Shown: piece by piece, positions 1 to 64,000 of the stretch
Layout of the letters: each line of letters starts with the position of its first letter
How positions within the stretch are numbered: the first letter of the stretch is position 1
Source of the DNA: Niabella ginsenosidivorans
GTDB lineage: Bacteria > Bacteroidota > Bacteroidia > Chitinophagales > Chitinophagaceae
DNA: 64,000 bases
Assembly (NCBI RefSeq): GCF_001654455.1
Contig: NZ_CP015772.1
Span: 4,588,001 to 4,652,000, forward strand
Direction: 5' to 3'
The notes under the pieces: generated by a model
The model's input: the letters and a program-made list of their open reading frames with translations, nothing else
Told to the model about the DNA's origin: nothing
The model's database searches: none
Made by a program: the position numbers and the translations under genes

Positions 1-1
1 T

Positions 2-778
2 ATAGAAAATGTTATTGACGCAGGATACAGCGGCATTGAAATCAATATAGGCGCCTTAAGGAACAGGGTGCATTGGATGAATGTGCTCCAAGAAACCAGG
101 GAGCAATACCCTGAGTTTATAGTCATCGGACAAATGGTGCCTGAAGAACGCTATAACCGCTTCAATCTCTTTTATAAAGAAATGCAGCAGCGGCTGGCAT
201 TGATTGCTGACTTCAATCCTGTATTTATCAACTCGCACACCGGTAAAGATTTTTTCTCTTTTAATGAAAACTGTTTATTACTGGAGCTGGCAACCACCTT
301 TTCCAAACAATCCGGTATTCCCGTATATCATGAAACACACAGGGGGCGGTTTTCCTATGCATTGCACCTGATGCCCCCGTACCTGAAGCAATTTCCGGGT
401 CTGGGCCTGGTGGCCGATTACTCGCATTGGTGCAATGTATCCGAGAGCCTGCTTCATGACCAATCAGAAACGCTCCGCTCCGTTATACCCCATATCAGGC
501 ACATCCATGCGCGTATCGGTTATGAGCAGAGTCCGCAACTGGCAGATCCCTTTGTTCCGCACTATAAAAACTATCTGGATACATTTACCAATTGGTGGAA
601 GGATATTTTATTGCATTATCAAAAGAAGGAGCTTCAGTTTACAATATGCACTGAAGCCGGTCCTGCTCCCTATATGCCTGTAAACCCAGCAACCGGTCGG
701 CCCCTGGCTAACCAGTGGCAGATCAATACCGCAATGCTGCGGTATTTAAAAGAAACATTTGCAGGTTTTACAGCATAA
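2..778 (+). CDS. Sugar phosphate isomerase/epimerase-like TIM barrel protein (5' end cut by window edge)
   Basis: The reading frame is open from base 2, so the gene starts upstream of the window and only its last 258 codons are visible. The product looks like a xylose-isomerase-like TIM barrel (AP endonuclease 2 superfamily). Candidate metal ligands lie at the ends of strands: the Glu of the HETHRGR stretch, the Asp of VADYSHW, the His of RHIHARIGYE and the Glu of CTEAGPAP. Members isomerise or epimerise sugars or act on sugar derivatives; the substrate cannot be read here. It converges on the arabinofuranosidase gene with only 7 bases between the two stop codons, so it is not part of that operon. 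The family assignment is by motif pattern. Confidence 0.8.
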   Translation: MENVIDAGYSGIEINIGALRNRVHWMNVLQETREQYPEFIVIGQMVPEERYNRFNLFYKEMQQRLALIADFNPVFINSHTGKDFFSFNENCLLLELATTFSKQSGIPVYHETHRGRFSYALHLMPPYLKQFPGLGLVADYSHWCNVSESLLHDQSETLRSVIPHIRHIHARIGYEQSPQLADPFVPHYKNYLDTFTNWWKDILLHYQKKELQFTICTEAGPAPYMPVNPATGRPLANQWQINTAMLRYLKETFAGFTA

Positions 779-785
779 AATCCTG

Positions 786-2711
786 CTACAATGGCTTAAA
801 GGCGGCCTGGCGCAAGATGGTCTTGCCTATCGGTATCAGGCTGATCGTTTCAATCGCATTGCTTTCTTTCTCTTTTGCTTTTAACCGGATGGTACCGTTT
901 TTGTAAACCGCATCGTTATTACGGATATACCCATACTCTTTTCTTTTAACGGGTATGTACAAATAATCTTTGAAAACCGGTGTATATTCTTTCCCGATGC
1001 CTGAAGTGGCCTGTATTGGCAAAGCATAAGCCAGGGGGCCATAGAAAAAATAATGCTCTCCGTTCTGGTCTTGCCGGTCAGCTACGCTGGCTTTAAAATC
1101 CAGGTGAACCGTTTCATTCTTTTTAAATAATTTCCGGATCACAATAAACTCATCAGCAATCGTATAAGGTTGATCCGTTTGCAATGCTTTTACCCATCCC
1201 GGTTTCCGTATCTTCAGTGTAAAGAACCGTGGAGCGCTTACGAAAATTGTAAAGTCAAAGGACAGATCATAGGGATAGCCTGTTTTTTCCTGTATATGCA
1301 CTGCTGTTCCGTTCACTTTTGTATGCACCTCTGAAGGGCCTAACAGGGTAGCTGCCAAAACAGAGTCGCCTTCTTTCATCCACATATGCTGTACATAATA
1401 AGGCGTTATTCTTCCTGCGTTTGGCACACAACAAACGGCAGCATCTTTATGAGCCGGAGAATATTTATAGCGCACCTGTTTCATATCTCCGTTTGTTCCT
1501 CCATTTAGAGTACCTGTCATCTGGTAGGAATTATCCGTTTTCAGATAGGCAATACAGGAATGATCCGGGTTCCTTGCGCCCTGTGCAGCGTTAAAGAAAA
1601 TCGTTTCTGCCCTGTCTGCAAAGAAGTTCATGCCGGTCTTCTGCAGCAAGCCGGCATAGCTATCCATGAGCTCCTGCATAGAACAATATTCATACCCCGT
1701 GTTTGTTGCATTTGCCTTACGGCCGCCGATCCATTCATCCCCAATGGGGCCGCCAGCGGGTGTAGTAGCCTCCTGTATCCTTTTTAAATAGATCTTCAAT
1801 GCTTTCTTATACAGCGGGTTGCCAGTGCTGAAAGCTGCAACCGTTAAGGGCCGCAGGTGCTCATAAGCATGTACCCCATGATCCGTCATTTTATAACCGG
1901 GGTTAAAAAGACTGCTCCACTGAACATCTTTTTCGAATGAGAAATTGGAAGAAAAATTCTGATAAAGAAACAATGCGTACCGGCGGTACCGGGCCTGTTT
2001 TGTAAGCCGGTACAGCTCATCACAAACATCCGTAAACGTTAACCCATGCGCCACGCCTCCGGAAAACTCTTTTCCTGCAAAAAAGGGATTGGAGTTATTA
2101 ACCGGGTAGTGCTTCATTACATCATCAACTGCGCTTACAATACTATTCCAGGCCTTTTTATCGTTCGTGGCCTCATAGTATGCCAGCAGCCCTCTCAGCA
2201 GCGTTGTCTTTGCCCACAATTCCCCGTTCTCTGCCGTAAACCGGTAGCGAAGCTCTTTATCATAAATTCCCAGATAGCCGTCTTTATCCTGTGTAGCAAT
2301 TATTTTATATATATAATCTTTTACCTTCTGCTTATCTGCCGCATTATCCAGCAGTAATGCGTTGCGTATATACCCGTCTCTCCAGTTGGACTGGGTTTCT
2401 GAGTTCCACCATTTATACTGGTCGTCTCCGGCTACATCCCCTTCTTTTAAGTTGCCAAGATCTTTCGCTTTGCTATGCCTGTGCAGGCGGTCGGCATAAA
2501 TAGGATCACTGATCAGGTCCGGCACAATCCCATCCAGGTGGCCTACAAAACCCTTCATATCTTTTTCCATTTGCTCTTTAATCCATCCAGCGGGCTTTAC
2601 AGCGCCAAAGGGCAGCTTCTCAAGCTGCTCCTGTTGCAGCTGAAATGCAGCCTGCTGCCCTGTTACTGCCATTGGCAGCAACAAGAAAAAAAACCTGATT
2701 AAAATCTTCAT
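786..2711 (-). CDS. GH127/DUF1680-type beta-L-arabinofuranosidase, secreted
   Basis: A 641-residue protein with an N-terminal signal peptide (about residues 1-18, ending VTGQ) and an (alpha/alpha)6-barrel glycosidase of the DUF1680/GH127 family (GH146 is a close alternative). The cysteine-dependent active site of this family is visible: E341 and C343 in an E-Y-C-S-M-Q motif, C427-C428 in a CCVPN motif, and an acid/base candidate at E326, with spacing very like the zinc-binding Glu/Cys set of the Bifidobacterium enzyme HypBA1. It would release L-arabinofuranose in the periplasm. It lies downstream of, and on the same strand as, the SusE-like/SusD/SusC genes, but a 256-base gap with a hairpin separates it from them, so it may be transcribed partly on its own. 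Confidence 0.85.
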   Translation of the reverse strand: MKILIRFFFLLLPMAVTGQQAAFQLQQEQLEKLPFGAVKPAGWIKEQMEKDMKGFVGHLDGIVPDLISDPIYADRLHRHSKAKDLGNLKEGDVAGDDQYKWWNSETQSNWRDGYIRNALLLDNAADKQKVKDYIYKIIATQDKDGYLGIYDKELRYRFTAENGELWAKTTLLRGLLAYYEATNDKKAWNSIVSAVDDVMKHYPVNNSNPFFAGKEFSGGVAHGLTFTDVCDELYRLTKQARYRRYALFLYQNFSSNFSFEKDVQWSSLFNPGYKMTDHGVHAYEHLRPLTVAAFSTGNPLYKKALKIYLKRIQEATTPAGGPIGDEWIGGRKANATNTGYEYCSMQELMDSYAGLLQKTGMNFFADRAETIFFNAAQGARNPDHSCIAYLKTDNSYQMTGTLNGGTNGDMKQVRYKYSPAHKDAAVCCVPNAGRITPYYVQHMWMKEGDSVLAATLLGPSEVHTKVNGTAVHIQEKTGYPYDLSFDFTIFVSAPRFFTLKIRKPGWVKALQTDQPYTIADEFIVIRKLFKKNETVHLDFKASVADRQDQNGEHYFFYGPLAYALPIQATSGIGKEYTPVFKDYLYIPVKRKEYGYIRNNDAVYKNGTIRLKAKEKESNAIETISLIPIGKTILRQAAFKPL

Positions 2712-2922
2712 TCAATACTATTATTCCGCAAGCACTTACAATGGTACAAGCTCTTTTATTATAATGCCCATTGTTTTCTGTTTGTTATAGGATCCAATAT
2801 AAAGTTTTTTGTAACAAAGCAGAACTAATTTATTAAAATCATCTGCAACAGGCCCATATTCCCTTCAAATAGTCTGGACGGGCACAAAGCATAGCTGCAG
2901 TGACCAGTAATTTTCTGTTAAA

Positions 2923-2961
2923 CGCTCATTGCCCTTTATTTGTTGTACAGGGCAATAAGCG
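2923..2961 (-). terminator. Hairpin downstream of the SusE-like gene
   Basis: CGCTCATTGCCCT pairs with AGGGCAATAAGCG (one mismatch, 13-base loop) just after the stop codon of the SusE-like lipoprotein gene. In the minus-strand transcript it is followed only by a short TTTAAC run. It could be a weak terminator or a processing/stability hairpin that lowers expression of the downstream arabinofuranosidase gene. The rest of the 2712-2967 gap shows no gene. Confidence 0.45.
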
Positions 2962-2967
2962 TATTTT

Positions 2968-3972
2968 TTATTGCTTTGTGATCGTATATTTCAGATGTGG
3001 CAGATCCATTTTAATGGAATAGGTTCCGGTTGTTGTTATCGGAATATTATCTCCGTTTAGTTTCAGAGTACCTGCTGAACCTCCATAATTTACCCCCCAA
3101 TCGTGGTTATACCTGAATTTAACACTGCCACCCGCCGTTAATGCCGCAACCACGCTCCAGGTAGAATCTCCATTATTAAATTTCATATCTGTATCTGCAT
3201 TCCAGCCTCCGGCTGTAGCATCACCAATAATACTCCATTGATTGTATTGTATTGAATAAGTATTGTCATTAAAATTGGCTGTTATCTGATAAGAGCCGGC
3301 GCCCGGAGCCACCAGATTTGCACTTGCCGATGTGCTGATATTCCCGTCCCCTGCATCTCCATAGGCGATGTCCCATGATTTTGCCGGCGTAATCTTAAAT
3401 TCAAGATTACCTGGTGTAAATAAAATCGTGCCTGTGTAGATCCCGTTACCTGTTGCAGAAATAAGGCTATCCGCAGTTGAAGGCTCCCATCCCTGGTAGG
3501 CACCGGGAACATATGCCCAGGCTATTGCCTGATAAGTAGTAATGGTTAATGGCACTACATTTGAATATACATTGCCTGCGGAAGTTCTGATTCTAAATTC
3601 ATAATTGCCCGTTTTGCCGGGAGGTAAAAATTCCTTCAACAATAATAAATTCAGTTCCTGTGCAGTAAAGGTTTTTTTAAGCGCCTTCCTGTCCAGATCT
3701 AACTCTATCAGCGAATCCGACTTAAAATCATGGCCGGCTACAGATATTTGCAGTATATATGAAAGAGCATCTTTAAAACCAAGGTCAATATCATCATAAG
3801 TAAAAGTAAGCGCCGGCTGATCCTTATTATCCTGTAAAAGGACTAAAGGCTTATCCAAATCGCTGCTTAATACCGGTGTATTCGAATTCATGATCACTTT
3901 TGTTTCATCTTTTTTACAGGAGGAAACAAGAAACAGTACAGAAGCCATTATAACTATTGATAAGTATTTCAT
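2968..3972 (-). CDS. SusE/SusF-like outer membrane glycan-binding lipoprotein
   Basis: A 334-residue lipoprotein with a signal peptide ending in a lipobox, lipidated Cys at residue 19 (VSSC-KK). The N-terminal third has the SusE-type Ig-like domain (LSSDLDKPLVL...ALTFTYDD), followed by a linker domain and two carbohydrate-binding-like modules near residues 150-240 and 245-334 (motifs AYVPGAYQGWEP and SIIGDATAGGWNADTD, typical of SusE/SusF modules). It should sit on the cell surface and hold glycan for the SusCD transporter. It starts 17 bases after the susD-like stop codon, so the two are cotranscribed. Ligand identity is inferred from the neighbouring arabinofuranosidase only. Confidence 0.85.
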   Translation of the reverse strand: MKYLSIVIMASVLFLVSSCKKDETKVIMNSNTPVLSSDLDKPLVLLQDNKDQPALTFTYDDIDLGFKDALSYILQISVAGHDFKSDSLIELDLDRKALKKTFTAQELNLLLLKEFLPPGKTGNYEFRIRTSAGNVYSNVVPLTITTYQAIAWAYVPGAYQGWEPSTADSLISATGNGIYTGTILFTPGNLEFKITPAKSWDIAYGDAGDGNISTSASANLVAPGAGSYQITANFNDNTYSIQYNQWSIIGDATAGGWNADTDMKFNNGDSTWSVVAALTAGGSVKFRYNHDWGVNYGGSAGTLKLNGDNIPITTTGTYSIKMDLPHLKYTITKQ

Positions 3973-3989
3973 CTGATCGCGTTTAAGAA

Positions 3990-5567
3990 TTAATAGTTCG
4001 GATTTTGCTGTAACTGCGGATTGGCGGCTTTATCCGCTGCCGGAATCGGGTAGATGTTCCGCCAGTCTTCAACGGATTTTCCATTTGTTGTACCGCCTTT
4101 CCAGGGCCACAAATAACCCGCAGTGGTAAACTTATTGTAACGTACCAGATCCGTACGCCGGAATCCTTCCCAGTACAATTCCCGTCCCCGTTCATCCAGT
4201 ATAAAATCAGTGGTCAGTTGTGACGCGGTTATGGGTGCTGCACCGGCCCTTGCTCTTAAAAGATTGATGTAGATTAAAGCAGTAGCCGCATCTCCGCCGG
4301 ATCCGCCACGCAACACAGCTTCCGCGTAAATCAGGTACTGTTCTGCCAGCCTGAAAACAGGAAAATCCATGTCAGCAAAATCCAGGCTTGCTCCGGATTT
4401 GTTTGCAGTTCCGATCTCAATATTTTTAAATTTAGTAATGCCATAGCCCTGTACAAATTTTGTCTGATCGTCTATATTCAGCGATTGTCCGTCTGTCCAG
4501 AACTGTGCCCGTTTGTCTGTATTACCACTTATATCCGGAAAAAGGTTTACCAGTGCTTTTGTGGTTCTGATGCCGGCCCAGCCGCCGCCGATGCCAAAAG
4601 CAGCAGCAGGCATTGTACCGCCCACAGGAGCGTGTGTCAAAAAGGTGGTACCGCCATAGTTCTGGGTTTTATTGCCGTCATAGTTAATGGTTAGGATAAA
4701 TTCACTTTTATTCTTATCATTATCTGCACGCATCAGGTTTCTGTAGTCGCTGATCAAACTATATCCGGCATCAATCACTTTTTTTGAGTAGATCACGGCA
4801 TTGTTATAATCCGCTGTTCCTGTATAAATACCGGCGTTCAGGTACAGGCGCGCTAATAAGGCCCACACGGCTGCTTTATCAGCCCTGCCGTATTCATTGG
4901 CCCTGGAATCAGGCAGCAAGGTTTCAAGATCCTTTAGTTCCGATTCAATATATTGGTACAGGGCCTCTTTGCCAATCTGTTCTGGCAGTTCAGTGGAGCC
5001 CATAACAAAATCTTCCGTAACAAAAGGCGGGTTCCCGAAAAGATCCAGCAAAACCCAGTATTGGTAGGCTCTCAAAAAACGGGCTTCGTTCCTGAAGCTT
5101 ACAATATTTGCCGCTGTTGCGCCTGTAATACCTTTTGCTGCAAGCTGGTCATCAGCTGCGTGTTTTATAAAATCATTCGCCAATGTAATCTGGTACATGC
5201 TTCTATAATACAGCCCTGTAAGGAAGGGGTTGCTGGCGGACCAGTTCATATTATGGAAGTCCTGTATACCTGCATCCCCCCAGGATACAACAGATTCATC
5301 GGTACTTAATTCCTGCGCGCACCAGAACAACCTTAAAAAATCGGAAGTGCCTTCATCAATCCCAAGTATATCAGGATCACCGGCAGGTCCTTTATTACCG
5401 GTAAGCGCAAAGGCTCCATACACTTTTGCTGCGGCTTCAATATATCCCTGCGGGGTGCTGTAGGCCTGTTCAGCGGTAACATCATTCAGCGGCAAACGAT
5501 CCAGCTTTTTACTGCAACCGTACAGGAGCAGGACCAACAATAATACAACCAATATCTTTTTCATCAT
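3990..5567 (-). CDS. SusD/RagB family nutrient-binding outer membrane lipoprotein
   Basis: A 525-residue SusD homologue. Signal peptide with lipidated Cys at residue 18 (LLLYGCSKK), the conserved start LDRLPLNDVTAEQAY, TPR-like helices in the middle (NEARFLRAYQYWVLLDLFGNPP) and the typical C-terminal end with LLRARAGA, ERGRELYWEGFRRTDLVRY and NPNY. SusD proteins form the extracellular lid of the SusC pore and bind the oligosaccharide. It lies 39 bases downstream of the susC-like gene and 17 bases upstream of the SusE-like gene, a usual susC-susD-susE order. Confidence 0.95.
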   Translation of the reverse strand: MMKKILVVLLLVLLLYGCSKKLDRLPLNDVTAEQAYSTPQGYIEAAAKVYGAFALTGNKGPAGDPDILGIDEGTSDFLRLFWCAQELSTDESVVSWGDAGIQDFHNMNWSASNPFLTGLYYRSMYQITLANDFIKHAADDQLAAKGITGATAANIVSFRNEARFLRAYQYWVLLDLFGNPPFVTEDFVMGSTELPEQIGKEALYQYIESELKDLETLLPDSRANEYGRADKAAVWALLARLYLNAGIYTGTADYNNAVIYSKKVIDAGYSLISDYRNLMRADNDKNKSEFILTINYDGNKTQNYGGTTFLTHAPVGGTMPAAAFGIGGGWAGIRTTKALVNLFPDISGNTDKRAQFWTDGQSLNIDDQTKFVQGYGITKFKNIEIGTANKSGASLDFADMDFPVFRLAEQYLIYAEAVLRGGSGGDAATALIYINLLRARAGAAPITASQLTTDFILDERGRELYWEGFRRTDLVRYNKFTTAGYLWPWKGGTTNGKSVEDWRNIYPIPAADKAANPQLQQNPNY

Positions 5568-5606
5568 CTGTTTTATTTTATAGTTGAATACAGTGAATTT
5601 GCTTGT

Positions 5607-8606
5607 CTAAAAATTCAGGTTTAATCCCATACCGTATATACGCGGGCGGGGATAAAAATTATTATCAATGCCATTGGGCACTTCCGGATCCAGCCCTTTA
5701 TACTTTGTAATCACAAACAGGTTCTGAACATTCAGGTTCAGCTTCAGGTCGCCTGTATTCCGGAAGAGCTTCCCAAAACTGTAAGCCACATAAACATTAT
5801 CCATCCTGAGGAAGGAGGCGTTTTCGATAAAATAATCAGTCAGGGCAAACTTATCGCTGCCGCCTTTAAAATTCGTATATAAAACATCGCTGGAACCGTT
5901 GTTGATAATACCCAGCGGGTTCAGGATATTTACCTGAAACCCTGTAGCAGAAGCTACATTATTATATACATAATTACCTACATTGGCTCTTGCGCTAAAT
6001 CCTGCGCTCAGCTTTTTATAGGTCACATTGGAACTCAGACCAAAGAAGTATTGCGGGTCGGGGCTTTTATAACGATACAGATCACTCTCATTGATCACGC
6101 CATCACCATTACGGTCAACAAACACATTTTCCACCGGTTTGCCCTGCTGATCATACACCTGCTGATAGACGTAAAATGAACTGCGCGGAAAACCAATGGA
6201 CTGTATCTGAATGTAATTGCCGGTAGCACCGGTTATGCCGCCAGTCAATGACCCTGCAAAATTCGGATCATCCACAATAGTAAGCTTTGTGATCTTGTTC
6301 TTATTATAAGTGGCATTAAAATTCACATCCCATTTTACGTTCTTTGTCTGCACCGGAACAACCGTTAACAGGAATTCAATGCCCCGGTTTTCCATGCTCC
6401 CGATGTTTGCAACAATCTTATTGGTAAAATTGGTACCTGCCGGCTGATTGATCTCGTTAAGCAGGTCCTTGGTGCTCCGGTAATAAACATCAATGCTACC
6501 ATTGATGCGGTTATTTAAGAACCCATAGTCTATACCAATGTTATAGTTGCTGGTCTGCTCCCATTTCCTGTTATAATAATAGCCGCCTGGACGGTACATC
6601 TGGTAAAAATCATTGCCCAGCTGGTATTGTGCATTGTTACCGCTCAATTTAAAATATGAAATATAATCATAGTCATTAATTCCGTCCTGCTGGCCTGTAA
6701 TACCATACCCCAGGCGCAGCTTCAGGTCGCTGAGCACAGCTGCACTTTTCAGGAAGGGCTCTTCTTTTATTTTCCAGGCCAAGGCCCCGGACGGGAAAAC
6801 ACCCCAGCGGTTGTCCGGGTTAAATTTTGAAGAGCCGTCCGTTCTTAAGGTAGCTGTGAGCAGGTATTTATTTTTAAAGCTGTAATTGGCTCTTCCATAA
6901 TAAGAAATGAGCGTATAACGGGGCTTGTCCATTGCATACGCAGGAACAGATTCCGGAATTACGGTTCCATCATAAGTAACATCCGGATAATTCATAGTGC
7001 GGGATATGAAATCATAAAATCCATAGCCCGCCGTTACATCGATCCGGTGATCGCCTATGTTCTTCAGATAATTCAAATAAAATTCAATAATGCCGTTATC
7101 CCTCCAGCCGGAGTATTTATTGTTTTGCCCGCCATGAAAAACATTATTGGGGTCTTTATACCGGTTATAGCCCTGGGCGGCGCTATCATCTACCAAAATT
7201 CCACCAATCCCATGCGCCTCATCAAAGCCCATATTCAGGTTGGCCTTCAGTTCAGGAAGAAAATGGAATTTATAGTCCACCTGTATATTACCGATCCCTC
7301 TCAGCACTCTCCCCCGGTTGTTATATTGCATGAGCAGGGCAAGCGGGTTAAGGGTAGCAAGCGATTTTAAACCGGAAACGGATGCGGGGTCCAGCCATTC
7401 ATAATATCCGTCAAACCGGTTACTGCCGGAATAAATGGGCTGTGTAGGATCAAAACTTACCGCTGCCCCGATAGCCCCTGTGTTGGCAAACCGGGTATCG
7501 GTATGGGCTACCTTTAAATTTACATCAATCTTCAGATGATCATCCAGAAAGGAAGGGCTTAAATTGAACCCAAAATATTTCCGCTCCATTTCGCTGGTTT
7601 TTACAATTCCGTTCTGCTTAAGATACCCCACAGAAACGCGGTAAGGCAGCCTGCCGTTGGCCGCCACCCCCGAAAGGCTCAGGTTATTGTCCGTAGTAAC
7701 CGCTGCCTGATAAACCTCTTTCTGCCAGTTAGTACCGGCATTGCCCATCAAAGCGATCTGAGCCGCGTCGCCATTGCTCTGAACATAATTCCTGAATTCC
7801 GCTGGCGACAGCACATCCAGGTATTTGGGGATCTGGGAAACGGTAAACTGCGTGTTGAAGTTTATAACCGGCTTACCAGGCTTGCCTTTTTTGGTAGTAA
7901 CAATAATGACCCCATTGGAAGCACGGGAGCCGTAAATGGCAGAGGCTGATGCATCTTTAAGAATAGTAAACGATTCAATATCAGCCGGATTGATCATTGA
8001 CAAAGGATTGGGAGATCCCGGCAGCGCATCATTACTCAGCGCCACCCCGTCTATCACAATCAACGGGTCGTTGCTGGCGTTTAATGAGGCGCCCCCCCTG
8101 ATGCGGATAGTGCTTCCGCTGCCCGGGGCCCCGCTGTTTGACATGATCTGCACGCCGGCTACTTTTCCTGCAATCAGCTGCTCCGGGGTGGTTACCGGCA
8201 CCTGGTTGAAATCCTTTGAAGAAAGCATGGTTACAGAACCGGTCAGGTCTTTTTTCTTAACAGCACCATAACCAATGACCACTACATTATCAAGGTTGGC
8301 CGCTTCTGCAACCAACTGAACATCTACCACCTCACCTGTTATTGCTGCCGTTTGCGTGGCATAACCGATGAAGGAAAACTCAAGCGTTTTTACTGAATCT
8401 GCTATTGCTAACCGATAATGGCCCTTATCGTCTGTTTGGGTGGCGGTGGACGTGCCGGAAACCAAAACGGTTACACCAAACAAAAGCTGATGGGTCTTTG
8501 CATCAGAAACAGTGCCACTGATTATTCTTGACTGAGCACTGGCGGAAGCGGACATAAGCAGTAATAGCACAATAAAAGGCGCTGCAAACAATCTTCTCAC
8601 ATACAT
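5607..8606 (-). CDS. SusC/RagA family TonB-dependent transporter
   Basis: The first ATG is at 8606 (999 residues); the TTG codon 6 bases further upstream is less likely. Order of domains: signal peptide (ends ASAQ), a carboxypeptidase-regulatory-like domain at about residues 28-100, a TonB-box region with the SusC signature DNVVVIGYG, a plug domain (TPEQLIAGKVAGVQI, IRIRGGASLNASNDPLIVIDG, SASAIYGSRASNGVIIVTTK) and a 22-strand beta-barrel ending with an aromatic-rich C-terminus (LNLNF). It imports oligosaccharides over the outer membrane using TonB energy. Its promoter region carries two palindromes and lies directly downstream of a Nudix-type regulator gene, which probably controls it. Confidence 0.95.
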   Translation of the reverse strand: MYVRRLFAAPFIVLLLLMSASASAQSRIISGTVSDAKTHQLLFGVTVLVSGTSTATQTDDKGHYRLAIADSVKTLEFSFIGYATQTAAITGEVVDVQLVAEAANLDNVVVIGYGAVKKKDLTGSVTMLSSKDFNQVPVTTPEQLIAGKVAGVQIMSNSGAPGSGSTIRIRGGASLNASNDPLIVIDGVALSNDALPGSPNPLSMINPADIESFTILKDASASAIYGSRASNGVIIVTTKKGKPGKPVINFNTQFTVSQIPKYLDVLSPAEFRNYVQSNGDAAQIALMGNAGTNWQKEVYQAAVTTDNNLSLSGVAANGRLPYRVSVGYLKQNGIVKTSEMERKYFGFNLSPSFLDDHLKIDVNLKVAHTDTRFANTGAIGAAVSFDPTQPIYSGSNRFDGYYEWLDPASVSGLKSLATLNPLALLMQYNNRGRVLRGIGNIQVDYKFHFLPELKANLNMGFDEAHGIGGILVDDSAAQGYNRYKDPNNVFHGGQNNKYSGWRDNGIIEFYLNYLKNIGDHRIDVTAGYGFYDFISRTMNYPDVTYDGTVIPESVPAYAMDKPRYTLISYYGRANYSFKNKYLLTATLRTDGSSKFNPDNRWGVFPSGALAWKIKEEPFLKSAAVLSDLKLRLGYGITGQQDGINDYDYISYFKLSGNNAQYQLGNDFYQMYRPGGYYYNRKWEQTSNYNIGIDYGFLNNRINGSIDVYYRSTKDLLNEINQPAGTNFTNKIVANIGSMENRGIEFLLTVVPVQTKNVKWDVNFNATYNKNKITKLTIVDDPNFAGSLTGGITGATGNYIQIQSIGFPRSSFYVYQQVYDQQGKPVENVFVDRNGDGVINESDLYRYKSPDPQYFFGLSSNVTYKKLSAGFSARANVGNYVYNNVASATGFQVNILNPLGIINNGSSDVLYTNFKGGSDKFALTDYFIENASFLRMDNVYVAYSFGKLFRNTGDLKLNLNVQNLFVITKYKGLDPEVPNGIDNNFYPRPRIYGMGLNLNF

Positions 8607-8638
8607 AGACAAACAATTAAATTGTTTTAAATTATTTC

Positions 8639-8653
8639 GTGTACTTAATACAC
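8639..8653. promoter_or_regulatory. Palindromic operator candidate 1 (GTGTACTTAATACAC)
   Basis: A 15-base inverted repeat lying between the predicted transcription start of the SusC-like gene and its start codon. It matches the second site at 8689-8703 in 11 of 15 positions, including all outer bases. A regulator bound here would block transcription just after initiation. Confidence 0.6.
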
Positions 8654-8671
8654 GTTAGTCAATCTGAAAAA

Positions 8672-8679
8672 CAAAAATA
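8672..8679 (-). promoter_or_regulatory. Predicted promoter -7 box of the susC-like operon (TATTTTTG)
   Basis: On the minus strand the box reads TATTTTTG, a full match to the Bacteroidota -7 consensus TAnnTTTG. A TTTG is present upstream but with only 14 bases between the boxes, shorter than usual, so the -33 element is weak and lies inside the upstream palindrome. That arrangement fits a repressed or activator-assisted promoter. Confidence 0.5.
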
Positions 8680-8686
8680 ATGTATT

Positions 8687-8705
8687 ATGTGTACAAAGTA
8701 CACAT
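8687..8705. promoter_or_regulatory. Palindromic operator candidate 2 (ATGTGTAC-AAA-GTACACAT)
   Basis: A perfect inverted repeat, 8-base arms with a 3-base centre, just upstream of the predicted -7 box and covering the -33 region of the susC-like operon. It shares the GTGTAC...GTACAC core with the site at 8639-8653. It lies 22 bases from the stop codon of the Nudix-type regulator gene, the obvious candidate to bind it. Confidence 0.65.
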
Positions 8706-8727
8706 AAGCCAGAAAATATTTTTTACG

Positions 8728-9426
8728 TTATTTACGGGACTTCATTAACCGGGGCCGGAATTTGTAGAGTTTGCCCGGCCGGTGGGGCACGTTTTCCTCC
8801 ATTTCGTTCAGATCAATGAGCCAGTTCTTAAGAGTGATCTTTTTCCGGAAATTCCTGCGGTCGAGCGGTTCATTCATAATTGCCTCATACAGTTCCTGTA
8901 AAGCGCGTAAGGAGAATTTCTCATCCAGCAGATTGTGCGCTACAGGGTATTCTTCAATTTTGCCGCGCAGGTGTTCCAGACAGGTATCCAGGATCTCTTT
9001 ATGGTCAAAGGCCAGCTTCTGGATATTTTTTACCGGGTGCCAGTGCAGGTCGTTATTGTCGATCTTTAGTTTATGGCTGTTGATATTTACCAGGGAATAA
9101 TAGGCAGTGGAGATCACGCGTCCTGAAGGGTGACGGTGAACAGCTCCAAATGTGTGCACCTGTTGCAGGAACACATCATCCAGGTCTGTGCGCTCCTTTA
9201 AAACCCTATAGGAGGCTTCATTCAGGTCTTCATCCGGCCGAACCAGGTCTCCGAGCAATGAATAAAGGCCGGCAAATTCTTTAAGATCCGATTTTATCAG
9301 CAACACTTTCAGTTCTTTATCTTCATATCCGAAAATGACACAATCCACAGACACTGCAATCTTAAAATATTCCAGGTGGCTGCTTTTTTCTACTGCCGCC
9401 GTTTTCAGGTTCAATTTTTTTGCCAT
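8728..9426 (-). CDS. Nudix-fold transcriptional regulator (NrtR/AraR type)
   Basis: From the ATG at 9426 the product has 232 residues. A longer frame with a TTG start at 9456 is rejected because a promoter box lies at 9445-9452. The N-terminal 140 residues form a Nudix domain (FKIAVSVDCVIFGY, LLGDLVRPDEDLNEASYRVLKERT) and the rest a winged-helix DNA-binding domain (FSLRALQELYEAI, DRRNFRKKI). The Nudix box is degenerate: the REUxEE core reads RVLKER, so hydrolysis is unlikely and ligand sensing is expected, as in NrtR proteins and in the AraR arabinose regulator of Bacteroides. Its position directly upstream of the susC-like operon next to an arabinofuranosidase gene supports an arabinose-responsive role, which is inference. 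Confidence 0.85.
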   Translation of the reverse strand: MAKKLNLKTAAVEKSSHLEYFKIAVSVDCVIFGYEDKELKVLLIKSDLKEFAGLYSLLGDLVRPDEDLNEASYRVLKERTDLDDVFLQQVHTFGAVHRHPSGRVISTAYYSLVNINSHKLKIDNNDLHWHPVKNIQKLAFDHKEILDTCLEHLRGKIEEYPVAHNLLDEKFSLRALQELYEAIMNEPLDRRNFRKKITLKNWLIDLNEMEENVPHRPGKLYKFRPRLMKSRK

Positions 9427-9444
9427 AGCCGATTGATAGGTTAG

Positions 9445-9452
9445 CAAATGTA
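9445..9452 (-). promoter_or_regulatory. Predicted promoter -7 box of the Nudix regulator gene (TACATTTG)
   Basis: The minus strand reads TACATTTG, matching TAnnTTTG, 18 bases before the ATG at 9426. It places transcription initiation downstream of the alternative TTG codon at 9456 and so decides the start. No clear -33 TTTG at the right distance was seen. Confidence 0.45.
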
Positions 9453-9690
9453 CCAATTACAATTATTAAATGCACACCTTTCGCGGGTATTGAACAATCG
9501 TTTTCACAAAAAACGGTCTTATGGTTGCCTGATTTTATGCCTGCGTTAAAGGACGGGGTGCCTGCCGCAATGCCGGTTCATTAATTTCAAACGGTTAAAA
9601 AAATGAGCAGGAACTATGCGGGGATCTGCCTAATTTTTCAATAACCGGTTTTTTGTAGGGTATATTTAATATTTTTAAGCCCTGGAACCA

Positions 9691-11796
9691 ATGATCATGT
9701 ATACTAAGGAACAAACCATACAGCTACAAAATGAAACCCGCTCTTTCTTAAAGGAACACAACAACCCGCCCGCAACCTTTGAAGAACTGGAAGCGCTCAG
9801 GGCGGTTTTGCGGTTTCATGAATACCGCTATTACGTGGAAAATGATCCTTTGCTGGCGGATGGCGAGTATGATCAGCTTTTTAAACTGCTGGAGGCAACA
9901 GAAAAGATCCACCCGGACTGGATTACAAAAGACTCCCCCACCCAGCGTGTGGGCAAAAGCCTGAATGGCAATTTCATAACGGTACAGCACCTGGTGCCCA
10001 TGCTATCGCTGGACAACTCTTATGACAGTGAGGACCTGAAAGATTTTGACCGGAAAGTGTTGCAGCTTTCCAAAAAGAAAGAAGTTACTTATTGTGTTGA
10101 GCCCAAGTTTGACGGGGGCAGCATTTCCCTGGTTTATGAGAACGACCAGCTTACGTTGGGCGCAACCCGGGGCAATGGCGTTGCCGGTGATGATATTACC
10201 ACCAATATACGGCAGATACGAACCGTGCCTTTATCGGCTGCTTTCAGTCGATATGGGATACAGACAATAGAAATAAGAGGCGAAGTGCTGATCAATAAAA
10301 ACAACTTCAAAAAATATAATGATGAATTGGTTGAAAAAGGTCTCGCTCCCCTGGCCAATCCGCGCAACGCTGCTTCAGGAACCCTGCGCATAAAAGACCC
10401 GGCAGAAGTGCGGCGGCGGCATCTGGAAGCCTTTGTGTACAGCATCAGCTACTATACATTGCTGCCCGGCCACGAACTTCCGGAAGCCTTAAAAACACAT
10501 GAAGGATCGCTGAAATTATTGTGGAATCTTGGTTTCAGAAGTCCTGTAAAAGAGTCAAAGACCTTCAGCCATATTGATGCCGTCATTGATTACTGCCTGA
10601 AATTTGAAGAAAGCAGGGACAATCTGCCTTATGAGATTGACGGTATGGTGATAAAAGTAAACGACTTTTTGATCCAGGAACAGCTGGGCATGACCTCTCA
10701 TCATCCCCGCTGGGCAATTGCATTCAAGTTCAAAGCAAGACAGGCTACCAGCAAATTGCTGGAAGTCCGGTTCCAGGTGGGCCGTACAGGCTCCATTACA
10801 CCGGTTGCCAAAATTGAGCCGGTATTCATTGGCGGTGTTACGGTAAGCTCCATTTCTTTATTTAATGAAGAGATCATCAAAGAAAAAAAACTGAAGATCG
10901 GTGATATGGTACTGGTCGAACGCGCCGGCGATGTGATTCCCTATATTGTAAAATCGCTGGAAGAGCTGAGGACCGGGGAGGAAAAAGAGATCACGTTCCC
11001 AAAAAATTGCCCCGTTTGTAACAGTCACCTGTTCAAAGAAGAAGGAGAAGCCGTCTGGCGGTGCATTAATATTGAATGCCCTGCGCAGGTAGTGGAACGT
11101 ATGATCCATTTTGTAAGTAAGGACGCCCTGGATATCCGCGGATTTGGAGAAGCCAATGTCCGGAAATTTTTTGAATTAGGCTGGCTGAAAGACATTCCGG
11201 GAATCTATAAGCTGGATTTTGAACGGATAGCAACGCTGGAAGGTTTTGGGAAGAAATCGATCGATAATCTGAAACAGGCGATTGAAAAAAGCAAAGAGCA
11301 ACCCCTGCACCGCATCATTTTTGGACTGGGGATCCGTTTTGTTGGCGAAACAACGGCAAAGGTACTGGCTAACAAGATCCACCATTTACTGGATCTGCAG
11401 CAGCTATCACAGGAAGAGCTGCAAAGCCTGGAAGACATCGGCCCTAAAGTGGCAGGAAGCATCGTCCATTTCTTTAGTAATGCATCGAATATTGCGATGA
11501 TCAGAGAACTGGAAGCCCTGGGTGTACGGCTGACGAATACCCATAAACAGCTGGCCGCCAAAGGAACTCTTTCAGGCCAGACCTTTTTATTTACCGGCAC
11601 GTTGCCTACCTTAAAGCGAAGCGATGCAGAAGCTATGGCAGAAGCCCGGGGCGGCAAAATCCTGAGCGGTGTAAGCTCCAAGCTCAATTATCTTGTAGTA
11701 GGAGAAGACGCGGGCAGCAAATTAGAAAAAGCCAAAAAAATCAATACCGTCAGGATCATTTCAGAAGCGGATTTTCTAAAAATGATCGGGGAATAA
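9691..11796 (+). CDS. ligA: NAD-dependent DNA ligase LigA
   Basis: Seals nicks in DNA during replication and repair, using NAD+. The 701-residue protein has all LigA parts in order: N-terminal Ia domain (HEYRYYVENDPLLADGEYDQL), adenylation domain with the catalytic Lys139 in the E-P-K-F-D-G motif, OB fold, a four-Cys zinc finger (CPVC...CINIEC), helix-hairpin-helix repeats (LEGFGKKSIDNL, LEDIGPKVAGSI) and a C-terminal BRCT domain (LSGQTFLFTGTLP...). Two ATGs, at 9691 and 9697, could both serve as start. It stands alone, with plus-strand neighbours over 200 bases away. Confidence 0.98.
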   Translation: MIMYTKEQTIQLQNETRSFLKEHNNPPATFEELEALRAVLRFHEYRYYVENDPLLADGEYDQLFKLLEATEKIHPDWITKDSPTQRVGKSLNGNFITVQHLVPMLSLDNSYDSEDLKDFDRKVLQLSKKKEVTYCVEPKFDGGSISLVYENDQLTLGATRGNGVAGDDITTNIRQIRTVPLSAAFSRYGIQTIEIRGEVLINKNNFKKYNDELVEKGLAPLANPRNAASGTLRIKDPAEVRRRHLEAFVYSISYYTLLPGHELPEALKTHEGSLKLLWNLGFRSPVKESKTFSHIDAVIDYCLKFEESRDNLPYEIDGMVIKVNDFLIQEQLGMTSHHPRWAIAFKFKARQATSKLLEVRFQVGRTGSITPVAKIEPVFIGGVTVSSISLFNEEIIKEKKLKIGDMVLVERAGDVIPYIVKSLEELRTGEEKEITFPKNCPVCNSHLFKEEGEAVWRCINIECPAQVVERMIHFVSKDALDIRGFGEANVRKFFELGWLKDIPGIYKLDFERIATLEGFGKKSIDNLKQAIEKSKEQPLHRIIFGLGIRFVGETTAKVLANKIHHLLDLQQLSQEELQSLEDIGPKVAGSIVHFFSNASNIAMIRELEALGVRLTNTHKQLAAKGTLSGQTFLFTGTLPTLKRSDAEAMAEARGGKILSGVSSKLNYLVVGEDAGSKLEKAKKINTVRIISEADFLKMIGE

Positions 11797-12012
11797 ATAA
11801 AGCCAGATCTGTTTCCCCCTGAAGTTGCTAACGGACGCAGTTTTTTTCATTTACCCCTTCTGCGGGATCTTCTAAAACCTTATTTCCCGCAGATTCTGCG
11901 CTGACGGGCGCAGAATTTCCCATTTACCCTTCTGCGAAATTCCGCGGGGCCTGCGGGTCATAAACTCTTCTGTATTTTCTCCTGAAAGAAAATACCTGTA
12001 ACTTTATTGCCT
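11797..12012. repeat. Intergenic region with short direct and inverted repeats
   Basis: Between ligA and the DUF2461 gene. CATTTACCC(C)TTCTGCG occurs twice, at 11848-11864 and 11921-11936, and ATTCTGCGC pairs with GCGCAGAAT (11893-11901 with 11908-11916, 6-base loop). Several other copies of CTGCG and CCCGC occur in between. It may act as a ligA terminator or be a decayed intergenic repeat; no reading frame is convincing. Confidence 0.5.
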
Positions 12013-12681
12013 ATGATTCAACCTTCTACCCTGAAATTCCTTGAGGAACTTAAGCTGAACAATAATAAGCCCTGGTTTGATGCACACCGCAAAGAATATG
12101 AGGCGGCACGGGAAAATTTTGCCGGTTTTATAAATGAGCTGATCCGGGAATTTGGCAAATATGAGCCGTCAATTATGCATTTAACAGCCAAAGACTGTAT
12201 GTTCCGCATCAACAGGGATGTGCGTTTTTCAAAAGACAAAAGCCCGTACAAAACCAATTTTGGCGCCAGCATCAATGCAGAGGGTAAAAAATCCATGAAA
12301 GCAGGCTATTATTTTCATCTTTCGCCCGGAGAAAGCTTTATCGGCGGCGGGCTGTGGCATCCTTTACCGGCAGACCTGAATAAACTCCGCCAGGAAATAG
12401 ACTATAACCTGCCTGAGTTTCAAAAGATCCTGTCTGCAAAAAAGTTTAAAACCACCTATAGCGGATTATATGCCGAAGAAGGGCAGCTGCTTTCCAGGGT
12501 GCCCAAAGGTTATGAACCGGACAACCCGGCAGCAGCCTACCTGAAATACAAAAGCTACACCGCCCTGTCTGATATCCCGGATGCTGAGATATTGTCTAAA
12601 TCATTGCCGGGCAATTCCATAAAAGCTTTTCAGGCCCTGCAGCCATTGATCATTTTTATTAATAAAGGGATTGACGAATAA
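12013..12681 (+). CDS. DUF2461 family protein
   Basis: 222 residues from the ATG at 12013 (a TTG two codons upstream is the longer alternative). It belongs to the DUF2461 family (TIGR02453), recognised by LNNNKPWFDAHRKEYEAAR near the N-terminus, the FRINRDVRFSKDKSPYKTN core and GGGLWHPLPADLNKLRQ. No biochemical role is established for the family as far as I know; there is no signal peptide, so it is cytoplasmic. It is a single gene between ligA and the purF-like gene with no clear functional link to either. Confidence 0.85.
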   Translation: MIQPSTLKFLEELKLNNNKPWFDAHRKEYEAARENFAGFINELIREFGKYEPSIMHLTAKDCMFRINRDVRFSKDKSPYKTNFGASINAEGKKSMKAGYYFHLSPGESFIGGGLWHPLPADLNKLRQEIDYNLPEFQKILSAKKFKTTYSGLYAEEGQLLSRVPKGYEPDNPAAAYLKYKSYTALSDIPDAEILSKSLPGNSIKAFQALQPLIIFINKGIDE

Positions 12682-12732
12682 ATAAACGTTTTTAATTAAC
12701 CTATATTAATTCGTCTTTAAGCTTCAAAATCG

Positions 12733-12740
12733 TAACTTTG
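12733..12740 (+). promoter_or_regulatory. Predicted -7 promoter box (TAACTTTG) of the purF-like gene
   Basis: TAACTTTG matches TAnnTTTG and lies 20 bases before the ATG at 12761. The -33 region has only TTTA (in GTCTTTAAG), so it is a partial match. Confidence 0.4.
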
Positions 12741-12760
12741 CGTTTCTTTTTTGAAATAGT

Positions 12761-14608
12761 ATGAGCGATCCGATCAAACATGAATGCGGCCTGGCGTTTA
12801 TAAGGCTCCGCAAGCCTTTCTCTCATTATTTAAAACAACATGGTACCGTTATGTGGGGGCTGAACAAGCTTTACCTCTTAATGGAAAAACAGCACAACCG
12901 CGGACAGGACGGCGCAGGCATCGCCGCAGTAAAATTAAACGTGGAAGCAGGCTACCCGTTTATGCACCGTATGCGCAGCGCAGAGCCTCAGGCGATCTCT
13001 GCTCTGTTTAAAAATATAGCAGATGAAGTAGATGAGGTTTGCCGCTATAACCCAGATGCGCTCAAGCATCCCGGTTTAATGAAAGGGCATATCAAGTTCC
13101 TGGGAGAACTGTTGTTAGGTCATCTGAGGTATGGTACCCAGGGAAAGAACAATGCTGATTTTTGCCACCCCTTTGTAAAACGCAATACCGTTCCGGCCAG
13201 GAACCTGGCGTTAGCCGGCAATTTTAACCTGGTGAATACCAATGAACTCTTTGAAAAACTGGGCATCATTCCCGGTACCTTTCAAAAACAGAGCGACCTG
13301 GCAGCTATGATGGAAATGGTGCATCATTACCTTGTGGAGGCAGATAAAAAAAGCCCGGAGAATGTTGATATAAAAGCAGTGCTGCAGGAGGTCCTACCCC
13401 AGTTTGACGGAGGTTTTACCGTGGGTGGATTGACCGGGGACGGATTGGGATTTGTTTTCAGGGATCGTAATGGCATTCGCCCCTGTTATTATTATATTGA
13501 TGATGAAGTGATCGTTGCCGCCTCTGAAAGGGCCGCGATCCGCACTACGTTCAACGTAGCTGAAAATGAGGTAAAAGAACTGATGCCGGGCAATGCATTG
13601 ATCGTTCAGCCGGATGGCCATTATGAAATAGCTGAGGTCATTGTACCCGGGGAACGCAGGGCCTGCAGCTTTGAACGCATTTATTTTTCACGCGGAAGCG
13701 ACGAAAAAATTTATAAAGAACGGAAAGCGCTGGGGCTGAACCTTAGCGAACAGGTATTGAAAGCAATTGATTTTGATTTAAAGAATACCATTTTTTCTTA
13801 CATTCCTAATACGGCAGAGGTAGCATTTCTTGGGTTGCATAAAGGAATGCAGCTGTACCTGAACAAAATTAAAACAGAACGCATTTTAAGCTGGGGAAAG
13901 GATTATGATGAAGAGAAGCTGAGCGAAATGATCAACCGCCGGATCCGCGTTGATAAAATTGCTATTAAAGATGTAAAAATGCGCACGTTTATTACGGAAG
14001 ATGCCAGCCGTAATGAAATGGTACAGCACGTTTACGATATTACTTATGGCACGGTACGCCCCGGTATTGACACGATTGTGGTCATTGATGATTCTATTGT
14101 ACGGGGCACAACGCTAAAGGAAAGTATTATTAAAATGCTTTCCCGCCTCAAACCTAAAAAGATCATCGTGGTTTCCTCCTGTCCGCAGATCCGTTATCCT
14201 GACTGTTATGGAATCGATATGAGCAAGATGGGCGATTTTATTGCCTTTAATGCGGCCGTCAACGTTTTAAAAGACAAAGGCCAGGAATCTTTGCTGGATG
14301 AGCTTTGGGAGAAATGTAAAGAGCTCAAAGAAAAAAATTTACTGCATACAGAAAATGTGGTAAAACAATTATATAAAAGCAGCACCATTGAAGAGATCAC
14401 CAATAAGATCGCTGAAATGATCACTCCTGCTGACCTGGGCATTCCGGTACAGGTCATTTTCCAAAGCATTGAAGACTTACATAAGGCATGCCCCAATAAC
14501 CTGGGCGACTGGTATTTTACCGGCAACTATCCTACACCGGGCGGTAACCGTGTGGTGAACCAGGCCTTTATGAATTATATGGAGGGAAAGAATGAAAGAG
14601 GGTATTAA
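12761..14608 (+). CDS. purF: PurF-like amidophosphoribosyltransferase, long form
   Basis: A 615-residue class II glutamine amidotransferase fused to a phosphoribosyltransferase. It would transfer glutamine-derived ammonia to PRPP, the first step of purine synthesis. The Ntn nucleophile is probably Cys9 (HECGLAF) after removal of the first eight residues. Glutaminase motifs are GHLRYGTQG and AGNFNLVN; the PRPP loop is VVIDDSIVRGTT; FRDRNGIRPC is also conserved. The protein is about 130 residues longer than E. coli PurF. Bacteroidota often carry such a long paralogue beside a standard PurF, so the symbol is given with caution. Confidence 0.8.
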   Translation: MSDPIKHECGLAFIRLRKPFSHYLKQHGTVMWGLNKLYLLMEKQHNRGQDGAGIAAVKLNVEAGYPFMHRMRSAEPQAISALFKNIADEVDEVCRYNPDALKHPGLMKGHIKFLGELLLGHLRYGTQGKNNADFCHPFVKRNTVPARNLALAGNFNLVNTNELFEKLGIIPGTFQKQSDLAAMMEMVHHYLVEADKKSPENVDIKAVLQEVLPQFDGGFTVGGLTGDGLGFVFRDRNGIRPCYYYIDDEVIVAASERAAIRTTFNVAENEVKELMPGNALIVQPDGHYEIAEVIVPGERRACSFERIYFSRGSDEKIYKERKALGLNLSEQVLKAIDFDLKNTIFSYIPNTAEVAFLGLHKGMQLYLNKIKTERILSWGKDYDEEKLSEMINRRIRVDKIAIKDVKMRTFITEDASRNEMVQHVYDITYGTVRPGIDTIVVIDDSIVRGTTLKESIIKMLSRLKPKKIIVVSSCPQIRYPDCYGIDMSKMGDFIAFNAAVNVLKDKGQESLLDELWEKCKELKEKNLLHTENVVKQLYKSSTIEEITNKIAEMITPADLGIPVQVIFQSIEDLHKACPNNLGDWYFTGNYPTPGGNRVVNQAFMNYMEGKNERGY

Positions 14609-14922
14609 GCCGTTTGTGTATCGCTGTCAGAAACGTTTTCTATTGCTAAGAATTGCATCGTACCGATAGCACTCAAAGTTTCGTACGACTCCTGTAGCCC
14701 GGAATGAATTCCGGAGTTGTTCTATAAAATCAGGCTGCCGGCCTTCCGGGCCCGAAAACTACGTCAGTGTACGCTAAGACTCTAATTGAGCATAGAGGAA
14801 TAAACCCGGCTGAATGCAATAGGGAAGTTTCGTTCATTGTTGACATGGCAATAATGAAAGCAGAGAACGGTTGGCTCAGATCATAAGTTGATTAACCACA
14901 GTTTCACCCCGGTCAGGAGCGG
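14609..14922. other. Convergent intergenic region with a short hairpin
   Basis: 314 bases between the convergent purF-like and ispG genes. A compact hairpin, CCGGAAT-GA-ATTCCGG, lies at 14699-14714 and a GGCCGGC/CCGGGCC-rich stretch follows. There is no T-run that would make a clear intrinsic terminator. No gene was seen. Confidence 0.5.
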
Positions 14923-16977
14923 CTATGGCTCAATCCATACGTCGTTCTCCTTTAGCAGGTTGATGAGCTCTTCCACCGCAATATCACTATTTACATTGCG
15001 CTTTACCACATCCTTTCCTTTGTACAGAGTAATCTTTCCGGGGCCGCTGCCTACATACCCAAAATCAGCATCGGCCATTTCGCCCGGTCCGTTTACAATA
15101 CAGCCCATAATGGCAATTTTAACACCTTTGAGGTGGTTGGTAACCGAACGGATCTTTGTAGTGGTTTCCTGCAGATCAAACAGGGTACGTCCGCAGGAAG
15201 GACAGGAAATGTACTCTGTTTTGGAAATACGGGTTCGGGTGGCCTGTAAAATGCTGAAGGCCGTATTGTTCATAAACTGTTCTGCTGCGCCGGTATCCGT
15301 TGCAGAAGTATAACGGCGACCGCTCAATTGTGCATCATTAAACTCATTATAAGCCTGTTTACTCATGCCCAGGCAAATACCGTTGCCAAAACCGTCTAAA
15401 AACAGTGCGCCGGTTTCTGTAGCAAAATGGATCAGGTGCTCATCTGCCGTGCTCCAGTTGCTGCCTGTAATAAAGATCAGCGGGTGCTCAATACCATGCT
15501 CTTCTAATGCAATGCACATACGGCGTACCGATTGCAGGGCATTTTTACGGGCACTGCTTAAACAAAGCACCACATTTTCCCTACCAGCTAAAGCGTCCAG
15601 ATATTGCAAATCATCTGCATCCAGCAGCACAAAGTTTATTGCCGCATTTGTATTTGTTGCATTAATAAATGCTCCGGCTTCGTATATCGGAAAATATTTT
15701 GTTTTATCGGCTGCGCCGGTCCAATGCTCCGGCGTGGTAATCACTTTTAAGGTACCAGGCAGGGGAAAGCCCAGTTCCGCATTATCCGTATAGATATAAT
15801 CTGCTGCCGCATCGGCAATATGCCATTTATCATTCTCCGCATCATAGGTATAGCCTATTGCTTTTAAGGAGGCAGGGGTTATGCTCTGTAATCTGCTAAG
15901 GTCTGCTACTACTACGGGCACCTGCTCTCCCCCAATGTTCCCAACACTGATGGTCTTATGTTTCCGGGATTGAAAGGGATTGTACCGGGTAGTTGAAAAG
16001 CTGATCTCCTTCCCGGATGATCCGGCCGGGGGAAACTGATCGGTTGATAAGAGATTGATTGCGTTTTTTTCAGCCTTTGAACCCGTTAACGGATCTCCCT
16101 CATACCGTTTTACAATATCCCGGCATACCGGTATCTCCAGTTCCGGGTCTTCGGTAAGAGAAACACGGATTGTATCTCCTATACCGTCTTCCATTAAAGT
16201 GCCGATACCAACAGCCGATTTGATGCGGCCATCTTCTCCGTCACCAGCTTCCGTAACGCCCAGGTGCAGGGGATAGATCTCACCAAATTCCTCATCCATG
16301 GTCTTGATCAGCAGCCGGTAGGCCTGTACCATCACAATCGGGTTACTCGCTTTCATGCTCAGTACGATCTGGTGGTAATTCTCATCCCGCGCAATGCGTA
16401 GAAACTCCATAGCGCTTTCCACCATTCCCATGGGCGTGTCGCCATAGCGGCTCATGATGCGATCGCTGAGGCTGCCGTGGTTGGTACCGATGCGCATGGC
16501 TGTTCCATATTCTTTACATACTTTGATCAGCGGGGTAAAGCGCTCGCGGATGCGATCGATCTCTTCCGCATATTCGGCATCCGTATATTCAATTTGCTCA
16601 AATTTCTTTTTATCAACATAATTGCCCGGGTTTACCCGCACTTTCTCCACGATGCGCGCAGCAATTTCAGCAGCATTAGGTGTAAAGTGAATATCGGCCA
16701 CCAGGGGGGTATGATAGCCCCGCCTGTGCAATTCATTTTTGATATTCAGCAGGTTCTCTGCCTCTTTTTTGGAAGGTGCGGTAATGCGCACCAGTTCAGA
16801 ACCGGCCTCAATACAGCGGATGGATTGTTCCACAGTAGCCAGCGTGTCCATCGTATCTGTAGTGGTCATCGTTTGCACACGAATAGGATGGTTGTTGCCC
16901 AATAACAGATCTCCAATCCTTACCTCTTTGGTTAACAGCCTTTTATATGAGGTGAGCGTTGCTGCATATAGTTCCAT
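14923..16977 (-). CDS. ispG: 4-hydroxy-3-methylbut-2-enyl diphosphate synthase (flavodoxin), long type
   Basis: IspG/GcpE reduces methylerythritol cyclodiphosphate to HMBPP in the MEP isoprenoid pathway. The 684-residue protein is the long form with a large inserted domain between the TIM barrel (VRVNPGNYVDKKKF, KASNPIVMVQAYR, LGVTEAGDGEDGRIKSAVGIG) and the C-terminal Fe-S domain, as in Bacteroidota, Chlamydia and plants. Cluster cysteines are in CPSCGRTLFDLQ and MGCIVNGPGE. The ATG at 16977 is chosen because a TATCTTTG promoter box ends only 4 bases upstream of it, so the 18 codons of the longer frame (to 17031) would not be transcribed. Confidence 0.95.
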   Translation of the reverse strand: MELYAATLTSYKRLLTKEVRIGDLLLGNNHPIRVQTMTTTDTMDTLATVEQSIRCIEAGSELVRITAPSKKEAENLLNIKNELHRRGYHTPLVADIHFTPNAAEIAARIVEKVRVNPGNYVDKKKFEQIEYTDAEYAEEIDRIRERFTPLIKVCKEYGTAMRIGTNHGSLSDRIMSRYGDTPMGMVESAMEFLRIARDENYHQIVLSMKASNPIVMVQAYRLLIKTMDEEFGEIYPLHLGVTEAGDGEDGRIKSAVGIGTLMEDGIGDTIRVSLTEDPELEIPVCRDIVKRYEGDPLTGSKAEKNAINLLSTDQFPPAGSSGKEISFSTTRYNPFQSRKHKTISVGNIGGEQVPVVVADLSRLQSITPASLKAIGYTYDAENDKWHIADAAADYIYTDNAELGFPLPGTLKVITTPEHWTGAADKTKYFPIYEAGAFINATNTNAAINFVLLDADDLQYLDALAGRENVVLCLSSARKNALQSVRRMCIALEEHGIEHPLIFITGSNWSTADEHLIHFATETGALFLDGFGNGICLGMSKQAYNEFNDAQLSGRRYTSATDTGAAEQFMNNTAFSILQATRTRISKTEYISCPSCGRTLFDLQETTTKIRSVTNHLKGVKIAIMGCIVNGPGEMADADFGYVGSGPGKITLYKGKDVVKRNVNSDIAVEELINLLKENDVWIEP

Positions 16978-16981
16978 GCTG

Positions 16982-16989
16982 CAAAGATA
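16982..16989 (-). promoter_or_regulatory. Predicted -7 box (TATCTTTG) abutting the ispG start
   Basis: On the minus strand TATCTTTG is followed by CAGC and then the ATG. With initiation about 5-8 bases past the box, the mRNA would begin at or next to the start codon, giving a leaderless transcript. Confidence 0.5.
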
Positions 16990-17011
16990 GCCAATGTTTG
17001 GGTGTGAGCTC

Positions 17012-17070
17012 GTCAATCTGATGTATAACATTTTCCGGCAGGTGCAGACAGGAGATGCTCTCAGATTGAC
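17012..17070. repeat. Inverted repeat GTCAATCTGA / TCAGATTGAC
   Basis: Perfect 10-base arms at 17012-17021 and 17061-17070 with a 39-base loop, in the divergent region between ispG and the YhhN gene. Downstream, AGAAAGTTTTGCATTTCTGCGTGGCA resembles GGAAAGTTTTGTACTCCTACGTCGTC in spacing, suggesting an imperfect tandem copy. Function unknown. Confidence 0.35.
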
Positions 17071-17232
17071 AAGGAAAGTTTTGTACTCCTACGTCGTCTG
17101 CCAAATCTGTAAGACTAAGTGCACGCACATTATACAGACTGCACAGAAAGTTTTGCATTTCTGCGTGGCAAGGCATATGAAATCAGTCAGAGATCGCTTA
17201 CTCTTTTTTTTATTCCTTATTTTTAATATTAA

Positions 17233-17919
17233 ATGAAGCCGACCGCCTGGAATCTTCTCTTTATTTGTGCAACGATTGCTTATTTTACCGGCATGGCCCT
17301 GCAAAAGGATGCATTGCAGTTTGCCTGTAAGCCCCTGCTGGTCAGCTCCCTGCTGGGATATTTTATTGCTGCAACAAAGGGGGTGCCCTCCTCTTTTAAA
17401 AAATGGACCATCGGGGCATTGCTCTTTTCAGTGGGTGGAGATGCATTGCTGTTGCCGGCTAATGGAAATGAGCTGTATTTTATACTGGGATTGGTTTCCT
17501 TTCTTATCGCCCATATCTTTTACATCCTCTGTTTTCACCGGATGAAGGTACAAGCATCTATTCCCGGCAAATGGTATACTGCCATTATTGTAGGCGTGTA
17601 TTATTTCTTTATAATGAGCTTTTTACTTCCCCACCTCGGTGCGCTTAAAATACCTGTTGTAGTATATGGTATTGTTATTAGTTTTATGCTGTTGCTGGCC
17701 ATGCATTTGTATGACCTGTCCGATAATACAACCGCACGTATGCTTTTAACAGGAGCAATCTTTTTTGTTATATCTGATTCTGCCCTGGCCATCAATAAAT
17801 TTTACCACCCGGTGGCCTGGGGTGGATGGGCTATCATGAGCACCTACATACTTGCCCAATGGCTTTTGGTAAAGGGAATGACCCGGTTTATTATAACAGG
17901 CAGCAAACCGGCAACATAA
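17233..17919 (+). CDS. YhhN family membrane protein (lysoplasmalogenase-like)
   Basis: A 228-residue integral membrane protein with about eight hydrophobic helices and almost no soluble part. The YhhN/TMEM86 family pattern is visible: GALLFSVGGDALLL in the third helix pair and FFVISDSALAINKFY near the C-terminus, with Asp residues that are the catalytic candidates in the lysoplasmalogenase members. It would hydrolyse the vinyl-ether bond of lysoplasmalogens, though many bacterial members act on unknown lipids. It is a single gene ending 30 bases before a convergent small gene. Confidence 0.75.
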   Translation: MKPTAWNLLFICATIAYFTGMALQKDALQFACKPLLVSSLLGYFIAATKGVPSSFKKWTIGALLFSVGGDALLLPANGNELYFILGLVSFLIAHIFYILCFHRMKVQASIPGKWYTAIIVGVYYFFIMSFLLPHLGALKIPVVVYGIVISFMLLLAMHLYDLSDNTTARMLLTGAIFFVISDSALAINKFYHPVAWGGWAIMSTYILAQWLLVKGMTRFIITGSKPAT

Positions 17920-17949
17920 ATGGCTGCCCGTTACGAATGAAAAGCTTTA

Positions 17950-18294
17950 TCAGGCAAAGGGCCTTTCTGTTGCGCCCCTGTCATTAATAACCGCATGGTC
18001 CGCCACGATTGAGGCGCTTTTTACAGAATAGCCTTCCAGTTCAGCTTCAATATGCACCGGCGTCCTGTTGCTTAATACATCAATTAACGGCAATAAAGAG
18101 GAATAACGTAAGCAAAGGGCCGGTACACCATTTTCATCCCAGCAGCTGGCAGGCAGCTGCTTTGAATCCGGTGCCAGGTAAATAACGCCCACTACATTTA
18201 TATAGTTTTCATCAAACAGTAAAATGGAGTCAGCACCGGCATTTAAAGGATCATTTCTATAGTAATAGCCCTTAATATTTTTTGAGTAAATCAT
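17950..18294 (-). CDS. Hypothetical protein, 114 residues
   Basis: I do not recognise this protein. It starts with ATG at 18294, has no signal peptide or membrane segment, and looks like a small soluble beta-rich protein (SILLFDENYINVVGVIYLAPDSK, PVHIEAELEGYSVKSASIVAD). It contains two Cys (SCWDENGVPALCLRYS). It is monocistronic and convergent with the YhhN gene. Its frame is clean and its codon use is like the neighbours, which supports a real gene; function cannot be stated. Confidence 0.55.
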   Translation of the reverse strand: MIYSKNIKGYYYRNDPLNAGADSILLFDENYINVVGVIYLAPDSKQLPASCWDENGVPALCLRYSSLLPLIDVLSNRTPVHIEAELEGYSVKSASIVADHAVINDRGATERPFA

Positions 18295-18652
18295 TTTAGA
18301 GGTTTTATCGATTTAAAGGTCATTATTGTTATACAACACCATTCCGCATATGGAAATCAAACCAACTGTTCATTTCATATAACAAAACTAAGAGTCTGTT
18401 TATTTCAAAAGAATCGTAAAAATACGGTTTTTGAATGTTGAATATCGCAAATCTTCCTGTAGCTGCATTGGCTAAAAATACAAATTCTATCCTAATCCCA
18501 TCCCTCATACCAATGTACCTGTTTTCACACTTTGTTAAGGTTTCCGAACCCGGCCTCTTCTATAGAAACCCATAACTTAAACAAAGTCAATGCCAATTCA
18601 GCGCCATTTAAGCAAAACCCGATAAATTTGTCATTTACACATCTTTGGTATT
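18295..18652. promoter_or_regulatory. Divergent intergenic region with a TAAATTTG box before nadB
   Basis: 358 bases, AT-rich, between the 114-residue hypothetical gene and nadB. TAAATTTG at 18623-18630 matches the Bacteroidota -7 box and lies 22 bases before the nadB ATG; no good -33 TTTG was found. No reading frame in it is convincing. Confidence 0.4.
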
Positions 18653-20269
18653 ATGCATCAAACAGATTTTTTAGTAATTGGTACCGGTATTGCAGGCCTT
18701 ACTTATGCCTATAAAATGGCGCAGGAATTTCCTGACAAAAAAATACTGGTGCTTACCAAAGCCGCGGCGGATGAAACCAATACAAAATATGCGCAGGGAG
18801 GGGTAGCCGTGGTCAACGACCTGGAACATGATAGCTTTGAAAAGCATATTGAAGATACCCTGATCGCTGGTGACGGGCTATGCAATAAAAAAATTGTGGA
18901 GATCGTTGTAAAGGAGGGCCCGGAGCGCATCAATGAAATGATTGAGCTGGGCACACATTTTGATAAGGATGATGACGGCGAATATAAACGCGGCAAAGAG
19001 GGTGGCCACAGCGAATTCCGCATCCTGCATCATAAAGATATTACCGGCTGGGAAATGGAGCGGGCATTGCTGGAAGCTGTGGAAAAATATCCCAATATTG
19101 AGATATTGAAGCACTGCCTCGTTATTGATATCATTACCCAGCACCACCTGGGCTATCTGGTAACAAAATCGACCCCGGATATTGAATGTTACGGGGTATA
19201 TGTGCTCAATTTAGTAACCAATGACATTGAGACCATTCTTGCCAAAACCACCTACCTGGCATCCGGTGGTAACGGGCAGGTATACCGTACCACCACCAAC
19301 CCGGGCATTGCTACCGGCGATGGTGTGGCAATGGTATACCGCGCAAAGGGAAGGATCGAGAACATGGAGTTCATCCAGTTTCACCCAACCGCTTTATTTG
19401 AAGCGGGCCTGACGGGCCAGGCCTTTTTAATAACCGAGGCCGTGCGTGGCGACGGCGGCATCCTGCGCAACAAAGACGGAGAGGCATTTATGGAACGTTA
19501 TGATGAGCGCAGGGATCTTGCTCCCCGGGATATTGTTGCCCGCGCTATTGACAATGAAATGAAGCGGACGGGCACAGAACATGTGTGGCTGGACTGCCGT
19601 CATCTTCAGCTGGAGAAATTCCTGGAGCATTTTCCCAATATTTATGAAAAGTGCAAAAGCATCGGCATTGATATTACAAAAGATATGATCCCGGTTTCGC
19701 CGGCGGCACATTACAGCTGCGGCGGCATTAAGGTAGACGAGTGGGGGCAGACCTCCATCCGTAACCTGTATGCTGTAGGAGAGTGCAGCAGCACCGGGTT
19801 GCATGGGGCCAACCGGCTGGCAAGCAATTCTCTTTTAGAAGCAATGGTCTTTGCGCATCGCTGTTTTGAGCATGTTTCAACAAAAGCGCAAAACGGCGAG
19901 CTGAACGATCATCATTATACCGGCCAGATCCCGGAATGGAATGCCCGGGGCACCATGCAGCCAAAGGAAATGATCCTGATCACACAAAGCCTGAAAGAGC
20001 TGCGCCAGATAATGACCGATTACGTAGGCATTGTACGTAACAACATCCGCTTACAGCGTGCTTCCCGCAGGCTGGATCTTCTTTGGGAAGAAACCGAACA
20101 ATTGTACAGATCCAGCAGGGTTTCCCCACAGTTGCTGGAATTGCGGAACCTGATAACAATAGGATACCTCATCGTAAAAGGCGCCATGTTCCGCAAGGAA
20201 AGCCGTGGGCTGAACTATAATACCGACTATCCGGAAAAGAGTTCCATTGTTCAGAATGTTGTTTTGTAG
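18653..20269 (+). CDS. nadB: L-aspartate oxidase NadB
   Basis: FAD-dependent oxidation of L-aspartate to iminoaspartate, the first step of de novo NAD synthesis. The 538-residue protein shows the FAD Rossmann motif at residues 5-18 (VIGTGIAGLTYA), the substrate-loop region with TKYAQGG, the HHK and FHPTAL motifs, the capping domain, SPAAHYSCGGIKVDEWGQTSIRNLYAVGECSSTGLHGANRLASNS in the second FAD-binding part, and a C-terminal helical domain with the RGLNYNTDYP ending typical of NadB rather than succinate dehydrogenase. nadA and nadC are not in the window. Confidence 0.95.
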   Translation: MHQTDFLVIGTGIAGLTYAYKMAQEFPDKKILVLTKAAADETNTKYAQGGVAVVNDLEHDSFEKHIEDTLIAGDGLCNKKIVEIVVKEGPERINEMIELGTHFDKDDDGEYKRGKEGGHSEFRILHHKDITGWEMERALLEAVEKYPNIEILKHCLVIDIITQHHLGYLVTKSTPDIECYGVYVLNLVTNDIETILAKTTYLASGGNGQVYRTTTNPGIATGDGVAMVYRAKGRIENMEFIQFHPTALFEAGLTGQAFLITEAVRGDGGILRNKDGEAFMERYDERRDLAPRDIVARAIDNEMKRTGTEHVWLDCRHLQLEKFLEHFPNIYEKCKSIGIDITKDMIPVSPAAHYSCGGIKVDEWGQTSIRNLYAVGECSSTGLHGANRLASNSLLEAMVFAHRCFEHVSTKAQNGELNDHHYTGQIPEWNARGTMQPKEMILITQSLKELRQIMTDYVGIVRNNIRLQRASRRLDLLWEETEQLYRSSRVSPQLLELRNLITIGYLIVKGAMFRKESRGLNYNTDYPEKSSIVQNVVL

Positions 20270-20287
20270 TTGGTCATAAAAAAAGGG

Positions 20288-20309
20288 AACTGATTTAATT
20301 AAATCAGTT
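20288..20309. terminator. 22-base perfect palindrome after nadB
   Basis: AACTGATTTAA joined directly to TTAAATCAGTT, preceded by an A-run with GGG and followed by only a short TTTAA. It lies 18 bases after the nadB stop and could be a terminator stem. A binding site for a dimeric regulator of the downstream DUF433 gene is a second possibility. Confidence 0.4.
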
Positions 20310-20391
20310 TAAGCACAGAAAAACGAATACAGTTCTTAAACGCCTGCGCATTGCTATTTGTTTAGTAACTTTACAGAAATAATCGTTTTCA

Positions 20392-20619
20392 ATGAACCAT
20401 TCGGGATTTATAGAATCAGATGCTGCTGTTTTACTGGGAAAGCCCCATATAAAAGGCGATCGTATCTCTGTTGAACAGATTATACAGCGCTTATCGGAAG
20501 GGGCCGCGACAGAACAATTGCAGGAAGCCTACCCGATCCTTTCACGCGAAGCAGTTTTCCCTGCCCTGGCTTATGCATCAGACGTAATTTCCAATGAACA
20601 GGTCATAGCTGTAGCATGA
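20392..20619 (+). CDS. DUF433 family protein (antitoxin-like)
   Basis: A 75-residue protein with the DUF433 signature: KPHIKGDRISVEQIIQRLSEGA, then a YPILSREAVFPALAYASD helix-turn-helix-like part. DUF433 proteins are commonly paired with a downstream PIN-like DUF5615 protein in toxin-antitoxin-type modules, and that is so here: the stop codon overlaps the start of the next frame (ATGA). The antitoxin itself is intact. A weak promoter box TAACTTTA lies shortly upstream. Confidence 0.8.
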   Translation: MNHSGFIESDAAVLLGKPHIKGDRISVEQIIQRLSEGAATEQLQEAYPILSREAVFPALAYASDVISNEQVIAVA

Positions 20620-20943
20620 TCCTTGCTGATGAAAATATTTATTCAATATTAAAATGCTTGGGCGGAAGGGTTCAATATTATTGCCGTAGGTGAACAGGCA
20701 AAGGGTATAAAAGATGAACAGGTGATACAATGGGCATTGGAAAATAATTGTCTTTTATTAACGGAAAACAAAGACTTTGGAGAATGGGTATTCGCCCATC
20801 CTATAAAAGACCTCAGCGTTCTATCGTTAAGATATCGGTTTACGGAATTGGCAGTGAGAGCTGCAACCGTATGTGCCGCAATCGTTGCCACATCCTGTAT
20901 TTGTAACGATCACAACAATAAAATAAGGGTTCGGCAGTTATAA
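20616..20943 (+). pseudogene. DUF5615 (PIN-like) toxin-type gene, frameshifted
   Basis: The frame starting at ATG 20616 gives MILADENIYSILK, the usual DUF5615 start with its first acidic residues, but soon runs into a stop. The family sequence continues in another frame: WAEGFNIIAVGEQAKGIKDE, then VIQWALENNCLLLTENKDFGEWVF with the second acidic cluster. The frame change lies near 20652-20658. Near the 3' end another shift is possible, because FVTIT in one frame is followed by NNKIRVRQL in the other. Unless the sequence has an error, the toxin is inactive. Confidence 0.65.
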
Positions 20944-20955
20944 GTTAGCAAAAAA

Positions 20956-21846
20956 ATGTACTATCTCGTTTACGGATTTTTGTATTTGTGTTCCTTATTG
21001 CCGTTACCGGTGCTGTACCTGCTTTCCGATTTTTTTTATTTTGTTATTTATTACGTCATCGGCTACCGGAAACAAGTAGTGCTGGATAATATTACCATTG
21101 CTTTCCCTGAAAAGTCCGTTAAAGAACGCAAGCGCATTGCCAAAGATTTTTATCATAAGTTCATCGATTCATTAGTTGAAACCATAAAAGTGCTTTCGGC
21201 CTCGGATGCTTTTTTTGAAAAACGTTTTACGGGTAACTGGCAAATGATCAATCAATACTATGATCAGCACCGGAGCGTGCAGCTGCATCTGGGCCACACC
21301 TTTAACTGGGAATGGGGAAACATACAGGTAGTACGAAAAATAAAACATACTTTTTTAGGGGTGTATATTCCTATTCATAATAAATCCATCAATCGTGTTT
21401 TTAAAAAGCTACGCTCGCGGAGCGGCGCTGTTTTGCTGGACGCAGGCCGGATGGCACGGGAGTTTTTACCTTACCGCAAAAGCATGTATTGCCTGGGCCT
21501 GATTGCTGACCAAAGCCCGGGACGGATAGACAAAGCCAAATGGTTTACTTTTTTTAACCGCAAAACAGCGTTTACCGCAGGACCGGCTAAAAGTGCTATT
21601 ACCAATAATGCAGTAGTGCTGTTTGCTTCCATTGAACGGGTAAAACGGGGATATTACCACGTAACCTTTACCCTTGCAGAAGAAAACCCTAAAACCAACA
21701 GCAACGAGGATGCACTTACAAAAAAATTTGTCCGCTTTCTGGAAGCAACCATCCGCCAGCATCCGGACATGTGGCTCTGGAGCCACCGGAGGTGGAAGCA
21801 TGAGTGGAAAGAAGGGGATATGGATGGGGATAATGGAGCGCAATAA
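20956..21846 (+). CDS. LpxL/HtrB-type lysophospholipid acyltransferase
   Basis: A 296-residue member of the lipid A biosynthesis acyltransferase family. It has an N-terminal membrane anchor (residues 1-35), the HxxxxE-type catalytic motif in QLHLGHTFNWEWGN, and the downstream conserved blocks GVYIPIHNKSINRVFKKLRSRSG, LIADQSPG and MWLWSHRRWKHEW. It would add a secondary acyl chain to lipid A at the inner membrane. It starts 12 bases after the DUF5615 pseudogene but is unrelated to it. A second family member in the window, at 60300, belongs to the lipid operon. Confidence 0.85.
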   Translation: MYYLVYGFLYLCSLLPLPVLYLLSDFFYFVIYYVIGYRKQVVLDNITIAFPEKSVKERKRIAKDFYHKFIDSLVETIKVLSASDAFFEKRFTGNWQMINQYYDQHRSVQLHLGHTFNWEWGNIQVVRKIKHTFLGVYIPIHNKSINRVFKKLRSRSGAVLLDAGRMAREFLPYRKSMYCLGLIADQSPGRIDKAKWFTFFNRKTAFTAGPAKSAITNNAVVLFASIERVKRGYYHVTFTLAEENPKTNSNEDALTKKFVRFLEATIRQHPDMWLWSHRRWKHEWKEGDMDGDNGAQ

Positions 21847-22388
21847 CGGACATAAAAATTATATAAAGGACCTGTGCCATAGTACTATCATCCTGAGCTT
21901 ATTATTTGCGCTGCCCGCCCTCCGGAAGCTATGCTGTACACACAACTTTTTTCTCCTATTGCCTGGGCTATTCAGTAATTGTTATTGTGACTTGCCTTTA
22001 TTGAGTTGCAGAGTTATGAAACAATGATAAAAAAATGCCGTTATCCTGAGTTTTCCATTTGTAAAAACAAAATCATCCGAAAGTTCGGATGAGGCAATGA
22101 CAATCCTTCTTACGGGTCACCCTGAAGAGGTCATCCCGGACCTGTTCCGGGATCTGTTTTTATTTCAGGGTCCAAATTAGCGATCAAATAGATGCCGAAA
22201 CAAGTGCCAATGACAGATGGAATTATGCATTGAGGATCAATGATACTTTCGTCATCCGAATGTTCGGATCCGAGCGAAGCCGGGGAGGCTCTGAAATATT
22301 GAAGTGTTCGATGATTGAGAGATCCTCCGACTGGCAATCAAACATAAAAGGGGAAAATCAAGTTCATTGATATAACTCGTAACGGCAA
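21847..22388. repeat. Convergent intergenic region with REP-like hairpins
   Basis: 542 bases between the convergent acyltransferase and PL6 genes, without a credible gene. Hairpins: CATCCGAA-AG-TTCGGATG at 22074-22091, ATCCGAA-TG-TTCGGAT at 22254-22269 (the same stem 180 bases on) and ATCCCGGA-5-TCCGGGAT at 22133-22153. The stretch with ATCCGAA and the following GAGCGAAGCCGGGGAGG looks like an extragenic repeat unit. The CCCGG type is also found at 48923-48962. Confidence 0.55.
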
Positions 22389-23714
22389 TCATTTACCCGA
22401 CCGGATCGTAAATACAGGCAGCGCTTTTTTCCATTGGGGGCCAACGGTTGTCCTTAACCAGAAAGGGATTCTTTTATTTTCCGGCAGCACCCAAATTCCA
22501 TATTTATTTATCTGCAGGCTTTTATTTTTTACAGTAGTAAACCCATCCATGCCGGGTGTTCCCAAAACCTTATTGCCCGTTATCAGGGAGTTCAGCGGCT
22601 TTTCTTTCTTATCTAACAACAACTGCGGCATAACTATATAATTATTTTTAATAGTTATGCTTTCCGGGGCTACCGTTCTTTTATCATTTTTCCCCGCACC
22701 GATCACAAAGGCATTCTTACAATGAATGATATAATTATTTTCAATAACTGCGTCTTTCACCTGCCAGTATTCATTCAGCTTTGGATCTTTAAAAGTGTTC
22801 ATGATGGAAATAGCTGCCCGCAGATCGGTTCCTGTTGTTTTATACAGATAATTGCCGGCAACTGTATGACGCTCTCCTATGATCCGTATACCGCCGGTAT
22901 TGGGTTGATCATTCCCTATAAAATAATTACTATCCACCGTATTATCATTCCCGTGCCGCAGCGTTACTGTTCCATCACATTCATAAAAAAGGTTTTCCCC
23001 GATCCGGTTATGACAGGATTTCACGGAAATAACTTCTATTTCTCCATCACATCTGTCAAAAATATTCTGTTGCACCAATGTATAGGAATCGTGCATCGAC
23101 CATTCACTGGTACCGATCCGGATGCTCTCACCGCCATTAGCTCCTAAAGGAGGCCTTGGCCCAAAATAATTGTTCTGTATGATATGATGATTAGGCGTAT
23201 CGGACAGCCAAACGACCAGTGTTGTGCCCTGGTGCTCCTTCCCGGTCAGCTCACAATGATCTACACTATTATAGCTGCCATAGAGCGATACCCATTTGTA
23301 ATCCGTTTTTTTATCAGGCGGGTTATAATTTACGATAGCGGTATTGGTCAGCCTGCAATGGGATGCCGTTTTTGAAAAGATGATCACATCGTCATTTAAT
23401 GAATAGCCATTGGTAAAATACAGCCCGTTCACAACCAGCCAATGCCCGTCAATTTTTAAATTGGAATTTCCGGAGAGGATGAGCTTGCCGGGTTGACCTG
23501 CCATTAATACAACCGGTTTTGCTTCCGTTCCTGTTCCTTTAAAATTGATCTGCGCATCCTTCCAACTGGTGCCCAGCATCAGTACCGTATCACCGGGCAA
23601 TAATACAAGGCGGTTTATTTCAGCAGCATTATTAACAGGATACGTTTTAGCCTTTACATATAATCCTGTAAAAAGAAAGGCTAAAAGACAAATTACAATG
23701 CGGAAATGCATCAT
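22389..23714 (-). CDS. PL6 family alginate lyase, single domain, secreted
   Basis: A 441-residue secreted right-handed beta-helix protein of polysaccharide lyase family 6. Signal peptide about residues 1-22 (ends VKAKT). Family landmarks: N-G-G-E-S-I-R-I-G at 193-201, the catalytic Lys232 in EVISVKS and the catalytic Arg253 in TLRHGN, arranged as in chondroitinase B and AlyGC. PL6 enzymes cleave the 1,4 bonds of alginate by beta-elimination. It is the last gene of the alginate operon, 10 bases after the second PL6 gene. Chondroitin or dermatan as substrate is possible within PL6, but the surrounding genes favour alginate. Confidence 0.88.
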   Translation of the reverse strand: MMHFRIVICLLAFLFTGLYVKAKTYPVNNAAEINRLVLLPGDTVLMLGTSWKDAQINFKGTGTEAKPVVLMAGQPGKLILSGNSNLKIDGHWLVVNGLYFTNGYSLNDDVIIFSKTASHCRLTNTAIVNYNPPDKKTDYKWVSLYGSYNSVDHCELTGKEHQGTTLVVWLSDTPNHHIIQNNYFGPRPPLGANGGESIRIGTSEWSMHDSYTLVQQNIFDRCDGEIEVISVKSCHNRIGENLFYECDGTVTLRHGNDNTVDSNYFIGNDQPNTGGIRIIGERHTVAGNYLYKTTGTDLRAAISIMNTFKDPKLNEYWQVKDAVIENNYIIHCKNAFVIGAGKNDKRTVAPESITIKNNYIVMPQLLLDKKEKPLNSLITGNKVLGTPGMDGFTTVKNKSLQINKYGIWVLPENKRIPFWLRTTVGPQWKKALPVFTIRSGK

Positions 23715-23724
23715 TCAATTGTAT

Positions 23725-26058
23725 TTATTCAATGACCAGGGATGCGCCCAAAGGCTTCCTGTCTGATGATTTTGCAGGTGCGGGCAAATCTTCTTTTAAA
23801 TTGAAATCATATAGCGGCGGGTTTACAAAAACCGGAGCTACGTTGTAAATATCCTTACCCGGGGCCTTTCCATAGAATGACTCAATTTTACCGGAACGGT
23901 AAAAATCGCAATAGTTCACATGAATATTATCCCACCGGTATTCCCGGAACTCAATGCTTCTGCCACCCCTGCCACTTGATGAAAAAATACTATTCGTTAT
24001 CCGTGCATTTTGCACGCCGATCAGTTTTACCACACTCCCCTGCTCCATATTGTTCACCTCGCTAAAGGTACAATGGTCAATAAACACAGCAGGGCCGGTA
24101 GTGCTTTCATCATTCCCTCCGCGGTATACATTAATAGCTGACCCTAATACCTCGGAAAATACACAGTTTTGTATGACAACGTTCTCCGCACCATACAAGC
24201 CCTTGTCTTCTTTTTCTTCGGCAATATTTACTGCTATGCCTGAAATATTCCGGAATAACGAATTACGGATGATCACAGAATCCGCATAAGTGGCTTTTGT
24301 TGCCCTGAAGCCGGCATAGCTGCCCTCATTATAATTATAAAAGGCACAGCTATTTATAACCAATTTGTAGTGCCTGTTCATAGGCGCTGATGTGCTCCTG
24401 ATACCGGACCGTACATCCGCATAACTTTCAAAAGCCCCGTTAAAGCTGATGTTCCTGGCGGTTAATGCGCCGCCGTTCTCAATGATCATAAAGGCATCCA
24501 AAGACTGATAAGAGGTGTTGATCAGCACCGGATTTTTATGGAACGGATTGCTGCCTTCAATCGTTATTGGTTTATTGATTAAAATCTCTTTATCCAGCTT
24601 ATAATAACCCGTATCACTTAAAACGATCCGGTCTCCGGGCAATGCCTGTTGTATCAGTTCATTGATCTTACCGGCCTCAGCGGCCTTTACTTTAAAAACC
24701 TTAGGGTTTCGGGCTGCTGCCTTTTCAGCAGGATGATACCATAGGGCGCCTGCATCAGACCTGTTGATCAGCTGTATCTTATTCACATCGGCCCCGTAAT
24801 TGGGGCTATACGGTAACAGCACACCATTTTTCCGGACAGTGTCAACTGTTGCAGCGGTAAAACCCGCTGTAACAGGGAATTGAGTTTTTGCTGCAACCGC
24901 ATTATCCTTAAACAGGATGCCACCATCCCTGTTTTCATCTGTATACGGCTTTCCTTGTGGATCAACCACCAGGTTCTTATTAAATAATACACGCTCCGGT
25001 GCAAGTATGCGCTCTTCATCCTTGGCGGCGCCAAATAAAACAGATGCGCAGTTAATAAATGTATTGTTGGAAATGCGGACATCCGTAACCTGGTAATACC
25101 GGTTGATCAATGAATGGGGCACTCCGTTCAATACAGCCAGCGCCGAACGGAAATTAACGCCTGTAAGGTCTTTAAAAATATTATTGGTTACCGTATGGCC
25201 GGGATTAATGACCCTTACACCACCGGTAAAGGGCTGATCATTTCCCAAAAAAATATTTCCACTGACAAGGTTTTTAGAGCCGTGACGCAATACCAATCCA
25301 CCCTCGCACTCGTAAAAAACATTATGGCTTACATTATTTTCTCCAGATTTTATGGAAACAACTTCCACCTCGCCATTACAACGCTCAAAATAATTATGAA
25401 CGATCTGCGTATGGGAGGCGGTCAGCGAATAGCGGGCAACACCAATGCGGATCGATTCACCACCATTGGAACCCAGCCGCTGCCTGCCTTTAAAATAATT
25501 GGAATCGATGCTGTGATCATTCTCCCGGCTGCGTTCATCATTGAGTTCTGCAATTAAAGTAGGCCCTGCATTCAGTTTATCAACAAAAGTATTATGATCC
25601 ACACGGTTGTGCCTGCCCCAAAGACAGACCCAAACGTCTTCAGAAAGCCTTGCAGGCTGGCTGTAGTTTTCAATAACGCACTGCGTAACGCGGCAGTGGT
25701 TGGCCAGCTTATTTTCATCAAGACAAAACTCAATGACAGCCCTGCGTGGCGTATGCCCATTGCTGAAATGCAGGCCGCTGATAACAATATACTGCCCGGC
25801 AAGCCGGATGTATGAGCTTCCCGTAAGCACGGCCCCGCCCGGGTGTTGCGGCCTGATAACAATGGGATGCTCCTGTGTGCCGTTTGCTTCAATTTTTATA
25901 GCAGCATCCTGCCACTGTTTATCTGCAAGCAGGATCGTATCACCTGGTTTACACGCTTTCAGCGCCGTATTCAGTTCGCTGACATTGGCAACCGGTATGG
26001 AGCGCGCATGAAGCTGCGCTACAAATCCCGAAAAAACGATCCAAAAAAAATATTTCAT
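23725..26058 (-). CDS. PL6 family alginate lyase with a second C-terminal beta-helix domain
   Basis: 777 residues. Signal peptide (residues 1-18, ends LHARS), an N-terminal PL6 beta-helix at about 20-430 with NGGESIRIG at 198-206, Lys237 in VVSIKSG and Arg258 in VLRHGS, then a second right-handed beta-helix at about 450-760 (KINELIQQALPGDRIVLSD...). The layout matches the two-domain exolytic AlyGC type, in which the C-terminal helix helps form the active-site end. It sits 6 bases after the surface lipoprotein gene and 10 bases before the smaller PL6 gene, so the two lyases are made together and probably differ in M/G block preference. Confidence 0.88.
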   Translation of the reverse strand: MKYFFWIVFSGFVAQLHARSIPVANVSELNTALKACKPGDTILLADKQWQDAAIKIEANGTQEHPIVIRPQHPGGAVLTGSSYIRLAGQYIVISGLHFSNGHTPRRAVIEFCLDENKLANHCRVTQCVIENYSQPARLSEDVWVCLWGRHNRVDHNTFVDKLNAGPTLIAELNDERSRENDHSIDSNYFKGRQRLGSNGGESIRIGVARYSLTASHTQIVHNYFERCNGEVEVVSIKSGENNVSHNVFYECEGGLVLRHGSKNLVSGNIFLGNDQPFTGGVRVINPGHTVTNNIFKDLTGVNFRSALAVLNGVPHSLINRYYQVTDVRISNNTFINCASVLFGAAKDEERILAPERVLFNKNLVVDPQGKPYTDENRDGGILFKDNAVAAKTQFPVTAGFTAATVDTVRKNGVLLPYSPNYGADVNKIQLINRSDAGALWYHPAEKAAARNPKVFKVKAAEAGKINELIQQALPGDRIVLSDTGYYKLDKEILINKPITIEGSNPFHKNPVLINTSYQSLDAFMIIENGGALTARNISFNGAFESYADVRSGIRSTSAPMNRHYKLVINSCAFYNYNEGSYAGFRATKATYADSVIIRNSLFRNISGIAVNIAEEKEDKGLYGAENVVIQNCVFSEVLGSAINVYRGGNDESTTGPAVFIDHCTFSEVNNMEQGSVVKLIGVQNARITNSIFSSSGRGGRSIEFREYRWDNIHVNYCDFYRSGKIESFYGKAPGKDIYNVAPVFVNPPLYDFNLKEDLPAPAKSSDRKPLGASLVIE

Positions 26059-26064
26059 ATCTGC

Positions 26065-27351
26065 CTATTTCTGCACATAAATATCAAAAGTAACCGTAGA
26101 GCTTCCTGCAGACAACACAAATGATTTGGCCCGTAGCAAACAATTACGGAAAGTTCCATCTTCTTTGGGAATACGTACCCATAATAAATAAGCCCCGTCA
26201 GGATTTAGCTCTCCTGTGTTTGTACTGATCTTAGCGGTGTTACCGCCGGGAACACTGATGCCATTAAAAAAGTCATCTTCAGCCAGGTCAGGAATATTGT
26301 TTGCATTAAATCTCGCATAAATAGCGTCAACTGCATCGGAAGAACCCGGCACCAATATTTTGACTTTAACCGCCTTTAATAAAAGAGGATCTGCTATTGC
26401 CCATTCCGTACCGTTGCATTTATAATTTTTGGCGATGTTTTTTGCGTTACCCGGACTATAAAGCGAAAGCACATTATCCTTACTGCCATAAAGCAGCAAA
26501 TCCATATCAGCATCGCTCAGCGCTTCTCCGGATGGCAGTTCACAACTGCCTAACAGTGTACCTGTTGCTGCCACAAACGCATTATTGGTTGCAAAGCCCT
26601 GCGCGTTCATGGTTACGTCCTTGTAAACAGTATAGGGTAATACAGGAATTGTAATAACCGCTTCGGCCGCGAGGTCATAATTATCGACCACCTGTACTTT
26701 CAGATTGGCAGCTTTATCCCTGTAAGTATAGTTATAGTCTACATCATATGATGTGGCATTCTTCAGATTGGTGATGCTATCCACTTTTGTAAAGCTGCCG
26801 GTAGCATCATCATAAATATAAATGGTTTGAATACCGTTTTGCGACAGTGCTTTGCCCGTAACATGAATTTGCCCGTCATTACCAGGCAACAGGCTTGCAG
26901 GAAAATTTTGCAGTTCCGGTAAAGGCGGCGTGAACGGGGTTATTTTAATGGAGTCCTGGTGATAGGAATTATCCCGGTGCTTTATCATCAGCTTAAGCCC
27001 TGTGGCTGCCGACATATCTATTTTTGAGAAAACAGCCGGTGATACACCCATAGCCACATCGTTTTCACTGCCGTCCGGCGGAAAAAAAACAGTTACCACC
27101 GAATCGGTGCTATTGCTGCGCACCAGGTATACATATACCTGGTTTACGCCTGCCGGGGACGCTATCTGCGCCGTAATGCTGTCCTGCGGCGAAAATTTTT
27201 TGGTGGCAGTATTGTACTGATACGCCACAGCCGTAACCTTATCAGCGCTTTCCCTGTCAGTTATATTTTGGTTATAGTCCTTTTTGCAGGCAGGCAGGAA
27301 CATACAAAAAAAGAGTGTTGCTACAACCAGGAAGGAACAGAACATTTTCAT
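26065..27351 (-). CDS. Surface lipoprotein of the alginate locus (glycan-binding type, uncharacterised)
   Basis: A 428-residue lipoprotein with lipidated Cys near residue 22 (FLPACKKDYNQ). It lies in the place of SusE, 17 bases after susD. The N-terminal 230 residues look like tandem Ig-like domains (AYQYNTATKKFSPQDSITAQI, QNFPASLLPGNDGQIHVTGKAL); the C-terminal part (VYKDVTMNAQGFATNNAFVA...) is rich in beta-strands and could be the glycan-binding module. I do not recognise a named family. The role as surface alginate-binding protein is inferred from position and lipobox. Confidence 0.75.
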   Translation of the reverse strand: MKMFCSFLVVATLFFCMFLPACKKDYNQNITDRESADKVTAVAYQYNTATKKFSPQDSITAQIASPAGVNQVYVYLVRSNSTDSVVTVFFPPDGSENDVAMGVSPAVFSKIDMSAATGLKLMIKHRDNSYHQDSIKITPFTPPLPELQNFPASLLPGNDGQIHVTGKALSQNGIQTIYIYDDATGSFTKVDSITNLKNATSYDVDYNYTYRDKAANLKVQVVDNYDLAAEAVITIPVLPYTVYKDVTMNAQGFATNNAFVAATGTLLGSCELPSGEALSDADMDLLLYGSKDNVLSLYSPGNAKNIAKNYKCNGTEWAIADPLLLKAVKVKILVPGSSDAVDAIYARFNANNIPDLAEDDFFNGISVPGGNTAKISTNTGELNPDGAYLLWVRIPKEDGTFRNCLLRAKSFVLSAGSSTVTFDIYVQK

Positions 27352-27368
27352 TTTGAAAAGATTTTAGG

Positions 27369-28958
27369 TTAATACCCGGTATTTTGTTCAATCGGGATTT
27401 CATTATTGGTGTCTATTTCCCTTTGGGGTATCGGCAGCAGTAATTTATCCTTTGTAACATTGCCCTGTAAGGTTTCCAATGGTATTTTCGGGCTGATCCT
27501 GGAATAAAACACATCGTACTCCTCTGCAAAATGGTCTTTGATCATTTGCACCGCATCGCCCAGGCGCTGCATATCAAAGAAGCGCTGGTTCTCAAAGGCA
27601 AATTCCAGTCTCCTTTCATTCAGCAGGGCTTTGGTAAAGCCGGATGCGCTGTTGATAGCGCTGTCCCCGCCTGAAGGATATTTGTAAAATCCGGCAGAAA
27701 AATCGCCGGTGCCTGTATAATCTATAGCTCCGGCACGCTGCCTTACCTGGTTGATGATTCCAACAGCAACACCTGACGGCCCGTCAAAGCCAACCGCCTC
27801 CGCTTTCATTAAAAGCACATCGGAAAACCGGATCACGGGGAAATCGTTTTCCGCGTCATAGCTTACCGCAACCGTGGAAAGGAATTTTTTTACATACGGT
27901 TTTGTAGTGTTGTAAACTGCTACAGTAACATCTTTACGGGCATCTGATCCTGACGATGTGGAAGTTTTAAATGCCGCCTGGATGGAAGTAGTGGGAAAAT
28001 TGTACCCTTTACCGTCACCGGCCACAATAGCGCTGCCACTACCGGTAGGCGCAAAAAGATTGGCAAAAGGGGACCCCAGGTTAAAGCCACCTGCTTTGTA
28101 TCTTACGGCAAAAATAATTTCCCGGTTCATTTCATTGGATACAGAGAACACATCTGCATAAGACGGCAGGAGCCCATACCCGCTGTTTGTAATGATATCA
28201 TCAAGCAACATGAGCGCATCGGCTTTTCTTCCTAATGTAAGATACACCTTTGCCAGCAGCGCTTTTGCCGACCATATGTTTACACGGCCCAGGTCCGTTG
28301 CCGCTATCTGGCTGTAACTGATCCGGGGCAAAATACTTTGGGCGGTATTCAGATCGGCCATAATAAAATTATAGATATCTGTGGCGCTGCTACGCCCTAC
28401 CTTCTTGGACGTTTGGGGATCCTCCGGTTCGGAGATCAGGAAAACACCACCAAATAACCGTACCAGGTTAAAATAATGATAAGCCCGCACTATTAAGGCT
28501 TCACCGGCCAGTTGCTTTTTCTGATCATCATTTAACTGTGCGGTGGCCGTTCCAAAATTATCCTGGCCATTACTGAATGTAACACCAAGGCTTCCTAAAA
28601 CATAGTTAACAGCCCGTATATTCTTATAGGCAGCCAGCCAGTAATCATAAACATCGCTGTGCGTGGCATTTAAGGTAAACATATCCAGGTCGTTCAGCTC
28701 TATATTGTCAACGCTGGAAGTGTTGGGCACACCCTGTAAAGAATTATCGCTTCTCAGGTCGGTAAACATCCACTCGTTATACAAAGGCCCCTGCATTCCA
28801 TTATAGCAGCCTGCAAGCGCTGTATTTACCTCGTTATAATTTTTATAGAATGCTCCTGCACCTACATTGGATATGGGATCAATATCTATTATTTTATTAC
28901 AGGAAAAAATAAATATTGAAAAAATGACGGATAGGGTTGTATATAAAAGCTTTTTCAT
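27369..28958 (-). CDS. SusD/RagB family outer membrane lipoprotein (alginate locus)
   Basis: A 529-residue SusD homologue with lipidated Cys20 (FIFSCNKIIDIDPIS), the TPR region (ALIVRAYHYFNLVRLFGGVFLI) and the C-terminal signature (LLNERRLEFAFENQRFFDMQRLGDAV, LPIPQREIDTN). It forms the lid of the SusC pore and binds the incoming oligosaccharide. The gene follows susC by 67 bases and precedes the surface lipoprotein gene by 17. Its partner genes indicate alginate oligosaccharides. Confidence 0.93.
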   Translation of the reverse strand: MKKLLYTTLSVIFSIFIFSCNKIIDIDPISNVGAGAFYKNYNEVNTALAGCYNGMQGPLYNEWMFTDLRSDNSLQGVPNTSSVDNIELNDLDMFTLNATHSDVYDYWLAAYKNIRAVNYVLGSLGVTFSNGQDNFGTATAQLNDDQKKQLAGEALIVRAYHYFNLVRLFGGVFLISEPEDPQTSKKVGRSSATDIYNFIMADLNTAQSILPRISYSQIAATDLGRVNIWSAKALLAKVYLTLGRKADALMLLDDIITNSGYGLLPSYADVFSVSNEMNREIIFAVRYKAGGFNLGSPFANLFAPTGSGSAIVAGDGKGYNFPTTSIQAAFKTSTSSGSDARKDVTVAVYNTTKPYVKKFLSTVAVSYDAENDFPVIRFSDVLLMKAEAVGFDGPSGVAVGIINQVRQRAGAIDYTGTGDFSAGFYKYPSGGDSAINSASGFTKALLNERRLEFAFENQRFFDMQRLGDAVQMIKDHFAEEYDVFYSRISPKIPLETLQGNVTKDKLLLPIPQREIDTNNEIPIEQNTGY

Positions 28959-29025
28959 CCGTGTATTTTTTTTATTGTTTTTTAATCGTATGCATTACGG
29001 TTTGTGTCCCTGTTTCAAAATCTGT

Positions 29026-32000
29026 TCAGAAGCTCAGGTCAATACCAAACGTATAAGTGCGCATAATGGGGAACGCGCCACGTTGGTAACCGCTGATCAG
29101 CGGCGAATTATACAAACCGCTGGTTACTCTTGCCTCCGGGTTGATGCCCCTGTAACCTTTGCCCATTATATAGAAAAGATTATCGCCGGACGCATATATT
29201 CTTAAGCCGTTTAAGCCGATATGCTTTAAGGTTTTGCTTTGAAACTTGTAGCCGATGATCAGGTTTCTTAAGGAGGCATAAGAAGCACTTTCCAAAACAT
29301 AATCTGTCAGCATCCAGTTTTCCCCGTTGGTAAAATAAGGTGTTTTGCCATCGCCGGGATACATAGCGCTTACCCAGCGCTGATCAGTATTGACCAGCTT
29401 ATTGAACTTTTTAGTTTCATTATAATACAGGTCGCCATTTATCAGCTTCCCACCCTGTGAGCCCTGTATCAGCATGCTGAAATCAAAATTTTTATAGGTA
29501 ATGGTGTTGTTAAAACCCCATGTAAAATCAGGGAACGGATTGCCTAACGGTACGCGGTCGTTGGCATCGATCGCATTATCACCATTTATATCTACGTACT
29601 TTAAACCGCCGGCCTGAAAATACTTTGATAAGGTACTGGTAAGCCCGGCAGCCTTTGCATCAGCAATTTCCTTATCTGAAAGCCAGACCCCGTTTGTCTT
29701 ATAACCAAAAAACTGGATAGCAGGCTGGCCTACAATGGCAGCATACACTTCGTTACGCTCCCCATAATTATACTGGTAAGGCTCACCACCTAATGCAAGC
29801 AATGTATTTTTATTTCGGGTGAAGTTGACGGAAGTGCTCCATGTTATATTTTTCGTTTGCACCGGCACACCGCCTAATTCAATTTCCACCCCTTTATTAC
29901 GCAGCTTACCAATATTATTAATATACTGGTTAGAGCCGGTAAAGGACATGGTAGCCTGGTTGTACAGCAATCTGTCTGTAACCCTGTTATACCAGTCTAA
30001 AATTAACGTGAGGCGATTGCTGAACATACCCAGGTCGAGACCTGTGTTAAACTCGAACGTGCGCTCCCAGGTGATCAGCGGGTTGGCCAGTGTATTGGAG
30101 TTGGGCGATAAACCCAGTATTACAGACCCGGTACCGGTACCAAAAGCATAATTAGCCGGATACAGCAGATCCATATAAGAGAAACTCGGTATCCGGTTAT
30201 TTCCTGTAGCGCCATAGCTGGCCCTTATCTTTAAATTATTGACGCTTTTAACAGCTTTGAAAAAAGGCTCCTGGCTAATGGCCCAGCCACCGGATATGGA
30301 AGGGAAATACCCCCATTTATGTCCGGGTGCAAAATAAGAGCTGCCGTCTGTCCGGAAACTTGCCGCAACCAGGTATTTGCTTTTATAATCATAGGTAACG
30401 CGGCCCAGGTAAGACAACAATCCTATTTTATCCTTTAAGGTATAGGTAAGCGCCGGATCGATCTGGCCAGCCTGGTTCATGGTTTTAAAATCTTCTGTAG
30501 GAAAATTACGCCCTACCATATTTGACGTATCCTTCCAGGTCTGCTGTGCCGTAAAACCCACTAACGCCGTAATATTATGATTGCCGAACCGTTTATTATA
30601 GTTTAAAGTATTTTCCCAAAGCACATCCTTGTAATTCCTGTCATTAAAAATGGCGTAATTCAGATCCCCGTCCTTTTCTGCATTGCTTTGCACAAATGTC
30701 CGGTCGTTCTGCTGCATATAATACCCTGACAGTGCAGTTTTAAAGACCAGCCGGGGAATGATCTCATAAGACAGATCCACACCGCCTAACATACGGTAGG
30801 ATTCCACATATCTTTTTTCCCTGTCAGCAATAGAAAGCGGTGTATTATTGGATGTGGACCAGGGTATAACCGGGCCATTGCTGGACCACAGTGTACCATC
30901 CGGCATCCTGCCGGAATAGGGAAGTCCGTTAAAATGCCGGGCCTGGGCATAATCCCCGGGTAAAATATCGGCCCATTGGGGATTCTGTTGTACAAACTGC
31001 GCTGTATAATTGGTATGGTATAACGGAACAAATGAGTAGGTCCGGAAGTAGTCTGTATAATTAACAGTAGGCCGGTTTGTTTTAATATAGCTGGGGTTAA
31101 AATTGAAGCTCAGTTTTACTTTCTTGCTCAGATTTGCGTCCAGCCTGGCCTTCATGGTTCCCCGGGTGTTATCGCTGAATTTCATAACACCCACATCTTT
31201 CTGATATCCTGCGCTCAGGTAATACTTTACTTCTTTTTTACCACCCGATACGCTGAACTCTGCATTGGATATATTTGAGTTTTGCAGGCCCAGCTCCTGC
31301 CAGTTGGTGGGCGCACCGGTGATCTGGTTTTCCAGGATATAGGCGGCCTGCTCCTGGTCTGATATCAGGTTCCGCCTGTTTGCAGCAACTGTTGTATCAT
31401 TGGCCCGCATAGCTGCTTCGCGATACAGTTTCTCAGCATACTCGCTAAAGGTCATAATAGGGTTCAGCTTATAGGGCTTCCTGGTACCGTAATACACTTT
31501 AAAATTATACCTGGGGCGGTCTGCTGCCCCGCTTTTGGTGGTAATAATAATTACGCCGTTGGCCGCACGCGACCCGTAAATGGCCGCTGCTGCCGCATCC
31601 TTTAAAACCTCTACAGAAGCCACATCCTGCGGATTCACAAAGGACAATCCATCCGGCACCGGGTAGCCGTCTACCACTACCAATGGGGATGAATTGGCAC
31701 TGATGGAGCTGAAGCCCCGTATGCGCACCACAGGATCGGCGCCTACTTCTGAAGTCACATTCTGAATGGTAACGCCGGCTATTTTACCAATAAGTGCATT
31801 ATCCAGCCGTGAGGTTGGGATCTCATCCAGGTTTTTATTAACCAGCTTGCTGACCGCACCGGTAATGGCAGACCGGGATTGTGTACCATAACCAATGACC
31901 ACCACTTCATCCAGGTTGTTCATCTTTTGGGTAAGGGTCACCTTCACCGTGCCCGCTTCAGTAATGCCCCGGGCAAACGGCAGATACCCTATATGGTCAA

Positions 32001-32229
32001 ATTGAAGGATTTTGCCCTTTTCCACAGTAATGCTAAAGGCACCGGTGGAATCAGTAACTGTTCCGCCTTTTGCATCTTTTATGGTTACGGAAACACCGCC
32101 CAGGGGTTCTCCTGAAGTGCTTGTTACAACGCCCTTCACTTTTACTTTGGTTTGCGCATAGCCTGAAGCAGGCAGCCATACCATAAGGGCAAAGACAAGT
32201 ATATAAATAAGGCAAGATTTCAGTTTCAT
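29026..32229 (-). CDS. SusC/RagA family TonB-dependent transporter (alginate locus)
   Basis: 1067 residues: signal peptide (1-26, ends GYAQ), carboxypeptidase-regulatory-like domain (about 28-102), TonB-box region with the SusC motif NNLDEVVVIGYG, plug domain (RLDNALIGKIAGVTI, IRGFSSISANSSPLVVVDGYP, AAIYGSRAANGVIIITTKSG) and a large beta-barrel ending FGIDLSF. It brings alginate oligosaccharides into the periplasm. Its upstream region holds a consensus Bacteroidota promoter whose -7 box overlaps the first of two tandem GntR-type operators, so it starts its own regulated transcription unit of five genes. Confidence 0.95.
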   Translation of the reverse strand: MKLKSCLIYILVFALMVWLPASGYAQTKVKVKGVVTSTSGEPLGGVSVTIKDAKGGTVTDSTGAFSITVEKGKILQFDHIGYLPFARGITEAGTVKVTLTQKMNNLDEVVVIGYGTQSRSAITGAVSKLVNKNLDEIPTSRLDNALIGKIAGVTIQNVTSEVGADPVVRIRGFSSISANSSPLVVVDGYPVPDGLSFVNPQDVASVEVLKDAAAAAIYGSRAANGVIIITTKSGAADRPRYNFKVYYGTRKPYKLNPIMTFSEYAEKLYREAAMRANDTTVAANRRNLISDQEQAAYILENQITGAPTNWQELGLQNSNISNAEFSVSGGKKEVKYYLSAGYQKDVGVMKFSDNTRGTMKARLDANLSKKVKLSFNFNPSYIKTNRPTVNYTDYFRTYSFVPLYHTNYTAQFVQQNPQWADILPGDYAQARHFNGLPYSGRMPDGTLWSSNGPVIPWSTSNNTPLSIADREKRYVESYRMLGGVDLSYEIIPRLVFKTALSGYYMQQNDRTFVQSNAEKDGDLNYAIFNDRNYKDVLWENTLNYNKRFGNHNITALVGFTAQQTWKDTSNMVGRNFPTEDFKTMNQAGQIDPALTYTLKDKIGLLSYLGRVTYDYKSKYLVAASFRTDGSSYFAPGHKWGYFPSISGGWAISQEPFFKAVKSVNNLKIRASYGATGNNRIPSFSYMDLLYPANYAFGTGTGSVILGLSPNSNTLANPLITWERTFEFNTGLDLGMFSNRLTLILDWYNRVTDRLLYNQATMSFTGSNQYINNIGKLRNKGVEIELGGVPVQTKNITWSTSVNFTRNKNTLLALGGEPYQYNYGERNEVYAAIVGQPAIQFFGYKTNGVWLSDKEIADAKAAGLTSTLSKYFQAGGLKYVDINGDNAIDANDRVPLGNPFPDFTWGFNNTITYKNFDFSMLIQGSQGGKLINGDLYYNETKKFNKLVNTDQRWVSAMYPGDGKTPYFTNGENWMLTDYVLESASYASLRNLIIGYKFQSKTLKHIGLNGLRIYASGDNLFYIMGKGYRGINPEARVTSGLYNSPLISGYQRGAFPIMRTYTFGIDLSF

Positions 32230-32278
32230 AATATATGTATTAGGATAAACCAGGAAATCGCAATCGCTTTTTATAAAT

Positions 32279-32305
32279 TTGGTTTACCAAAAATTGGTTT
32301 ACCAA
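32279..32305. promoter_or_regulatory. Double GntR-type operator in front of the susC-like gene
   Basis: The 12-base palindrome TTGGTTTACCAA occurs twice (32279-32290 and 32294-32305), separated by AAA, centre to centre 15 bases. Its TTGGT/ACCAA arms are like the TGGTnnnACCA operators of FadR-subfamily GntR proteins. The identical pair is found upstream of the gntR gene at 39704-39730. The upstream copy reaches into the -7 box at 32303-32310, so binding should repress. Confidence 0.85.
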
Positions 32306-32334
32306 ATTTATTGACACTAAAGTTCCCGGCCAAA
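32303..32334 (-). promoter_or_regulatory. Promoter of the susC-like/PL6 operon (TTTG-N20-TAAATTTG)
   Basis: On the minus strand TTTG (32331-32334) is followed after 20 bases by TAAATTTG (32303-32310), a full match to the Bacteroidota -33/-7 consensus. The last three bases of the -7 box are also the first bases of the operator pair. Confidence 0.75.
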
Positions 32335-32414
32335 TTTTTTTAGGCAGGTTGTGTTCACTTCAATCTCAGCAAAACGCCGGCAGCTGATCGTTTATAAAGC
32401 GGAGCCGGCTACCA

Positions 32415-33167
32415 TCAGGAAAAGCTAACGCCCCCGTTTATGTCAATATTGGCGCCGGTAATAAAGCTGGCCTCATCAGAAGCAAGGTAAGCCACCAGGT
32501 CCGCTACTTCTTCTGCTTTTCCTTCCCGTTTTAAAGGAGTGCCATTGGCCACATTTGCCCTTACCTCGGGTTTGGTAAACGTATCATGAAAGGTAGTAGC
32601 GATCATGCCGGGCGCTACTGCATTCACTCTTACATTCTTAGGGCCGAATTCTTTTGCCAGTGCCCGGGTATAGGTCATTAAAGCTCCTTTGGAGGTGGCA
32701 TAGGCGCTGGCACCCGGCCCGCCCCCATCGCGCCCTGCAAGCGAGGTAAAATTGATGATTGCTGCACCCGGTGGCATATACGGTGTTACCGCTTTCACAC
32801 AAAGGAACACCGATTTCAGGTTCAGGTCCATCACCTGATCCCAAAAGGCCTCATCCATTTCGGCAGTTGTTTTCCGGGCAACCAACCCGCCGGCAACGTT
32901 CACCAGTATATGTATAGCATCTCCAAAAGCGTTCCTGGCAGCGCTGACCATATTGGCCACATCAGCCGCTTTGGTCATATCTCCACTTACAATAATGCCT
33001 TCCCCACCGGCTTCTTTTATTTGTTGCAACGTTGCTTCCCCGTTCTCTTTGCTGCCATAATAATTTACCACCACCTTTGCGCCTTCCTTTGCCAGCTTTA
33101 CAGATACGGCACGGCCAATGTCCCTGGAACCACCGGTAACGATGGCTACTTTGTTTTTAAATCTCAT
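32415..33167 (-). CDS. SDR family reductase, probable DEH reductase of the alginate pathway
   Basis: A 250-residue short-chain dehydrogenase/reductase: cofactor motif TGGSRDIG at 12-19, NVAGG, catalytic Ser in the FTSLAGRDGG region and the Y-x-x-x-K motif SAYATSK. In alginate pathways an SDR reduces 4-deoxy-L-erythro-5-hexoseulose uronate (DEH) to 2-keto-3-deoxy-D-gluconate with NAD(P)H. The assignment to this step comes from context: it follows the uronate transporter gene by 4 bases and shares the operon with KdgF and PL17. A role as another sugar or acyl reductase cannot be excluded from sequence alone. Confidence 0.85.
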   Translation of the reverse strand: MRFKNKVAIVTGGSRDIGRAVSVKLAKEGAKVVVNYYGSKENGEATLQQIKEAGGEGIIVSGDMTKAADVANMVSAARNAFGDAIHILVNVAGGLVARKTTAEMDEAFWDQVMDLNLKSVFLCVKAVTPYMPPGAAIINFTSLAGRDGGGPGASAYATSKGALMTYTRALAKEFGPKNVRVNAVAPGMIATTFHDTFTKPEVRANVANGTPLKREGKAEEVADLVAYLASDEASFITGANIDINGGVSFS

Positions 33168-33171
33168 ACTT

Positions 33172-34470
33172 CTATTGTTTTAATTTATCCGGATTTGATG
33201 AAATAAATCTTATGGTGATCCATGAAAGCGGTACCAAAACTGCAGCCAGCACAAAAAAAGAAGTATAGCCCGTTTTGGTGATCACCGGCACTGCCCATGT
33301 GGTCATCAGCGTTCCGATAACGGCCGCTGTGCCCCCCATGCCGGCAACGGTTCCCACATTCTTACCATTGAAATAATCGCTGGGTAGTGTCTGAATATTA
33401 TTGATCAGGAACTGGAATCCAAAGAGCGTGCACCCGATCAGCACCATTGCAAACATGGGCATGCTTTTTAACTGATCTAAAAAATAAACAATAGCAACCA
33501 GCGACAACAGCATGATCAGGCAGCCCAGCCCTATTGCATTTTTACGGGCCTTATGCGCTTCCACTCCTTTTTTGATCTGCCAGGAAGAATGGAAGCCGCC
33601 CAGCAAACCGCCAATGGCCGCAAATAAATAGGGCACCCATGCAAATGCGCCTATTTGCTGAATGTCGAACAGGAATTGCTCTTTCAAAAAAGTGGGCAGC
33701 CAGGTTACAAACAACCACCATACCGGGTCAATAAAAAAGCGGGCGCCGATAATGCCCCAGGTGTTCTTTATTGCCAGCAGCTCTTTCCATGTCAACACCT
33801 TTTCTTCCCTGCCTTCAGCAATATTCTTTTTTGTTTCATCAGAAAAAATATATTCTTTTTCTGATGCGGTTATATTCGGATGCGTGGCCGGCGTCGATTT
33901 ATTGATCAGCAGCCAGGGCAGCAGCCAGAGAATGCCCAGTATGCCGATCAGCACGAAGGTCATTTTCCAGCCGAACGCAACATAGACCAGTGCGATAATA
34001 GGCGCGGAAATAACCGATCCCAGAGAAGCGCCGGCGCCAAAGATGCCCTGGGCAATGGCGCGTTCCTTTGCAGGAAACCATTCCGCATTGCTTTTGGTGG
34101 CCCCGGGCCAGTTGCCCGCCTCAAAAAAGCCCAGGAAAAAACGGAATACATTAAAGGACAGCAAACCGCGGGCAAATGCATGCAGCGCAATAGACAGGCT
34201 CCAGCCTACTATTGACAAGCCCATTCCCAGTCTGGTGCCGATATTATCCATGATCTTGCCCATAAAGGTCTGGCCAATGGCATAGGCGATCATGAAGAAG
34301 GTGGTAATTAAGGCCAGGGCATTTTTGCTATCGGCCGCTGCAATACCAAAATCATGATAGATATAAGGCCATAAAATATTAATAGCGCTCCGGTCAATAT
34401 AATTGATGATCGTTGCAAGTGCGATCAACCCGATAATGTACCAGCGCAATCCTCTTATCTTCATGATCAT
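33172..34470 (-). CDS. MFS transporter, hexuronate (ACS/ExuT) type
   Basis: A 432-residue major facilitator protein with about twelve membrane helices. Features of the anion:cation symporter (ExuT/GudP) group are seen: INYIDRSAINILWPYI in helix 1, FFEAGNWPGATKSNAEWFPAKERAIAQGIFGAGASLG in helices 4-5 and WWLFVTWLPTFLKEQF after the central loop. It should carry unsaturated uronate monomers (DEH) or short oligosaccharides over the inner membrane. Its start overlaps the end of the beta-helix gene by 4 bases, and the SDR gene begins 4 bases after it, which implies coupled expression. Confidence 0.88.
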   Translation of the reverse strand: MIMKIRGLRWYIIGLIALATIINYIDRSAINILWPYIYHDFGIAAADSKNALALITTFFMIAYAIGQTFMGKIMDNIGTRLGMGLSIVGWSLSIALHAFARGLLSFNVFRFFLGFFEAGNWPGATKSNAEWFPAKERAIAQGIFGAGASLGSVISAPIIALVYVAFGWKMTFVLIGILGILWLLPWLLINKSTPATHPNITASEKEYIFSDETKKNIAEGREEKVLTWKELLAIKNTWGIIGARFFIDPVWWLFVTWLPTFLKEQFLFDIQQIGAFAWVPYLFAAIGGLLGGFHSSWQIKKGVEAHKARKNAIGLGCLIMLLSLVAIVYFLDQLKSMPMFAMVLIGCTLFGFQFLINNIQTLPSDYFNGKNVGTVAGMGGTAAVIGTLMTTWAVPVITKTGYTSFFVLAAVLVPLSWITIRFISSNPDKLKQ

Positions 34471-35477
34471 TTTATTTGTGTTAGCGGAATATTGCTTACC
34501 CCCTTACCCGCATGCTGCGCAGTATTATCTGCATAAACAACAGTGCCGGTTACTTCCCCGTTACTGCTTTTCAGTCTTACATTAATGGCATAGCCCGGGG
34601 CATTTACTTCAGATATATTATTCTTAAATACATTATTATTGCCCCAGCCGGCGTAAGCGCAGTTTACCTGGTAGCCATCCAGGAAGTTGGGAGCAGACGG
34701 GTTGATGCCCTTATTATTTTCAATGCGGTAATTATTGCCTTTGATATCCATCCAGCTATCCGCACTGTTCTCGCCGCTTATGCCTGCTGCATTAAAAGTA
34801 TTGCCATCAATCAGTCCGCCCGTTGTTCCCTCCTTCACATCAATACACTCAGCGGTTACGTTGGGACCAATGGTATTATTCAATACTTTATTATCATCGC
34901 AATGATCCGGTTTACCGGCTGTATATTTTTCCCAGTTATTTTTAGCGCTGCCGATATAAATGCCTTCTCCATAACCGGGCCGGTTCAGCCCTGTGTTATT
35001 GATCGTTGAATTTTGAATGATATTGTGACTGCTGAACGTTCTGAAATGCACTCCCTCCTCACCTGTCTGCGTTACCAAAATACCATCTATGATATTGTTA
35101 TCAGCGCCATCTGTCATAAGCCCTTTCAACCCGTTTTTTAAAGTAAAGCCCCTCAAATGCCAGTAGCTTGCTTTTAATTGCAATACATACCCCGTGGTTA
35201 TATCACCTGCATCCAGCACCGCATTCCTGCTACCGGTTAACACGATGGGATTTTTTTCGCTGCCCGGGTTTTCAATAACAAATTTTCCGGAATAAACAGC
35301 ATCTTTTAAAACAATGGAATCGCCCGGTTTTGCAGCAGACAGCGCCGCTTTTAACTCAGCAGCGGTAGCAACAGTGATCACACGTACGTTTTCAGACGGA
35401 AGCACTGCTGCCATTTTATTTTTAGCGCTGCATGCAGTGCATAATATAATGAGTAAAGCGGCAATAGATCCTTTCAT
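34467..35477 (-). CDS. Parallel beta-helix lipoprotein, candidate polysaccharide lyase
   Basis: 336 residues with a lipoprotein signal (lipidated Cys16) and a right-handed beta-helix from about residue 35 to the end (VATAAELKAALSAAKPGDSIVLKD, HNIIQNSTIN, DDNKVLNNTIG). The helix entry resembles PL6, but the PL6 Lys/Arg pair is only half present: Lys215 (ECIDVKEG) occupies the Lys place, while no RHG motif follows and the equivalent turn reads WMDIKGN (Lys246). It may be a distant lyase (PL9- or PL31-like) or an accessory binding protein. It lies in the alginate operon between the esterase and the transporter genes. Confidence 0.7.
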   Translation of the reverse strand: MKGSIAALLIILCTACSAKNKMAAVLPSENVRVITVATAAELKAALSAAKPGDSIVLKDAVYSGKFVIENPGSEKNPIVLTGSRNAVLDAGDITTGYVLQLKASYWHLRGFTLKNGLKGLMTDGADNNIIDGILVTQTGEEGVHFRTFSSHNIIQNSTINNTGLNRPGYGEGIYIGSAKNNWEKYTAGKPDHCDDNKVLNNTIGPNVTAECIDVKEGTTGGLIDGNTFNAAGISGENSADSWMDIKGNNYRIENNKGINPSAPNFLDGYQVNCAYAGWGNNNVFKNNISEVNAPGYAINVRLKSSNGEVTGTVVYADNTAQHAGKGVSNIPLTQIK

Positions 35478-35573
35478 CTGTTCATTTTTTATTTGCAGCT
35501 TCGCTGCGATCTTTATTTGTCAGATGGAACGCCTCATCATCATTCCTGTTTAATAATCTTTTATAGGGGCGTT

Positions 35574-36437
35574 TCATATACCGAGCTCTTTTAAAAAATG
35601 AATGATCTCTTTATTGACCCTCCTGTTTTCCTCAGCGCTGAACTTGCCATGCAAGCCGCCGGGAACGGTGATGAATTGACTTTTAACACCTGCTTCATCC
35701 AGCTTTTTCTTTAGATCCACCGATTGCTGATAGGGAACCGTGGGGTCGGCATCGCCATGCACCATAAAAACAGGCGGGCTTGTTTTGTTTACCAGGTATA
35801 AGGGCGAAACGGACCGGATAAAATTTTCATCATTTGCTCTATTCCCCAGCCACAGACCTACCGATTTGCTTTTCCAGGCCTTTACATCGGTAATGCCATA
35901 TTTATCAATGATCGCTGCAACCTTTACCGGATTTGCTGTGGAACAGTTCGTATCAAACCCGTGCTCATTGCCCAGTAAACCGGCTACCAGGGCCAGGTGG
36001 CCGCCGGCAGAGCTACCCATAATGACGATTTTGTTTATATCAATATTTAATTCTGTTGCATGATTGACCAGGTAAATAACGGCACAGCGCGCATCTTCTA
36101 CAGCAGCAGGAGCTGTTGCCTGCCCGCTCAGCCGGTACTCTATATTGGCAACTGCATAGCCGTTTTTGAAGAAGGTACTGAATCCGGTCTGTGATTCCTT
36201 GGTGCCATGATTCCAGCCGCCGCCATGTATATTAATAATAACAGGGGTAACCCCTTTTTCTTTTGGAGGTAAATAAAGATCCATTTTGCCCTCCCAGCTG
36301 CCTGCCTTTGTATAAATGACATTTAGCTGTTCGGAATATCCCGGGGGGTAGACTACTTTCTTTACTGCTGCCGTATCCTGCGCTATTGAAGCAATGACCG
36401 GCAGGATGCAATAAAGGAATAACAGTACCTGTTTCAT
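35574..36437 (-). CDS. Secreted alpha/beta hydrolase, acetylesterase-like
   Basis: The ATG at 36437 gives 287 residues (a TTG codon 9 bases upstream is the longer option). Signal peptide, then an alpha/beta-hydrolase of the acetyl-xylan esterase/BD-FAE-like group: oxyanion motif INIHGGGW, nucleophile motif MGSSAGGH, late Asp in MVHGDADPTVP and His in PGGLHGKF. It would remove acyl groups from a polysaccharide in the periplasm. Its place between the KdgF and beta-helix genes suggests a role in deacetylating bacterial (acetylated) alginate, which is inference. Confidence 0.8.
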   Translation of the reverse strand: MKQVLLFLYCILPVIASIAQDTAAVKKVVYPPGYSEQLNVIYTKAGSWEGKMDLYLPPKEKGVTPVIINIHGGGWNHGTKESQTGFSTFFKNGYAVANIEYRLSGQATAPAAVEDARCAVIYLVNHATELNIDINKIVIMGSSAGGHLALVAGLLGNEHGFDTNCSTANPVKVAAIIDKYGITDVKAWKSKSVGLWLGNRANDENFIRSVSPLYLVNKTSPPVFMVHGDADPTVPYQQSVDLKKKLDEAGVKSQFITVPGGLHGKFSAEENRRVNKEIIHFLKELGI

Positions 36438-36446
36438 GCTTAACAA

Positions 36447-36785
36447 TTATTTTAAAAAATCTTCCCTGTGCGGACTAAACACGTCTATTAACAGGCCGGC
36501 TTCTTTACAAACGCAACCGTGTACGATATGCGGTGGTACATAATAGCCATCGCCCTTTTTAATCGTTTTCTTTTCATCACCAATGGTCAGTTCAAAAACA
36601 CCGCTTTCCACATAGGTAACCTGTGTATGAGGGTGCTGGTGCAGCGCTCCAACGGCCCCTGCTTCAAACTTTGCTTTGACCAGCATGATCTGATCATCAT
36701 AACCATATACCTGCCTTTGCACGCCGTTGCCCAGATCCTCCCAGGTTATTGCATCTTCAATTTGAAAAAGATCGCTTTGTAACAT
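36447..36785 (-). CDS. kdgF: KdgF-like cupin, unsaturated uronate linearisation
   Basis: A 112-residue single cupin. Metal ligands are visible in the LHQHPHTQ motif (His49, His51, Gln55) and in VPPHIVHG (His89), the pattern of KdgF, which catalyses ring opening of 4,5-unsaturated monouronates from alginate or pectin to the keto form used by the reductase. Its ATG overlaps the stop codon of the PL17 gene (TAATG), so product and next enzyme are coupled in translation. There is no signal peptide, so it acts in the cytoplasm. Confidence 0.88.
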   Translation of the reverse strand: MLQSDLFQIEDAITWEDLGNGVQRQVYGYDDQIMLVKAKFEAGAVGALHQHPHTQVTYVESGVFELTIGDEKKTIKKGDGYYVPPHIVHGCVCKEAGLLIDVFSPHREDFLK

Positions 36786-38920
36786 TATTTCAGATTTATA
36801 AAATTATTTTTATCATTATAGTTGATCGTTACCCGGTATTCCTTCTTTCCGTTAACCCAAAACACAATGGTCTTTTTCCCTTCAGAGTTGTTTATAAGCG
36901 TTACACCCGATATGGCCGGAACCGCTCCCGTTACCGTTTCGTAAACCGGATCGGTAACCCCATGTGTTTCTGTAATGCTGACCAGGGTAGCATTGCCGCT
37001 GCTTTTACGGGAAAGCATGAAAGCCCTGCTTGTGGTAAGGTTCATTGCCGGGTCATTAGCCCCTGTGGTCACAAAGTTTACCGTCAGCGGATTTTCAGAA
37101 GTAAAATGAGTGGTATAAAAACGGTTCTTATTTAAAAAGGTTATAGAACCGGCCTCCTTATTGAGCGCAGCGGCAGCATTCAGCCATATATGCTGATAGC
37201 CGAACTTGTCGCCCATCGGTTTCAGTTCACCGGCAAACGCTTTGAACTGAAAAGAAGCATCCACCAGCTGGCCATTGTACCAGAACGGCAGATCGTATTG
37301 ATGCTCCCCGTTCGATAATGCGGTAAAAACATCCAGCAGCAATGGCTTTTTTAATTCAGGGATCGTTATCAGCGCCGTTACCCGGTTCAGTACCACGCCT
37401 TCATACGCATTTTTTTCTTCAGCGCTCATCACCTGCAACCCGGGTTTCGCATTAAAATAAACCAGATCAGGATGCGTGGCCTGCGCCTGTTCCAGGCTGC
37501 CTTTAAAATCGGATACCCTGTCTACCACCAATGTGTTATGTGCCACCGTTTGCTTGGCCCATGAATTATTTTCAGGCAGGTATCCACCACCCCCTTTTGA
37601 TTCTATATTTAAAAAACGTGCAGCGCCATAGTCGCTAAAGACTTCAGTACCGTTATCGTAATACAACAGGTTCAACCGGTCAAAATGACCATGTCCCATG
37701 CCCTGGGTGGTCGCTTTCAGCACCACGCATTGCTGGTCTGTATTTGGGCCGTCCCGTAAAATGCCAAGTCCGCCAGCCTTTCCGTCAGCACCATCGCTCA
37801 GCCATTCAGAAACATATTTAAACGGCGTTGCTTTTTTTTCATAGACTGCTTTTGCCACCTTTAAGCCTGCATCAGAAACAATGACCCGTCCCTGCTGTTG
37901 AGCAACATCCAGCAGGTCATTACTGTTATTAATATCACTATAGGCAATATCAACCCCGTACACCAGCTCCCAGGTTTCAGAAGTTTTATCTTTAATGGCA
38001 TCATTCAGAGGGAAAATGGCGCCGTTTGTATAGGTGCATTGCAGCATGCTGTTGATGGCTTTTGCAAGCAGCTTATTCCGGTACTCAAAAACATGCAGCC
38101 GGGGCTGATGGTTCTGTATGGCTTTTGCAAAGATCAAAAACGGGAAAAGCGCATAGCGCTGGTAGTAGGGACCCTCTGCATAATAGCCATCCGGGGAAAA
38201 CAGCTGATCCAGTTGCGCCCAGTAACCGCTTTTACCATCCAGCTTTGATCCTTTTAAGGCCATCTGCACATATTCAGGTTTGTTCAGTACATATCCGGTA
38301 AGGCCTACAGCAGCCAGGCACCAGGTTCCATGGTTATGAATGCTGTTAAATATATATGCACAATGCCCCGTAAAAAATTGCAGTATGGGAAGGAATAAAT
38401 GCGCTTCGATCTCCTCCCGGTCTTTTGGATCAATAGCATCATACACCAGATCATACCCCTGTATGGTATAAACCTGCCATACAAAATCATTCAGGCTCTG
38501 CCAGAAAATCCTGCCGCTTTCCTTATTATTTTTACGTGCGGGGTGCAGTGGCCAGCTTTCATACTTCGCAGCGTACTGCAACAGCAGCTCTTTTACATAA
38601 TCAGCATACTTTTTATTGCCCGTTAACTGATACACAATACCGCAGTTCAGGATGCCGGTATAATTTTTTTTATGCTGCTCGTGCGTAACGCCACCGCCCC
38701 CATCTTTTGGCACAGGTACGGTGACGGGCTGGGCTATTGCTGCATCTGCTGCTGCTTTTATTTCCCGGTAAGACCTTTTGAGCAACGGATACCGGTTAAC
38801 TCCTGCTCTAAGAGCCGGCACCTGTTCCCCAGTGATCATGATGCCGGGATGTTTTTGCCCGGACACCGCTAAAGAAAAAAGCAGGCAGGCGAAAAAGTAT
38901 ATAATTTTCAAATGGCGCAT
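36785..38920 (-). CDS. PL17 family oligoalginate lyase
   Basis: 711 residues: signal peptide (1-21, ends VSGQ), an N-terminal (alpha/alpha)-toroid alginate lyase domain (about 25-340) and a C-terminal heparinase II/III-like beta-sandwich (about 380-640). Active-site residues of the PL17 enzyme Alg17c can be placed: Asn196 and His197 in NHGTW, Tyr253 in EGPYYQRY, and His410/His412 in GMGHGHFDRL. The enzyme releases unsaturated monouronate from alginate oligosaccharide ends in the periplasm. It follows the gntR gene by 32 bases and overlaps kdgF. Confidence 0.92.
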   Translation of the reverse strand: MRHLKIIYFFACLLFSLAVSGQKHPGIMITGEQVPALRAGVNRYPLLKRSYREIKAAADAAIAQPVTVPVPKDGGGGVTHEQHKKNYTGILNCGIVYQLTGNKKYADYVKELLLQYAAKYESWPLHPARKNNKESGRIFWQSLNDFVWQVYTIQGYDLVYDAIDPKDREEIEAHLFLPILQFFTGHCAYIFNSIHNHGTWCLAAVGLTGYVLNKPEYVQMALKGSKLDGKSGYWAQLDQLFSPDGYYAEGPYYQRYALFPFLIFAKAIQNHQPRLHVFEYRNKLLAKAINSMLQCTYTNGAIFPLNDAIKDKTSETWELVYGVDIAYSDINNSNDLLDVAQQQGRVIVSDAGLKVAKAVYEKKATPFKYVSEWLSDGADGKAGGLGILRDGPNTDQQCVVLKATTQGMGHGHFDRLNLLYYDNGTEVFSDYGAARFLNIESKGGGGYLPENNSWAKQTVAHNTLVVDRVSDFKGSLEQAQATHPDLVYFNAKPGLQVMSAEEKNAYEGVVLNRVTALITIPELKKPLLLDVFTALSNGEHQYDLPFWYNGQLVDASFQFKAFAGELKPMGDKFGYQHIWLNAAAALNKEAGSITFLNKNRFYTTHFTSENPLTVNFVTTGANDPAMNLTTSRAFMLSRKSSGNATLVSITETHGVTDPVYETVTGAVPAISGVTLINNSEGKKTIVFWVNGKKEYRVTINYNDKNNFINLK

Positions 38921-38952
38921 TCGTTATAAAATAAGTACCGGATCAAAAAGAG

Positions 38953-39696
38953 TTACTGTTTTTTGGCAATAAGTTTTTTGGCCTCGAAGCCAGCTTTACT
39001 TATTTGCCAGATATCGTTCAGATGCTCTGCCATTGCTTTTTCGGCGGCTGCTACATTCCTGTCTTCAATAGCCTTTACTATTTTTTTGTGCTCCGGCACC
39101 GATGTTTTGCTCCTGTTCTTGCCGCATACGTTGTTCTCTACAATATTTTTTATAAGATCGGGGATCAGGATGAGGATCATGGATTCAATGGCCGGGTTCT
39201 TGGTGGCTTTGGCAATCTTTATATGAAGTACCATATCCTCCTCTACCGCACTGCCGCTGCGTTTTACCTTGTTCTCAAAATCAGCTGCCGCCTTCTTTAT
39301 TTCCCGCAGGTCTGCATCCGTATGTCTTTCGGCTGCCAGTTTTGCGGAGGCCAGTTCCAGATAATAGCGTGCCTCGATCAAAGCATTAAAATCGTCTTTA
39401 TTAAAATTGATGATATCCGTAATAATATTGTCCAGGATATTGATGCCCAGTCCGGCCACATAGGTACCGCTTTGCGGGCTTGTTTTCAGCAGGCCATAGA
39501 ACTCCAGCTTTAAAATGGCTTCCCGTATATAGCTGCGCCCCACGCCAAACTGCTCTGCCAGTACGCGCTCTGCGGGCAGGCGGTCGCCCGGCTTTAGCTG
39601 GCCACCGATGATCAGCTGTTTTAACTGGCCGATAATCTTATCCACCGGCGACTCGATCTGTATTGCTTTAATATTGTTTAATATTGTAGTGTCCAT
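38953..39696 (-). CDS. GntR family regulator with FCD ligand domain
   Basis: A 247-residue regulator of the FadR subfamily. The N-terminal winged helix (about 15-85) has the typical GQLKPGDRLPAERVLAEQFGVGRSYIREAILKLE sequence; the C-terminal helical FCD domain (about 95-230) carries the metal/ligand-binding pattern with EARYYLELASAKLAAER and the His residues of VLHIKIAKATKNP. It is the first gene of the upstream alginate operon, and the double operator lies 7 bases upstream of its start, so it should repress itself and the susC operon until a degradation product (perhaps DEH or KDG) is bound. Zobellia has a comparable GntR regulator for alginate, from memory. Confidence 0.92.
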   Translation of the reverse strand: MDTTILNNIKAIQIESPVDKIIGQLKQLIIGGQLKPGDRLPAERVLAEQFGVGRSYIREAILKLEFYGLLKTSPQSGTYVAGLGINILDNIITDIINFNKDDFNALIEARYYLELASAKLAAERHTDADLREIKKAAADFENKVKRSGSAVEEDMVLHIKIAKATKNPAIESMILILIPDLIKNIVENNVCGKNRSKTSVPEHKKIVKAIEDRNVAAAEKAMAEHLNDIWQISKAGFEAKKLIAKKQ

Positions 39697-39703
39697 ATAA
39701 ATA

Positions 39704-39730
39704 TTGGTTTACCAAAAATTGGTTTACCAA
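39704..39730. promoter_or_regulatory. Double GntR-type operator in front of gntR
   Basis: TTGGTTTACCAA at 39704-39715 and 39719-39730, separated by AAA, the same as at 32279-32305. The pair starts 7 bases before the gntR ATG and overlaps the -7 box. This is the evidence for autoregulation. Confidence 0.85.
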
Positions 39731-39758
39731 ATTTAGGAAGAATTCAATCAATCTCAAA
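39728..39758 (-). promoter_or_regulatory. Promoter of the gntR-PL17-kdgF operon (TTTG-N19-TAAATTTG)
   Basis: On the minus strand TTTG (39755-39758) and TAAATTTG (39728-39735) are 19 bases apart, a full match to the Bacteroidota consensus. The same -7 sequence and the same operator overlap are seen at the susC-like promoter. Confidence 0.75.
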
Positions 39759-39878
39759 AAGATTTTTGTGATTTTTAAAAAACAAAGGCACACAAGTAAA
39801 TAGCCCGCTTTTTATCTGTTGAAAACATTCTGACCATTCTTTAAAGTAATTTACCCTGCCATCCGTCTTAAATTACTG

Positions 39879-40454
39879 ATGCAGGAGCAAAAACTGTCAA
39901 TATTGGCGGAGGAAAAGGATCAAAATATCATCCAGGCCGTAAAAGACTACGGTAACCGGCTTTTTGGATTTATTCGCAAAAATGTGAATACAGATGCAGA
40001 TGCCGAAGATATTTTGCAGGATGTGTGGTATCAGTATGCCAATGTAAGCGCTACCCAAACCATTGAACAGGTGAGTGGCTGGCTGTTTAAAGTTGCCCGC
40101 AATAAAATCACCGACAAATACCGGAAAAAAAAAGCAGACCTGATTGATGATTACCAGTACGAAAATGAAGACGGGGAGGTACAGTTCAGGGAACTGCTCT
40201 TTACGCTGGATAACGACCCTGAGCTGGCGGATATAAAGAAGTTGTTCTGGGAAGAGTTGTTTGGCGCCCTGGATGAACTGCCGGAAAACCAGCGACAGGT
40301 ATTTGTGCTGAATGAGCTGGAAGACATGACCCTGCAGGAAATTGCCGATCAATACGGAGAGAATATTAAAACGATCATCAGCCGGAAACGTTATGCCGTT
40401 CAGCATTTGCGCAACCGCCTGCAATATTTATATGATGAGCTCATTAATTATTAA
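39879..40454 (+). CDS. ECF-type RNA polymerase sigma factor
   Basis: A 191-residue sigma-70 family protein. Region 2 is at about residues 20-95 (DADAEDILQDVWYQYAN, VSGWLFKVARNKITDKYRKKK) and region 4 at about 125-185 (LDELPENQRQVFVLNELEDMTLQEIADQYGENIKTIISRKRYAVQHLR). It would direct RNA polymerase to a small stress-type regulon. It leads an operon with a small membrane protein starting 11 bases on and an Hsp20 gene. No separate FecR-type anti-sigma gene is present, so the membrane protein is the only candidate for that role. Confidence 0.92.
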   Translation: MQEQKLSILAEEKDQNIIQAVKDYGNRLFGFIRKNVNTDADAEDILQDVWYQYANVSATQTIEQVSGWLFKVARNKITDKYRKKKADLIDDYQYENEDGEVQFRELLFTLDNDPELADIKKLFWEELFGALDELPENQRQVFVLNELEDMTLQEIADQYGENIKTIISRKRYAVQHLRNRLQYLYDELINY

Positions 40455-40465
40455 ATTACATTATT

Positions 40466-40828
40466 ATGAATTATAAAAGAAGAAGGCCCCCGGCATTTGT
40501 TTTTATCTTTATTGCCGCTATTGCGCTCCTTGCAATCGGGGGGCTGGTGATGCTGCTCTGGAATGCTATACTGCCGGATCTGCTCAACACAAAAAGGATC
40601 AGTTACTGGCAGGCTGTTGGCCTGCTGGTGCTCACTAAAATTTTGCTGAGCCCGTTTCGCCCGGGAGGAGGCCCCAAAAAACATTTCGGACCGGGAGAGC
40701 GGCTGCGTGAAAAATTTAAACAAATGACCCCGGAAGAACGGCAGCAGTTCCGGAAACAATGGAGAGAACGATTCCGGAATGACTGGAGAAATCATTGCAC
40801 ACCGGGAAATGAAGCCGGTAATGAATAA
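40466..40828 (+). CDS. Small membrane protein downstream of the sigma factor
   Basis: 120 residues: a basic N-terminus, one strong membrane helix (about 11-33), a second hydrophobic segment (about 45-61, ISYWQAVGLLVLTKILLSPF) and a charged C-terminal tail with a MTPEERQQFRKQWRERF helix. Such short proteins often follow sigma-70 genes in Bacteroidota. A role as sensor or anti-sigma factor is possible but not shown by any motif I recognise. It starts 11 bases after the sigma factor stop codon. Confidence 0.7.
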   Translation: MNYKRRRPPAFVFIFIAAIALLAIGGLVMLLWNAILPDLLNTKRISYWQAVGLLVLTKILLSPFRPGGGPKKHFGPGERLREKFKQMTPEERQQFRKQWRERFRNDWRNHCTPGNEAGNE

Positions 40829-40862
40829 ATGCACTCTTACTAAACTACATAAAAAATGAATT

Positions 40863-41231
40863 ATGAACACAAGCGGATACACCCGGCCAAAGTATAATGT
40901 ACCGATCAATATCGAGGAAAGAGACGATTGTTACCGGTTAACCGTTTATGCAACCGGCTTTCCAAAGGATCGGATTACAACAGTGGTTACTAATGATGTC
41001 CTTACGATAAGAGGGGAGCGCGATTATGCTGAGGAGGCGCATATAGAATTTATCAAGCAGGAATTTCCTGTTAAATCCTTTGAGCGCTCCTTACACTTAA
41101 ACGGTATGATAGAAACAGATTGCATTTCCAGCCGGTTTGAAGAAGGTGTATTAACGGTTTTTTTACCAAAGAAACAGGAAACAACCCTGCGGCACATCAG
41201 GAAGCAGCTTGATATTGCCATTCTGGGTTAA
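40863..41231 (+). CDS. Hsp20/alpha-crystallin family small heat shock protein
   Basis: A 122-residue chaperone-like protein with an alpha-crystallin domain (about residues 12-105): VPINIEERDDCYRLTVYATGFPKDRITTVVTNDVLTIRGER, then the EGVLTVFLPK strand close to the end. It binds unfolding proteins without ATP. It lies 34 bases after the small membrane protein and probably belongs to the sigma factor operon, which fits a stress-response unit. The N-terminal arm is short and the C-terminal IXI motif is not clear. Confidence 0.85.
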   Translation: MNTSGYTRPKYNVPINIEERDDCYRLTVYATGFPKDRITTVVTNDVLTIRGERDYAEEAHIEFIKQEFPVKSFERSLHLNGMIETDCISSRFEEGVLTVFLPKKQETTLRHIRKQLDIAILG

Positions 41232-41308
41232 AGATCCCGCAGTTTAAAGAGAATCAACCATTGCCTCTTAAAACCACTTATCATTCCCCCTATTTACAGC
41301 CTTGGTAA

Positions 41309-41893
41309 TCACTGGCCTTTTACTTTTGAAGTTCTTTTTCTTATCCTGCTAAGGCTTTCAGGCTCTATGCCCAGCAAGGAGGCGATGTACTTTAAAGGCA
41401 CCCTTCTCATTATTTCCGGGTCATTCTGCAACAGTTCCAGGTAACGTATTTCAGGCGATTTTAAACGGCGCTGCGTGGTCATCTGAACCTCGTTAATAAA
41501 AAGCGCTTCAGCCATTTTTCTTCCAAGCCGTTCAAAAATCTTTGCTTTATTATAGCTCTCCTGCATTTTATCAAAATGCATCCGGAACAGCGTTGTGTCT
41601 TCCAGTGCTTCAATACAGACCATGGAAGGTTGTCTTGTAAGAAAAGCCGCGTATTCTGAGACCCACATGTTTTCCCGGAATACCCGGAAGGTCTGCTCTT
41701 TACCATCTGTTTCCCCGTAATAGCGCACCAGCCCTTTATCAATATAGTACACATAATTTACCGGCTCGCCTATACGAACGATCTTCTCATACTTTTTGAA
41801 GGTTCTTATTTCCATCAATGAAAGAAAATAGGCCAGTTCCTCCTCAGTAAAAGACAGAATGCTCCTCAGGTTCCTGATCAGGTTGTCAAACAT
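41309..41893 (-). CDS. Crp/Fnr family transcriptional regulator
   Basis: A 194-residue regulator with an N-terminal cyclic-nucleotide-binding beta-roll (about 20-125; IVRIGEPVNYVYYIDKGLVRYYGETDGKEQTFRVFREN) and a C-terminal helix-turn-helix (about 150-190; RVPLKYIASLLGIEPESLSRIRKR). It is of the common Bacteroidota type lacking the arginine phosphate-binding motif of true cAMP sensors, so its signal is unknown. Single gene, convergent with hsp20. Confidence 0.88.
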   Translation of the reverse strand: MFDNLIRNLRSILSFTEEELAYFLSLMEIRTFKKYEKIVRIGEPVNYVYYIDKGLVRYYGETDGKEQTFRVFRENMWVSEYAAFLTRQPSMVCIEALEDTTLFRMHFDKMQESYNKAKIFERLGRKMAEALFINEVQMTTQRRLKSPEIRYLELLQNDPEIMRRVPLKYIASLLGIEPESLSRIRKRTSKVKGQ

Positions 41894-41955
41894 ATGGTCT
41901 GTTTTTTTACAAAACGATTATTATCAATTATCTGTCTTGCAAATATTGTTCCTTA

Positions 41956-42681
41956 TTATTTTCTTTTGAAAGATGTTCCCATTGCGTACCGTATTCCACC
42001 AAGAAGATGTTTCAGGAATAAGGGATCTGTATAGGATTCATCCGTATGCCCCAGGGCCGTATAAAATACCCGGCCGCCTTCAAAATTATGATACCAGGCC
42101 ATAGGATGGAAATGACCGTTCTTACCCCCTTCATAGCTGGCTTCATCAATAGTAATCAGTACATGCAGTTCCTTATTAATCTCTTTAAAATTGTACCATT
42201 CATCTTTTCGGGTCCATTTTTCAGGCAGGTGCTGCGTACTGCTGTGCTTTCTGTCTACCACATCCAGCACAGCCGTTTGTTGTTTGGGATGATCCAGGAA
42301 CCAGGCTCCCATCATCCTGTTATACCACGGCCATTCATACTCTGCATCCGTAGCAGCATGAATGCCAACAATACCGCCCCCGTTATGTACATAATCCTGC
42401 AAGGCCTTTTGCTGATCACTATTGAACAGGGTGCCGGTGGTGCTCAGAAAAATAATAGCCGCATATTTTTCCAGGTTGGTTTTATTAAAGGCCGCAGCAT
42501 CCCTGGTGCTGTCCACATCAAACCCGTTCTCTGATCCCAGTTTATAAATGGCCGGCAGGCCCTTTGCTATCGATTCATGATAAAATCCGGCTGTTTTATA
42601 AAAAACCAGCACCCGGGGAGCCGCAGCCCATATCTCCGAAGCCAGCAGTAAAACGCCTAATAACAACCCTGTTCTTTTCAT
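41956..42681 (-). CDS. ThuA domain protein, secreted
   Basis: A 241-residue protein with a signal peptide (ends EIWAA) followed by one ThuA-like domain of the class I glutamine amidotransferase fold: PRVLVFYKTAGFYHESIAKG, GGGIVGIHAATDAEYEWPWYNRMMGAWFLDHPKQQ and GRVFYTALGHTDESY near the end. The family is linked to trehalose or keto-sugar use and periplasmic sugar metabolism; the exact reaction is not known for this type. The gene is monocistronic and 62 bases upstream of the crp-like gene on the same strand. Confidence 0.82.
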   Translation of the reverse strand: MKRTGLLLGVLLLASEIWAAAPRVLVFYKTAGFYHESIAKGLPAIYKLGSENGFDVDSTRDAAAFNKTNLEKYAAIIFLSTTGTLFNSDQQKALQDYVHNGGGIVGIHAATDAEYEWPWYNRMMGAWFLDHPKQQTAVLDVVDRKHSSTQHLPEKWTRKDEWYNFKEINKELHVLITIDEASYEGGKNGHFHPMAWYHNFEGGRVFYTALGHTDESYTDPLFLKHLLGGIRYAMGTSFKRK

Positions 42682-42807
42682 ATCCGGTTCTTTAATCGTT
42701 TATTCAATGGCCTAAAGATAAGTTGCCTTTCCTAAACTCTGCACGGTTGTCCACAATTGTTAGCAATTGTTAATATGGCTTCCACAGATAATTCAGGCGA
42801 TAATCGT

Positions 42808-42815
42808 TAATTTTG
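42808..42815 (+). promoter_or_regulatory. Predicted -7 box (TAATTTTG) of the CBM48-HhH gene
   Basis: TAATTTTG matches TAnnTTTG, 36 bases before the ATG at 42852; no convincing -33 TTTG at the right spacing. Confidence 0.35.
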
Positions 42816-42851
42816 CGTTTTATAACTAACTATATTTAATATTTTTTCAAT

Positions 42852-43487
42852 ATGAAAGAGATTGTGTTCTCACTACCTCAGGAAGCCTTTGGAACTGCCA
42901 CCGCAGCCGTTTTGCTCGGAGATTTTAATAACTGGGACATTGATAAGGCTATCGCCCTAAAAAAAGACAAAGACGGTTTTTGGAAAGCCTCTGTAAAGTT
43001 AAAACCCGGGCATACTTATGAATACCGTTTTCTGTTAAATGACGGTCGCTGGGTGAACGACTGGGCCGCCAAAGGCTATGTGCACAAGCATCATTTTGGC
43101 ATTGATAATTCAGTAATTACTGTAGAAGAAGATGTGATCGTAACAGCTCCGGAAGCCGATACAAAGGTAAAAGCTGAAACAGCAGGCAAAACCAAAAAGG
43201 CCCCTGCAAAAAAGACCAAAAAAGCGGTAACGATTATAAAGAACGATCTTACAAAAATTGAAGGCATAGGGCCCGCAATTGCCAAATTACTGGAGCAGCA
43301 GGGGATCCAGTCCTTTAAAGATCTTTCAAAAGCAACCGGTAAAAAGTTAAAAGAGATTCTGAGCGCAGCAGGCAGCAAATTTGCCCTACACGATCCTAAA
43401 AGCTGGCCCAGGCAGGCAAAACTGGCTGCCGCTGAAAAATGGGATGAGCTGAAAGCGTTGCAGGATGAGCTTTTAGGCGGAAAATAA
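42852..43487 (+). CDS. CBM48-like glycogen-binding domain fused to a helix-hairpin-helix domain
   Basis: A 211-residue cytoplasmic fusion. Residues 1-90 are an AMPK-type CBM48 domain (AVLLGDFNNWD, KPGHTYEYRFLLNDGRWVND); residues 100-127 are a Lys/Ala-rich linker; residues 130-205 are a helix-hairpin-helix module (LTKIEGIGPAIAKLLEQQGI, then a segment with HDPKSWPRQAKLAAAEKWDELKALQDEL). The second module is common in Bacteroidota and often appended to other proteins; it may bind nucleic acid or protein. The first binds alpha-glucan in known cases. What the fusion does is unknown to me. Confidence 0.8.
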   Translation: MKEIVFSLPQEAFGTATAAVLLGDFNNWDIDKAIALKKDKDGFWKASVKLKPGHTYEYRFLLNDGRWVNDWAAKGYVHKHHFGIDNSVITVEEDVIVTAPEADTKVKAETAGKTKKAPAKKTKKAVTIIKNDLTKIEGIGPAIAKLLEQQGIQSFKDLSKATGKKLKEILSAAGSKFALHDPKSWPRQAKLAAAEKWDELKALQDELLGGK

Positions 43488-43571
43488 GGAATAAGAAACA
43501 TTAAATAAGAAATGAGGAAGGAGCTCTTCATATTGAAAGACTTTTCTGTTCCTTATTTGTTATTCCTTATT
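43483..43571. repeat. Inverted repeat AATAAGGAATAA / TTATTCCTTATT between convergent genes
   Basis: Perfect 12-base arms at 43483-43494 and 43560-43571, spanning the stop codons of the CBM48-HhH gene and of the heme A synthase gene. The sequence between also has AAATAAGAAATGAGGAAGGA and CTTTTCTGTTCCTTATTT, extending the pairing imperfectly. It could end transcription from both sides. Confidence 0.45.
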
Positions 43572-44616
43572 GCTGATTTATTAACCGCTTTCTCACAAGA
43601 AACAGGCAGATCACCATACATACCAGGAACAGCATGCCCACCAGTTGGTGCAGGATGCTTAATATGAATTTATTTTCATTCAGGTAATTCATTAAAGCAA
43701 GAATGCCCAGCGTTACCTGTACCAATACAAAGAACACAGGTACAAAGCGCATCTTATACAATGCCGTTGTTTTGGGCAGTTTTGTTAAACGGAGCGTGTA
43801 ACCAATTATTAAGAGGGTGATCAAATAGGCCAGGCCCCGGTGAATGAACTGGATGGTGATCAGGTTATGAGTAATATCGCTAAGGAAACCGCCTTCATTC
43901 AACATCGATGACACGGGGATCATGCTTCCGTTGATCGTAGGCCAGGTTATAGAAGCCTTACCGGCATGCGTACCCGCCATAAAGGCGCCATAGGTCAGTT
44001 GCAACGTAATGACCACCAGCAACAGGATATTAAAATTCCTGAGGCCGGTATTGTATGCAATCCGGTTATCCGGCACGGTCAGTTTTAAGGCAAACCAGAC
44101 CACATAGCACAATAACAGCAACGCGGCCAGGAAGTGAATCGCTAAACGGATATGACTTACATATACCAGGTCTGTGCCTACCCCGCTCTTTACCATGATC
44201 CAGCCGATAGCCCCCTGCAGCCCGCCCAGCAAAAACAAAATGATCATGGGCCAGAGCATACTGCGGTCAATTTTCTTTTTCAGGATAAAATAAATAAACG
44301 GAATAATAAACACGATGCCCATCAGCCGTGCCCAGTCGCGGTGCAGCCATTCCCAGAAATAAATGGATTTAAAATCCTGCAAGGTAAAATAGTTGTGTAT
44401 GTATTTATACTGGGCGATCTCTTTATATTTATTAAATGCCTCCTCCCAGGCGTGCTGGTTCATGGGGGGCAATGCTCCCAGAATGGGCTGCCATTCTGTA
44501 ATAGAAAGCCCCGAACCGGTTAAGCGGGTAATTCCTCCTAACAAAACCTGTATAATGATCATACCGGCCCCAATAAACAGCCAGATGGCCACCGGTTTAT
44601 TCCTTTGTAACTGCAT
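43567..44616 (-). CDS. ctaA: Heme A synthase (COX15/CtaA)
   Basis: Oxidises heme O to heme A for cytochrome aa3-type oxidases, in the inner membrane. The 349-residue protein has eight predicted helices. Conserved elements are GGITRLTGSGLSITEW in the first loop with the acidic residue, WEWLHRDWARLMG, HIRLAIHF, FIHRGLAY and LHQLVGM, which supply the four heme-ligand His residues. The ATG at 44616 is chosen: the upstream in-frame TTG at 44625 lies within a TACTTTTG promoter box. The oxidase genes are not in the window. Confidence 0.93.
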   Translation of the reverse strand: MQLQRNKPVAIWLFIGAGMIIIQVLLGGITRLTGSGLSITEWQPILGALPPMNQHAWEEAFNKYKEIAQYKYIHNYFTLQDFKSIYFWEWLHRDWARLMGIVFIIPFIYFILKKKIDRSMLWPMIILFLLGGLQGAIGWIMVKSGVGTDLVYVSHIRLAIHFLAALLLLCYVVWFALKLTVPDNRIAYNTGLRNFNILLLVVITLQLTYGAFMAGTHAGKASITWPTINGSMIPVSSMLNEGGFLSDITHNLITIQFIHRGLAYLITLLIIGYTLRLTKLPKTTALYKMRFVPVFFVLVQVTLGILALMNYLNENKFILSILHQLVGMLFLVCMVICLFLVRKRLINQQ

Positions 44617-44622
44617 AACGCG

Positions 44623-44630
44623 CAAAAGTA
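44623..44630 (-). promoter_or_regulatory. Predicted -7 box (TACTTTTG) abutting the ctaA start
   Basis: The minus strand reads TACTTTTG, then CGCGTT, then ATG. As at ispG, the transcript would start at or next to the start codon. Confidence 0.5.
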
Positions 44631-44689
44631 TTAAATTATATGGTTTGGGCAGAAAATGAGTGGTCAGTTATCAGAATCGAGCAACCAGC

Positions 44690-44805
44690 ATTGAGATGAG
44701 ATATCGACTATGGGCTATGGACCATCGACCCGGAGTTATTAGTTTTCAATGATCAGCATCCAGAATCAAAATCCATGAACTATGAACCATAGGCCATGAA
44801 CCAAA
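44690..44805. repeat. ATG-AACTATG-type intergenic repeat
   Basis: The stretch before serS has several imperfect copies of units like CTATGGGCTATGGACCAT and CATGAACTATGAACCAT. The 12-mer ACTATGAACCAT (44779-44790) recurs at 53708-53719 in the lipid operon. It looks like a dispersed low-complexity extragenic repeat. Confidence 0.45.
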
Positions 44806-44823
44806 ATTCAAATAACAATCGTT

Positions 44824-44831
44824 TATCTTTG
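44824..44831 (+). promoter_or_regulatory. Predicted -7 box (TATCTTTG) of serS
   Basis: TATCTTTG matches TAnnTTTG, 16 bases before the serS ATG. The -33 region has no clear TTTG. Confidence 0.45.
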
Positions 44832-44847
44832 CAAAAATTTTTTAAAG

Positions 44848-46122
44848 ATGTTACAATTACAGGTATTGCGGCAGGATCCGGAGGCGGTTAAGAAAAAACT
44901 GGCAGTAAAGCATTTTAAGGATCTTGCGTTAGTAGATCAGATCATAGCGCTTGACGATGAACGTAAAAAAGCACAATTGGCCTTTGATACCCTCCAATCC
45001 ACTGTAAACAGCGCATCCAAAGAAATAGGCCAGCTAATGGCCAAAGGCAATAAAGAAGCTGCTGAAGCAAAAAAAGCTGCAGTAGCTGAAGCAAAAGAAA
45101 AGCTCCAGCCGATCAGCGAGCAACTGGCCAATGCAGAAAAGCTGTTGCAGGAGCAGTTGGTATTATTACCCAACCTTCCTTCTGATCAGGTACCGGCCGG
45201 AAACAGCGCTGCTGAGAATGAAGTAGTGCGTGAAGGAGGTGATCAACCGGTGTTACCGGAAAACGCCGTTCCTCATTGGGACCTGATAAAAACGTTTGAC
45301 CTGGTGGATTTTGAGACCGGCGCAAAGATTACCGGCAGCGGCTTTCCTTTATACAAAGGGCAGGGCGCCCGGCTGCAACGTGCATTGGTACAATACTTTC
45401 TCAATTTTAACCTGGATGCAGGTTATACAGAATACCTGCCGCCGTTTATGGTAAATGAAGCCTCTGCATTTGGAACGGGGCAATTACCAGATAAAGAGGG
45501 GCAAATGTATTATATGCCCGCCGATAATTATTATATGATCCCGACTTCTGAAGTACCGGTAACCAATATTTACCGGGACACAATGCTGAAACAGGAACAG
45601 TTTCCTGTAAAAATGACAGCATACTCCCCCTGCTTCCGCAGGGAAGCGGGCAGCTTTGGCAAGGATGTTCGTGGCCTGAACCGGGTGCATCAATTTGAAA
45701 AAGTGGAAATTGTCCAGATCACCCACCCGGAGAAAAGCTATGAAGCGCTGAACGAGATGGTGGCGCATGTTGAGAAACTATTGCAAAGCCTGGAATTGCC
45801 TTACCGCATTTTACGCCTTTGCGGCGGCGACATGTCCTTCACTTCTGCACTGACGTATGATTTTGAAATATACAGCGCTGCCCAGGAACGCTGGCTGGAA
45901 GTAAGCTCCGTATCCAATTTTGAAGCCTACCAGACCAACCGGTTGAGGATCCGTTTTAAGGACGAGAACGGCAAAACTCAACTGGCGCACTCCTTAAACG
46001 GCAGCTCCCTGGCCCTGCCCCGTATTTTTGCCGGCATTCTTGAAAACAATCAGCAGGACGATTTCATAAGGCTGCCGGAAGTGCTGGTGCCCTATTTTGG
46101 CAAAGCGGCTATTTCAAAATAG
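44848..46122 (+). CDS. serS: Seryl-tRNA synthetase
   Basis: Charges tRNA-Ser (and tRNA-Sec where present). The 424-residue protein has the N-terminal two-helix coiled-coil arm (about 30-100, LDDERKKAQLAFDTLQSTVNSASKEIGQL) and the class II catalytic core with motif 2 (CFRREAGSFGKDVRGLNRVHQFEKVEI) and motif 3 (HSLNGSSLALPRIFAGILEN). The Ser-enzyme TSEVPVTN stretch is present. Length is normal for the family. An intrinsic terminator hairpin includes its stop codon. Confidence 0.98.
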   Translation: MLQLQVLRQDPEAVKKKLAVKHFKDLALVDQIIALDDERKKAQLAFDTLQSTVNSASKEIGQLMAKGNKEAAEAKKAAVAEAKEKLQPISEQLANAEKLLQEQLVLLPNLPSDQVPAGNSAAENEVVREGGDQPVLPENAVPHWDLIKTFDLVDFETGAKITGSGFPLYKGQGARLQRALVQYFLNFNLDAGYTEYLPPFMVNEASAFGTGQLPDKEGQMYYMPADNYYMIPTSEVPVTNIYRDTMLKQEQFPVKMTAYSPCFRREAGSFGKDVRGLNRVHQFEKVEIVQITHPEKSYEALNEMVAHVEKLLQSLELPYRILRLCGGDMSFTSALTYDFEIYSAAQERWLEVSSVSNFEAYQTNRLRIRFKDENGKTQLAHSLNGSSLALPRIFAGILENNQQDDFIRLPEVLVPYFGKAAISK

Positions 46123-46129
46123 CCGTTTT
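46106..46129 (+). terminator. Intrinsic terminator overlapping the serS stop codon
   Basis: CGGCTATTT-CA-AAATAGCCG forms a 9-base stem, followed by TTTT. The stop codon TAG (46120-46122) lies in the 3' arm. Confidence 0.6.
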
Positions 46130-46239
46130 ACAAGCTGGCTGTTTACAATACCGCGCATACAGTGCGGCCGCCGGTTTTATAATTTTCCTCCGGATTTTTC
46201 CAAAAAACTTTACATTAGGTTTTTGAAACTCATATCCTG

Positions 46240-48195
46240 ATGTATAAAGCTTTTACATGCGCCGTTTGTCTTTTTTATTCCGTTGCGGGTACAGCACAGA
46301 ATTATGACCCCAATAAAACCTTTGCCCCCGGCTTTTACAGCCATAACGGCAATGAGTTTCGCTCTGCCGATGGCGCACCCGGGTCAAAGTATTGGCAAAA
46401 CCAGGCTAACTATGCAATAGAAGCAACATTTGATACCACAACCAATGTGCTCAGCGGCAATGAAATAATTGAATACAGTAACAATAGTCCGGATAACCTG
46501 GAATACCTTTGGCTGGAGCTGGATCAGAATGCAGATAAGGAAGATGCCCGCGCCCAATCGCTGGCAAAGCCCGGCCAGGAAGCTGCACCTGATAAGGGTT
46601 TCCGGCTTTCCCGCGTAGTAGTGGAAAACAGCGGCCAGGTGCAGGAGGCCGATTATGTGGTGCAGGATACCCGCATGCAGATCCGGCTGGGAAATCCGTT
46701 GACCGCAGGAAAATCGCTAAGGCTGAAGATTGGTTTTTCATTTAAGCTGTTATCCTCCTCCGCAGGCGACCGGGCAGGAATTCTGCAAACAAAAAACGGG
46801 AAGATCTACGAATTCGGCTACTGGTTTCCGCGCATGTGCGTATACGATGATCTGAACGGCTGGAATACCCTGCCCTTTATTGGCGGAGGGGAATTTTATT
46901 TTGAATATGGCACTATTGATTACAAGATCACTGTACCGGCCGGCATGCTGGCGGTAGGCTCCGGGCAATTATTAAACGGGCAGGAGGTATTGAGCGACAG
47001 AGTGCTGGCTAACCTTTCAAAAGCCCGCCGGTCAGACAAAACGGTTATGATCCATCCGGCAGAGGCGGTAACACGGTCTTCAGTAACCAAAAAGACCAGC
47101 GGAACCGTAACCTGGCATTTTGCCATGAATAATACGCGTGATGCAGCTTTTGCCCTTTCCAGGGCTTTTATCTGGGATGGCGCAAAAATAAACCTCCCTT
47201 CCGGCAAAACAGCTTTTGCACAGTCCGTTTACCCGGAAGAAAGCATCCGGGATAAAAGCGAATGGCACCGTGCCACTGAATATGTAAAAGCCTCTGTTGA
47301 AGATTTTTCAAAAAGATGGTTTGAATATCCTTACCCCGAAGCCACCAACGTGGCCGGGCCCATAGGCGGTATGGAATTCCCGGCACTGGCATTTGATTAT
47401 TATAAAGAAGGCGGCAAAGGATTATGGGCGCTGGTTTCCCATGAAATTGGTCATACCTGGTATCCCATGATTGTAGGTTCTGATGAACGCCGTTATCCGT
47501 TTATGGATGAGGGTTTTAACACCTTCATTGATATTTATGCACAGGAATATTTTAATAACGGTGAGTTCGCTCCCAAGCGCGATGGAGAGTATGCGCCCAA
47601 AGGCGGTAACCCGGCCGATGAGATCATACCGGTCATAAAAGCCACTAAGGGCGGCCCCACACTTTTAACTGCACCGGATGCTATGGATTATAAATATGTG
47701 CATCCGCTGGCTTATTTTAAAACCGCTTTTGGACTGGTACTGTTGCGGGAGGTCATTTTGGGCCAGGACCGTTTTGACTATGCCTTTCGTACCTATACAA
47801 AAAACTGGGCATTTAAACATCCATCCCCTGTGGATTTTTTCAGGTCGATGGAAAATGCCGCCGGAGAGGATCTGAGCTGGTTCTGGCGGGAATGGTTTTA
47901 TAACAACTGGGAGCTGGATCAGGCAGTGGCCGGGGTAAAATATGTGGAGGGAGATCCCCAAAAGGGTGCGCTCATCACTATTGAAAACAAAGAACAAATG
48001 GTACTACCGTTGCCAATGGAAATAACCGAAACCAACGGGCATACGCAAACAATACAGGTACCCGTAGAAATATGGCAGCAAGGTGCTCAGCGAACCATCC
48101 GGGTCAGGACCACATCCCCGGTTACTTCTGTCATTATTGATCCCCGGCACCAGCTGCCGGACAGCCACCGCGAAAATAATGTATGGAAGAAATAA
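46240..48195 (+). CDS. M1 family zinc metallopeptidase, secreted
   Basis: A 651-residue aminopeptidase-like protein with a signal peptide (1-19, ends GTAQ), the N-terminal M1 beta-domain (about 45-300) and the gluzincin catalytic domain. The zinc site is H401-E-I-G-H405 with E424 in the DEGFNTF motif (HEXXH-X18-E). The exopeptidase motif reads GGMEFPA, as in Bacteroidota M1 peptidases, instead of GAMEN. It probably trims peptides in the periplasm or outside. It is monocistronic and convergent with the ICMT-like gene. Confidence 0.92.
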   Translation: MYKAFTCAVCLFYSVAGTAQNYDPNKTFAPGFYSHNGNEFRSADGAPGSKYWQNQANYAIEATFDTTTNVLSGNEIIEYSNNSPDNLEYLWLELDQNADKEDARAQSLAKPGQEAAPDKGFRLSRVVVENSGQVQEADYVVQDTRMQIRLGNPLTAGKSLRLKIGFSFKLLSSSAGDRAGILQTKNGKIYEFGYWFPRMCVYDDLNGWNTLPFIGGGEFYFEYGTIDYKITVPAGMLAVGSGQLLNGQEVLSDRVLANLSKARRSDKTVMIHPAEAVTRSSVTKKTSGTVTWHFAMNNTRDAAFALSRAFIWDGAKINLPSGKTAFAQSVYPEESIRDKSEWHRATEYVKASVEDFSKRWFEYPYPEATNVAGPIGGMEFPALAFDYYKEGGKGLWALVSHEIGHTWYPMIVGSDERRYPFMDEGFNTFIDIYAQEYFNNGEFAPKRDGEYAPKGGNPADEIIPVIKATKGGPTLLTAPDAMDYKYVHPLAYFKTAFGLVLLREVILGQDRFDYAFRTYTKNWAFKHPSPVDFFRSMENAAGEDLSWFWREWFYNNWELDQAVAGVKYVEGDPQKGALITIENKEQMVLPLPMEITETNGHTQTIQVPVEIWQQGAQRTIRVRTTSPVTSVIIDPRHQLPDSHRENNVWKK

Positions 48196-48200
48196 TATCG

Positions 48201-48749
48201 TCAAAAAATAAAAGGAACCAGGCGCCAGGTATGTTTCATATACGCAATATACTGTTGCCCGAAATGTTTCATCAGTAGTTTTTCTTCAATCCGGATACGG
48301 TTATAAAACGCCAGCCCTACCGCTGTAATGACCACTACAAGGGCTACTCCGTTGTTCAGCGAAATCCCAAACCCCATAAAAGACAGTAAGGAAGCCGCAT
48401 AGGCTGGGTGCCGGATATATTTATAAAAACCATCCGTTTTTAATGCATGATTTTGCCTTATGGTAACATTTGTGGTAAAAAATCTTCCTAAAGATGCAAT
48501 AACCCAAAAACGCAGCAGCATGCCCAGGAGCAGTAATCCCAAGCCTACATATGCAGGCGTATTGGTTGCAGAAAGAGGCGCTGCAACATGTGACGAGATA
48601 TACACGGCAGCCATAATAGCTGCTATAATCACTATCCAGATGACCGCTAAGGAATATTTATCCTCATTTTGCTGATCTGCGGAACGGGCCCGGTATACCC
48701 TGCTGATAATAACTTCCGAAAGACCCCAGAGTATATAAATAATCTTCAT
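48201..48749 (-). CDS. ICMT-like membrane methyltransferase family protein
   Basis: From the ATG at 48749 it has 182 residues (a longer frame adds MPGKIKR). It has four to five membrane helices and the C-terminal signature of the isoprenylcysteine carboxyl methyltransferase/PEMT-like fold: RHPAYAASLLSFMGFG and, after two helices, RIRIEEKLLMKHFGQQYIAYM, which bind S-adenosylmethionine in ICMT. The methyl acceptor in bacteria is unknown. It lies downstream of the lipid operon on the same strand but is separated by 243 bases and a strong hairpin, so it is probably not part of it. Confidence 0.8.
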   Translation of the reverse strand: MKIIYILWGLSEVIISRVYRARSADQQNEDKYSLAVIWIVIIAAIMAAVYISSHVAAPLSATNTPAYVGLGLLLLGMLLRFWVIASLGRFFTTNVTIRQNHALKTDGFYKYIRHPAYAASLLSFMGFGISLNNGVALVVVITAVGLAFYNRIRIEEKLLMKHFGQQYIAYMKHTWRLVPFIF

Positions 48750-48922
48750 GCGTTTTATTTTCCCCGGCACGCGCCACGGTGAAGAGACCCAAAAGCTCTT
48801 TGATTGTCATACCGCCTCAAATAAAAAGGATTTCTTTAAAATGACAAAAAACGACTGTCATAGTGAGGCACTCATAAAAGCGTTGCCTTTATGCTTATTG
48901 AAACAACAATTTTTTAATCGTC

Positions 48923-48962
48923 ATCCCGGGCTTCTCCCGCAATAGCGGGAGAAGCCCGGGAT
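48923..48962. repeat. REP-like long hairpin / likely terminator of the lipid operon
   Basis: ATCCCGGGCTTCTCCCGC and its exact complement GCGGGAGAAGCCCGGGAT, 18-base arms with a 4-base loop AATA. It stands 30 bases past the last gene of the lipid operon. The GTCATCCCGGG... start is like widespread bacterial REP-type extragenic palindromes; a related shorter one occurs at 22133-22153. It would stop or protect the operon transcript. The remainder of the 48750-48992 gap shows no gene. Confidence 0.7.
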
Positions 48963-48992
48963 CCCTACAGCACTTATCATTAACAGTCTCAC

Positions 48993-49367
48993 CTACATCA
49001 CCTGCAACCGGGCATTTATCTTAAAAAACGTTGCGGCTTCGTTTTTCAGTATCCCGTTGATAACTATAGGGGCTGCTTCCGGCTGCTGATAATCAACAGC
49101 GGCCTCCAGCACAGGCGTTTTTGCAGGGTCTACCATCGACAGGAATTTACACTGCGCTGCTTCATTCAGGAGCAGTGTTTTGCCGGTTGCTTTTTCCGTT
49201 AACTCCTTTATGATCTGTATCATGCAAACCCCGGGCAACACCGGCTGGCCCGGAAAATGCCCTTCAAATATCTTATGGCCTGTATTCAGCATTATGGTGG
49301 CGCTTATCTTGCCTGCCTGCTCCTCAAACCGGCTAATGGTATACAATCTGTCATTCAGCATCATCAT
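48993..49367 (-). CDS. Hotdog-fold 3-hydroxyacyl-ACP dehydratase (FabZ-like)
   Basis: About 124 residues; the start is one of three consecutive ATGs at 49367, 49364 and 49361 (a TTG at 49370 is less likely). The FabZ active-site motif is clear: HKIFEGHFPGQPVLPGVCMIQ, with the catalytic His in GHFPGxPVxPG; the second catalytic residue (Glu/Asp of FabZ/FabA) is replaced or not obvious. It would dehydrate 3-hydroxyacyl-ACP during acyl-chain elongation. Its start overlaps the 3' end of the lipoprotein gene. Last gene of the lipid operon. Confidence 0.85.
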   Translation of the reverse strand: MMMLNDRLYTISRFEEQAGKISATIMLNTGHKIFEGHFPGQPVLPGVCMIQIIKELTEKATGKTLLLNEAAQCKFLSMVDPAKTPVLEAAVDYQQPEAAPIVINGILKNEAATFFKINARLQVM

Positions 49368-49980
49368 CAATTTTTTTCAGGTCAATCGTAAAATTAAAAT
49401 TACGGTGACGAATGGTTATAAATTCCGGTATACCCTCTTTTAACTCGCCGCGTGTGGCCTCCAGCACTTTCTTCCGGGTATTGCCCCGCTCCATTCTTAA
49501 TAAGCGGCTGCATTGCGCATCCGTTATATAATAAAAAACATCCTCCCCCTCAGTAAAAGCATAATAGGTTTCATTATCCTTTTTAAAGACCTTTGCTGCA
49601 CCTGTGTTCAGGCGATTCATTAAAATAAGCTCAAAATCCTTCCTTAAGGTTCTTTTTACGGCTTCCTTATCCATTTTTGAAATAATGGAATGCACGGTAA
49701 AGCTGCCGCGCCCATCAAATTCAAAATCAAAAAAAGTATACCCTGCCTCGTTGGTAAAAACAATACGGGTAGCGCTATCCGGCATTTGCTTAATAAGCAA
49801 TATACCGCTTAAATGGTGGCCTGTTACATCTGCCGATGTCTGGTACAGCGCACGCCGGATAGCAGGCTTGAATTGGTCAATACAGTGCACATCACCACCT
49901 GTTTCCTGCAATTGCCTATAGGCAACAGGGGCACAGCTGCCCAGTAAAAAAAATAAACTAATGAATGGTAAACAATGCAT
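49351..49980 (-). CDS. Lipoprotein of the aryl-polyene/flexirubin-type cluster
   Basis: A 209-residue protein with a short lipoprotein signal (FFLLGSCAP, Cys near residue 16) and a soluble beta-rich domain (GHHLSGILLIKQMPDSATRIVFTNEAGYTFFDFEF...). I see no named catalytic motif. It overlaps the LolA-like gene by 23 bases. Aryl polyene clusters generally encode a lipoprotein beside LolA, often of the DUF3261 type, and this one holds that position; it may have a similar fold. Likely role: moving the finished lipid to the outer membrane. Confidence 0.7.
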   Translation of the reverse strand: MHCLPFISLFFLLGSCAPVAYRQLQETGGDVHCIDQFKPAIRRALYQTSADVTGHHLSGILLIKQMPDSATRIVFTNEAGYTFFDFEFDGRGSFTVHSIISKMDKEAVKRTLRKDFELILMNRLNTGAAKVFKKDNETYYAFTEGEDVFYYITDAQCSRLLRMERGNTRKKVLEATRGELKEGIPEFITIRHRNFNFTIDLKKIDDDAE

Positions 49981-50584
49981 CCGGTAACCCTGTGTTTATT
50001 TTCTGGTTGGAATAATTGATGATGGTATTATCTCCCCTCGGATCCGTCATCTGCACCTGGTTCACCACAAAGCTGCCCTTGCTCATGACCACTTTTACCT
50101 GTTTAAAAAGCGTTTTCATTTCCTTTGTAACCGGCGTCATATCTGCCATATAGCTATTGCTGCTCTCCAGCAGCTTTACAGAAAAATCGGGATTATCAAA
50201 AACAGTCCCTTTAATGCAATCCATCATTAAGTGGTTCACCTGCTGAAACAGTTTACCGGAGCCGGCAGCCATTTTACTGGTCTTTTGCCCATCCTTAATG
50301 CTCATCTTATTTCCGTTAAGGATCATCAGATACTGGTAAGGGCTTGTATATTCCATTCTTACCTGGTTGTTTTTCCGGAAATAGAACTTTCCTTTTGAAG
50401 TTATTTTTTCTGCAAGCATGCTCAGGCTTTTTACCTGTGTAAAATCGCTGGAAATGCTGTTTATTTTTTGGGAAGCCGCTGCAAACTGGCTTTTCACCGC
50501 CGTAACATTGGCCACCGGTTTGTATTGGGCGGTAACGGAAGCAGAAATTCCGGTCAGTAGAAAAATAAAAAATAGTTTACGCAT
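49958..50584 (-). CDS. LolA-like outer membrane lipoprotein carrier protein
   Basis: A 208-residue periplasmic protein with a signal peptide (ends VTAQ) and the LolA half-barrel pattern (ISSDFTQVKSLSMLAEKITSKGKFYFRKNNQVRMEYTSPYQYLMILNGNKMSI). Cluster-linked LolA paralogues in aryl polyene and flexirubin loci are thought to carry the polyene lipid rather than general lipoproteins. It overlaps the deacetylase gene by 8 bases upstream and the lipoprotein gene by 23 downstream, which shows tight translational coupling. Confidence 0.85.
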   Translation of the reverse strand: MRKLFFIFLLTGISASVTAQYKPVANVTAVKSQFAAASQKINSISSDFTQVKSLSMLAEKITSKGKFYFRKNNQVRMEYTSPYQYLMILNGNKMSIKDGQKTSKMAAGSGKLFQQVNHLMMDCIKGTVFDNPDFSVKLLESSNSYMADMTPVTKEMKTLFKQVKVVMSKGSFVVNQVQMTDPRGDNTIINYSNQKINTGLPDALFTIH

Positions 50585-51350
50585 AGGGATGCAAATTTAT
50601 CAATTTATCAAGGGGCACAATGGTATACCCCTGCTCTTTAACATATTGTAAAAACCGGGGCAGCATATGAACAGTGTTATGCATCGTATCGTGAAACAAA
50701 AAGACAGCGCCCGGCTTTAATTCCCGTTGTACTTTCTGTAAAAGCTGTGCTTCATCCTTTATCATGGTATCCAGTGAGCGCACATTCCAGCCGATGGCCG
50801 TATAACCCATTGCCTGTACTGCCTTCCGTACATTTGGGTTGGTAACACCATAAGGCGGACGGAACCATTTCATATACTTTCCTGTTAAACGATGCACCAG
50901 GTCCTGCATTTGTTGCATTTCAGCCTGCATTTTTTTTGCGGTATGCATATCGAACCAGAAATCATGATAATAGGAATGGTTTCCCACAATATGCCCTTCT
51001 GCAATGATCTGCTGCAACAGGGCTTCACGCTCCGCAACCCGGTAACCGATACAGAAAAATGTTGCAGGTACATGGTGTGCCTTTAAAACAGCCAGCACCT
51101 CCGGCGTGTATTTTTCTAAGGGACCGTCGTCAAAACTGATGGCTATTTCTTTTTTATCAGCGGTTCCGTTACATACCACCGGCATATAAAACTGTGAGCC
51201 AATATAGAAACTTCCGTAAAATAACAGCAGGGTGTAGGAAACCAGCAGGATAAAATACCCGTACCAGGGCCATCCCTGCTGCAGCTGAAAACCGGTAAAC
51301 GCTGCAAGCAACACAACAAAAACTGCAGTAGTATTTCTGAAATTTAACAT
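50577..51350 (-). CDS. Polysaccharide deacetylase family protein (NodB domain)
   Basis: A 257-residue membrane-anchored protein: two hydrophobic helices (about 5-22 and 28-48), then a NodB-homology domain with the SFDDGP metal/catalytic motif, the ATFFCIGYRV motif, GNHSYYHDFWFD with the metal His residues, RPPYG and FLFHDTMH. It would deacetylate a sugar or ester; genes of this kind are regular members of flexirubin-type clusters, where the substrate is unknown. It overlaps the ketosynthase-like gene upstream by 7 bases. Confidence 0.85.
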   Translation of the reverse strand: MLNFRNTTAVFVVLLAAFTGFQLQQGWPWYGYFILLVSYTLLLFYGSFYIGSQFYMPVVCNGTADKKEIAISFDDGPLEKYTPEVLAVLKAHHVPATFFCIGYRVAEREALLQQIIAEGHIVGNHSYYHDFWFDMHTAKKMQAEMQQMQDLVHRLTGKYMKWFRPPYGVTNPNVRKAVQAMGYTAIGWNVRSLDTMIKDEAQLLQKVQRELKPGAVFLFHDTMHNTVHMLPRFLQYVKEQGYTIVPLDKLINLHPYA

Positions 51351-52435
51351 GCAGACAATAAATAAAGCGATGGGTATTGCAGCTTGTAATTATTGTAGAT
51401 CAGAATGCGGCGGGGAGCTAAAGCTGTTGATTTCCCGGGCACTTTTCCGCTGTTCAGTATCTTTGAAGCCAGCCAGAGCGCAAATGAAGATGAGGTAGGA
51501 TATTCCCCGCAATACTGCTTATAGGTAATACAATTTTTACCTGCAAAAAGGGCACCAGCCAGCTTATTATAGTGTTCATCCGCCTGCTCATCACCGTTAT
51601 TGCCCAGTATCACCAGGTCGATATCGCTGATAGAAACATTATTTCCTTCCAGGAACCGCTTAATAAGAACCACACTTTCCGTCTCCGGTTTATAAAACGT
51701 TTGTATTGCATCCAGTTTTGCCCAGGAGTTTTCTTTACTTTTTGTGAGCAGGAAAAAAGCAGCGCCCTCACCTGCCATGGTTCCTTTTGTGCCGCTGTTG
51801 ATGAGCGTTTCCGTATTTCCATCTTTTTTATAAAGGCCAAATCGCTTTAAAATGGCATGGCTTTTTTCAGTTATTTCATCTACCCCACCTACCAGCACTT
51901 TTTCTGCGTCATCATCCTGAATAAGGCTGATGGCGTCCAGCAAAGCCGTTTCAAAGGAAGAGCCCCGATGCACATACGTATTATTATAGTTATGGCATTG
52001 CAGCATCAGCGCTATCTGCGCTCCAACCGTGTTATGGGTAGACTGTATAAAGGCCGTTGGAGACAGCAGTTCTTCTTTAAACTCTACCATCCGTGTAAGA
52101 AACTGTTCTGTATCTGCCAGGCAGCCATAAGCAGTTCCGCTGATAATGGCATCCGGCATGGCTACTCCGGAAGTCTGTACGCATTCCATAGCCGCTGCTG
52201 CGCCCATTTTTATGATACGGCTCATCCGGCGTATGAGTTTTTGATCAATGTATTTTGTATAGTCCGGTTCCTTACATATCAATTGCGCTCCGCTGTATTG
52301 TTCAGGATTTTCAATCAAAAGTTCAAAAGATAATTGCGGGGAAACAGCATATGCGGAACGGATAAAAATGCTGTTACAGGCTCCTTCCGGAAAGGAGCTT
52401 TGAAATTCGTTCATATTGAGTATTGCTTCACTCAT
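51344..52435 (-). CDS. Ketosynthase-like protein without active site (chain-length-factor type)
   Basis: 363 residues from the ATG at 52435 (a TTG lies one codon upstream). The thiolase fold is recognisable (DAIISGTAYGCLADTEQF, FIQSTHNTVGAQIALML, LVGGVDEITE, GTMAGEGAAFFLL), but all three catalytic residues are missing: the nucleophile region reads HRGSSFETA with no Cys, the HGTGT segment is LGNNGDEQAD and the GH of the third motif is replaced by CGEYPTSS. It therefore resembles the chain-length factors that pair with an active ketosynthase. The active partner is probably the product of the gene 14 bases upstream. Confidence 0.8.
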   Translation of the reverse strand: MSEAILNMNEFQSSFPEGACNSIFIRSAYAVSPQLSFELLIENPEQYSGAQLICKEPDYTKYIDQKLIRRMSRIIKMGAAAAMECVQTSGVAMPDAIISGTAYGCLADTEQFLTRMVEFKEELLSPTAFIQSTHNTVGAQIALMLQCHNYNNTYVHRGSSFETALLDAISLIQDDDAEKVLVGGVDEITEKSHAILKRFGLYKKDGNTETLINSGTKGTMAGEGAAFFLLTKSKENSWAKLDAIQTFYKPETESVVLIKRFLEGNNVSISDIDLVILGNNGDEQADEHYNKLAGALFAGKNCITYKQYCGEYPTSSSFALWLASKILNSGKVPGKSTALAPRRILIYNNYKLQYPSLYLLSAC

Positions 52436-52449
52436 CAAATGCTGTCAGG

Positions 52450-53673
52450 TCAGTTCTTATCCGGGTCTTGTTTATATATTAAAGCTTTACTAAATACCAG
52501 CGAGCTGCAATTGCCGCCAAATCCAAAGGAATTAGACAGTACATGCCGGATTTCCTTTTTTTCAGGTGCTGTTGCTACCGTGAAAGGCAGGTCTTTCATA
52601 GGCGTTTGTAACCGCAGATTGGGAAACACCAGGTCTTCCCTTATAGCCAGTGTGGCATACACTGCTTCAATAGCGCCGCTTGCACCCAGCGTATGCCCAG
52701 TAAATGATTTGGTAGAGCTCATGGCGGGATAAGGCTCTTTAAATAAGGATGCGATTGCCGCCCCTTCAGCACTGTCATTATTGCTGGTGCCGGTTCCGTG
52801 CAGATTGATATAATCGATCGCGGAAGGCTCTAATCCTGCTTTTTTCAATGCCCCTTTCATTGCCAGTAAATTCCCTTTTCCTTCCGGGGATGAGGCTGTT
52901 TGGTGATGCGCATCATTGGCATTGGCCCAACCGCTAATGGTGCAAACGGGCTTTTCTTTCAGCTTGGCCGCCACTTTATCCGATACCAGAACCAGATAGG
53001 CTGCGCCCTCACCCAAATTTAACCCGTGCCGGTTCTCATCAAAAGGCTGGCAATATTCCTGGTCCAGGATCATCAGCGTATTGAACCCGTTTAGTGTAAA
53101 CCGCGTCAGGGCGTCGGTTCCCCCGGCTACCACCACATCCAGCTTGCCCTGCCGGATCATCCGTGCGCCCAGGAAAATACTGTTGGCAGATGAAGAACAA
53201 GCCGTACTGATCGTAGTTACAAAATCTTTTATGCCCAGGGCGTCTGCCACCACTTCTGTTACCGCACCGCACTCATGGTTGACCACCATTTTCAAATTGC
53301 CGCTGCCCGTATCCTGCAGAAAATCCGGGAAAAAATCTTCGGTCTTATCCATACCCCCTACAGAATTGGCTGAAATAAATCCTGTACGCCAGTTAGAAAG
53401 ATCAATGGCTGCATCTGCTATTGCTTCCCTTGCAGCTACAGCGCTCAGCAAAGCCGTACGGCTGATACAGGGTGGCAGTTGTGCCAGCTGTGCCAGCTCT
53501 TCATCAGAAAGTTTCACTTCAGCAACGGGTAATGTATTTTTATGGATCGATTGTAACCGCTGCATGGCCTGTATGCCTGCCGTACCTGACTTCAGCGCCT
53601 CAAGGTTTTCCGCCACATTGTTGCCAATGGATGAAATAACACCTGTACCTGCTATATAAACCGGATGATTCAT
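52450..53673 (-). CDS. Beta-ketoacyl-ACP synthase (FabF-like, active)
   Basis: A 407-residue KAS I/II-type enzyme with Cys159 in TISTACSSSANS, His in LHGTGTSNND and His in FTGHTLGASGA, the complete Cys-His-His triad. It catalyses decarboxylative condensation of malonyl-ACP with an acyl-ACP. It lies directly upstream of the inactive ketosynthase-like gene, which suggests a heterodimer of KS and chain-length factor. A 66-base gap with a repeat element separates it from the ACP gene upstream. Confidence 0.93.
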   Translation of the reverse strand: MNHPVYIAGTGVISSIGNNVAENLEALKSGTAGIQAMQRLQSIHKNTLPVAEVKLSDEELAQLAQLPPCISRTALLSAVAAREAIADAAIDLSNWRTGFISANSVGGMDKTEDFFPDFLQDTGSGNLKMVVNHECGAVTEVVADALGIKDFVTTISTACSSSANSIFLGARMIRQGKLDVVVAGGTDALTRFTLNGFNTLMILDQEYCQPFDENRHGLNLGEGAAYLVLVSDKVAAKLKEKPVCTISGWANANDAHHQTASSPEGKGNLLAMKGALKKAGLEPSAIDYINLHGTGTSNNDSAEGAAIASLFKEPYPAMSSTKSFTGHTLGASGAIEAVYATLAIREDLVFPNLRLQTPMKDLPFTVATAPEKKEIRHVLSNSFGFGGNCSSLVFSKALIYKQDPDKN

Positions 53674-53699
53674 TATCTTTTAAACAAACCTTTCAGTCT

Positions 53700-53745
53700 T
53701 CAGCCTGACTATGAACCATGAACTATTGATCATGGACTATCAGCT
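53700..53745. repeat. ACTATGAACCAT-type repeat between KS and ACP genes
   Basis: Within the 66-base gap of the lipid operon, ACTATGAACCATGAACTATT and CATGGACTATC are copies of the unit also seen at 44690-44805 (shared 12-mer at 53708-53719). All neighbouring junctions in this part of the operon are overlaps or short gaps, so the repeat probably inserted there. Confidence 0.45.
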
Positions 53746-54009
53746 ATTTACCTGGTGATCTAAAATATAATCGGCCATCGTGCTTACAGACCGGAATACA
53801 TCCTGGCCCTCTTCTGCATTTTTTAATTTTATATTGTATTCCTGCTGTAAAAGAACGATCAGCTCCAATGCATCAATTGAGTCCAGCCCTAATCCTTCTA
53901 CAAACAAAGGATCATGGTCCCCGATGTCCTCCGGCTTTTTATCATTCAGCTTCAGTTGTTTGATAATCTGCTCTTTCAGCCGGTGCATCAGCTCTTGCTT
54001 ATTTTCCAT
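53740..54009 (-). CDS. Acyl carrier protein
   Basis: An 89-residue carrier protein; the phosphopantetheine attachment site is Ser44 in LGLDSIDALEL. Helices 1-3 are conserved (EQIIKQLKL, IDALELIVLLQQEYNI, FRSVSTMADYI). It carries the growing acyl chain of the cluster pathway. Its start overlaps the end of the upstream gene by 11 bases. Confidence 0.92.
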   Translation of the reverse strand: MENKQELMHRLKEQIIKQLKLNDKKPEDIGDHDPLFVEGLGLDSIDALELIVLLQQEYNIKLKNAEEGQDVFRSVSTMADYILDHQVNS

Positions 54010-54628
54010 AATTCTTATTATAAATAGATTTCAAATTTTCAGCCGTAAAGGTACTACCCGTTTCTGAAGTATCCGACTCCACTAAAAACAAACAGGCATC
54101 TAATTGATCGTCAAATACATCTAACCATCCACACATACAGGTCTTTAATAAATTACGGGTCATCAGGTCGGTCACATACCAGTGCAGCCACTCTGCGTCA
54201 AATGCTTCTGATACAAAAAAGGCATTTTCCCCTTTGAACTGATAACGGATGCTTAGCTCTCCAATAACAATATTGGGCAGGGTATAAACAAATAAAGCTG
54301 GGCTCGGATATTCCTGTGAAGCCTCCCAATACTGCGCGTCTGCTTCAATGCTGGCATTGCGGTTGCTGAGCACAATGCCCGCTTCATCCGGCTGGCGCGC
54401 CGCAGGATCAAAACTGTCCTTTAGTAAAACAGCCGCCGCCACAGTGCCCATTTTACTCAATGTATCCATTTTATAAAACCGTGGGTAATTAACCGCAAGC
54501 CGCTCATAGGCTTCATTTAAAAAAAGCACGCCCTTTTCAGCTGATCTGAAAATAACCACATCATCTTTTATGATCCTCCCGTTGCGCAGAAGGATTGCGG
54601 CCTTTATATAGATACCCGTTTTTTTCAA
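53999..54628 (-). CDS. Truncated ketosynthase-like protein (N-terminal thiolase half)
   Basis: A 209-residue protein in which the middle resembles the first half of a ketosynthase (YKMDTLSKMGTVAAAVLL, GIVLSNRNASIEADAQYW, SPALFVYTLPNIVIGELSIRYQFKGENAFFVSEAFDA). The Cys position reads VSEAF, so the nucleophile is absent, and the second thiolase half is missing. Start: TTG at 54628, preceded by an in-frame stop and an AAGGA ribosome-binding-type sequence; the first ATG is 53 codons further on. It may be a structural partner of an ACP or KS. It lies 9 bases after the flavoprotein gene. Confidence 0.65.
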   Translation of the reverse strand: MKKTGIYIKAAILLRNGRIIKDDVVIFRSAEKGVLFLNEAYERLAVNYPRFYKMDTLSKMGTVAAAVLLKDSFDPAARQPDEAGIVLSNRNASIEADAQYWEASQEYPSPALFVYTLPNIVIGELSIRYQFKGENAFFVSEAFDAEWLHWYVTDLMTRNLLKTCMCGWLDVFDDQLDACLFLVESDTSETGSTFTAENLKSIYNKNYGK

Positions 54629-54637
54629 AATCTGTCC

Positions 54638-55909
54638 TTAGCTTTTATCCTTAAAGCCGTTATTAATATATTCAATGCTATCCCGGAGCCGGATCGTTTT
54701 GGCCAGTTTTCTCAAAGCCGTATCATGCTCTTTTACATACGGATTATCGGTGTCCCAAACATAGCCCGCCAGAACAGAACAGATCATTTTCTTAATTTCC
54801 GGGTTTTGATCGTTTGCAAAGAAAATAGTATGCAATGTGGTATCATACCAACCCATTACATAGCTTCTGAAGGTGTTCACTCCCTGCATCATCACCTCGG
54901 TATATTCTTTTTCCCAATTGATTGTTTCGCCCTTTAACTGGCGTACCACCAGTTTGCCCGCTATCTGGCTGGAAACCGTTGCCAGCGTTACGCCCGATGA
55001 AAATACCGGGTCCAGGAACTCCGTTACGTTGCCGGTAAGCACAAAGCCATTCCCGAAAAATTTTTCTGTGGTAGCAGACCAGGACTGTAATAACTTTGGC
55101 TCCCATATAAAGGCAACTCCTTTCATCCGTTCAGCAATATAAGGCTCATCTGCAATCAGCCCCCGCATTATTTCTTCCGGTGTACCGGAATATTTTTCAA
55201 AAAATGCGGGGTCACCCACAAAACCTACGGAGGTGATACCCGTTGCAAAAGGAATGACCCACACCCAAACATCAGGTTTATGAACAATAACGGTGATACG
55301 ATCCGGCTCATCATCCATCTGCCGGTTCACATCATTTATATGCACAAAAACGGCCTTACGTGGCGGAAGGTTGGATGGCTTATCCAGGCCAAACAGGCGC
55401 GGGATCACTCTTCCATACCCACTTCCGTCGATAATGAATTTTGCTTCAAGCTGTTTTTCATTTCCATCAGCATCTGTAATAGTAGTAACGGATGATCCAT
55501 CCTCGTTAAATTTTATGGCGGTAACAGTGGTTTCATAATCAACCGGAACACCTTGTGCCGCCAACCCGTCGGCCAGGGCCTTGTCAAAATCTGCACGGGT
55601 TACCTGATAAGCATGGTCCCAGCCATCCGTAAACTGGTCGGAAAAGGAATAATCGCAAATCACCCCGTCCCGTACAAACTTTGCCCCTGTTTTTCTCTGG
55701 AAGCCCATCTGCAGCACACTTTCCAGCAGCCCGGCTTCTTCCAGCGCTTCCATACAACGTGGCAGCAGGCTTTCACCGATTACAAAACGTGGAAATTTCA
55801 TTTTTTCTACAACCCGTACTTTATAGCCCGCTTTGTTTACAATAGCACCAGCTACAGTTCCGGCCGGACCAGCCCCTATTACCAACACATCTGTTTTTTC
55901 AGTTTGCAT
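54638..55909 (-). CDS. FAD-dependent oxidoreductase, halogenase-like
   Basis: A 423-residue flavoprotein of the flavin monooxygenase/halogenase group. It has the FAD motif GAGPAG at 12-17, PRFVIGESLLPR at about 40-51 (GES motif), DGSGYGRVIPRLFGL and, at residues 215-220, WVWVIP, a match to the WxWxIP motif of flavin-dependent halogenases. Lys73 or Lys77 could be the lysine that forms the chloramine-type intermediate. Some flexirubins are chlorinated, so halogenation of the phenolic headgroup is a reasonable inference; hydroxylation is the alternative. Confidence 0.82.
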   Translation of the reverse strand: MQTEKTDVLVIGAGPAGTVAGAIVNKAGYKVRVVEKMKFPRFVIGESLLPRCMEALEEAGLLESVLQMGFQRKTGAKFVRDGVICDYSFSDQFTDGWDHAYQVTRADFDKALADGLAAQGVPVDYETTVTAIKFNEDGSSVTTITDADGNEKQLEAKFIIDGSGYGRVIPRLFGLDKPSNLPPRKAVFVHINDVNRQMDDEPDRITVIVHKPDVWVWVIPFATGITSVGFVGDPAFFEKYSGTPEEIMRGLIADEPYIAERMKGVAFIWEPKLLQSWSATTEKFFGNGFVLTGNVTEFLDPVFSSGVTLATVSSQIAGKLVVRQLKGETINWEKEYTEVMMQGVNTFRSYVMGWYDTTLHTIFFANDQNPEIKKMICSVLAGYVWDTDNPYVKEHDTALRKLAKTIRLRDSIEYINNGFKDKS

Positions 55910-55920
55910 TTTTTGAAAAT

Positions 55921-56433
55921 TTAGTTATTTGTTTTAAACCCGATACGAACCCGCCCCCGCTGCTCTTTTTCCCCTTTATCTTTCGTCAGCAAATAATTTA
56001 AAGCCTCATATACGTCTTTAAACTGTTTATTGTATTTACGCTTTATTTTCTTTAATTTGTCTGTTAAGTCTTTATGTGATAACGCATATTGCCGGAGTAC
56101 TACAAACGCCCGCATGATGGCAATGTTCACTTCAGTCGCGACATTACTTTTTAAAACTTCAGAAAACATTGCAACTCTCTGTTCGGTAAAAGCCATTGGC
56201 CTAGCACCGCCGAATTTGCTTTTAGACGGTATCACATTTTGTGATACCATCTTTTTCATTTCTATTTCTGTAAGTTCAAACATAAAATCAGCAGGGAACC
56301 GCCCTATATTTCTTTTTACAGCTTGTTTAAGAACATGTGTTTCTACGTCATACAGCGCAGCTAAATCAAAGTTCAGCATTACTCTCTGAGATCTTATCTC
56401 ATAAATCCTGTTTTGTACATTTTGTATTTCCAT
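55921..56433 (-). CDS. ORF6N domain protein
   Basis: A 170-residue protein of the ORF6N (KilA-N-associated) family, normally found in phages and mobile elements: IYEIRSQRVMLNFDLAALYDVETHVLKQAVKRN, RFPADFMFELTEIEM, and the AFTEQRVAMFSEVLKSNVATEVNIAIMRAFV block, then a charged coiled-coil end. It is complete and would bind DNA. It is odd here: it sits within the lipid operon on the same strand, 11 bases before the flavoprotein gene and 25 bases after the methyltransferase gene, with no integrase or repeats beside it. Confidence 0.9.
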   Translation of the reverse strand: MEIQNVQNRIYEIRSQRVMLNFDLAALYDVETHVLKQAVKRNIGRFPADFMFELTEIEMKKMVSQNVIPSKSKFGGARPMAFTEQRVAMFSEVLKSNVATEVNIAIMRAFVVLRQYALSHKDLTDKLKKIKRKYNKQFKDVYEALNYLLTKDKGEKEQRGRVRIGFKTNN

Positions 56434-56458
56434 GGCAGCAATGTTTTATGCTATAAAA

Positions 56459-57535
56459 TTAGCTTTTCTTTTTGCATTTCAGCAGCGTATGGCTCAGGCC
56501 AATGCCATCAATCTGCTCAACAATCTCAAAACCCGCTTCCTCAACACATTTCTTAAACACCCGCGAATCATACATCTGGCTGTTGCCATTAGCAATCGCC
56601 GTAAAATAAATGGACAACTGCTGCAAACAGAAAGCTGCTGTTTCAAATCGCTGAATATCCCAGAATGCTTCCAGGATAAAGATCCAGCCGTTTTCATCAA
56701 TACAGTTATGACAGCGTTTTAAAATGGAAACAATTTCTTCCTCTGAGAAACAGTCCAGGAACTGGCTCATCCAAACCGCATCAAAACCTGTTGGGAACGG
56801 TATGGATTCATCCAGTATATTGGCCGGGTAAAAATCCACCTTGTCACTCAGGCCCAGCTCTTCTATCCGTTGCTTTGCCATGGCGGCCTGGCCAGGCAGA
56901 TCCATGATCGTTACATGAATGTCATCTCCATAAGTGGCAGATGCGGAAGCCCATTTTCCGGTATTGCCTCCGATATCCAGCAGTTTTTTAATATTCTCCG
57001 CATAGACCTGTTTAATGACCTCAGGAAAAGCGATGTCTGAGAAAAAATGGTCATAACCAAACCAGCTCTTTTGAATATGAGGCGGCAGCTGCGAAAGGCC
57101 TTCATAAACAGTAGACCAGTTGCCCAGCTCGCGCAGTCCTGCAGGTTTTCCTGTTTCAATAGCCTCTTCCAGATGAAAGATGCCTTTGTAGCACACATCA
57201 TGAACAAAGTTCATATTCACATTTGTAAGCGGATCATGCAAAATAAAATACCCGATCTTTGTTAAAGCAAATTTTTCATCTTCCGTATATTTTACCAGAT
57301 GCATACCCAGCCCGGCTTCCAGCAGCACACGTACCGCATATTCGGAAAGCCCTACTTTTGCACAAATATCCTTTAACGCCATTCCTTCACTGCGGGCTTC
57401 CTCTACTGCGCTCAGAATACCCTTGTCCCTTAATATACGCGCTACCTGAAAAACAATAGGTCCGTGCGCAATGATCTGTGCCATGTGCTTTGCGTTCTGC
57501 GCTGAATAATGTTCTTGTTTGTAAAAGTCAAGCAT
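56459..57535 (-). CDS. SAM-dependent O-methyltransferase-like protein
   Basis: A 358-residue protein with the plant-OMT-like arrangement: an N-terminal winged-helix dimerisation domain (about 1-110; VFQVARILRDKGILSAV, LSEYAVRVLLEAGLGMHL) and a class I methyltransferase domain whose SAM-binding loop is LLDIGGNTGKWA near residue 190, followed by HVTIMDLPGQ and ILEAFWD. It probably methylates a phenolic or carboxyl oxygen of the lipid's aryl headgroup. The methyl-acceptor base is not obvious. Confidence 0.82.
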   Translation of the reverse strand: MLDFYKQEHYSAQNAKHMAQIIAHGPIVFQVARILRDKGILSAVEEARSEGMALKDICAKVGLSEYAVRVLLEAGLGMHLVKYTEDEKFALTKIGYFILHDPLTNVNMNFVHDVCYKGIFHLEEAIETGKPAGLRELGNWSTVYEGLSQLPPHIQKSWFGYDHFFSDIAFPEVIKQVYAENIKKLLDIGGNTGKWASASATYGDDIHVTIMDLPGQAAMAKQRIEELGLSDKVDFYPANILDESIPFPTGFDAVWMSQFLDCFSEEEIVSILKRCHNCIDENGWIFILEAFWDIQRFETAAFCLQQLSIYFTAIANGNSQMYDSRVFKKCVEEAGFEIVEQIDGIGLSHTLLKCKKKS

Positions 57536-57546
57536 TTATTTCTTCT

Positions 57547-58716
57547 TTAATTCTTATTAACCGGGGCGTCTGAACGGTAGTTGTCTTTATCCTTTTGTAA
57601 TACAACCGCGGCGTTGCATCCTCCAAATCCTGATGTTGATTTTACACAGGTACTGAGAGGTCGTTTCACCAGCTCAGTGCAAACTGTTAAAGGCATCACT
57701 GTTCCCGGTTTTTCAAACCCCATAGTGGGAATGATTGTATTATTGAGTAAGGATTCAATGCAAATTACAGCTTCCAGCAAACCTGCCGCACCCAGTGTAT
57801 GCCCGTAATACCCCTTCAGGCTGTTTACAGGGGCCGATTGTAACCCCGCCAAATGAATGGCCCTGCTTTCCATATCATCATTATAAACCGTTGCCGTGCC
57901 ATGTGCAGAAACAAAGTCAATAGCATCCGCAGTAATTCCGGCTTCATTTATTGCCTGGTCTATTGCCATAGAAAGTTCCGCTCCCGTTCTGGACGGACCT
58001 GAAATATGATTGGCATCATTGCTTACGCCGCCACCGCCAATAATAACAGCATTTCCGGACGCCGGTGACCTTACAGACAGCACAACGGTTGCTGCGGCCT
58101 CGCCCAGGTTAATTCCTTTACGGTCGGCATCAAAAGGTTTGCACAGTTCGTCACTTACAGCATGGAAAGACTGAAATCCGGACAAGATAAACCGGGTGAT
58201 CACATCAGCGCCTGCAACAACAATGGTTTTATATTTGCCGGCATCTAATAACCGCTTGGCAGTGATCATGGCCAGGGTTCCGGAAATACAGGCATGACAA
58301 ACAATAACCGGCTTGTTTCTGAAACCAAAATAGCCAGCCAGCTTTTCTGCTGAAGCAGTTAATCCGGCCGCTTCCTTTACTGTTCCGGTTGTTCCGCCTG
58401 TTTCCAGCTTACTGACATTGCCCTTTGTGGAAGAAAGGATCAGGGCTGTATCTGCAGCTCCAACATCAATACCCGCTATCTTTACAGCATCTTCAATGGA
58501 TGCTTTCAGCAGGTATTCAAAAGGCGTGAACTGCTGATCAATATTTTCAAAAAAGTTTTCAGGGAACAATGCCGCGCAAAACGGCACATCGCTTTTTATA
58601 TTGTTCGGGTATATTTTAACAGCAGAAAGCCCTTTACAAAGGGCATCAAAATTTTCCCTGGCAGTTGGCCCAAGAGGAGAAAAAATATTCTGCGATAAAA
58701 CATGCGCCTTTGCCAT
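57547..58716 (-). CDS. Beta-ketoacyl-ACP synthase family protein (active triad)
   Basis: 389 residues from the ATG at 58716, chosen since it forms a TAATG overlap with the stop codon of the thioesterase gene; nine more codons are open upstream. The triad is present: Cys in VCHACISGTLAM (residue 143), His in AHGTATVYND and His in YYGHTLGAAG. The nucleophile surrounding (HACISG) differs from standard FabF (TACSSS), which suggests a special acyl substrate, as seen in aryl polyene and flexirubin ketosynthases. Confidence 0.88.
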   Translation of the reverse strand: MAKAHVLSQNIFSPLGPTARENFDALCKGLSAVKIYPNNIKSDVPFCAALFPENFFENIDQQFTPFEYLLKASIEDAVKIAGIDVGAADTALILSSTKGNVSKLETGGTTGTVKEAAGLTASAEKLAGYFGFRNKPVIVCHACISGTLAMITAKRLLDAGKYKTIVVAGADVITRFILSGFQSFHAVSDELCKPFDADRKGINLGEAAATVVLSVRSPASGNAVIIGGGGVSNDANHISGPSRTGAELSMAIDQAINEAGITADAIDFVSAHGTATVYNDDMESRAIHLAGLQSAPVNSLKGYYGHTLGAAGLLEAVICIESLLNNTIIPTMGFEKPGTVMPLTVCTELVKRPLSTCVKSTSGFGGCNAAVVLQKDKDNYRSDAPVNKN

Positions 58717-59141
58717 TATGCCTCCAGGTGTTTTTTCTTCCACGCCTCAAAAAAAGGCGGATTATTTAAAAGCAGGGTCTGGTGCTCTTTTTCCAGGAAC
58801 ACCTGTGTAGTGCTGCCTGTAGCTACCAGCTGCCTTGTTTTTCCGTGATATAACTTATAATTAAAAATGATCTTTGCTGCTTCACAGGGCTGATAAATGG
58901 TTTCCACAAGCACTGTGTCTCCAAACTTCAGCGACTGTTTGTAATTGCACTCTGTATGCACTATGGGCACTACAACACCTTCAGCAAAAAAATCGAGATA
59001 CCCTAATCCATATTCCTTTCCAAAGGATTCCCGTCCATCTTCAAAATACCGGATATAATGGCCGTGCCAAACAATGCCCAAAGGGTCTGCCTCATTAAAC
59101 CGGATTAAAACTTCTGTTGTATTTTTAAGCTGCTCCTTCAT
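58716..59141 (-). CDS. Hotdog-fold acyl-CoA/ACP thioesterase (4-HBT type)
   Basis: 141 residues from the ATG at 59141, which overlaps the stop codon of the upstream gene (TAATG); a longer frame adds 24 unlikely codons. The 4-hydroxybenzoyl-CoA thioesterase pattern is visible: VLIRFNEADPLGIVWHGHYIRYFEDGRESF, with the catalytic Asp in EADPLGIVWHGHY. It would release or proof-read acyl or aryl intermediates. Thioesterases of this type are standard members of aryl polyene and flexirubin clusters. Confidence 0.88.
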   Translation of the reverse strand: MKEQLKNTTEVLIRFNEADPLGIVWHGHYIRYFEDGRESFGKEYGLGYLDFFAEGVVVPIVHTECNYKQSLKFGDTVLVETIYQPCEAAKIIFNYKLYHGKTRQLVATGSTTQVFLEKEHQTLLLNNPPFFEAWKKKHLEA

Positions 59142-59779
59142 TATTCCGATTTCCAGGAATTGTACTTTTTGTTCCTGATCTGCTCGATCACATTTTTGAT
59201 ACCAGTGGCCCAATAGTTGCGAAAGCTAAAACCCATGCCCACTTTGCCGGTTATTTTATCCGTCAGCAATACTTTTTTTGACCGGATATCAAACCAGGTT
59301 ACCCAAACAGCAATAGCTTTATCGGGCTTGCTCATCCCGCCCACTATAAATAAAAGCCCGATACCCTCTTTATTGCCGGCATTGAACCCCTTTATAAGGG
59401 TAGTAATATCTGATTCAGAAAGTCTGTTAAAATCTTCCGGGTTGGAGGAAAGCAGCTTATCAGGGTCTGCCTTTTCGTTACGCTCATTTACAAAGGTCAG
59501 ATCCGTTTTCAGGTCACTTCTCCTAACGGCCCCGGCTACATCATACTTGCCGGATTCATTGATCAGGAGGTCATTTATACCGGCAAACTGGCGGCTCACA
59601 ATATCCTGCGCGTTGGCCTTTGAATCGCCGATAAGTACAGTTTTTGTAAAATCGATCCCATAAAAATAAACCGGAATATCCTTGTTACTGATTCTTTCTT
59701 TAATGGTTTGTGCTTTTGCAGTAAAAACGAATGCAACGGCTGCAATAAGAAATAAAATTTTGGTTGTGATCTTTTTCAT
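59141..59779 (-). CDS. Secreted protein of unknown function in the lipid operon
   Basis: A 212-residue protein with a signal peptide (ends FTAKAQ). I recognise no family with certainty. The mature part is one domain with DIPVYFYGIDFTKTVLIGDS near the start and AIAVWVTWFDIRSKKVLLTDKITGKVGMGFSFRNYWATGIKNVIEQI at the end, reminiscent of periplasmic or outer-membrane-associated proteins found in Bacteroidota. Its tight coupling to the thioesterase gene (1-base overlap) shows that it belongs to the pathway. Confidence 0.7.
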   Translation of the reverse strand: MKKITTKILFLIAAVAFVFTAKAQTIKERISNKDIPVYFYGIDFTKTVLIGDSKANAQDIVSRQFAGINDLLINESGKYDVAGAVRRSDLKTDLTFVNERNEKADPDKLLSSNPEDFNRLSESDITTLIKGFNAGNKEGIGLLFIVGGMSKPDKAIAVWVTWFDIRSKKVLLTDKITGKVGMGFSFRNYWATGIKNVIEQIRNKKYNSWKSE

Positions 59780-59801
59780 GATTTTTTATTATTTAAAAGG
59801 C

Positions 59802-60218
59802 TTATTCTGCAATAAATATCCGCATTTCACAGGAGGCAATGATGGTATCTGCAACAGCAACTGTACCATTAACAATTGTGGCATTAAAAATCTGGTTTTT
59901 TACAGAAATGGTTGTATTTAATACTTCGCCCACTGCCGGCAAGCGGTCTATTCTTAATTGCTGAACGGCCCCAATAAAACCTATGGGTACCGGTCTGTTT
60001 TCCTGGCTACAAATATAACCGATACGTGCCGCCGCCGTCTGTGCAATATTTTCTATGAGGCCCGGCTCTTTAAAAACTCCTTCCGATATAAACAGGTGAT
60101 CGTCCGGTATTTGAAACCGGGTGGAGGCCCCATCTGCATCACAATGTTCCAGTGTTTGCACCATAACAAAGGGAGGCCTTTGGGGAATATAGGGTAAAAT
60201 ATCTGTTGCTATACTCAT
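59802..60218 (-). CDS. Hotdog-fold beta-hydroxyacyl-ACP dehydratase-like protein
   Basis: 138 residues from the ATG at 60218 (a TTG codon 6 bases upstream is the longer alternative). It resembles the ApeP/FabA-like hotdog dehydratases: ILPYIPQRPPFVMVQTLEHCD, EPGLIENIAQTAAARIGY (the central helix with the acidic catalytic candidate E of LIENIAQ) and GFIGAVQQLRIDRLPAVGE. It would introduce the double bonds of a conjugated acyl chain. An ACAGGCGCCTGT palindrome (60232-60243) lies just upstream. Confidence 0.8.
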   Translation of the reverse strand: MSIATDILPYIPQRPPFVMVQTLEHCDADGASTRFQIPDDHLFISEGVFKEPGLIENIAQTAAARIGYICSQENRPVPIGFIGAVQQLRIDRLPAVGEVLNTTISVKNQIFNATIVNGTVAVADTIIASCEMRIFIAE

Positions 60219-60299
60219 CGTCAATAAAAAGACAGGCGCCTGTTAAGCGCCAACGCGCTAAAATTACAGAAACTTTAGCTTGCAACGGGTGGTTTTTGT

Positions 60300-61217
60300 T
60301 TAGGAAGGGTTAATTCTTTTGTCCTTCTCCCAAAATGGGTAGTAATTATACCATTGATCAGGATATTGCTGCACTTTCAGGGTCACCTGCTCTATAAAAT
60401 CGGCCAGTATGGCCTCAGGGTTGTCTTTTTGAGGGCGATCTTTGTAAATGGCTCCGGGAGTTGCAAAAAAATGATAATGAGTGGCGCTTTCCTTTAAAGC
60501 AAAAACAAAGGACACCGGCACTGCCAGCTTTGCTGCAATGGTAAACGGGCCGGCAGGAAATGCTGCCGGGGCGCCTAAAAAATCAGCAGATAACGTTTTA
60601 TTCCCGGGCAGGAACCGGTCGGAGTGCATACAAACCAGCTCATTGTTGTTCAACGCTTCCATGATCTCGTAAATATGAGAAATGGCATCTTTTATAATAA
60701 TAATGTGGGCATTCCGTTCACCGGTTACACTGTTGAGGTATTCTTTTATTTGCTGCTGCTCCCCATCATACATTACAATATGGATCTTTGTGTTCAGCCG
60801 CTTTAGTAAATGACCGGCAATTTCCCAGTTGCCGATGTGCGCGCTCAGCAATAGCCCCCCTTTACCACCGGCTACCATTTCCTTTAAATACGCTTCACCG
60901 TCAAAGTTAAAAGTGAATTTATTTTTGATGCCGGCCATCAATACAATGCGGTCGATCAGCGCCTGGCCAAACCAGTAATAATTACAGTAGCGCAGGCGGA
61001 TGGCTTTAAGACCCGAAAAATGCAGCCGTTGCCTGAGGTAATAGCGGATGGCCCTGTTGGCCCGGGCACTAAAGAGGAAATAATAAAAAGCCACGAAGCG
61101 CAGCAGCAGGTAGGCCGGCCCTGTTCCACCCATTTTTAACAACATGATGAAAATGCGGTAACCTGTGGTATTGGCTTTGGAGCTTCCGTCCCAGTCTGAC
61201 ATTGCAATTGATTCCAT
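60300..61217 (-). CDS. LpxL/HtrB-like acyltransferase of the lipid operon
   Basis: A 305-residue lipid A-type acyltransferase family protein. It has a membrane-near N-terminus (about 20-50), the HxxxxE motif in LLLSAHIGNWEIAGHLL, then IHIVMYDGEQQQ, the HSDRFLPGNKTLSADFLGAPAAFPAGPFTIAAK block and DQWYNYYPFWE. Acyltransferases of this family occur in flexirubin and aryl polyene clusters and probably esterify the polyene acid to a second lipid moiety. A TATATTTG box at 61229-61236 suggests an internal promoter. Confidence 0.85.
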   Translation of the reverse strand: MESIAMSDWDGSSKANTTGYRIFIMLLKMGGTGPAYLLLRFVAFYYFLFSARANRAIRYYLRQRLHFSGLKAIRLRYCNYYWFGQALIDRIVLMAGIKNKFTFNFDGEAYLKEMVAGGKGGLLLSAHIGNWEIAGHLLKRLNTKIHIVMYDGEQQQIKEYLNSVTGERNAHIIIIKDAISHIYEIMEALNNNELVCMHSDRFLPGNKTLSADFLGAPAAFPAGPFTIAAKLAVPVSFVFALKESATHYHFFATPGAIYKDRPQKDNPEAILADFIEQVTLKVQQYPDQWYNYYPFWEKDKRINPS

Positions 61218-61228
61218 TTAAGAACATT

Positions 61229-61236
61229 CAAATATA
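61229..61236 (-). promoter_or_regulatory. Predicted internal -7 box (TATATTTG) in the lipid operon
   Basis: The minus strand reads TATATTTG, a TAnnTTTG match, 11 bases before the acyltransferase ATG, in the 104-base gap after the ACP gene. The -33 region has no TTTG at normal spacing. Confidence 0.4.
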
Positions 61237-61321
61237 GGAAGCCGCTACATTTGCGGGCGTGGTAACAAGGCTGGGGTTTGTGCTACAGCCGGCTCAATAA
61301 TAAAAAAATAAAAATAAGGGG

Positions 61322-61582
61322 CTAAGCAGCTTCTTTTTTCCGGATCTGTGCCTGAATATAGTTATAAAAATCGCTGAAGGTTACCAGTGGCGCAAAATCG
61401 CCGGGCTGTACCTTAAAATGAAAGTTGTTTTCTAGGGCTACCACCAGGTCAATATAATCCAGGCTGTCTAAATCCAATACTTCCTTTAAATCAGCCTCGG
61501 GCTTAATTAAGTCAGGATTGGCCTCAAACTCTTCTACCAGAAATTCATTGGTAGTACTTATTATTTTTTCCATACTTAGCAT
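61322..61582 (-). CDS. Acyl carrier protein
   Basis: An 86-residue carrier protein with Ser40 in DLDSLDYIDLVVAL as the phosphopantetheine site. A second ATG three codons in (61573) is equally possible. It is distinct from the ACP at 53740 (LGLDSIDALEL), so the pathway uses two carriers. It follows the first ketosynthase gene by 9 bases. Confidence 0.92.
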   Translation of the reverse strand: MLSMEKIISTTNEFLVEEFEANPDLIKPEADLKEVLDLDSLDYIDLVVALENNFHFKVQPGDFAPLVTFSDFYNYIQAQIRKKEAA

Positions 61583-61591
61583 TAGATCAAA

Positions 61592-62809
61592 TTACCACTT
61601 TTTAACGATGAGAGTGGAGTTGGTGCCCCCAAACCCAAAAGAATTGGACAAAAATACATCTATATTTTTATTAGTAGTAGTTTTTACAATATTTAACGCT
61701 GCAGAATCGGCATCCGGTTGCTCAAAATTAATATTAGGGGCTATAAAATGATGCTGCATCATTAAACAGGAATACACAATCTCACTGGCGCCCGCCATCC
61801 AGCACTCATGACCGGTCATTGATTTTGTGGAGCTTACAGGTGTATGACATTGCCCAAACACTTCGGTGAGCGCCTTTGCCTCACTGGCATCCCCCGCAGG
61901 GGTACTGGTAGCATGGGCATTGATATAATCAATGGCGGATGGCTCCAGGCCAGCATCATTTAATGCCATTTTCAGCGATTTTGCGGGGCCCGCAACAGTA
62001 GGATTAGAAATATGCTCCCCGTTGGAGGAAAACCCGTACCCGATCACCTCCCCAATAATGGGCACCCCCCGCTTTTGGGCAGATTCCAGGCTTTCCAGGA
62101 TCACCGTTGCTGCGCCACCGCTGGGAATGAGCCCGTCCCGGTCTTTATCAAACGGCCTGGATGCTTTTTCCGGTGCGTCTTCCCTTACGGAAAAAGCGCC
62201 CAGCGCATCAAAAGTGCCCATGGATAAATGGTTGATCTCCTGTGCTCCCCCGGCTACCACGCAATGTTGCAAGCCCATTTTTATTAAAATATAGGCCAGC
62301 CCGATGGCATGAGACCCGCTGGCACAGGCGGCGCTTACGGTAAGATTGATACCTTTCAGCTTAAAAATAGTGGCGAGGTTCATGGTTACCGTAGAGTTCA
62401 GCGTCTGAAATACGGCTGCGGAACCTACCAGCATGGTATCTTTTTTTTCCCGGATAAGATCGGTTGATTCGACCACCGCTTTGGCCGAGCTGTCGTTCCC
62501 ATAGAGAATGCCAGGTTCCAGCCGGGCAATATCCGCCTCTGTAAGTTTGGCCTCTTTCAGTGCTTCTATAGTGGCCATATAGGCATATTCCCCCTCTTCC
62601 GGCAGCATAATACGCGATCTTCTGTCTAATAATCCTTTCAGCGAAGGCCGTTCCACAAAACCGGTGAGGGCGGAGCGGTAGCCAAAATCCTTTCGCACCG
62701 GATCAAAAATGATCCCGGATCTACCTTCATATAACGCATTTTTTACTTCCTCCAGGTTTTTACCGATGCAGGAGTAAATGCCCAGGCCTGTTATCACCAC
62801 TCTGTTCAT
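61592..62809 (-). CDS. Beta-ketoacyl-ACP synthase (FabB-like), first gene of the lipid operon
   Basis: A 405-residue KAS with Cys162 in SAACASGSHAIG, His in INAHATSTPAGD and His in MTGHECWMAGAS, all three present. The start MNRVVITGLGIYSCIG is typical. The HECWMAGASE motif differs from FabF (GHTLGAAG) and resembles FabB-type or cluster-specific enzymes. The gene is first in the minus-strand operon; a TAAATTTG box ends 5 bases before its ATG. Confidence 0.92.
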   Translation of the reverse strand: MNRVVITGLGIYSCIGKNLEEVKNALYEGRSGIIFDPVRKDFGYRSALTGFVERPSLKGLLDRRSRIMLPEEGEYAYMATIEALKEAKLTEADIARLEPGILYGNDSSAKAVVESTDLIREKKDTMLVGSAAVFQTLNSTVTMNLATIFKLKGINLTVSAACASGSHAIGLAYILIKMGLQHCVVAGGAQEINHLSMGTFDALGAFSVREDAPEKASRPFDKDRDGLIPSGGAATVILESLESAQKRGVPIIGEVIGYGFSSNGEHISNPTVAGPAKSLKMALNDAGLEPSAIDYINAHATSTPAGDASEAKALTEVFGQCHTPVSSTKSMTGHECWMAGASEIVYSCLMMQHHFIAPNINFEQPDADSAALNIVKTTTNKNIDVFLSNSFGFGGTNSTLIVKKW

Positions 62810-62814
62810 TGCTG

Positions 62815-62822
62815 CAAATTTA
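62815..62822 (-). promoter_or_regulatory. Predicted -7 box (TAAATTTG) of the lipid operon
   Basis: The minus strand reads TAAATTTG, then CAGCA and the ATG, so the transcript would be leaderless or nearly so. No TTTG with 17-23 base spacing was found upstream. Confidence 0.5.
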
Positions 62823-62863
62823 ACGGGAAAACGGGTTTATATGGCGGCACAAAAAAAAGCGAA

Positions 62864-62987
62864 TGCATAACATTTTTTCAGTTAGTGAGACACGATCCGA
62901 TGATCCAGACCAGGGCATCGTGGCCTATACTTGCCTTGCCGGCAGACAGATCTGCACGCGCCATTCCAATCACAAAAATGTTATGCA
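62864..62987. repeat. 124-base element bounded by 14-base inverted repeats
   Basis: TGCATAACATTTTT (62864-62877) and its exact complement AAAAATGTTATGCA (62974-62987) bound about 96 bases with no reading frame of note. It lies between the lipid operon promoter and a bidirectional terminator. A small MITE-like insertion or a regulatory inverted repeat would both fit. Confidence 0.4.
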
Positions 62988-62991
62988 CCTC

Positions 62992-63031
62992 AAAAAAGGA
63001 GCCGCTCCGGTTAACAGAGCGGCTCCTTTTT
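62992..63031. terminator. Bidirectional intrinsic terminator
   Basis: GGAGCCGCTC (62998-63007) pairs perfectly with GAGCGGCTCC (63017-63026), 9-base loop, with A6 on one side and T5 on the other. On the minus strand it ends the DUF2911 gene, 20 bases after its stop codon. Confidence 0.85.
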
Positions 63032-63045
63032 CACCAAAAGATACC

Positions 63046-63558
63046 TTATTTTACTGTAAATGTTGCCACATAATCACCCCACAGCAAGGAAACTTTACCG
63101 TTTTCCCCAACCAGATACGTAAGCGTTTCTGTAAATTTAGCGGCCTTGGCGGCTTTTACTGTTACCCTTAATGCATCATCTGCCTCAGCATATTCTGTGC
63201 CCCACTGATCCCATTTCTTGCTGAAAATAAATGTCCAGTCGCCATTATTGGTTAACACGTGCAGCCCGTATTTGCCTGCAGGGAGCGGTTTTCCCTCTAT
63301 AGTAACATCTTTGTCAATCTCAAACAGGGTTGTTTTATTGGCCCCGGCACGCCATACCTGCCCGTCTTTGGGCTCCAGGTCTTTGCCAATAGTACGCCCT
63401 TTCACTGAAGGCTGGCTGTAATCAATGGTAATTGTTACACCCGATGCTGTTTTTTTGGTAACTGATGCAGGTGGGCTGGCTGGTTTTTTTGCTGCATCCT
63501 GGGCAGATGCTCCCATAACAAAAGCAATAGCAATAAAAATAAATAAAAACTTTTTCAT
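63046..63558 (-). CDS. DUF2911 family secreted protein
   Basis: 170 residues from the ATG at 63558; this start gives a clean signal peptide (MKKFLFIFIAIAFVMGASAQ), while the longer frame to 63693 would bury it. The DUF2911 domain covers the mature protein: VTITIDYSQPSVKGRTIGKDLEPKDGQVWRAGANKTTLFEIDKDVTIEGKPLPAGKYGLH and WDQWGTEYAE. The family is frequent in Bacteroidota; its function is not known to me. It ends at a strong terminator and so is separate from the lipid operon. Confidence 0.88.
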   Translation of the reverse strand: MKKFLFIFIAIAFVMGASAQDAAKKPASPPASVTKKTASGVTITIDYSQPSVKGRTIGKDLEPKDGQVWRAGANKTTLFEIDKDVTIEGKPLPAGKYGLHVLTNNGDWTFIFSKKWDQWGTEYAEADDALRVTVKAAKAAKFTETLTYLVGENGKVSLLWGDYVATFTVK

Positions 63559-64000
63559 ATGTAACTTTTTTATAAAAAGCGCAAAATGCTTGCCAAGAAC
63601 TACCTTGTACGCCATAATTGCAAAACTAAATTTCCGGAAGCCGGTAAACCGGTTATTAAGAAGCTGTGCTGCCGGGATGCTTATAACCACCACAGGGGAA
63701 TATGGCGAAGCTTCGGGTTAAAGGCAGCATCCGAAAAAAGAAAAACCGGTTCTGGCAAACAGAACCCCATTGCCCTGTCTATGATCCGTGAACGCGTAGC
63801 GCTGATCAATCAAACTACAAATAAAAAACTGGCCAGGCCTTTTTATGCGCATGATTATTATTGTTTTTGGCGCTTATGAACTCCCTTCGGTCGGTTTTCA
63901 GTCTTTTGTGGCCACAAAATATTGAAAAGAAAACAGATAAGTTGAAGGTCTGTCATTGTATCAATAACTCCACAGCTCAATAAAAACAACAATAACAATT
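63559..64000. other. Non-coding right edge
   Basis: 442 bases upstream of the DUF2911 gene. Short open frames here have no recognisable protein features and unlikely composition. No promoter box with both elements, tRNA or repeat could be supported. The next gene lies outside the window. Confidence 0.4.

Follow-up and report, generated by a model that had tools for sequence, protein, structure and literature searches.

A predicted AusR-type repressor and promoter-fused operator arrays at a two-operon alginate locus of Niabella ginsenosidivorans

Two neighbouring operons for alginate breakdown in Niabella ginsenosidivorans are each preceded by the same pair of palindromes, and the gene for a GntR-family regulator heads one of them. 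Does this regulator hold both operons under common control through the paired sites? The question, raised in an earlier note on the DNA, was examined in the window (the whole 64,000-nucleotide stretch analysed), in the complete genome and in related loci. We propose that the gntR product is an AusR-type repressor that acts on the paired operators, blocks both promoters and is released by an alginate product, a reading to which we give a probability of roughly 87%.

Operator pairs and the promoters they overlap

All genes of the two operons lie on the minus strand, running from 39696 to 32415, then through array 1, and then from 32229 to 22389 (Table 1). Pfam matches agree with the gene content given in the earlier note, except that its "lipoprotein" has no match and that the match of the beta-helix protein is weak. 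The PL17-like lyase scored 720.6 bits against the NCBIfam oligoalginate lyase profile, under the cut-off of 1400.

Table 1. Positions in the window of the operator arrays, promoter elements and genes of the two alginate operons
Feature	Position	Strand	Basis
gntR: GntR HTH + FCD repressor (AusR-type, predicted), 247 aa	38953..39696	-	Pfam
PL17-like oligoalginate lyase	36785..38920	-	Pfam Alginate_lyase + Hepar_II_III_C
Cupin, KdgF-like	36447..36785	-	Pfam; kdgF name from earlier note and context
BD-FAE / alpha-beta hydrolase esterase	35574..36446	-	Pfam
Beta-helix protein, weak Chondroitinas_B match	34467..35477	-	Pfam
MFS transporter	33172..34470	-	Pfam
SDR, probable DEH reductase by context	32415..33167	-	Pfam
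susC	29026..32229	-	Pfam
susD	27369..28958	-	Pfam
Protein without Pfam or NCBIfam match (earlier note's lipoprotein)	26065..27351	-	
PL6-like lyase (Chondroitinas_B)	23725..26058	-	Pfam
PL6-like lyase (Chondroitinas_B)	22389..23714	-	Pfam
Operator array 1, identical 27-mer, before susC	32279..32305	-	sequence + genome search
Operator array 2, two TTGGTNNACCAA copies 15 bp apart, before gntR	39704..39730	-	sequence + genome search
-7 box TAAATTTG of susC promoter; TTG 32303-32305 common with first operator copy	32303..32310	-	
-33 TTTG of susC promoter, N20 before -7 box	32331..32334	-	
-7 box TAAATTTG of gntR promoter; TTG 39728-39730 common with first operator copy	39728..39735	-	consensus PMC9723704 (in part)
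-33 TTTG of gntR promoter, N19 before -7 box	39755..39758	-	

Each array is the 27-mer TTGGTTTACCAA-AAA-TTGGTTTACCAA, in which AAA separates two copies that lie 15 bp apart from centre to centre. Exact TTGGTTTACCAA was found four times in the window. At up to two mismatches the count rose to 15, against a shuffle mean of 9.7 (15 was reached in 7 of 100 shuffles), so that only the exact sites stand out in the window. Exact TTGGTNNACCAA occurred 0 or 1 times in each of 20 Markov-1 windows of 64 kb, and close pairs occurred in none. Both promoters have the form TTTG-N19/20-TAAATTTGGTAAACCAATTTTTGGTAAACCAA, where the TTG that ends the -7 box also opens the operator, an overlap of three bases. Promoters of the form TTTG-N19/20-TAnnTTTG were found twice in the window, both strands considered, and both stand at operator pairs. 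The coordinates, the AAA spacer, the presence of the pair at both places and its overlap with a -7 box had all been claimed before and were borne out by the sequence check.

To define the regulon, the earlier note had proposed a genome scan for the 27-base pair and expected genes for KDG kinase and KDPG aldolase among its members. In the genome, which is a single contig of 5,627,734 bases (5.63 Mb), the pair occurred at two places and at no third at up to three mismatches, whether or not the central bases were left free; the reversed pattern gave 0. The gapped pair TGGTNNACCA-N1-30-TGGTNNACCA recovered only the same two places. Exact TTGGTNNACCAA occurred at seven sites, four in the two arrays and three inside open reading frames, compared with 16 for the reversed control pattern; single sites, lacking enrichment, thus carry no weight alone. 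TTGGTTTACCAA at up to one mismatch gave 52 matches, compared with 39 when the pattern was reversed, and -7-fused sites at the same tolerance gave 13/12 matches where the control gave 26/25. These data support an alginate regulon that, as judged by the pair, would be confined to the gntR..SDR and susC..PL6 operons, although weak single sites elsewhere in the genome may add members.

The genome's one gene of the KDPG aldolase family belongs, together with a KDG-kinase-like neighbour, to a distant uronate operon (about 4222-4226 kb). This operon also contains genes matching tagaturonate reductase, dehydratase, glucuronate isomerase, KduD, KduI and an MFS transporter (NCBIfam), of which only KduI and glucuronate isomerase passed their NCBIfam cut-offs. 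The surrounding 30 kb (4214-4244 kb) contained no operator site with up to one mismatch, and KDG kinase and the aldolase were rejected as regulon members on this ground; one intergenic single site with two mismatches was present at 4236544. Two of the nine PfkB matches in the genome were examined. A -7-fused site at 4924073-4924088 precedes a PfkB gene (ribokinase by NCBIfam) and is a lead only, as it has two mismatches to the palindrome and lies inside the longest reading of the gene's frame.

Conservation and history of the arrays

The regulator encoded in this alginate locus combines a GntR HTH with an FCD domain (Pfam), the make-up of the FadR subfamily. The operator, TTGGT-NN-ACCAA, fits the TKGT/ACMA palindrome of that subfamily, in which GT and AC are separated by 2 or 3 nt according to the cited part of PMC4494728; the site pattern and the domains together favour the GntR/FadR-type operator suggested earlier. 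The best NCBIfam profile for the regulator was NanR, at 116.4 bits against a cut-off of 260. FCD residues D154, H158, H203 and H225, which we take to have a metal role, are invariant in 97/97 regulators of the set described below. The predicted structure has a mean pLDDT of 76.2, with values below 50 at residues 74-99 and blocks of 57-67 across the arm helix 3-11.

Within the window's family, 19 of 294 genomes, its own included, encode the regulator at E <= 1e-40, and none was found at that threshold in the five other genomes of the same genus that were listed. All ten close relatives (59-63% identity) carry an array of two or three copies before the first alginate-operon gene. Spacings in these arrays are 14-16 bp, except for 28 bp once in G162 and a doubtful copy at 13 bp in G085, and four of the ten include a copy with two mismatches (G085, G002, G226 and G010). 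In eight more family loci (42-47%), two single sites stand close to the gntR start at a distance of 118-189 bp from each other; they fall between gntR and a gene read in the opposite direction, or close to that interval. Arrays or single sites were found near the start of gntR, susC or kdgF in 18/18 family loci, when up to two mismatches were allowed in array copies and one in single sites. Proteins partly like the product of 26065..27351 (30-34%) are encoded in 8 of the 18. A DNA loop was considered for the spacing of 118 bp between the single sites in G269, G068 and G172, but the distance is 124-189 bp in the five other loci.

When named genomes were scanned with the alignment of the regulators, at least 512 matches were confirmed, of which 80 were kept. 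Together with 16 family loci (G010 and G068 being dropped as probable duplicates of L101 and L135) and the window, these formed a set of 97 loci, each chosen by a related GntR gene. Close TTGGTNNACCAA pairs at up to one mismatch were found in 61 of the 97, while seven control patterns on the same loci gave close pairs in 0, 1, 2, 0, 0, 0 and 0. The other 36 loci had no such pair; thus pairing is not essential. There were 81 arrays in all at this tolerance, 64 of two copies and 17 of three. Direction could be assigned to all but four, and in 62 of the resulting 77 the -7 box starts exactly five bases before the first copy, with the TTG in common, against a background of 4.0% (156/3927) for TAnnT at nearby upstream positions. 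The 15 arrays without this fusion comprised 11 of 36 outside a flavobacterial regulator clade and 4 of 41 inside it. A family-wide search for the pair at up to two mismatches matched 5 of 147 genomes, with alginate loci in three (G000, G085 and G002; the others were G135 and G101). The reversed control matched in four genomes, so a lone pair at this tolerance is weak evidence.

Among 14 loci with several directed arrays, only the window has two that are identical, and their identity stops upstream at the -7 box. The simplest account would be that the susC array was copied locally to the gntR promoter. The gntR tree places the window only to the level of a 19-row clade. In an unrooted tree of five enzymes the window joins Sphingobacteriaceae at 100/100, although its family is Chitinophagaceae; judged from this grouping, transfer between families is likely.

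Array pitch and the binding of neighbouring dimers

Array pitch falls into two classes. Within the clade of flavobacterial regulators (support 100, 41 rows), 52/52 spacings are 13, 26 or 39 bp (45, 6 and 1, respectively); outside it, 43 of 46 fall in the range 14-16 bp, the three exceptions being 27, 28 and 42. Residues 32 (G/K) and 72 (T/S) separate the classes fully (28/28 versus 32/32), and the N-terminal arms of the regulator differ between them. The earlier note had offered a spacing of nearly one and a half helical turns as a basis for cooperative binding. This half-turn explanation of the 15 bp was rejected as a general rule, since the flavobacterial relatives hold to 13 bp (about 1.24 turns) with equal strictness.

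Two forms of the same switch were weighed. In the first, dimers on neighbouring copies would be in contact and their binding would be cooperative, as it is for NanR. This has an even chance of being correct, and cooperative binding as such is plausible. It agrees with the strict pitch of each regulator clade and with the class-specific arms; NanR, whose dimers bind cooperatively and whose N-terminal extensions are proposed to touch (PMC8012715, in part), also provides the best profile. However, the score is too far below the cut-off for the regulator to be called NanR, loci with single, distant sites keep the arm type of the 14-16 class, and pitch changed only once in evolution.

In the second form, two dimers would bind independently, the second copy would only raise occupancy and the fixed pitch would be inherited history. 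This falls a little short of an even chance. Many loci are served by single sites, and the non-flavobacterial clade tolerates 14-16 bp. Further, the single change of pitch on the regulator tree, on which 60 of 61 array-bearing loci were classed (L099, with 27 bp only, was left out), makes shared descent a sufficient account. Against it, the flavobacterial pitch is kept by 39 distinct sequences among 41 directed arrays and before susC, gntR, lyase and MFS genes alike, and degenerate middle copies, identified by eye, stay in register. This constancy over distinct sequences and before several different genes argues for a constraint on pitch.

Lewinella cohaerens holds both regulator classes, each with the matching pitch. 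Its L170 locus pairs a flavobacterial-type regulator with an array in 13-bp register, whose outer recognisable copies are 39 bp apart, and its L108 locus has a Saprospiria-type regulator at a 15-bp array. A locus in this species may simply have arrived together with its array. We regard it as unlikely that the regulators read array pitch, with the clade-differing arm bringing neighbouring dimers into contact at a spacing of 13 bp for one clade and 15-16 bp for the other, so that two paralogous regulators sharing a cell could be kept distinct by pitch rather than by palindrome.

Nearby are a sigma-70-family gene, with its start at 39879, and the gene for a cNMP-binding protein at 41309-41893. 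Use of the site by a regulator such as these is highly improbable, as the sites were recovered in loci picked by their GntR gene and fit the FadR-subfamily pattern.

The proposed switch and known systems

Under the proposed AusR-type switch, the GntR product would bind as one dimer per TTGGTNNACCAA copy. The first copy begins in the -7 box. In Flavobacterium psychrophilum this box sits at -12 to -5 (PMC9723704, in part); if this position is valid here, each array would cover about -7 to +20, including the predicted start, which would fall near 32298 for susC and near 39723 for gntR. A repressor bound there would deny RNA polymerase access to both promoters. A product of alginate breakdown would then bind the C-terminal FCD domain, the repressor would leave the DNA, and the uptake and lyase operon (susC..PL6) and the intracellular operon (gntR..SDR) would be turned on together. 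Through the array before gntR, the repressor would limit its own level. A position that would block the promoter and the array at the regulator's own promoter support the repression with autoregulation suggested earlier.

Collectively, the sequence comparisons make the operator a well-supported one of a known kind. What they appear to add is a comparative rule of promoter-fused arrays in two pitch classes. Among the paper titles listed in literature searches, none dealt with clade-specific array pitch; the original AusR study, known here via citing papers, may give the -7 fusion or the 13-bp pitch. AusR-type control is predicted to extend beyond the marine flavobacteria to Chitinophagaceae, Sphingobacteriaceae and Saprospiria. 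With TAnnTTTGGTNNACCAA at clade-specific pitch as a usable definition of the repeated site, alginate regulons could be read from sequence, and the two pitch classes make dimer sensing of operator spacing directly testable.

AusR of Zobellia galactanivorans was reportedly described by Dudek et al. in NAR in 2020. In the cited parts of later papers, it is a GntR repressor of alginate genes that acts via single, double or triple operator copies (PMC7874173) and is released from promoters by alginate products (PMC7874173, PMC8286568). The window shares with AusR, as portrayed in those citing papers, a GntR-family regulator of alginate genes with multiple operator copies, and its double operator is within that range. 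Three Zobellia loci were recovered by the regulator-alignment scan, with 39-40% identity to the window regulator; they come from three other species, Z. galactanivorans being outside the 80 kept, so that identity with AusR proper is by genus. Their regulators are on the same tree in a different clade, and stand beside MFS and SDR genes, with susC, susD and TTGGTNNACCAA sites. In these loci susC is preceded by arrays and gntR by a copy with one mismatch. They differ from the window in their pitch of 13 bp rather than 15 bp, and in having one recognisable copy (at up to one mismatch) at the regulator promoter, where the window has an array.

E. coli NanR is likewise a GntR-type repressor, three dimers of which bind one repeat operator (PMC8012715, in part), but its sites are direct GGTATA repeats and not palindromes, and the window protein falls well short of the NanR cut-off. 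The relevant part of a 2015 survey of the GntR family counts no Bacteroidetes among FadR-type regulators, and notes extra half-sites 7-12 nt from the centre at many sites, with oligomerisation suggested (PMC4494728).

The closest layout is found in Pedobacter ureilyticus, Pedobacter sp. ASV17 and Nubsella zeaxanthinifaciens (L096-L098), which have the same gntR-PL17-kdgF-esterase-beta-helix-MFS-SDR order followed by an array. In L097 this array equals the window 27-mer letter for letter, and the next frame has TonB-receptor domains. These loci differ in a third array and more genes upstream of gntR, and in a gntR array of 16 bp pitch and other sequence. Thus, the predicted switch in the window is of the AusR kind, a kind already published, with the two-operon layout of Pedobacter and Nubsella.

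Regulator and enzymes in related loci

By sequence comparison, the regulator seems to have been swapped in the loci of three genomes of the window's family (G172, G068 and G004; L085-L090). The regulator encoded in these loci belongs to another clade, with 42-44% identity to that of the window, yet several of the alginate enzymes resemble those of the window roughly as much as the enzymes of the nearer relatives do. The operator sites in these loci are single and far apart.

Arrays, sites and genes beyond the paired operators

A domain scan of the Pedobacter ureilyticus (L096) and Nubsella zeaxanthinifaciens (L098) loci matched genes behind the third array to two domains, one of a polysaccharide lyase and one for secretion sorting; in L096 a SASA esterase domain was matched as well. 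Processing of KDG from alginate would have to fall to the distant uronate operon. The single site fused to a -7 box (L210) stands directly upstream of the probable ATG start codon of a ribokinase gene and may be a chance match.

Coordinates of additional features
Feature	Location	Strand	Remarks
Third operator array and genes behind it	L096 3385-9901; L097 (Pedobacter sp. ASV17) 3413-9900; L098 131-3897		Upstream of gntR
Uronate operon	G000:C1 (window genome's contig) 4222-4236 kb (L186, L208, L209)		KduD/KduI-like genes, kinase, aldolase
Single site fused to -7 box	G000:C1 4924073-4924088 (L210)		2 mismatches to palindrome
Sigma-70-family gene	window 39879-40454	+	Divergent from gntR

Spacing between array and susC

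The distance from the susC array to the start codon is 50 bp in the window, whereas in Flavobacteriaceae loci such as L167, L173 and L174 the predicted start lies about 305-316 bp away, which suggests a long leader before susC in the latter.
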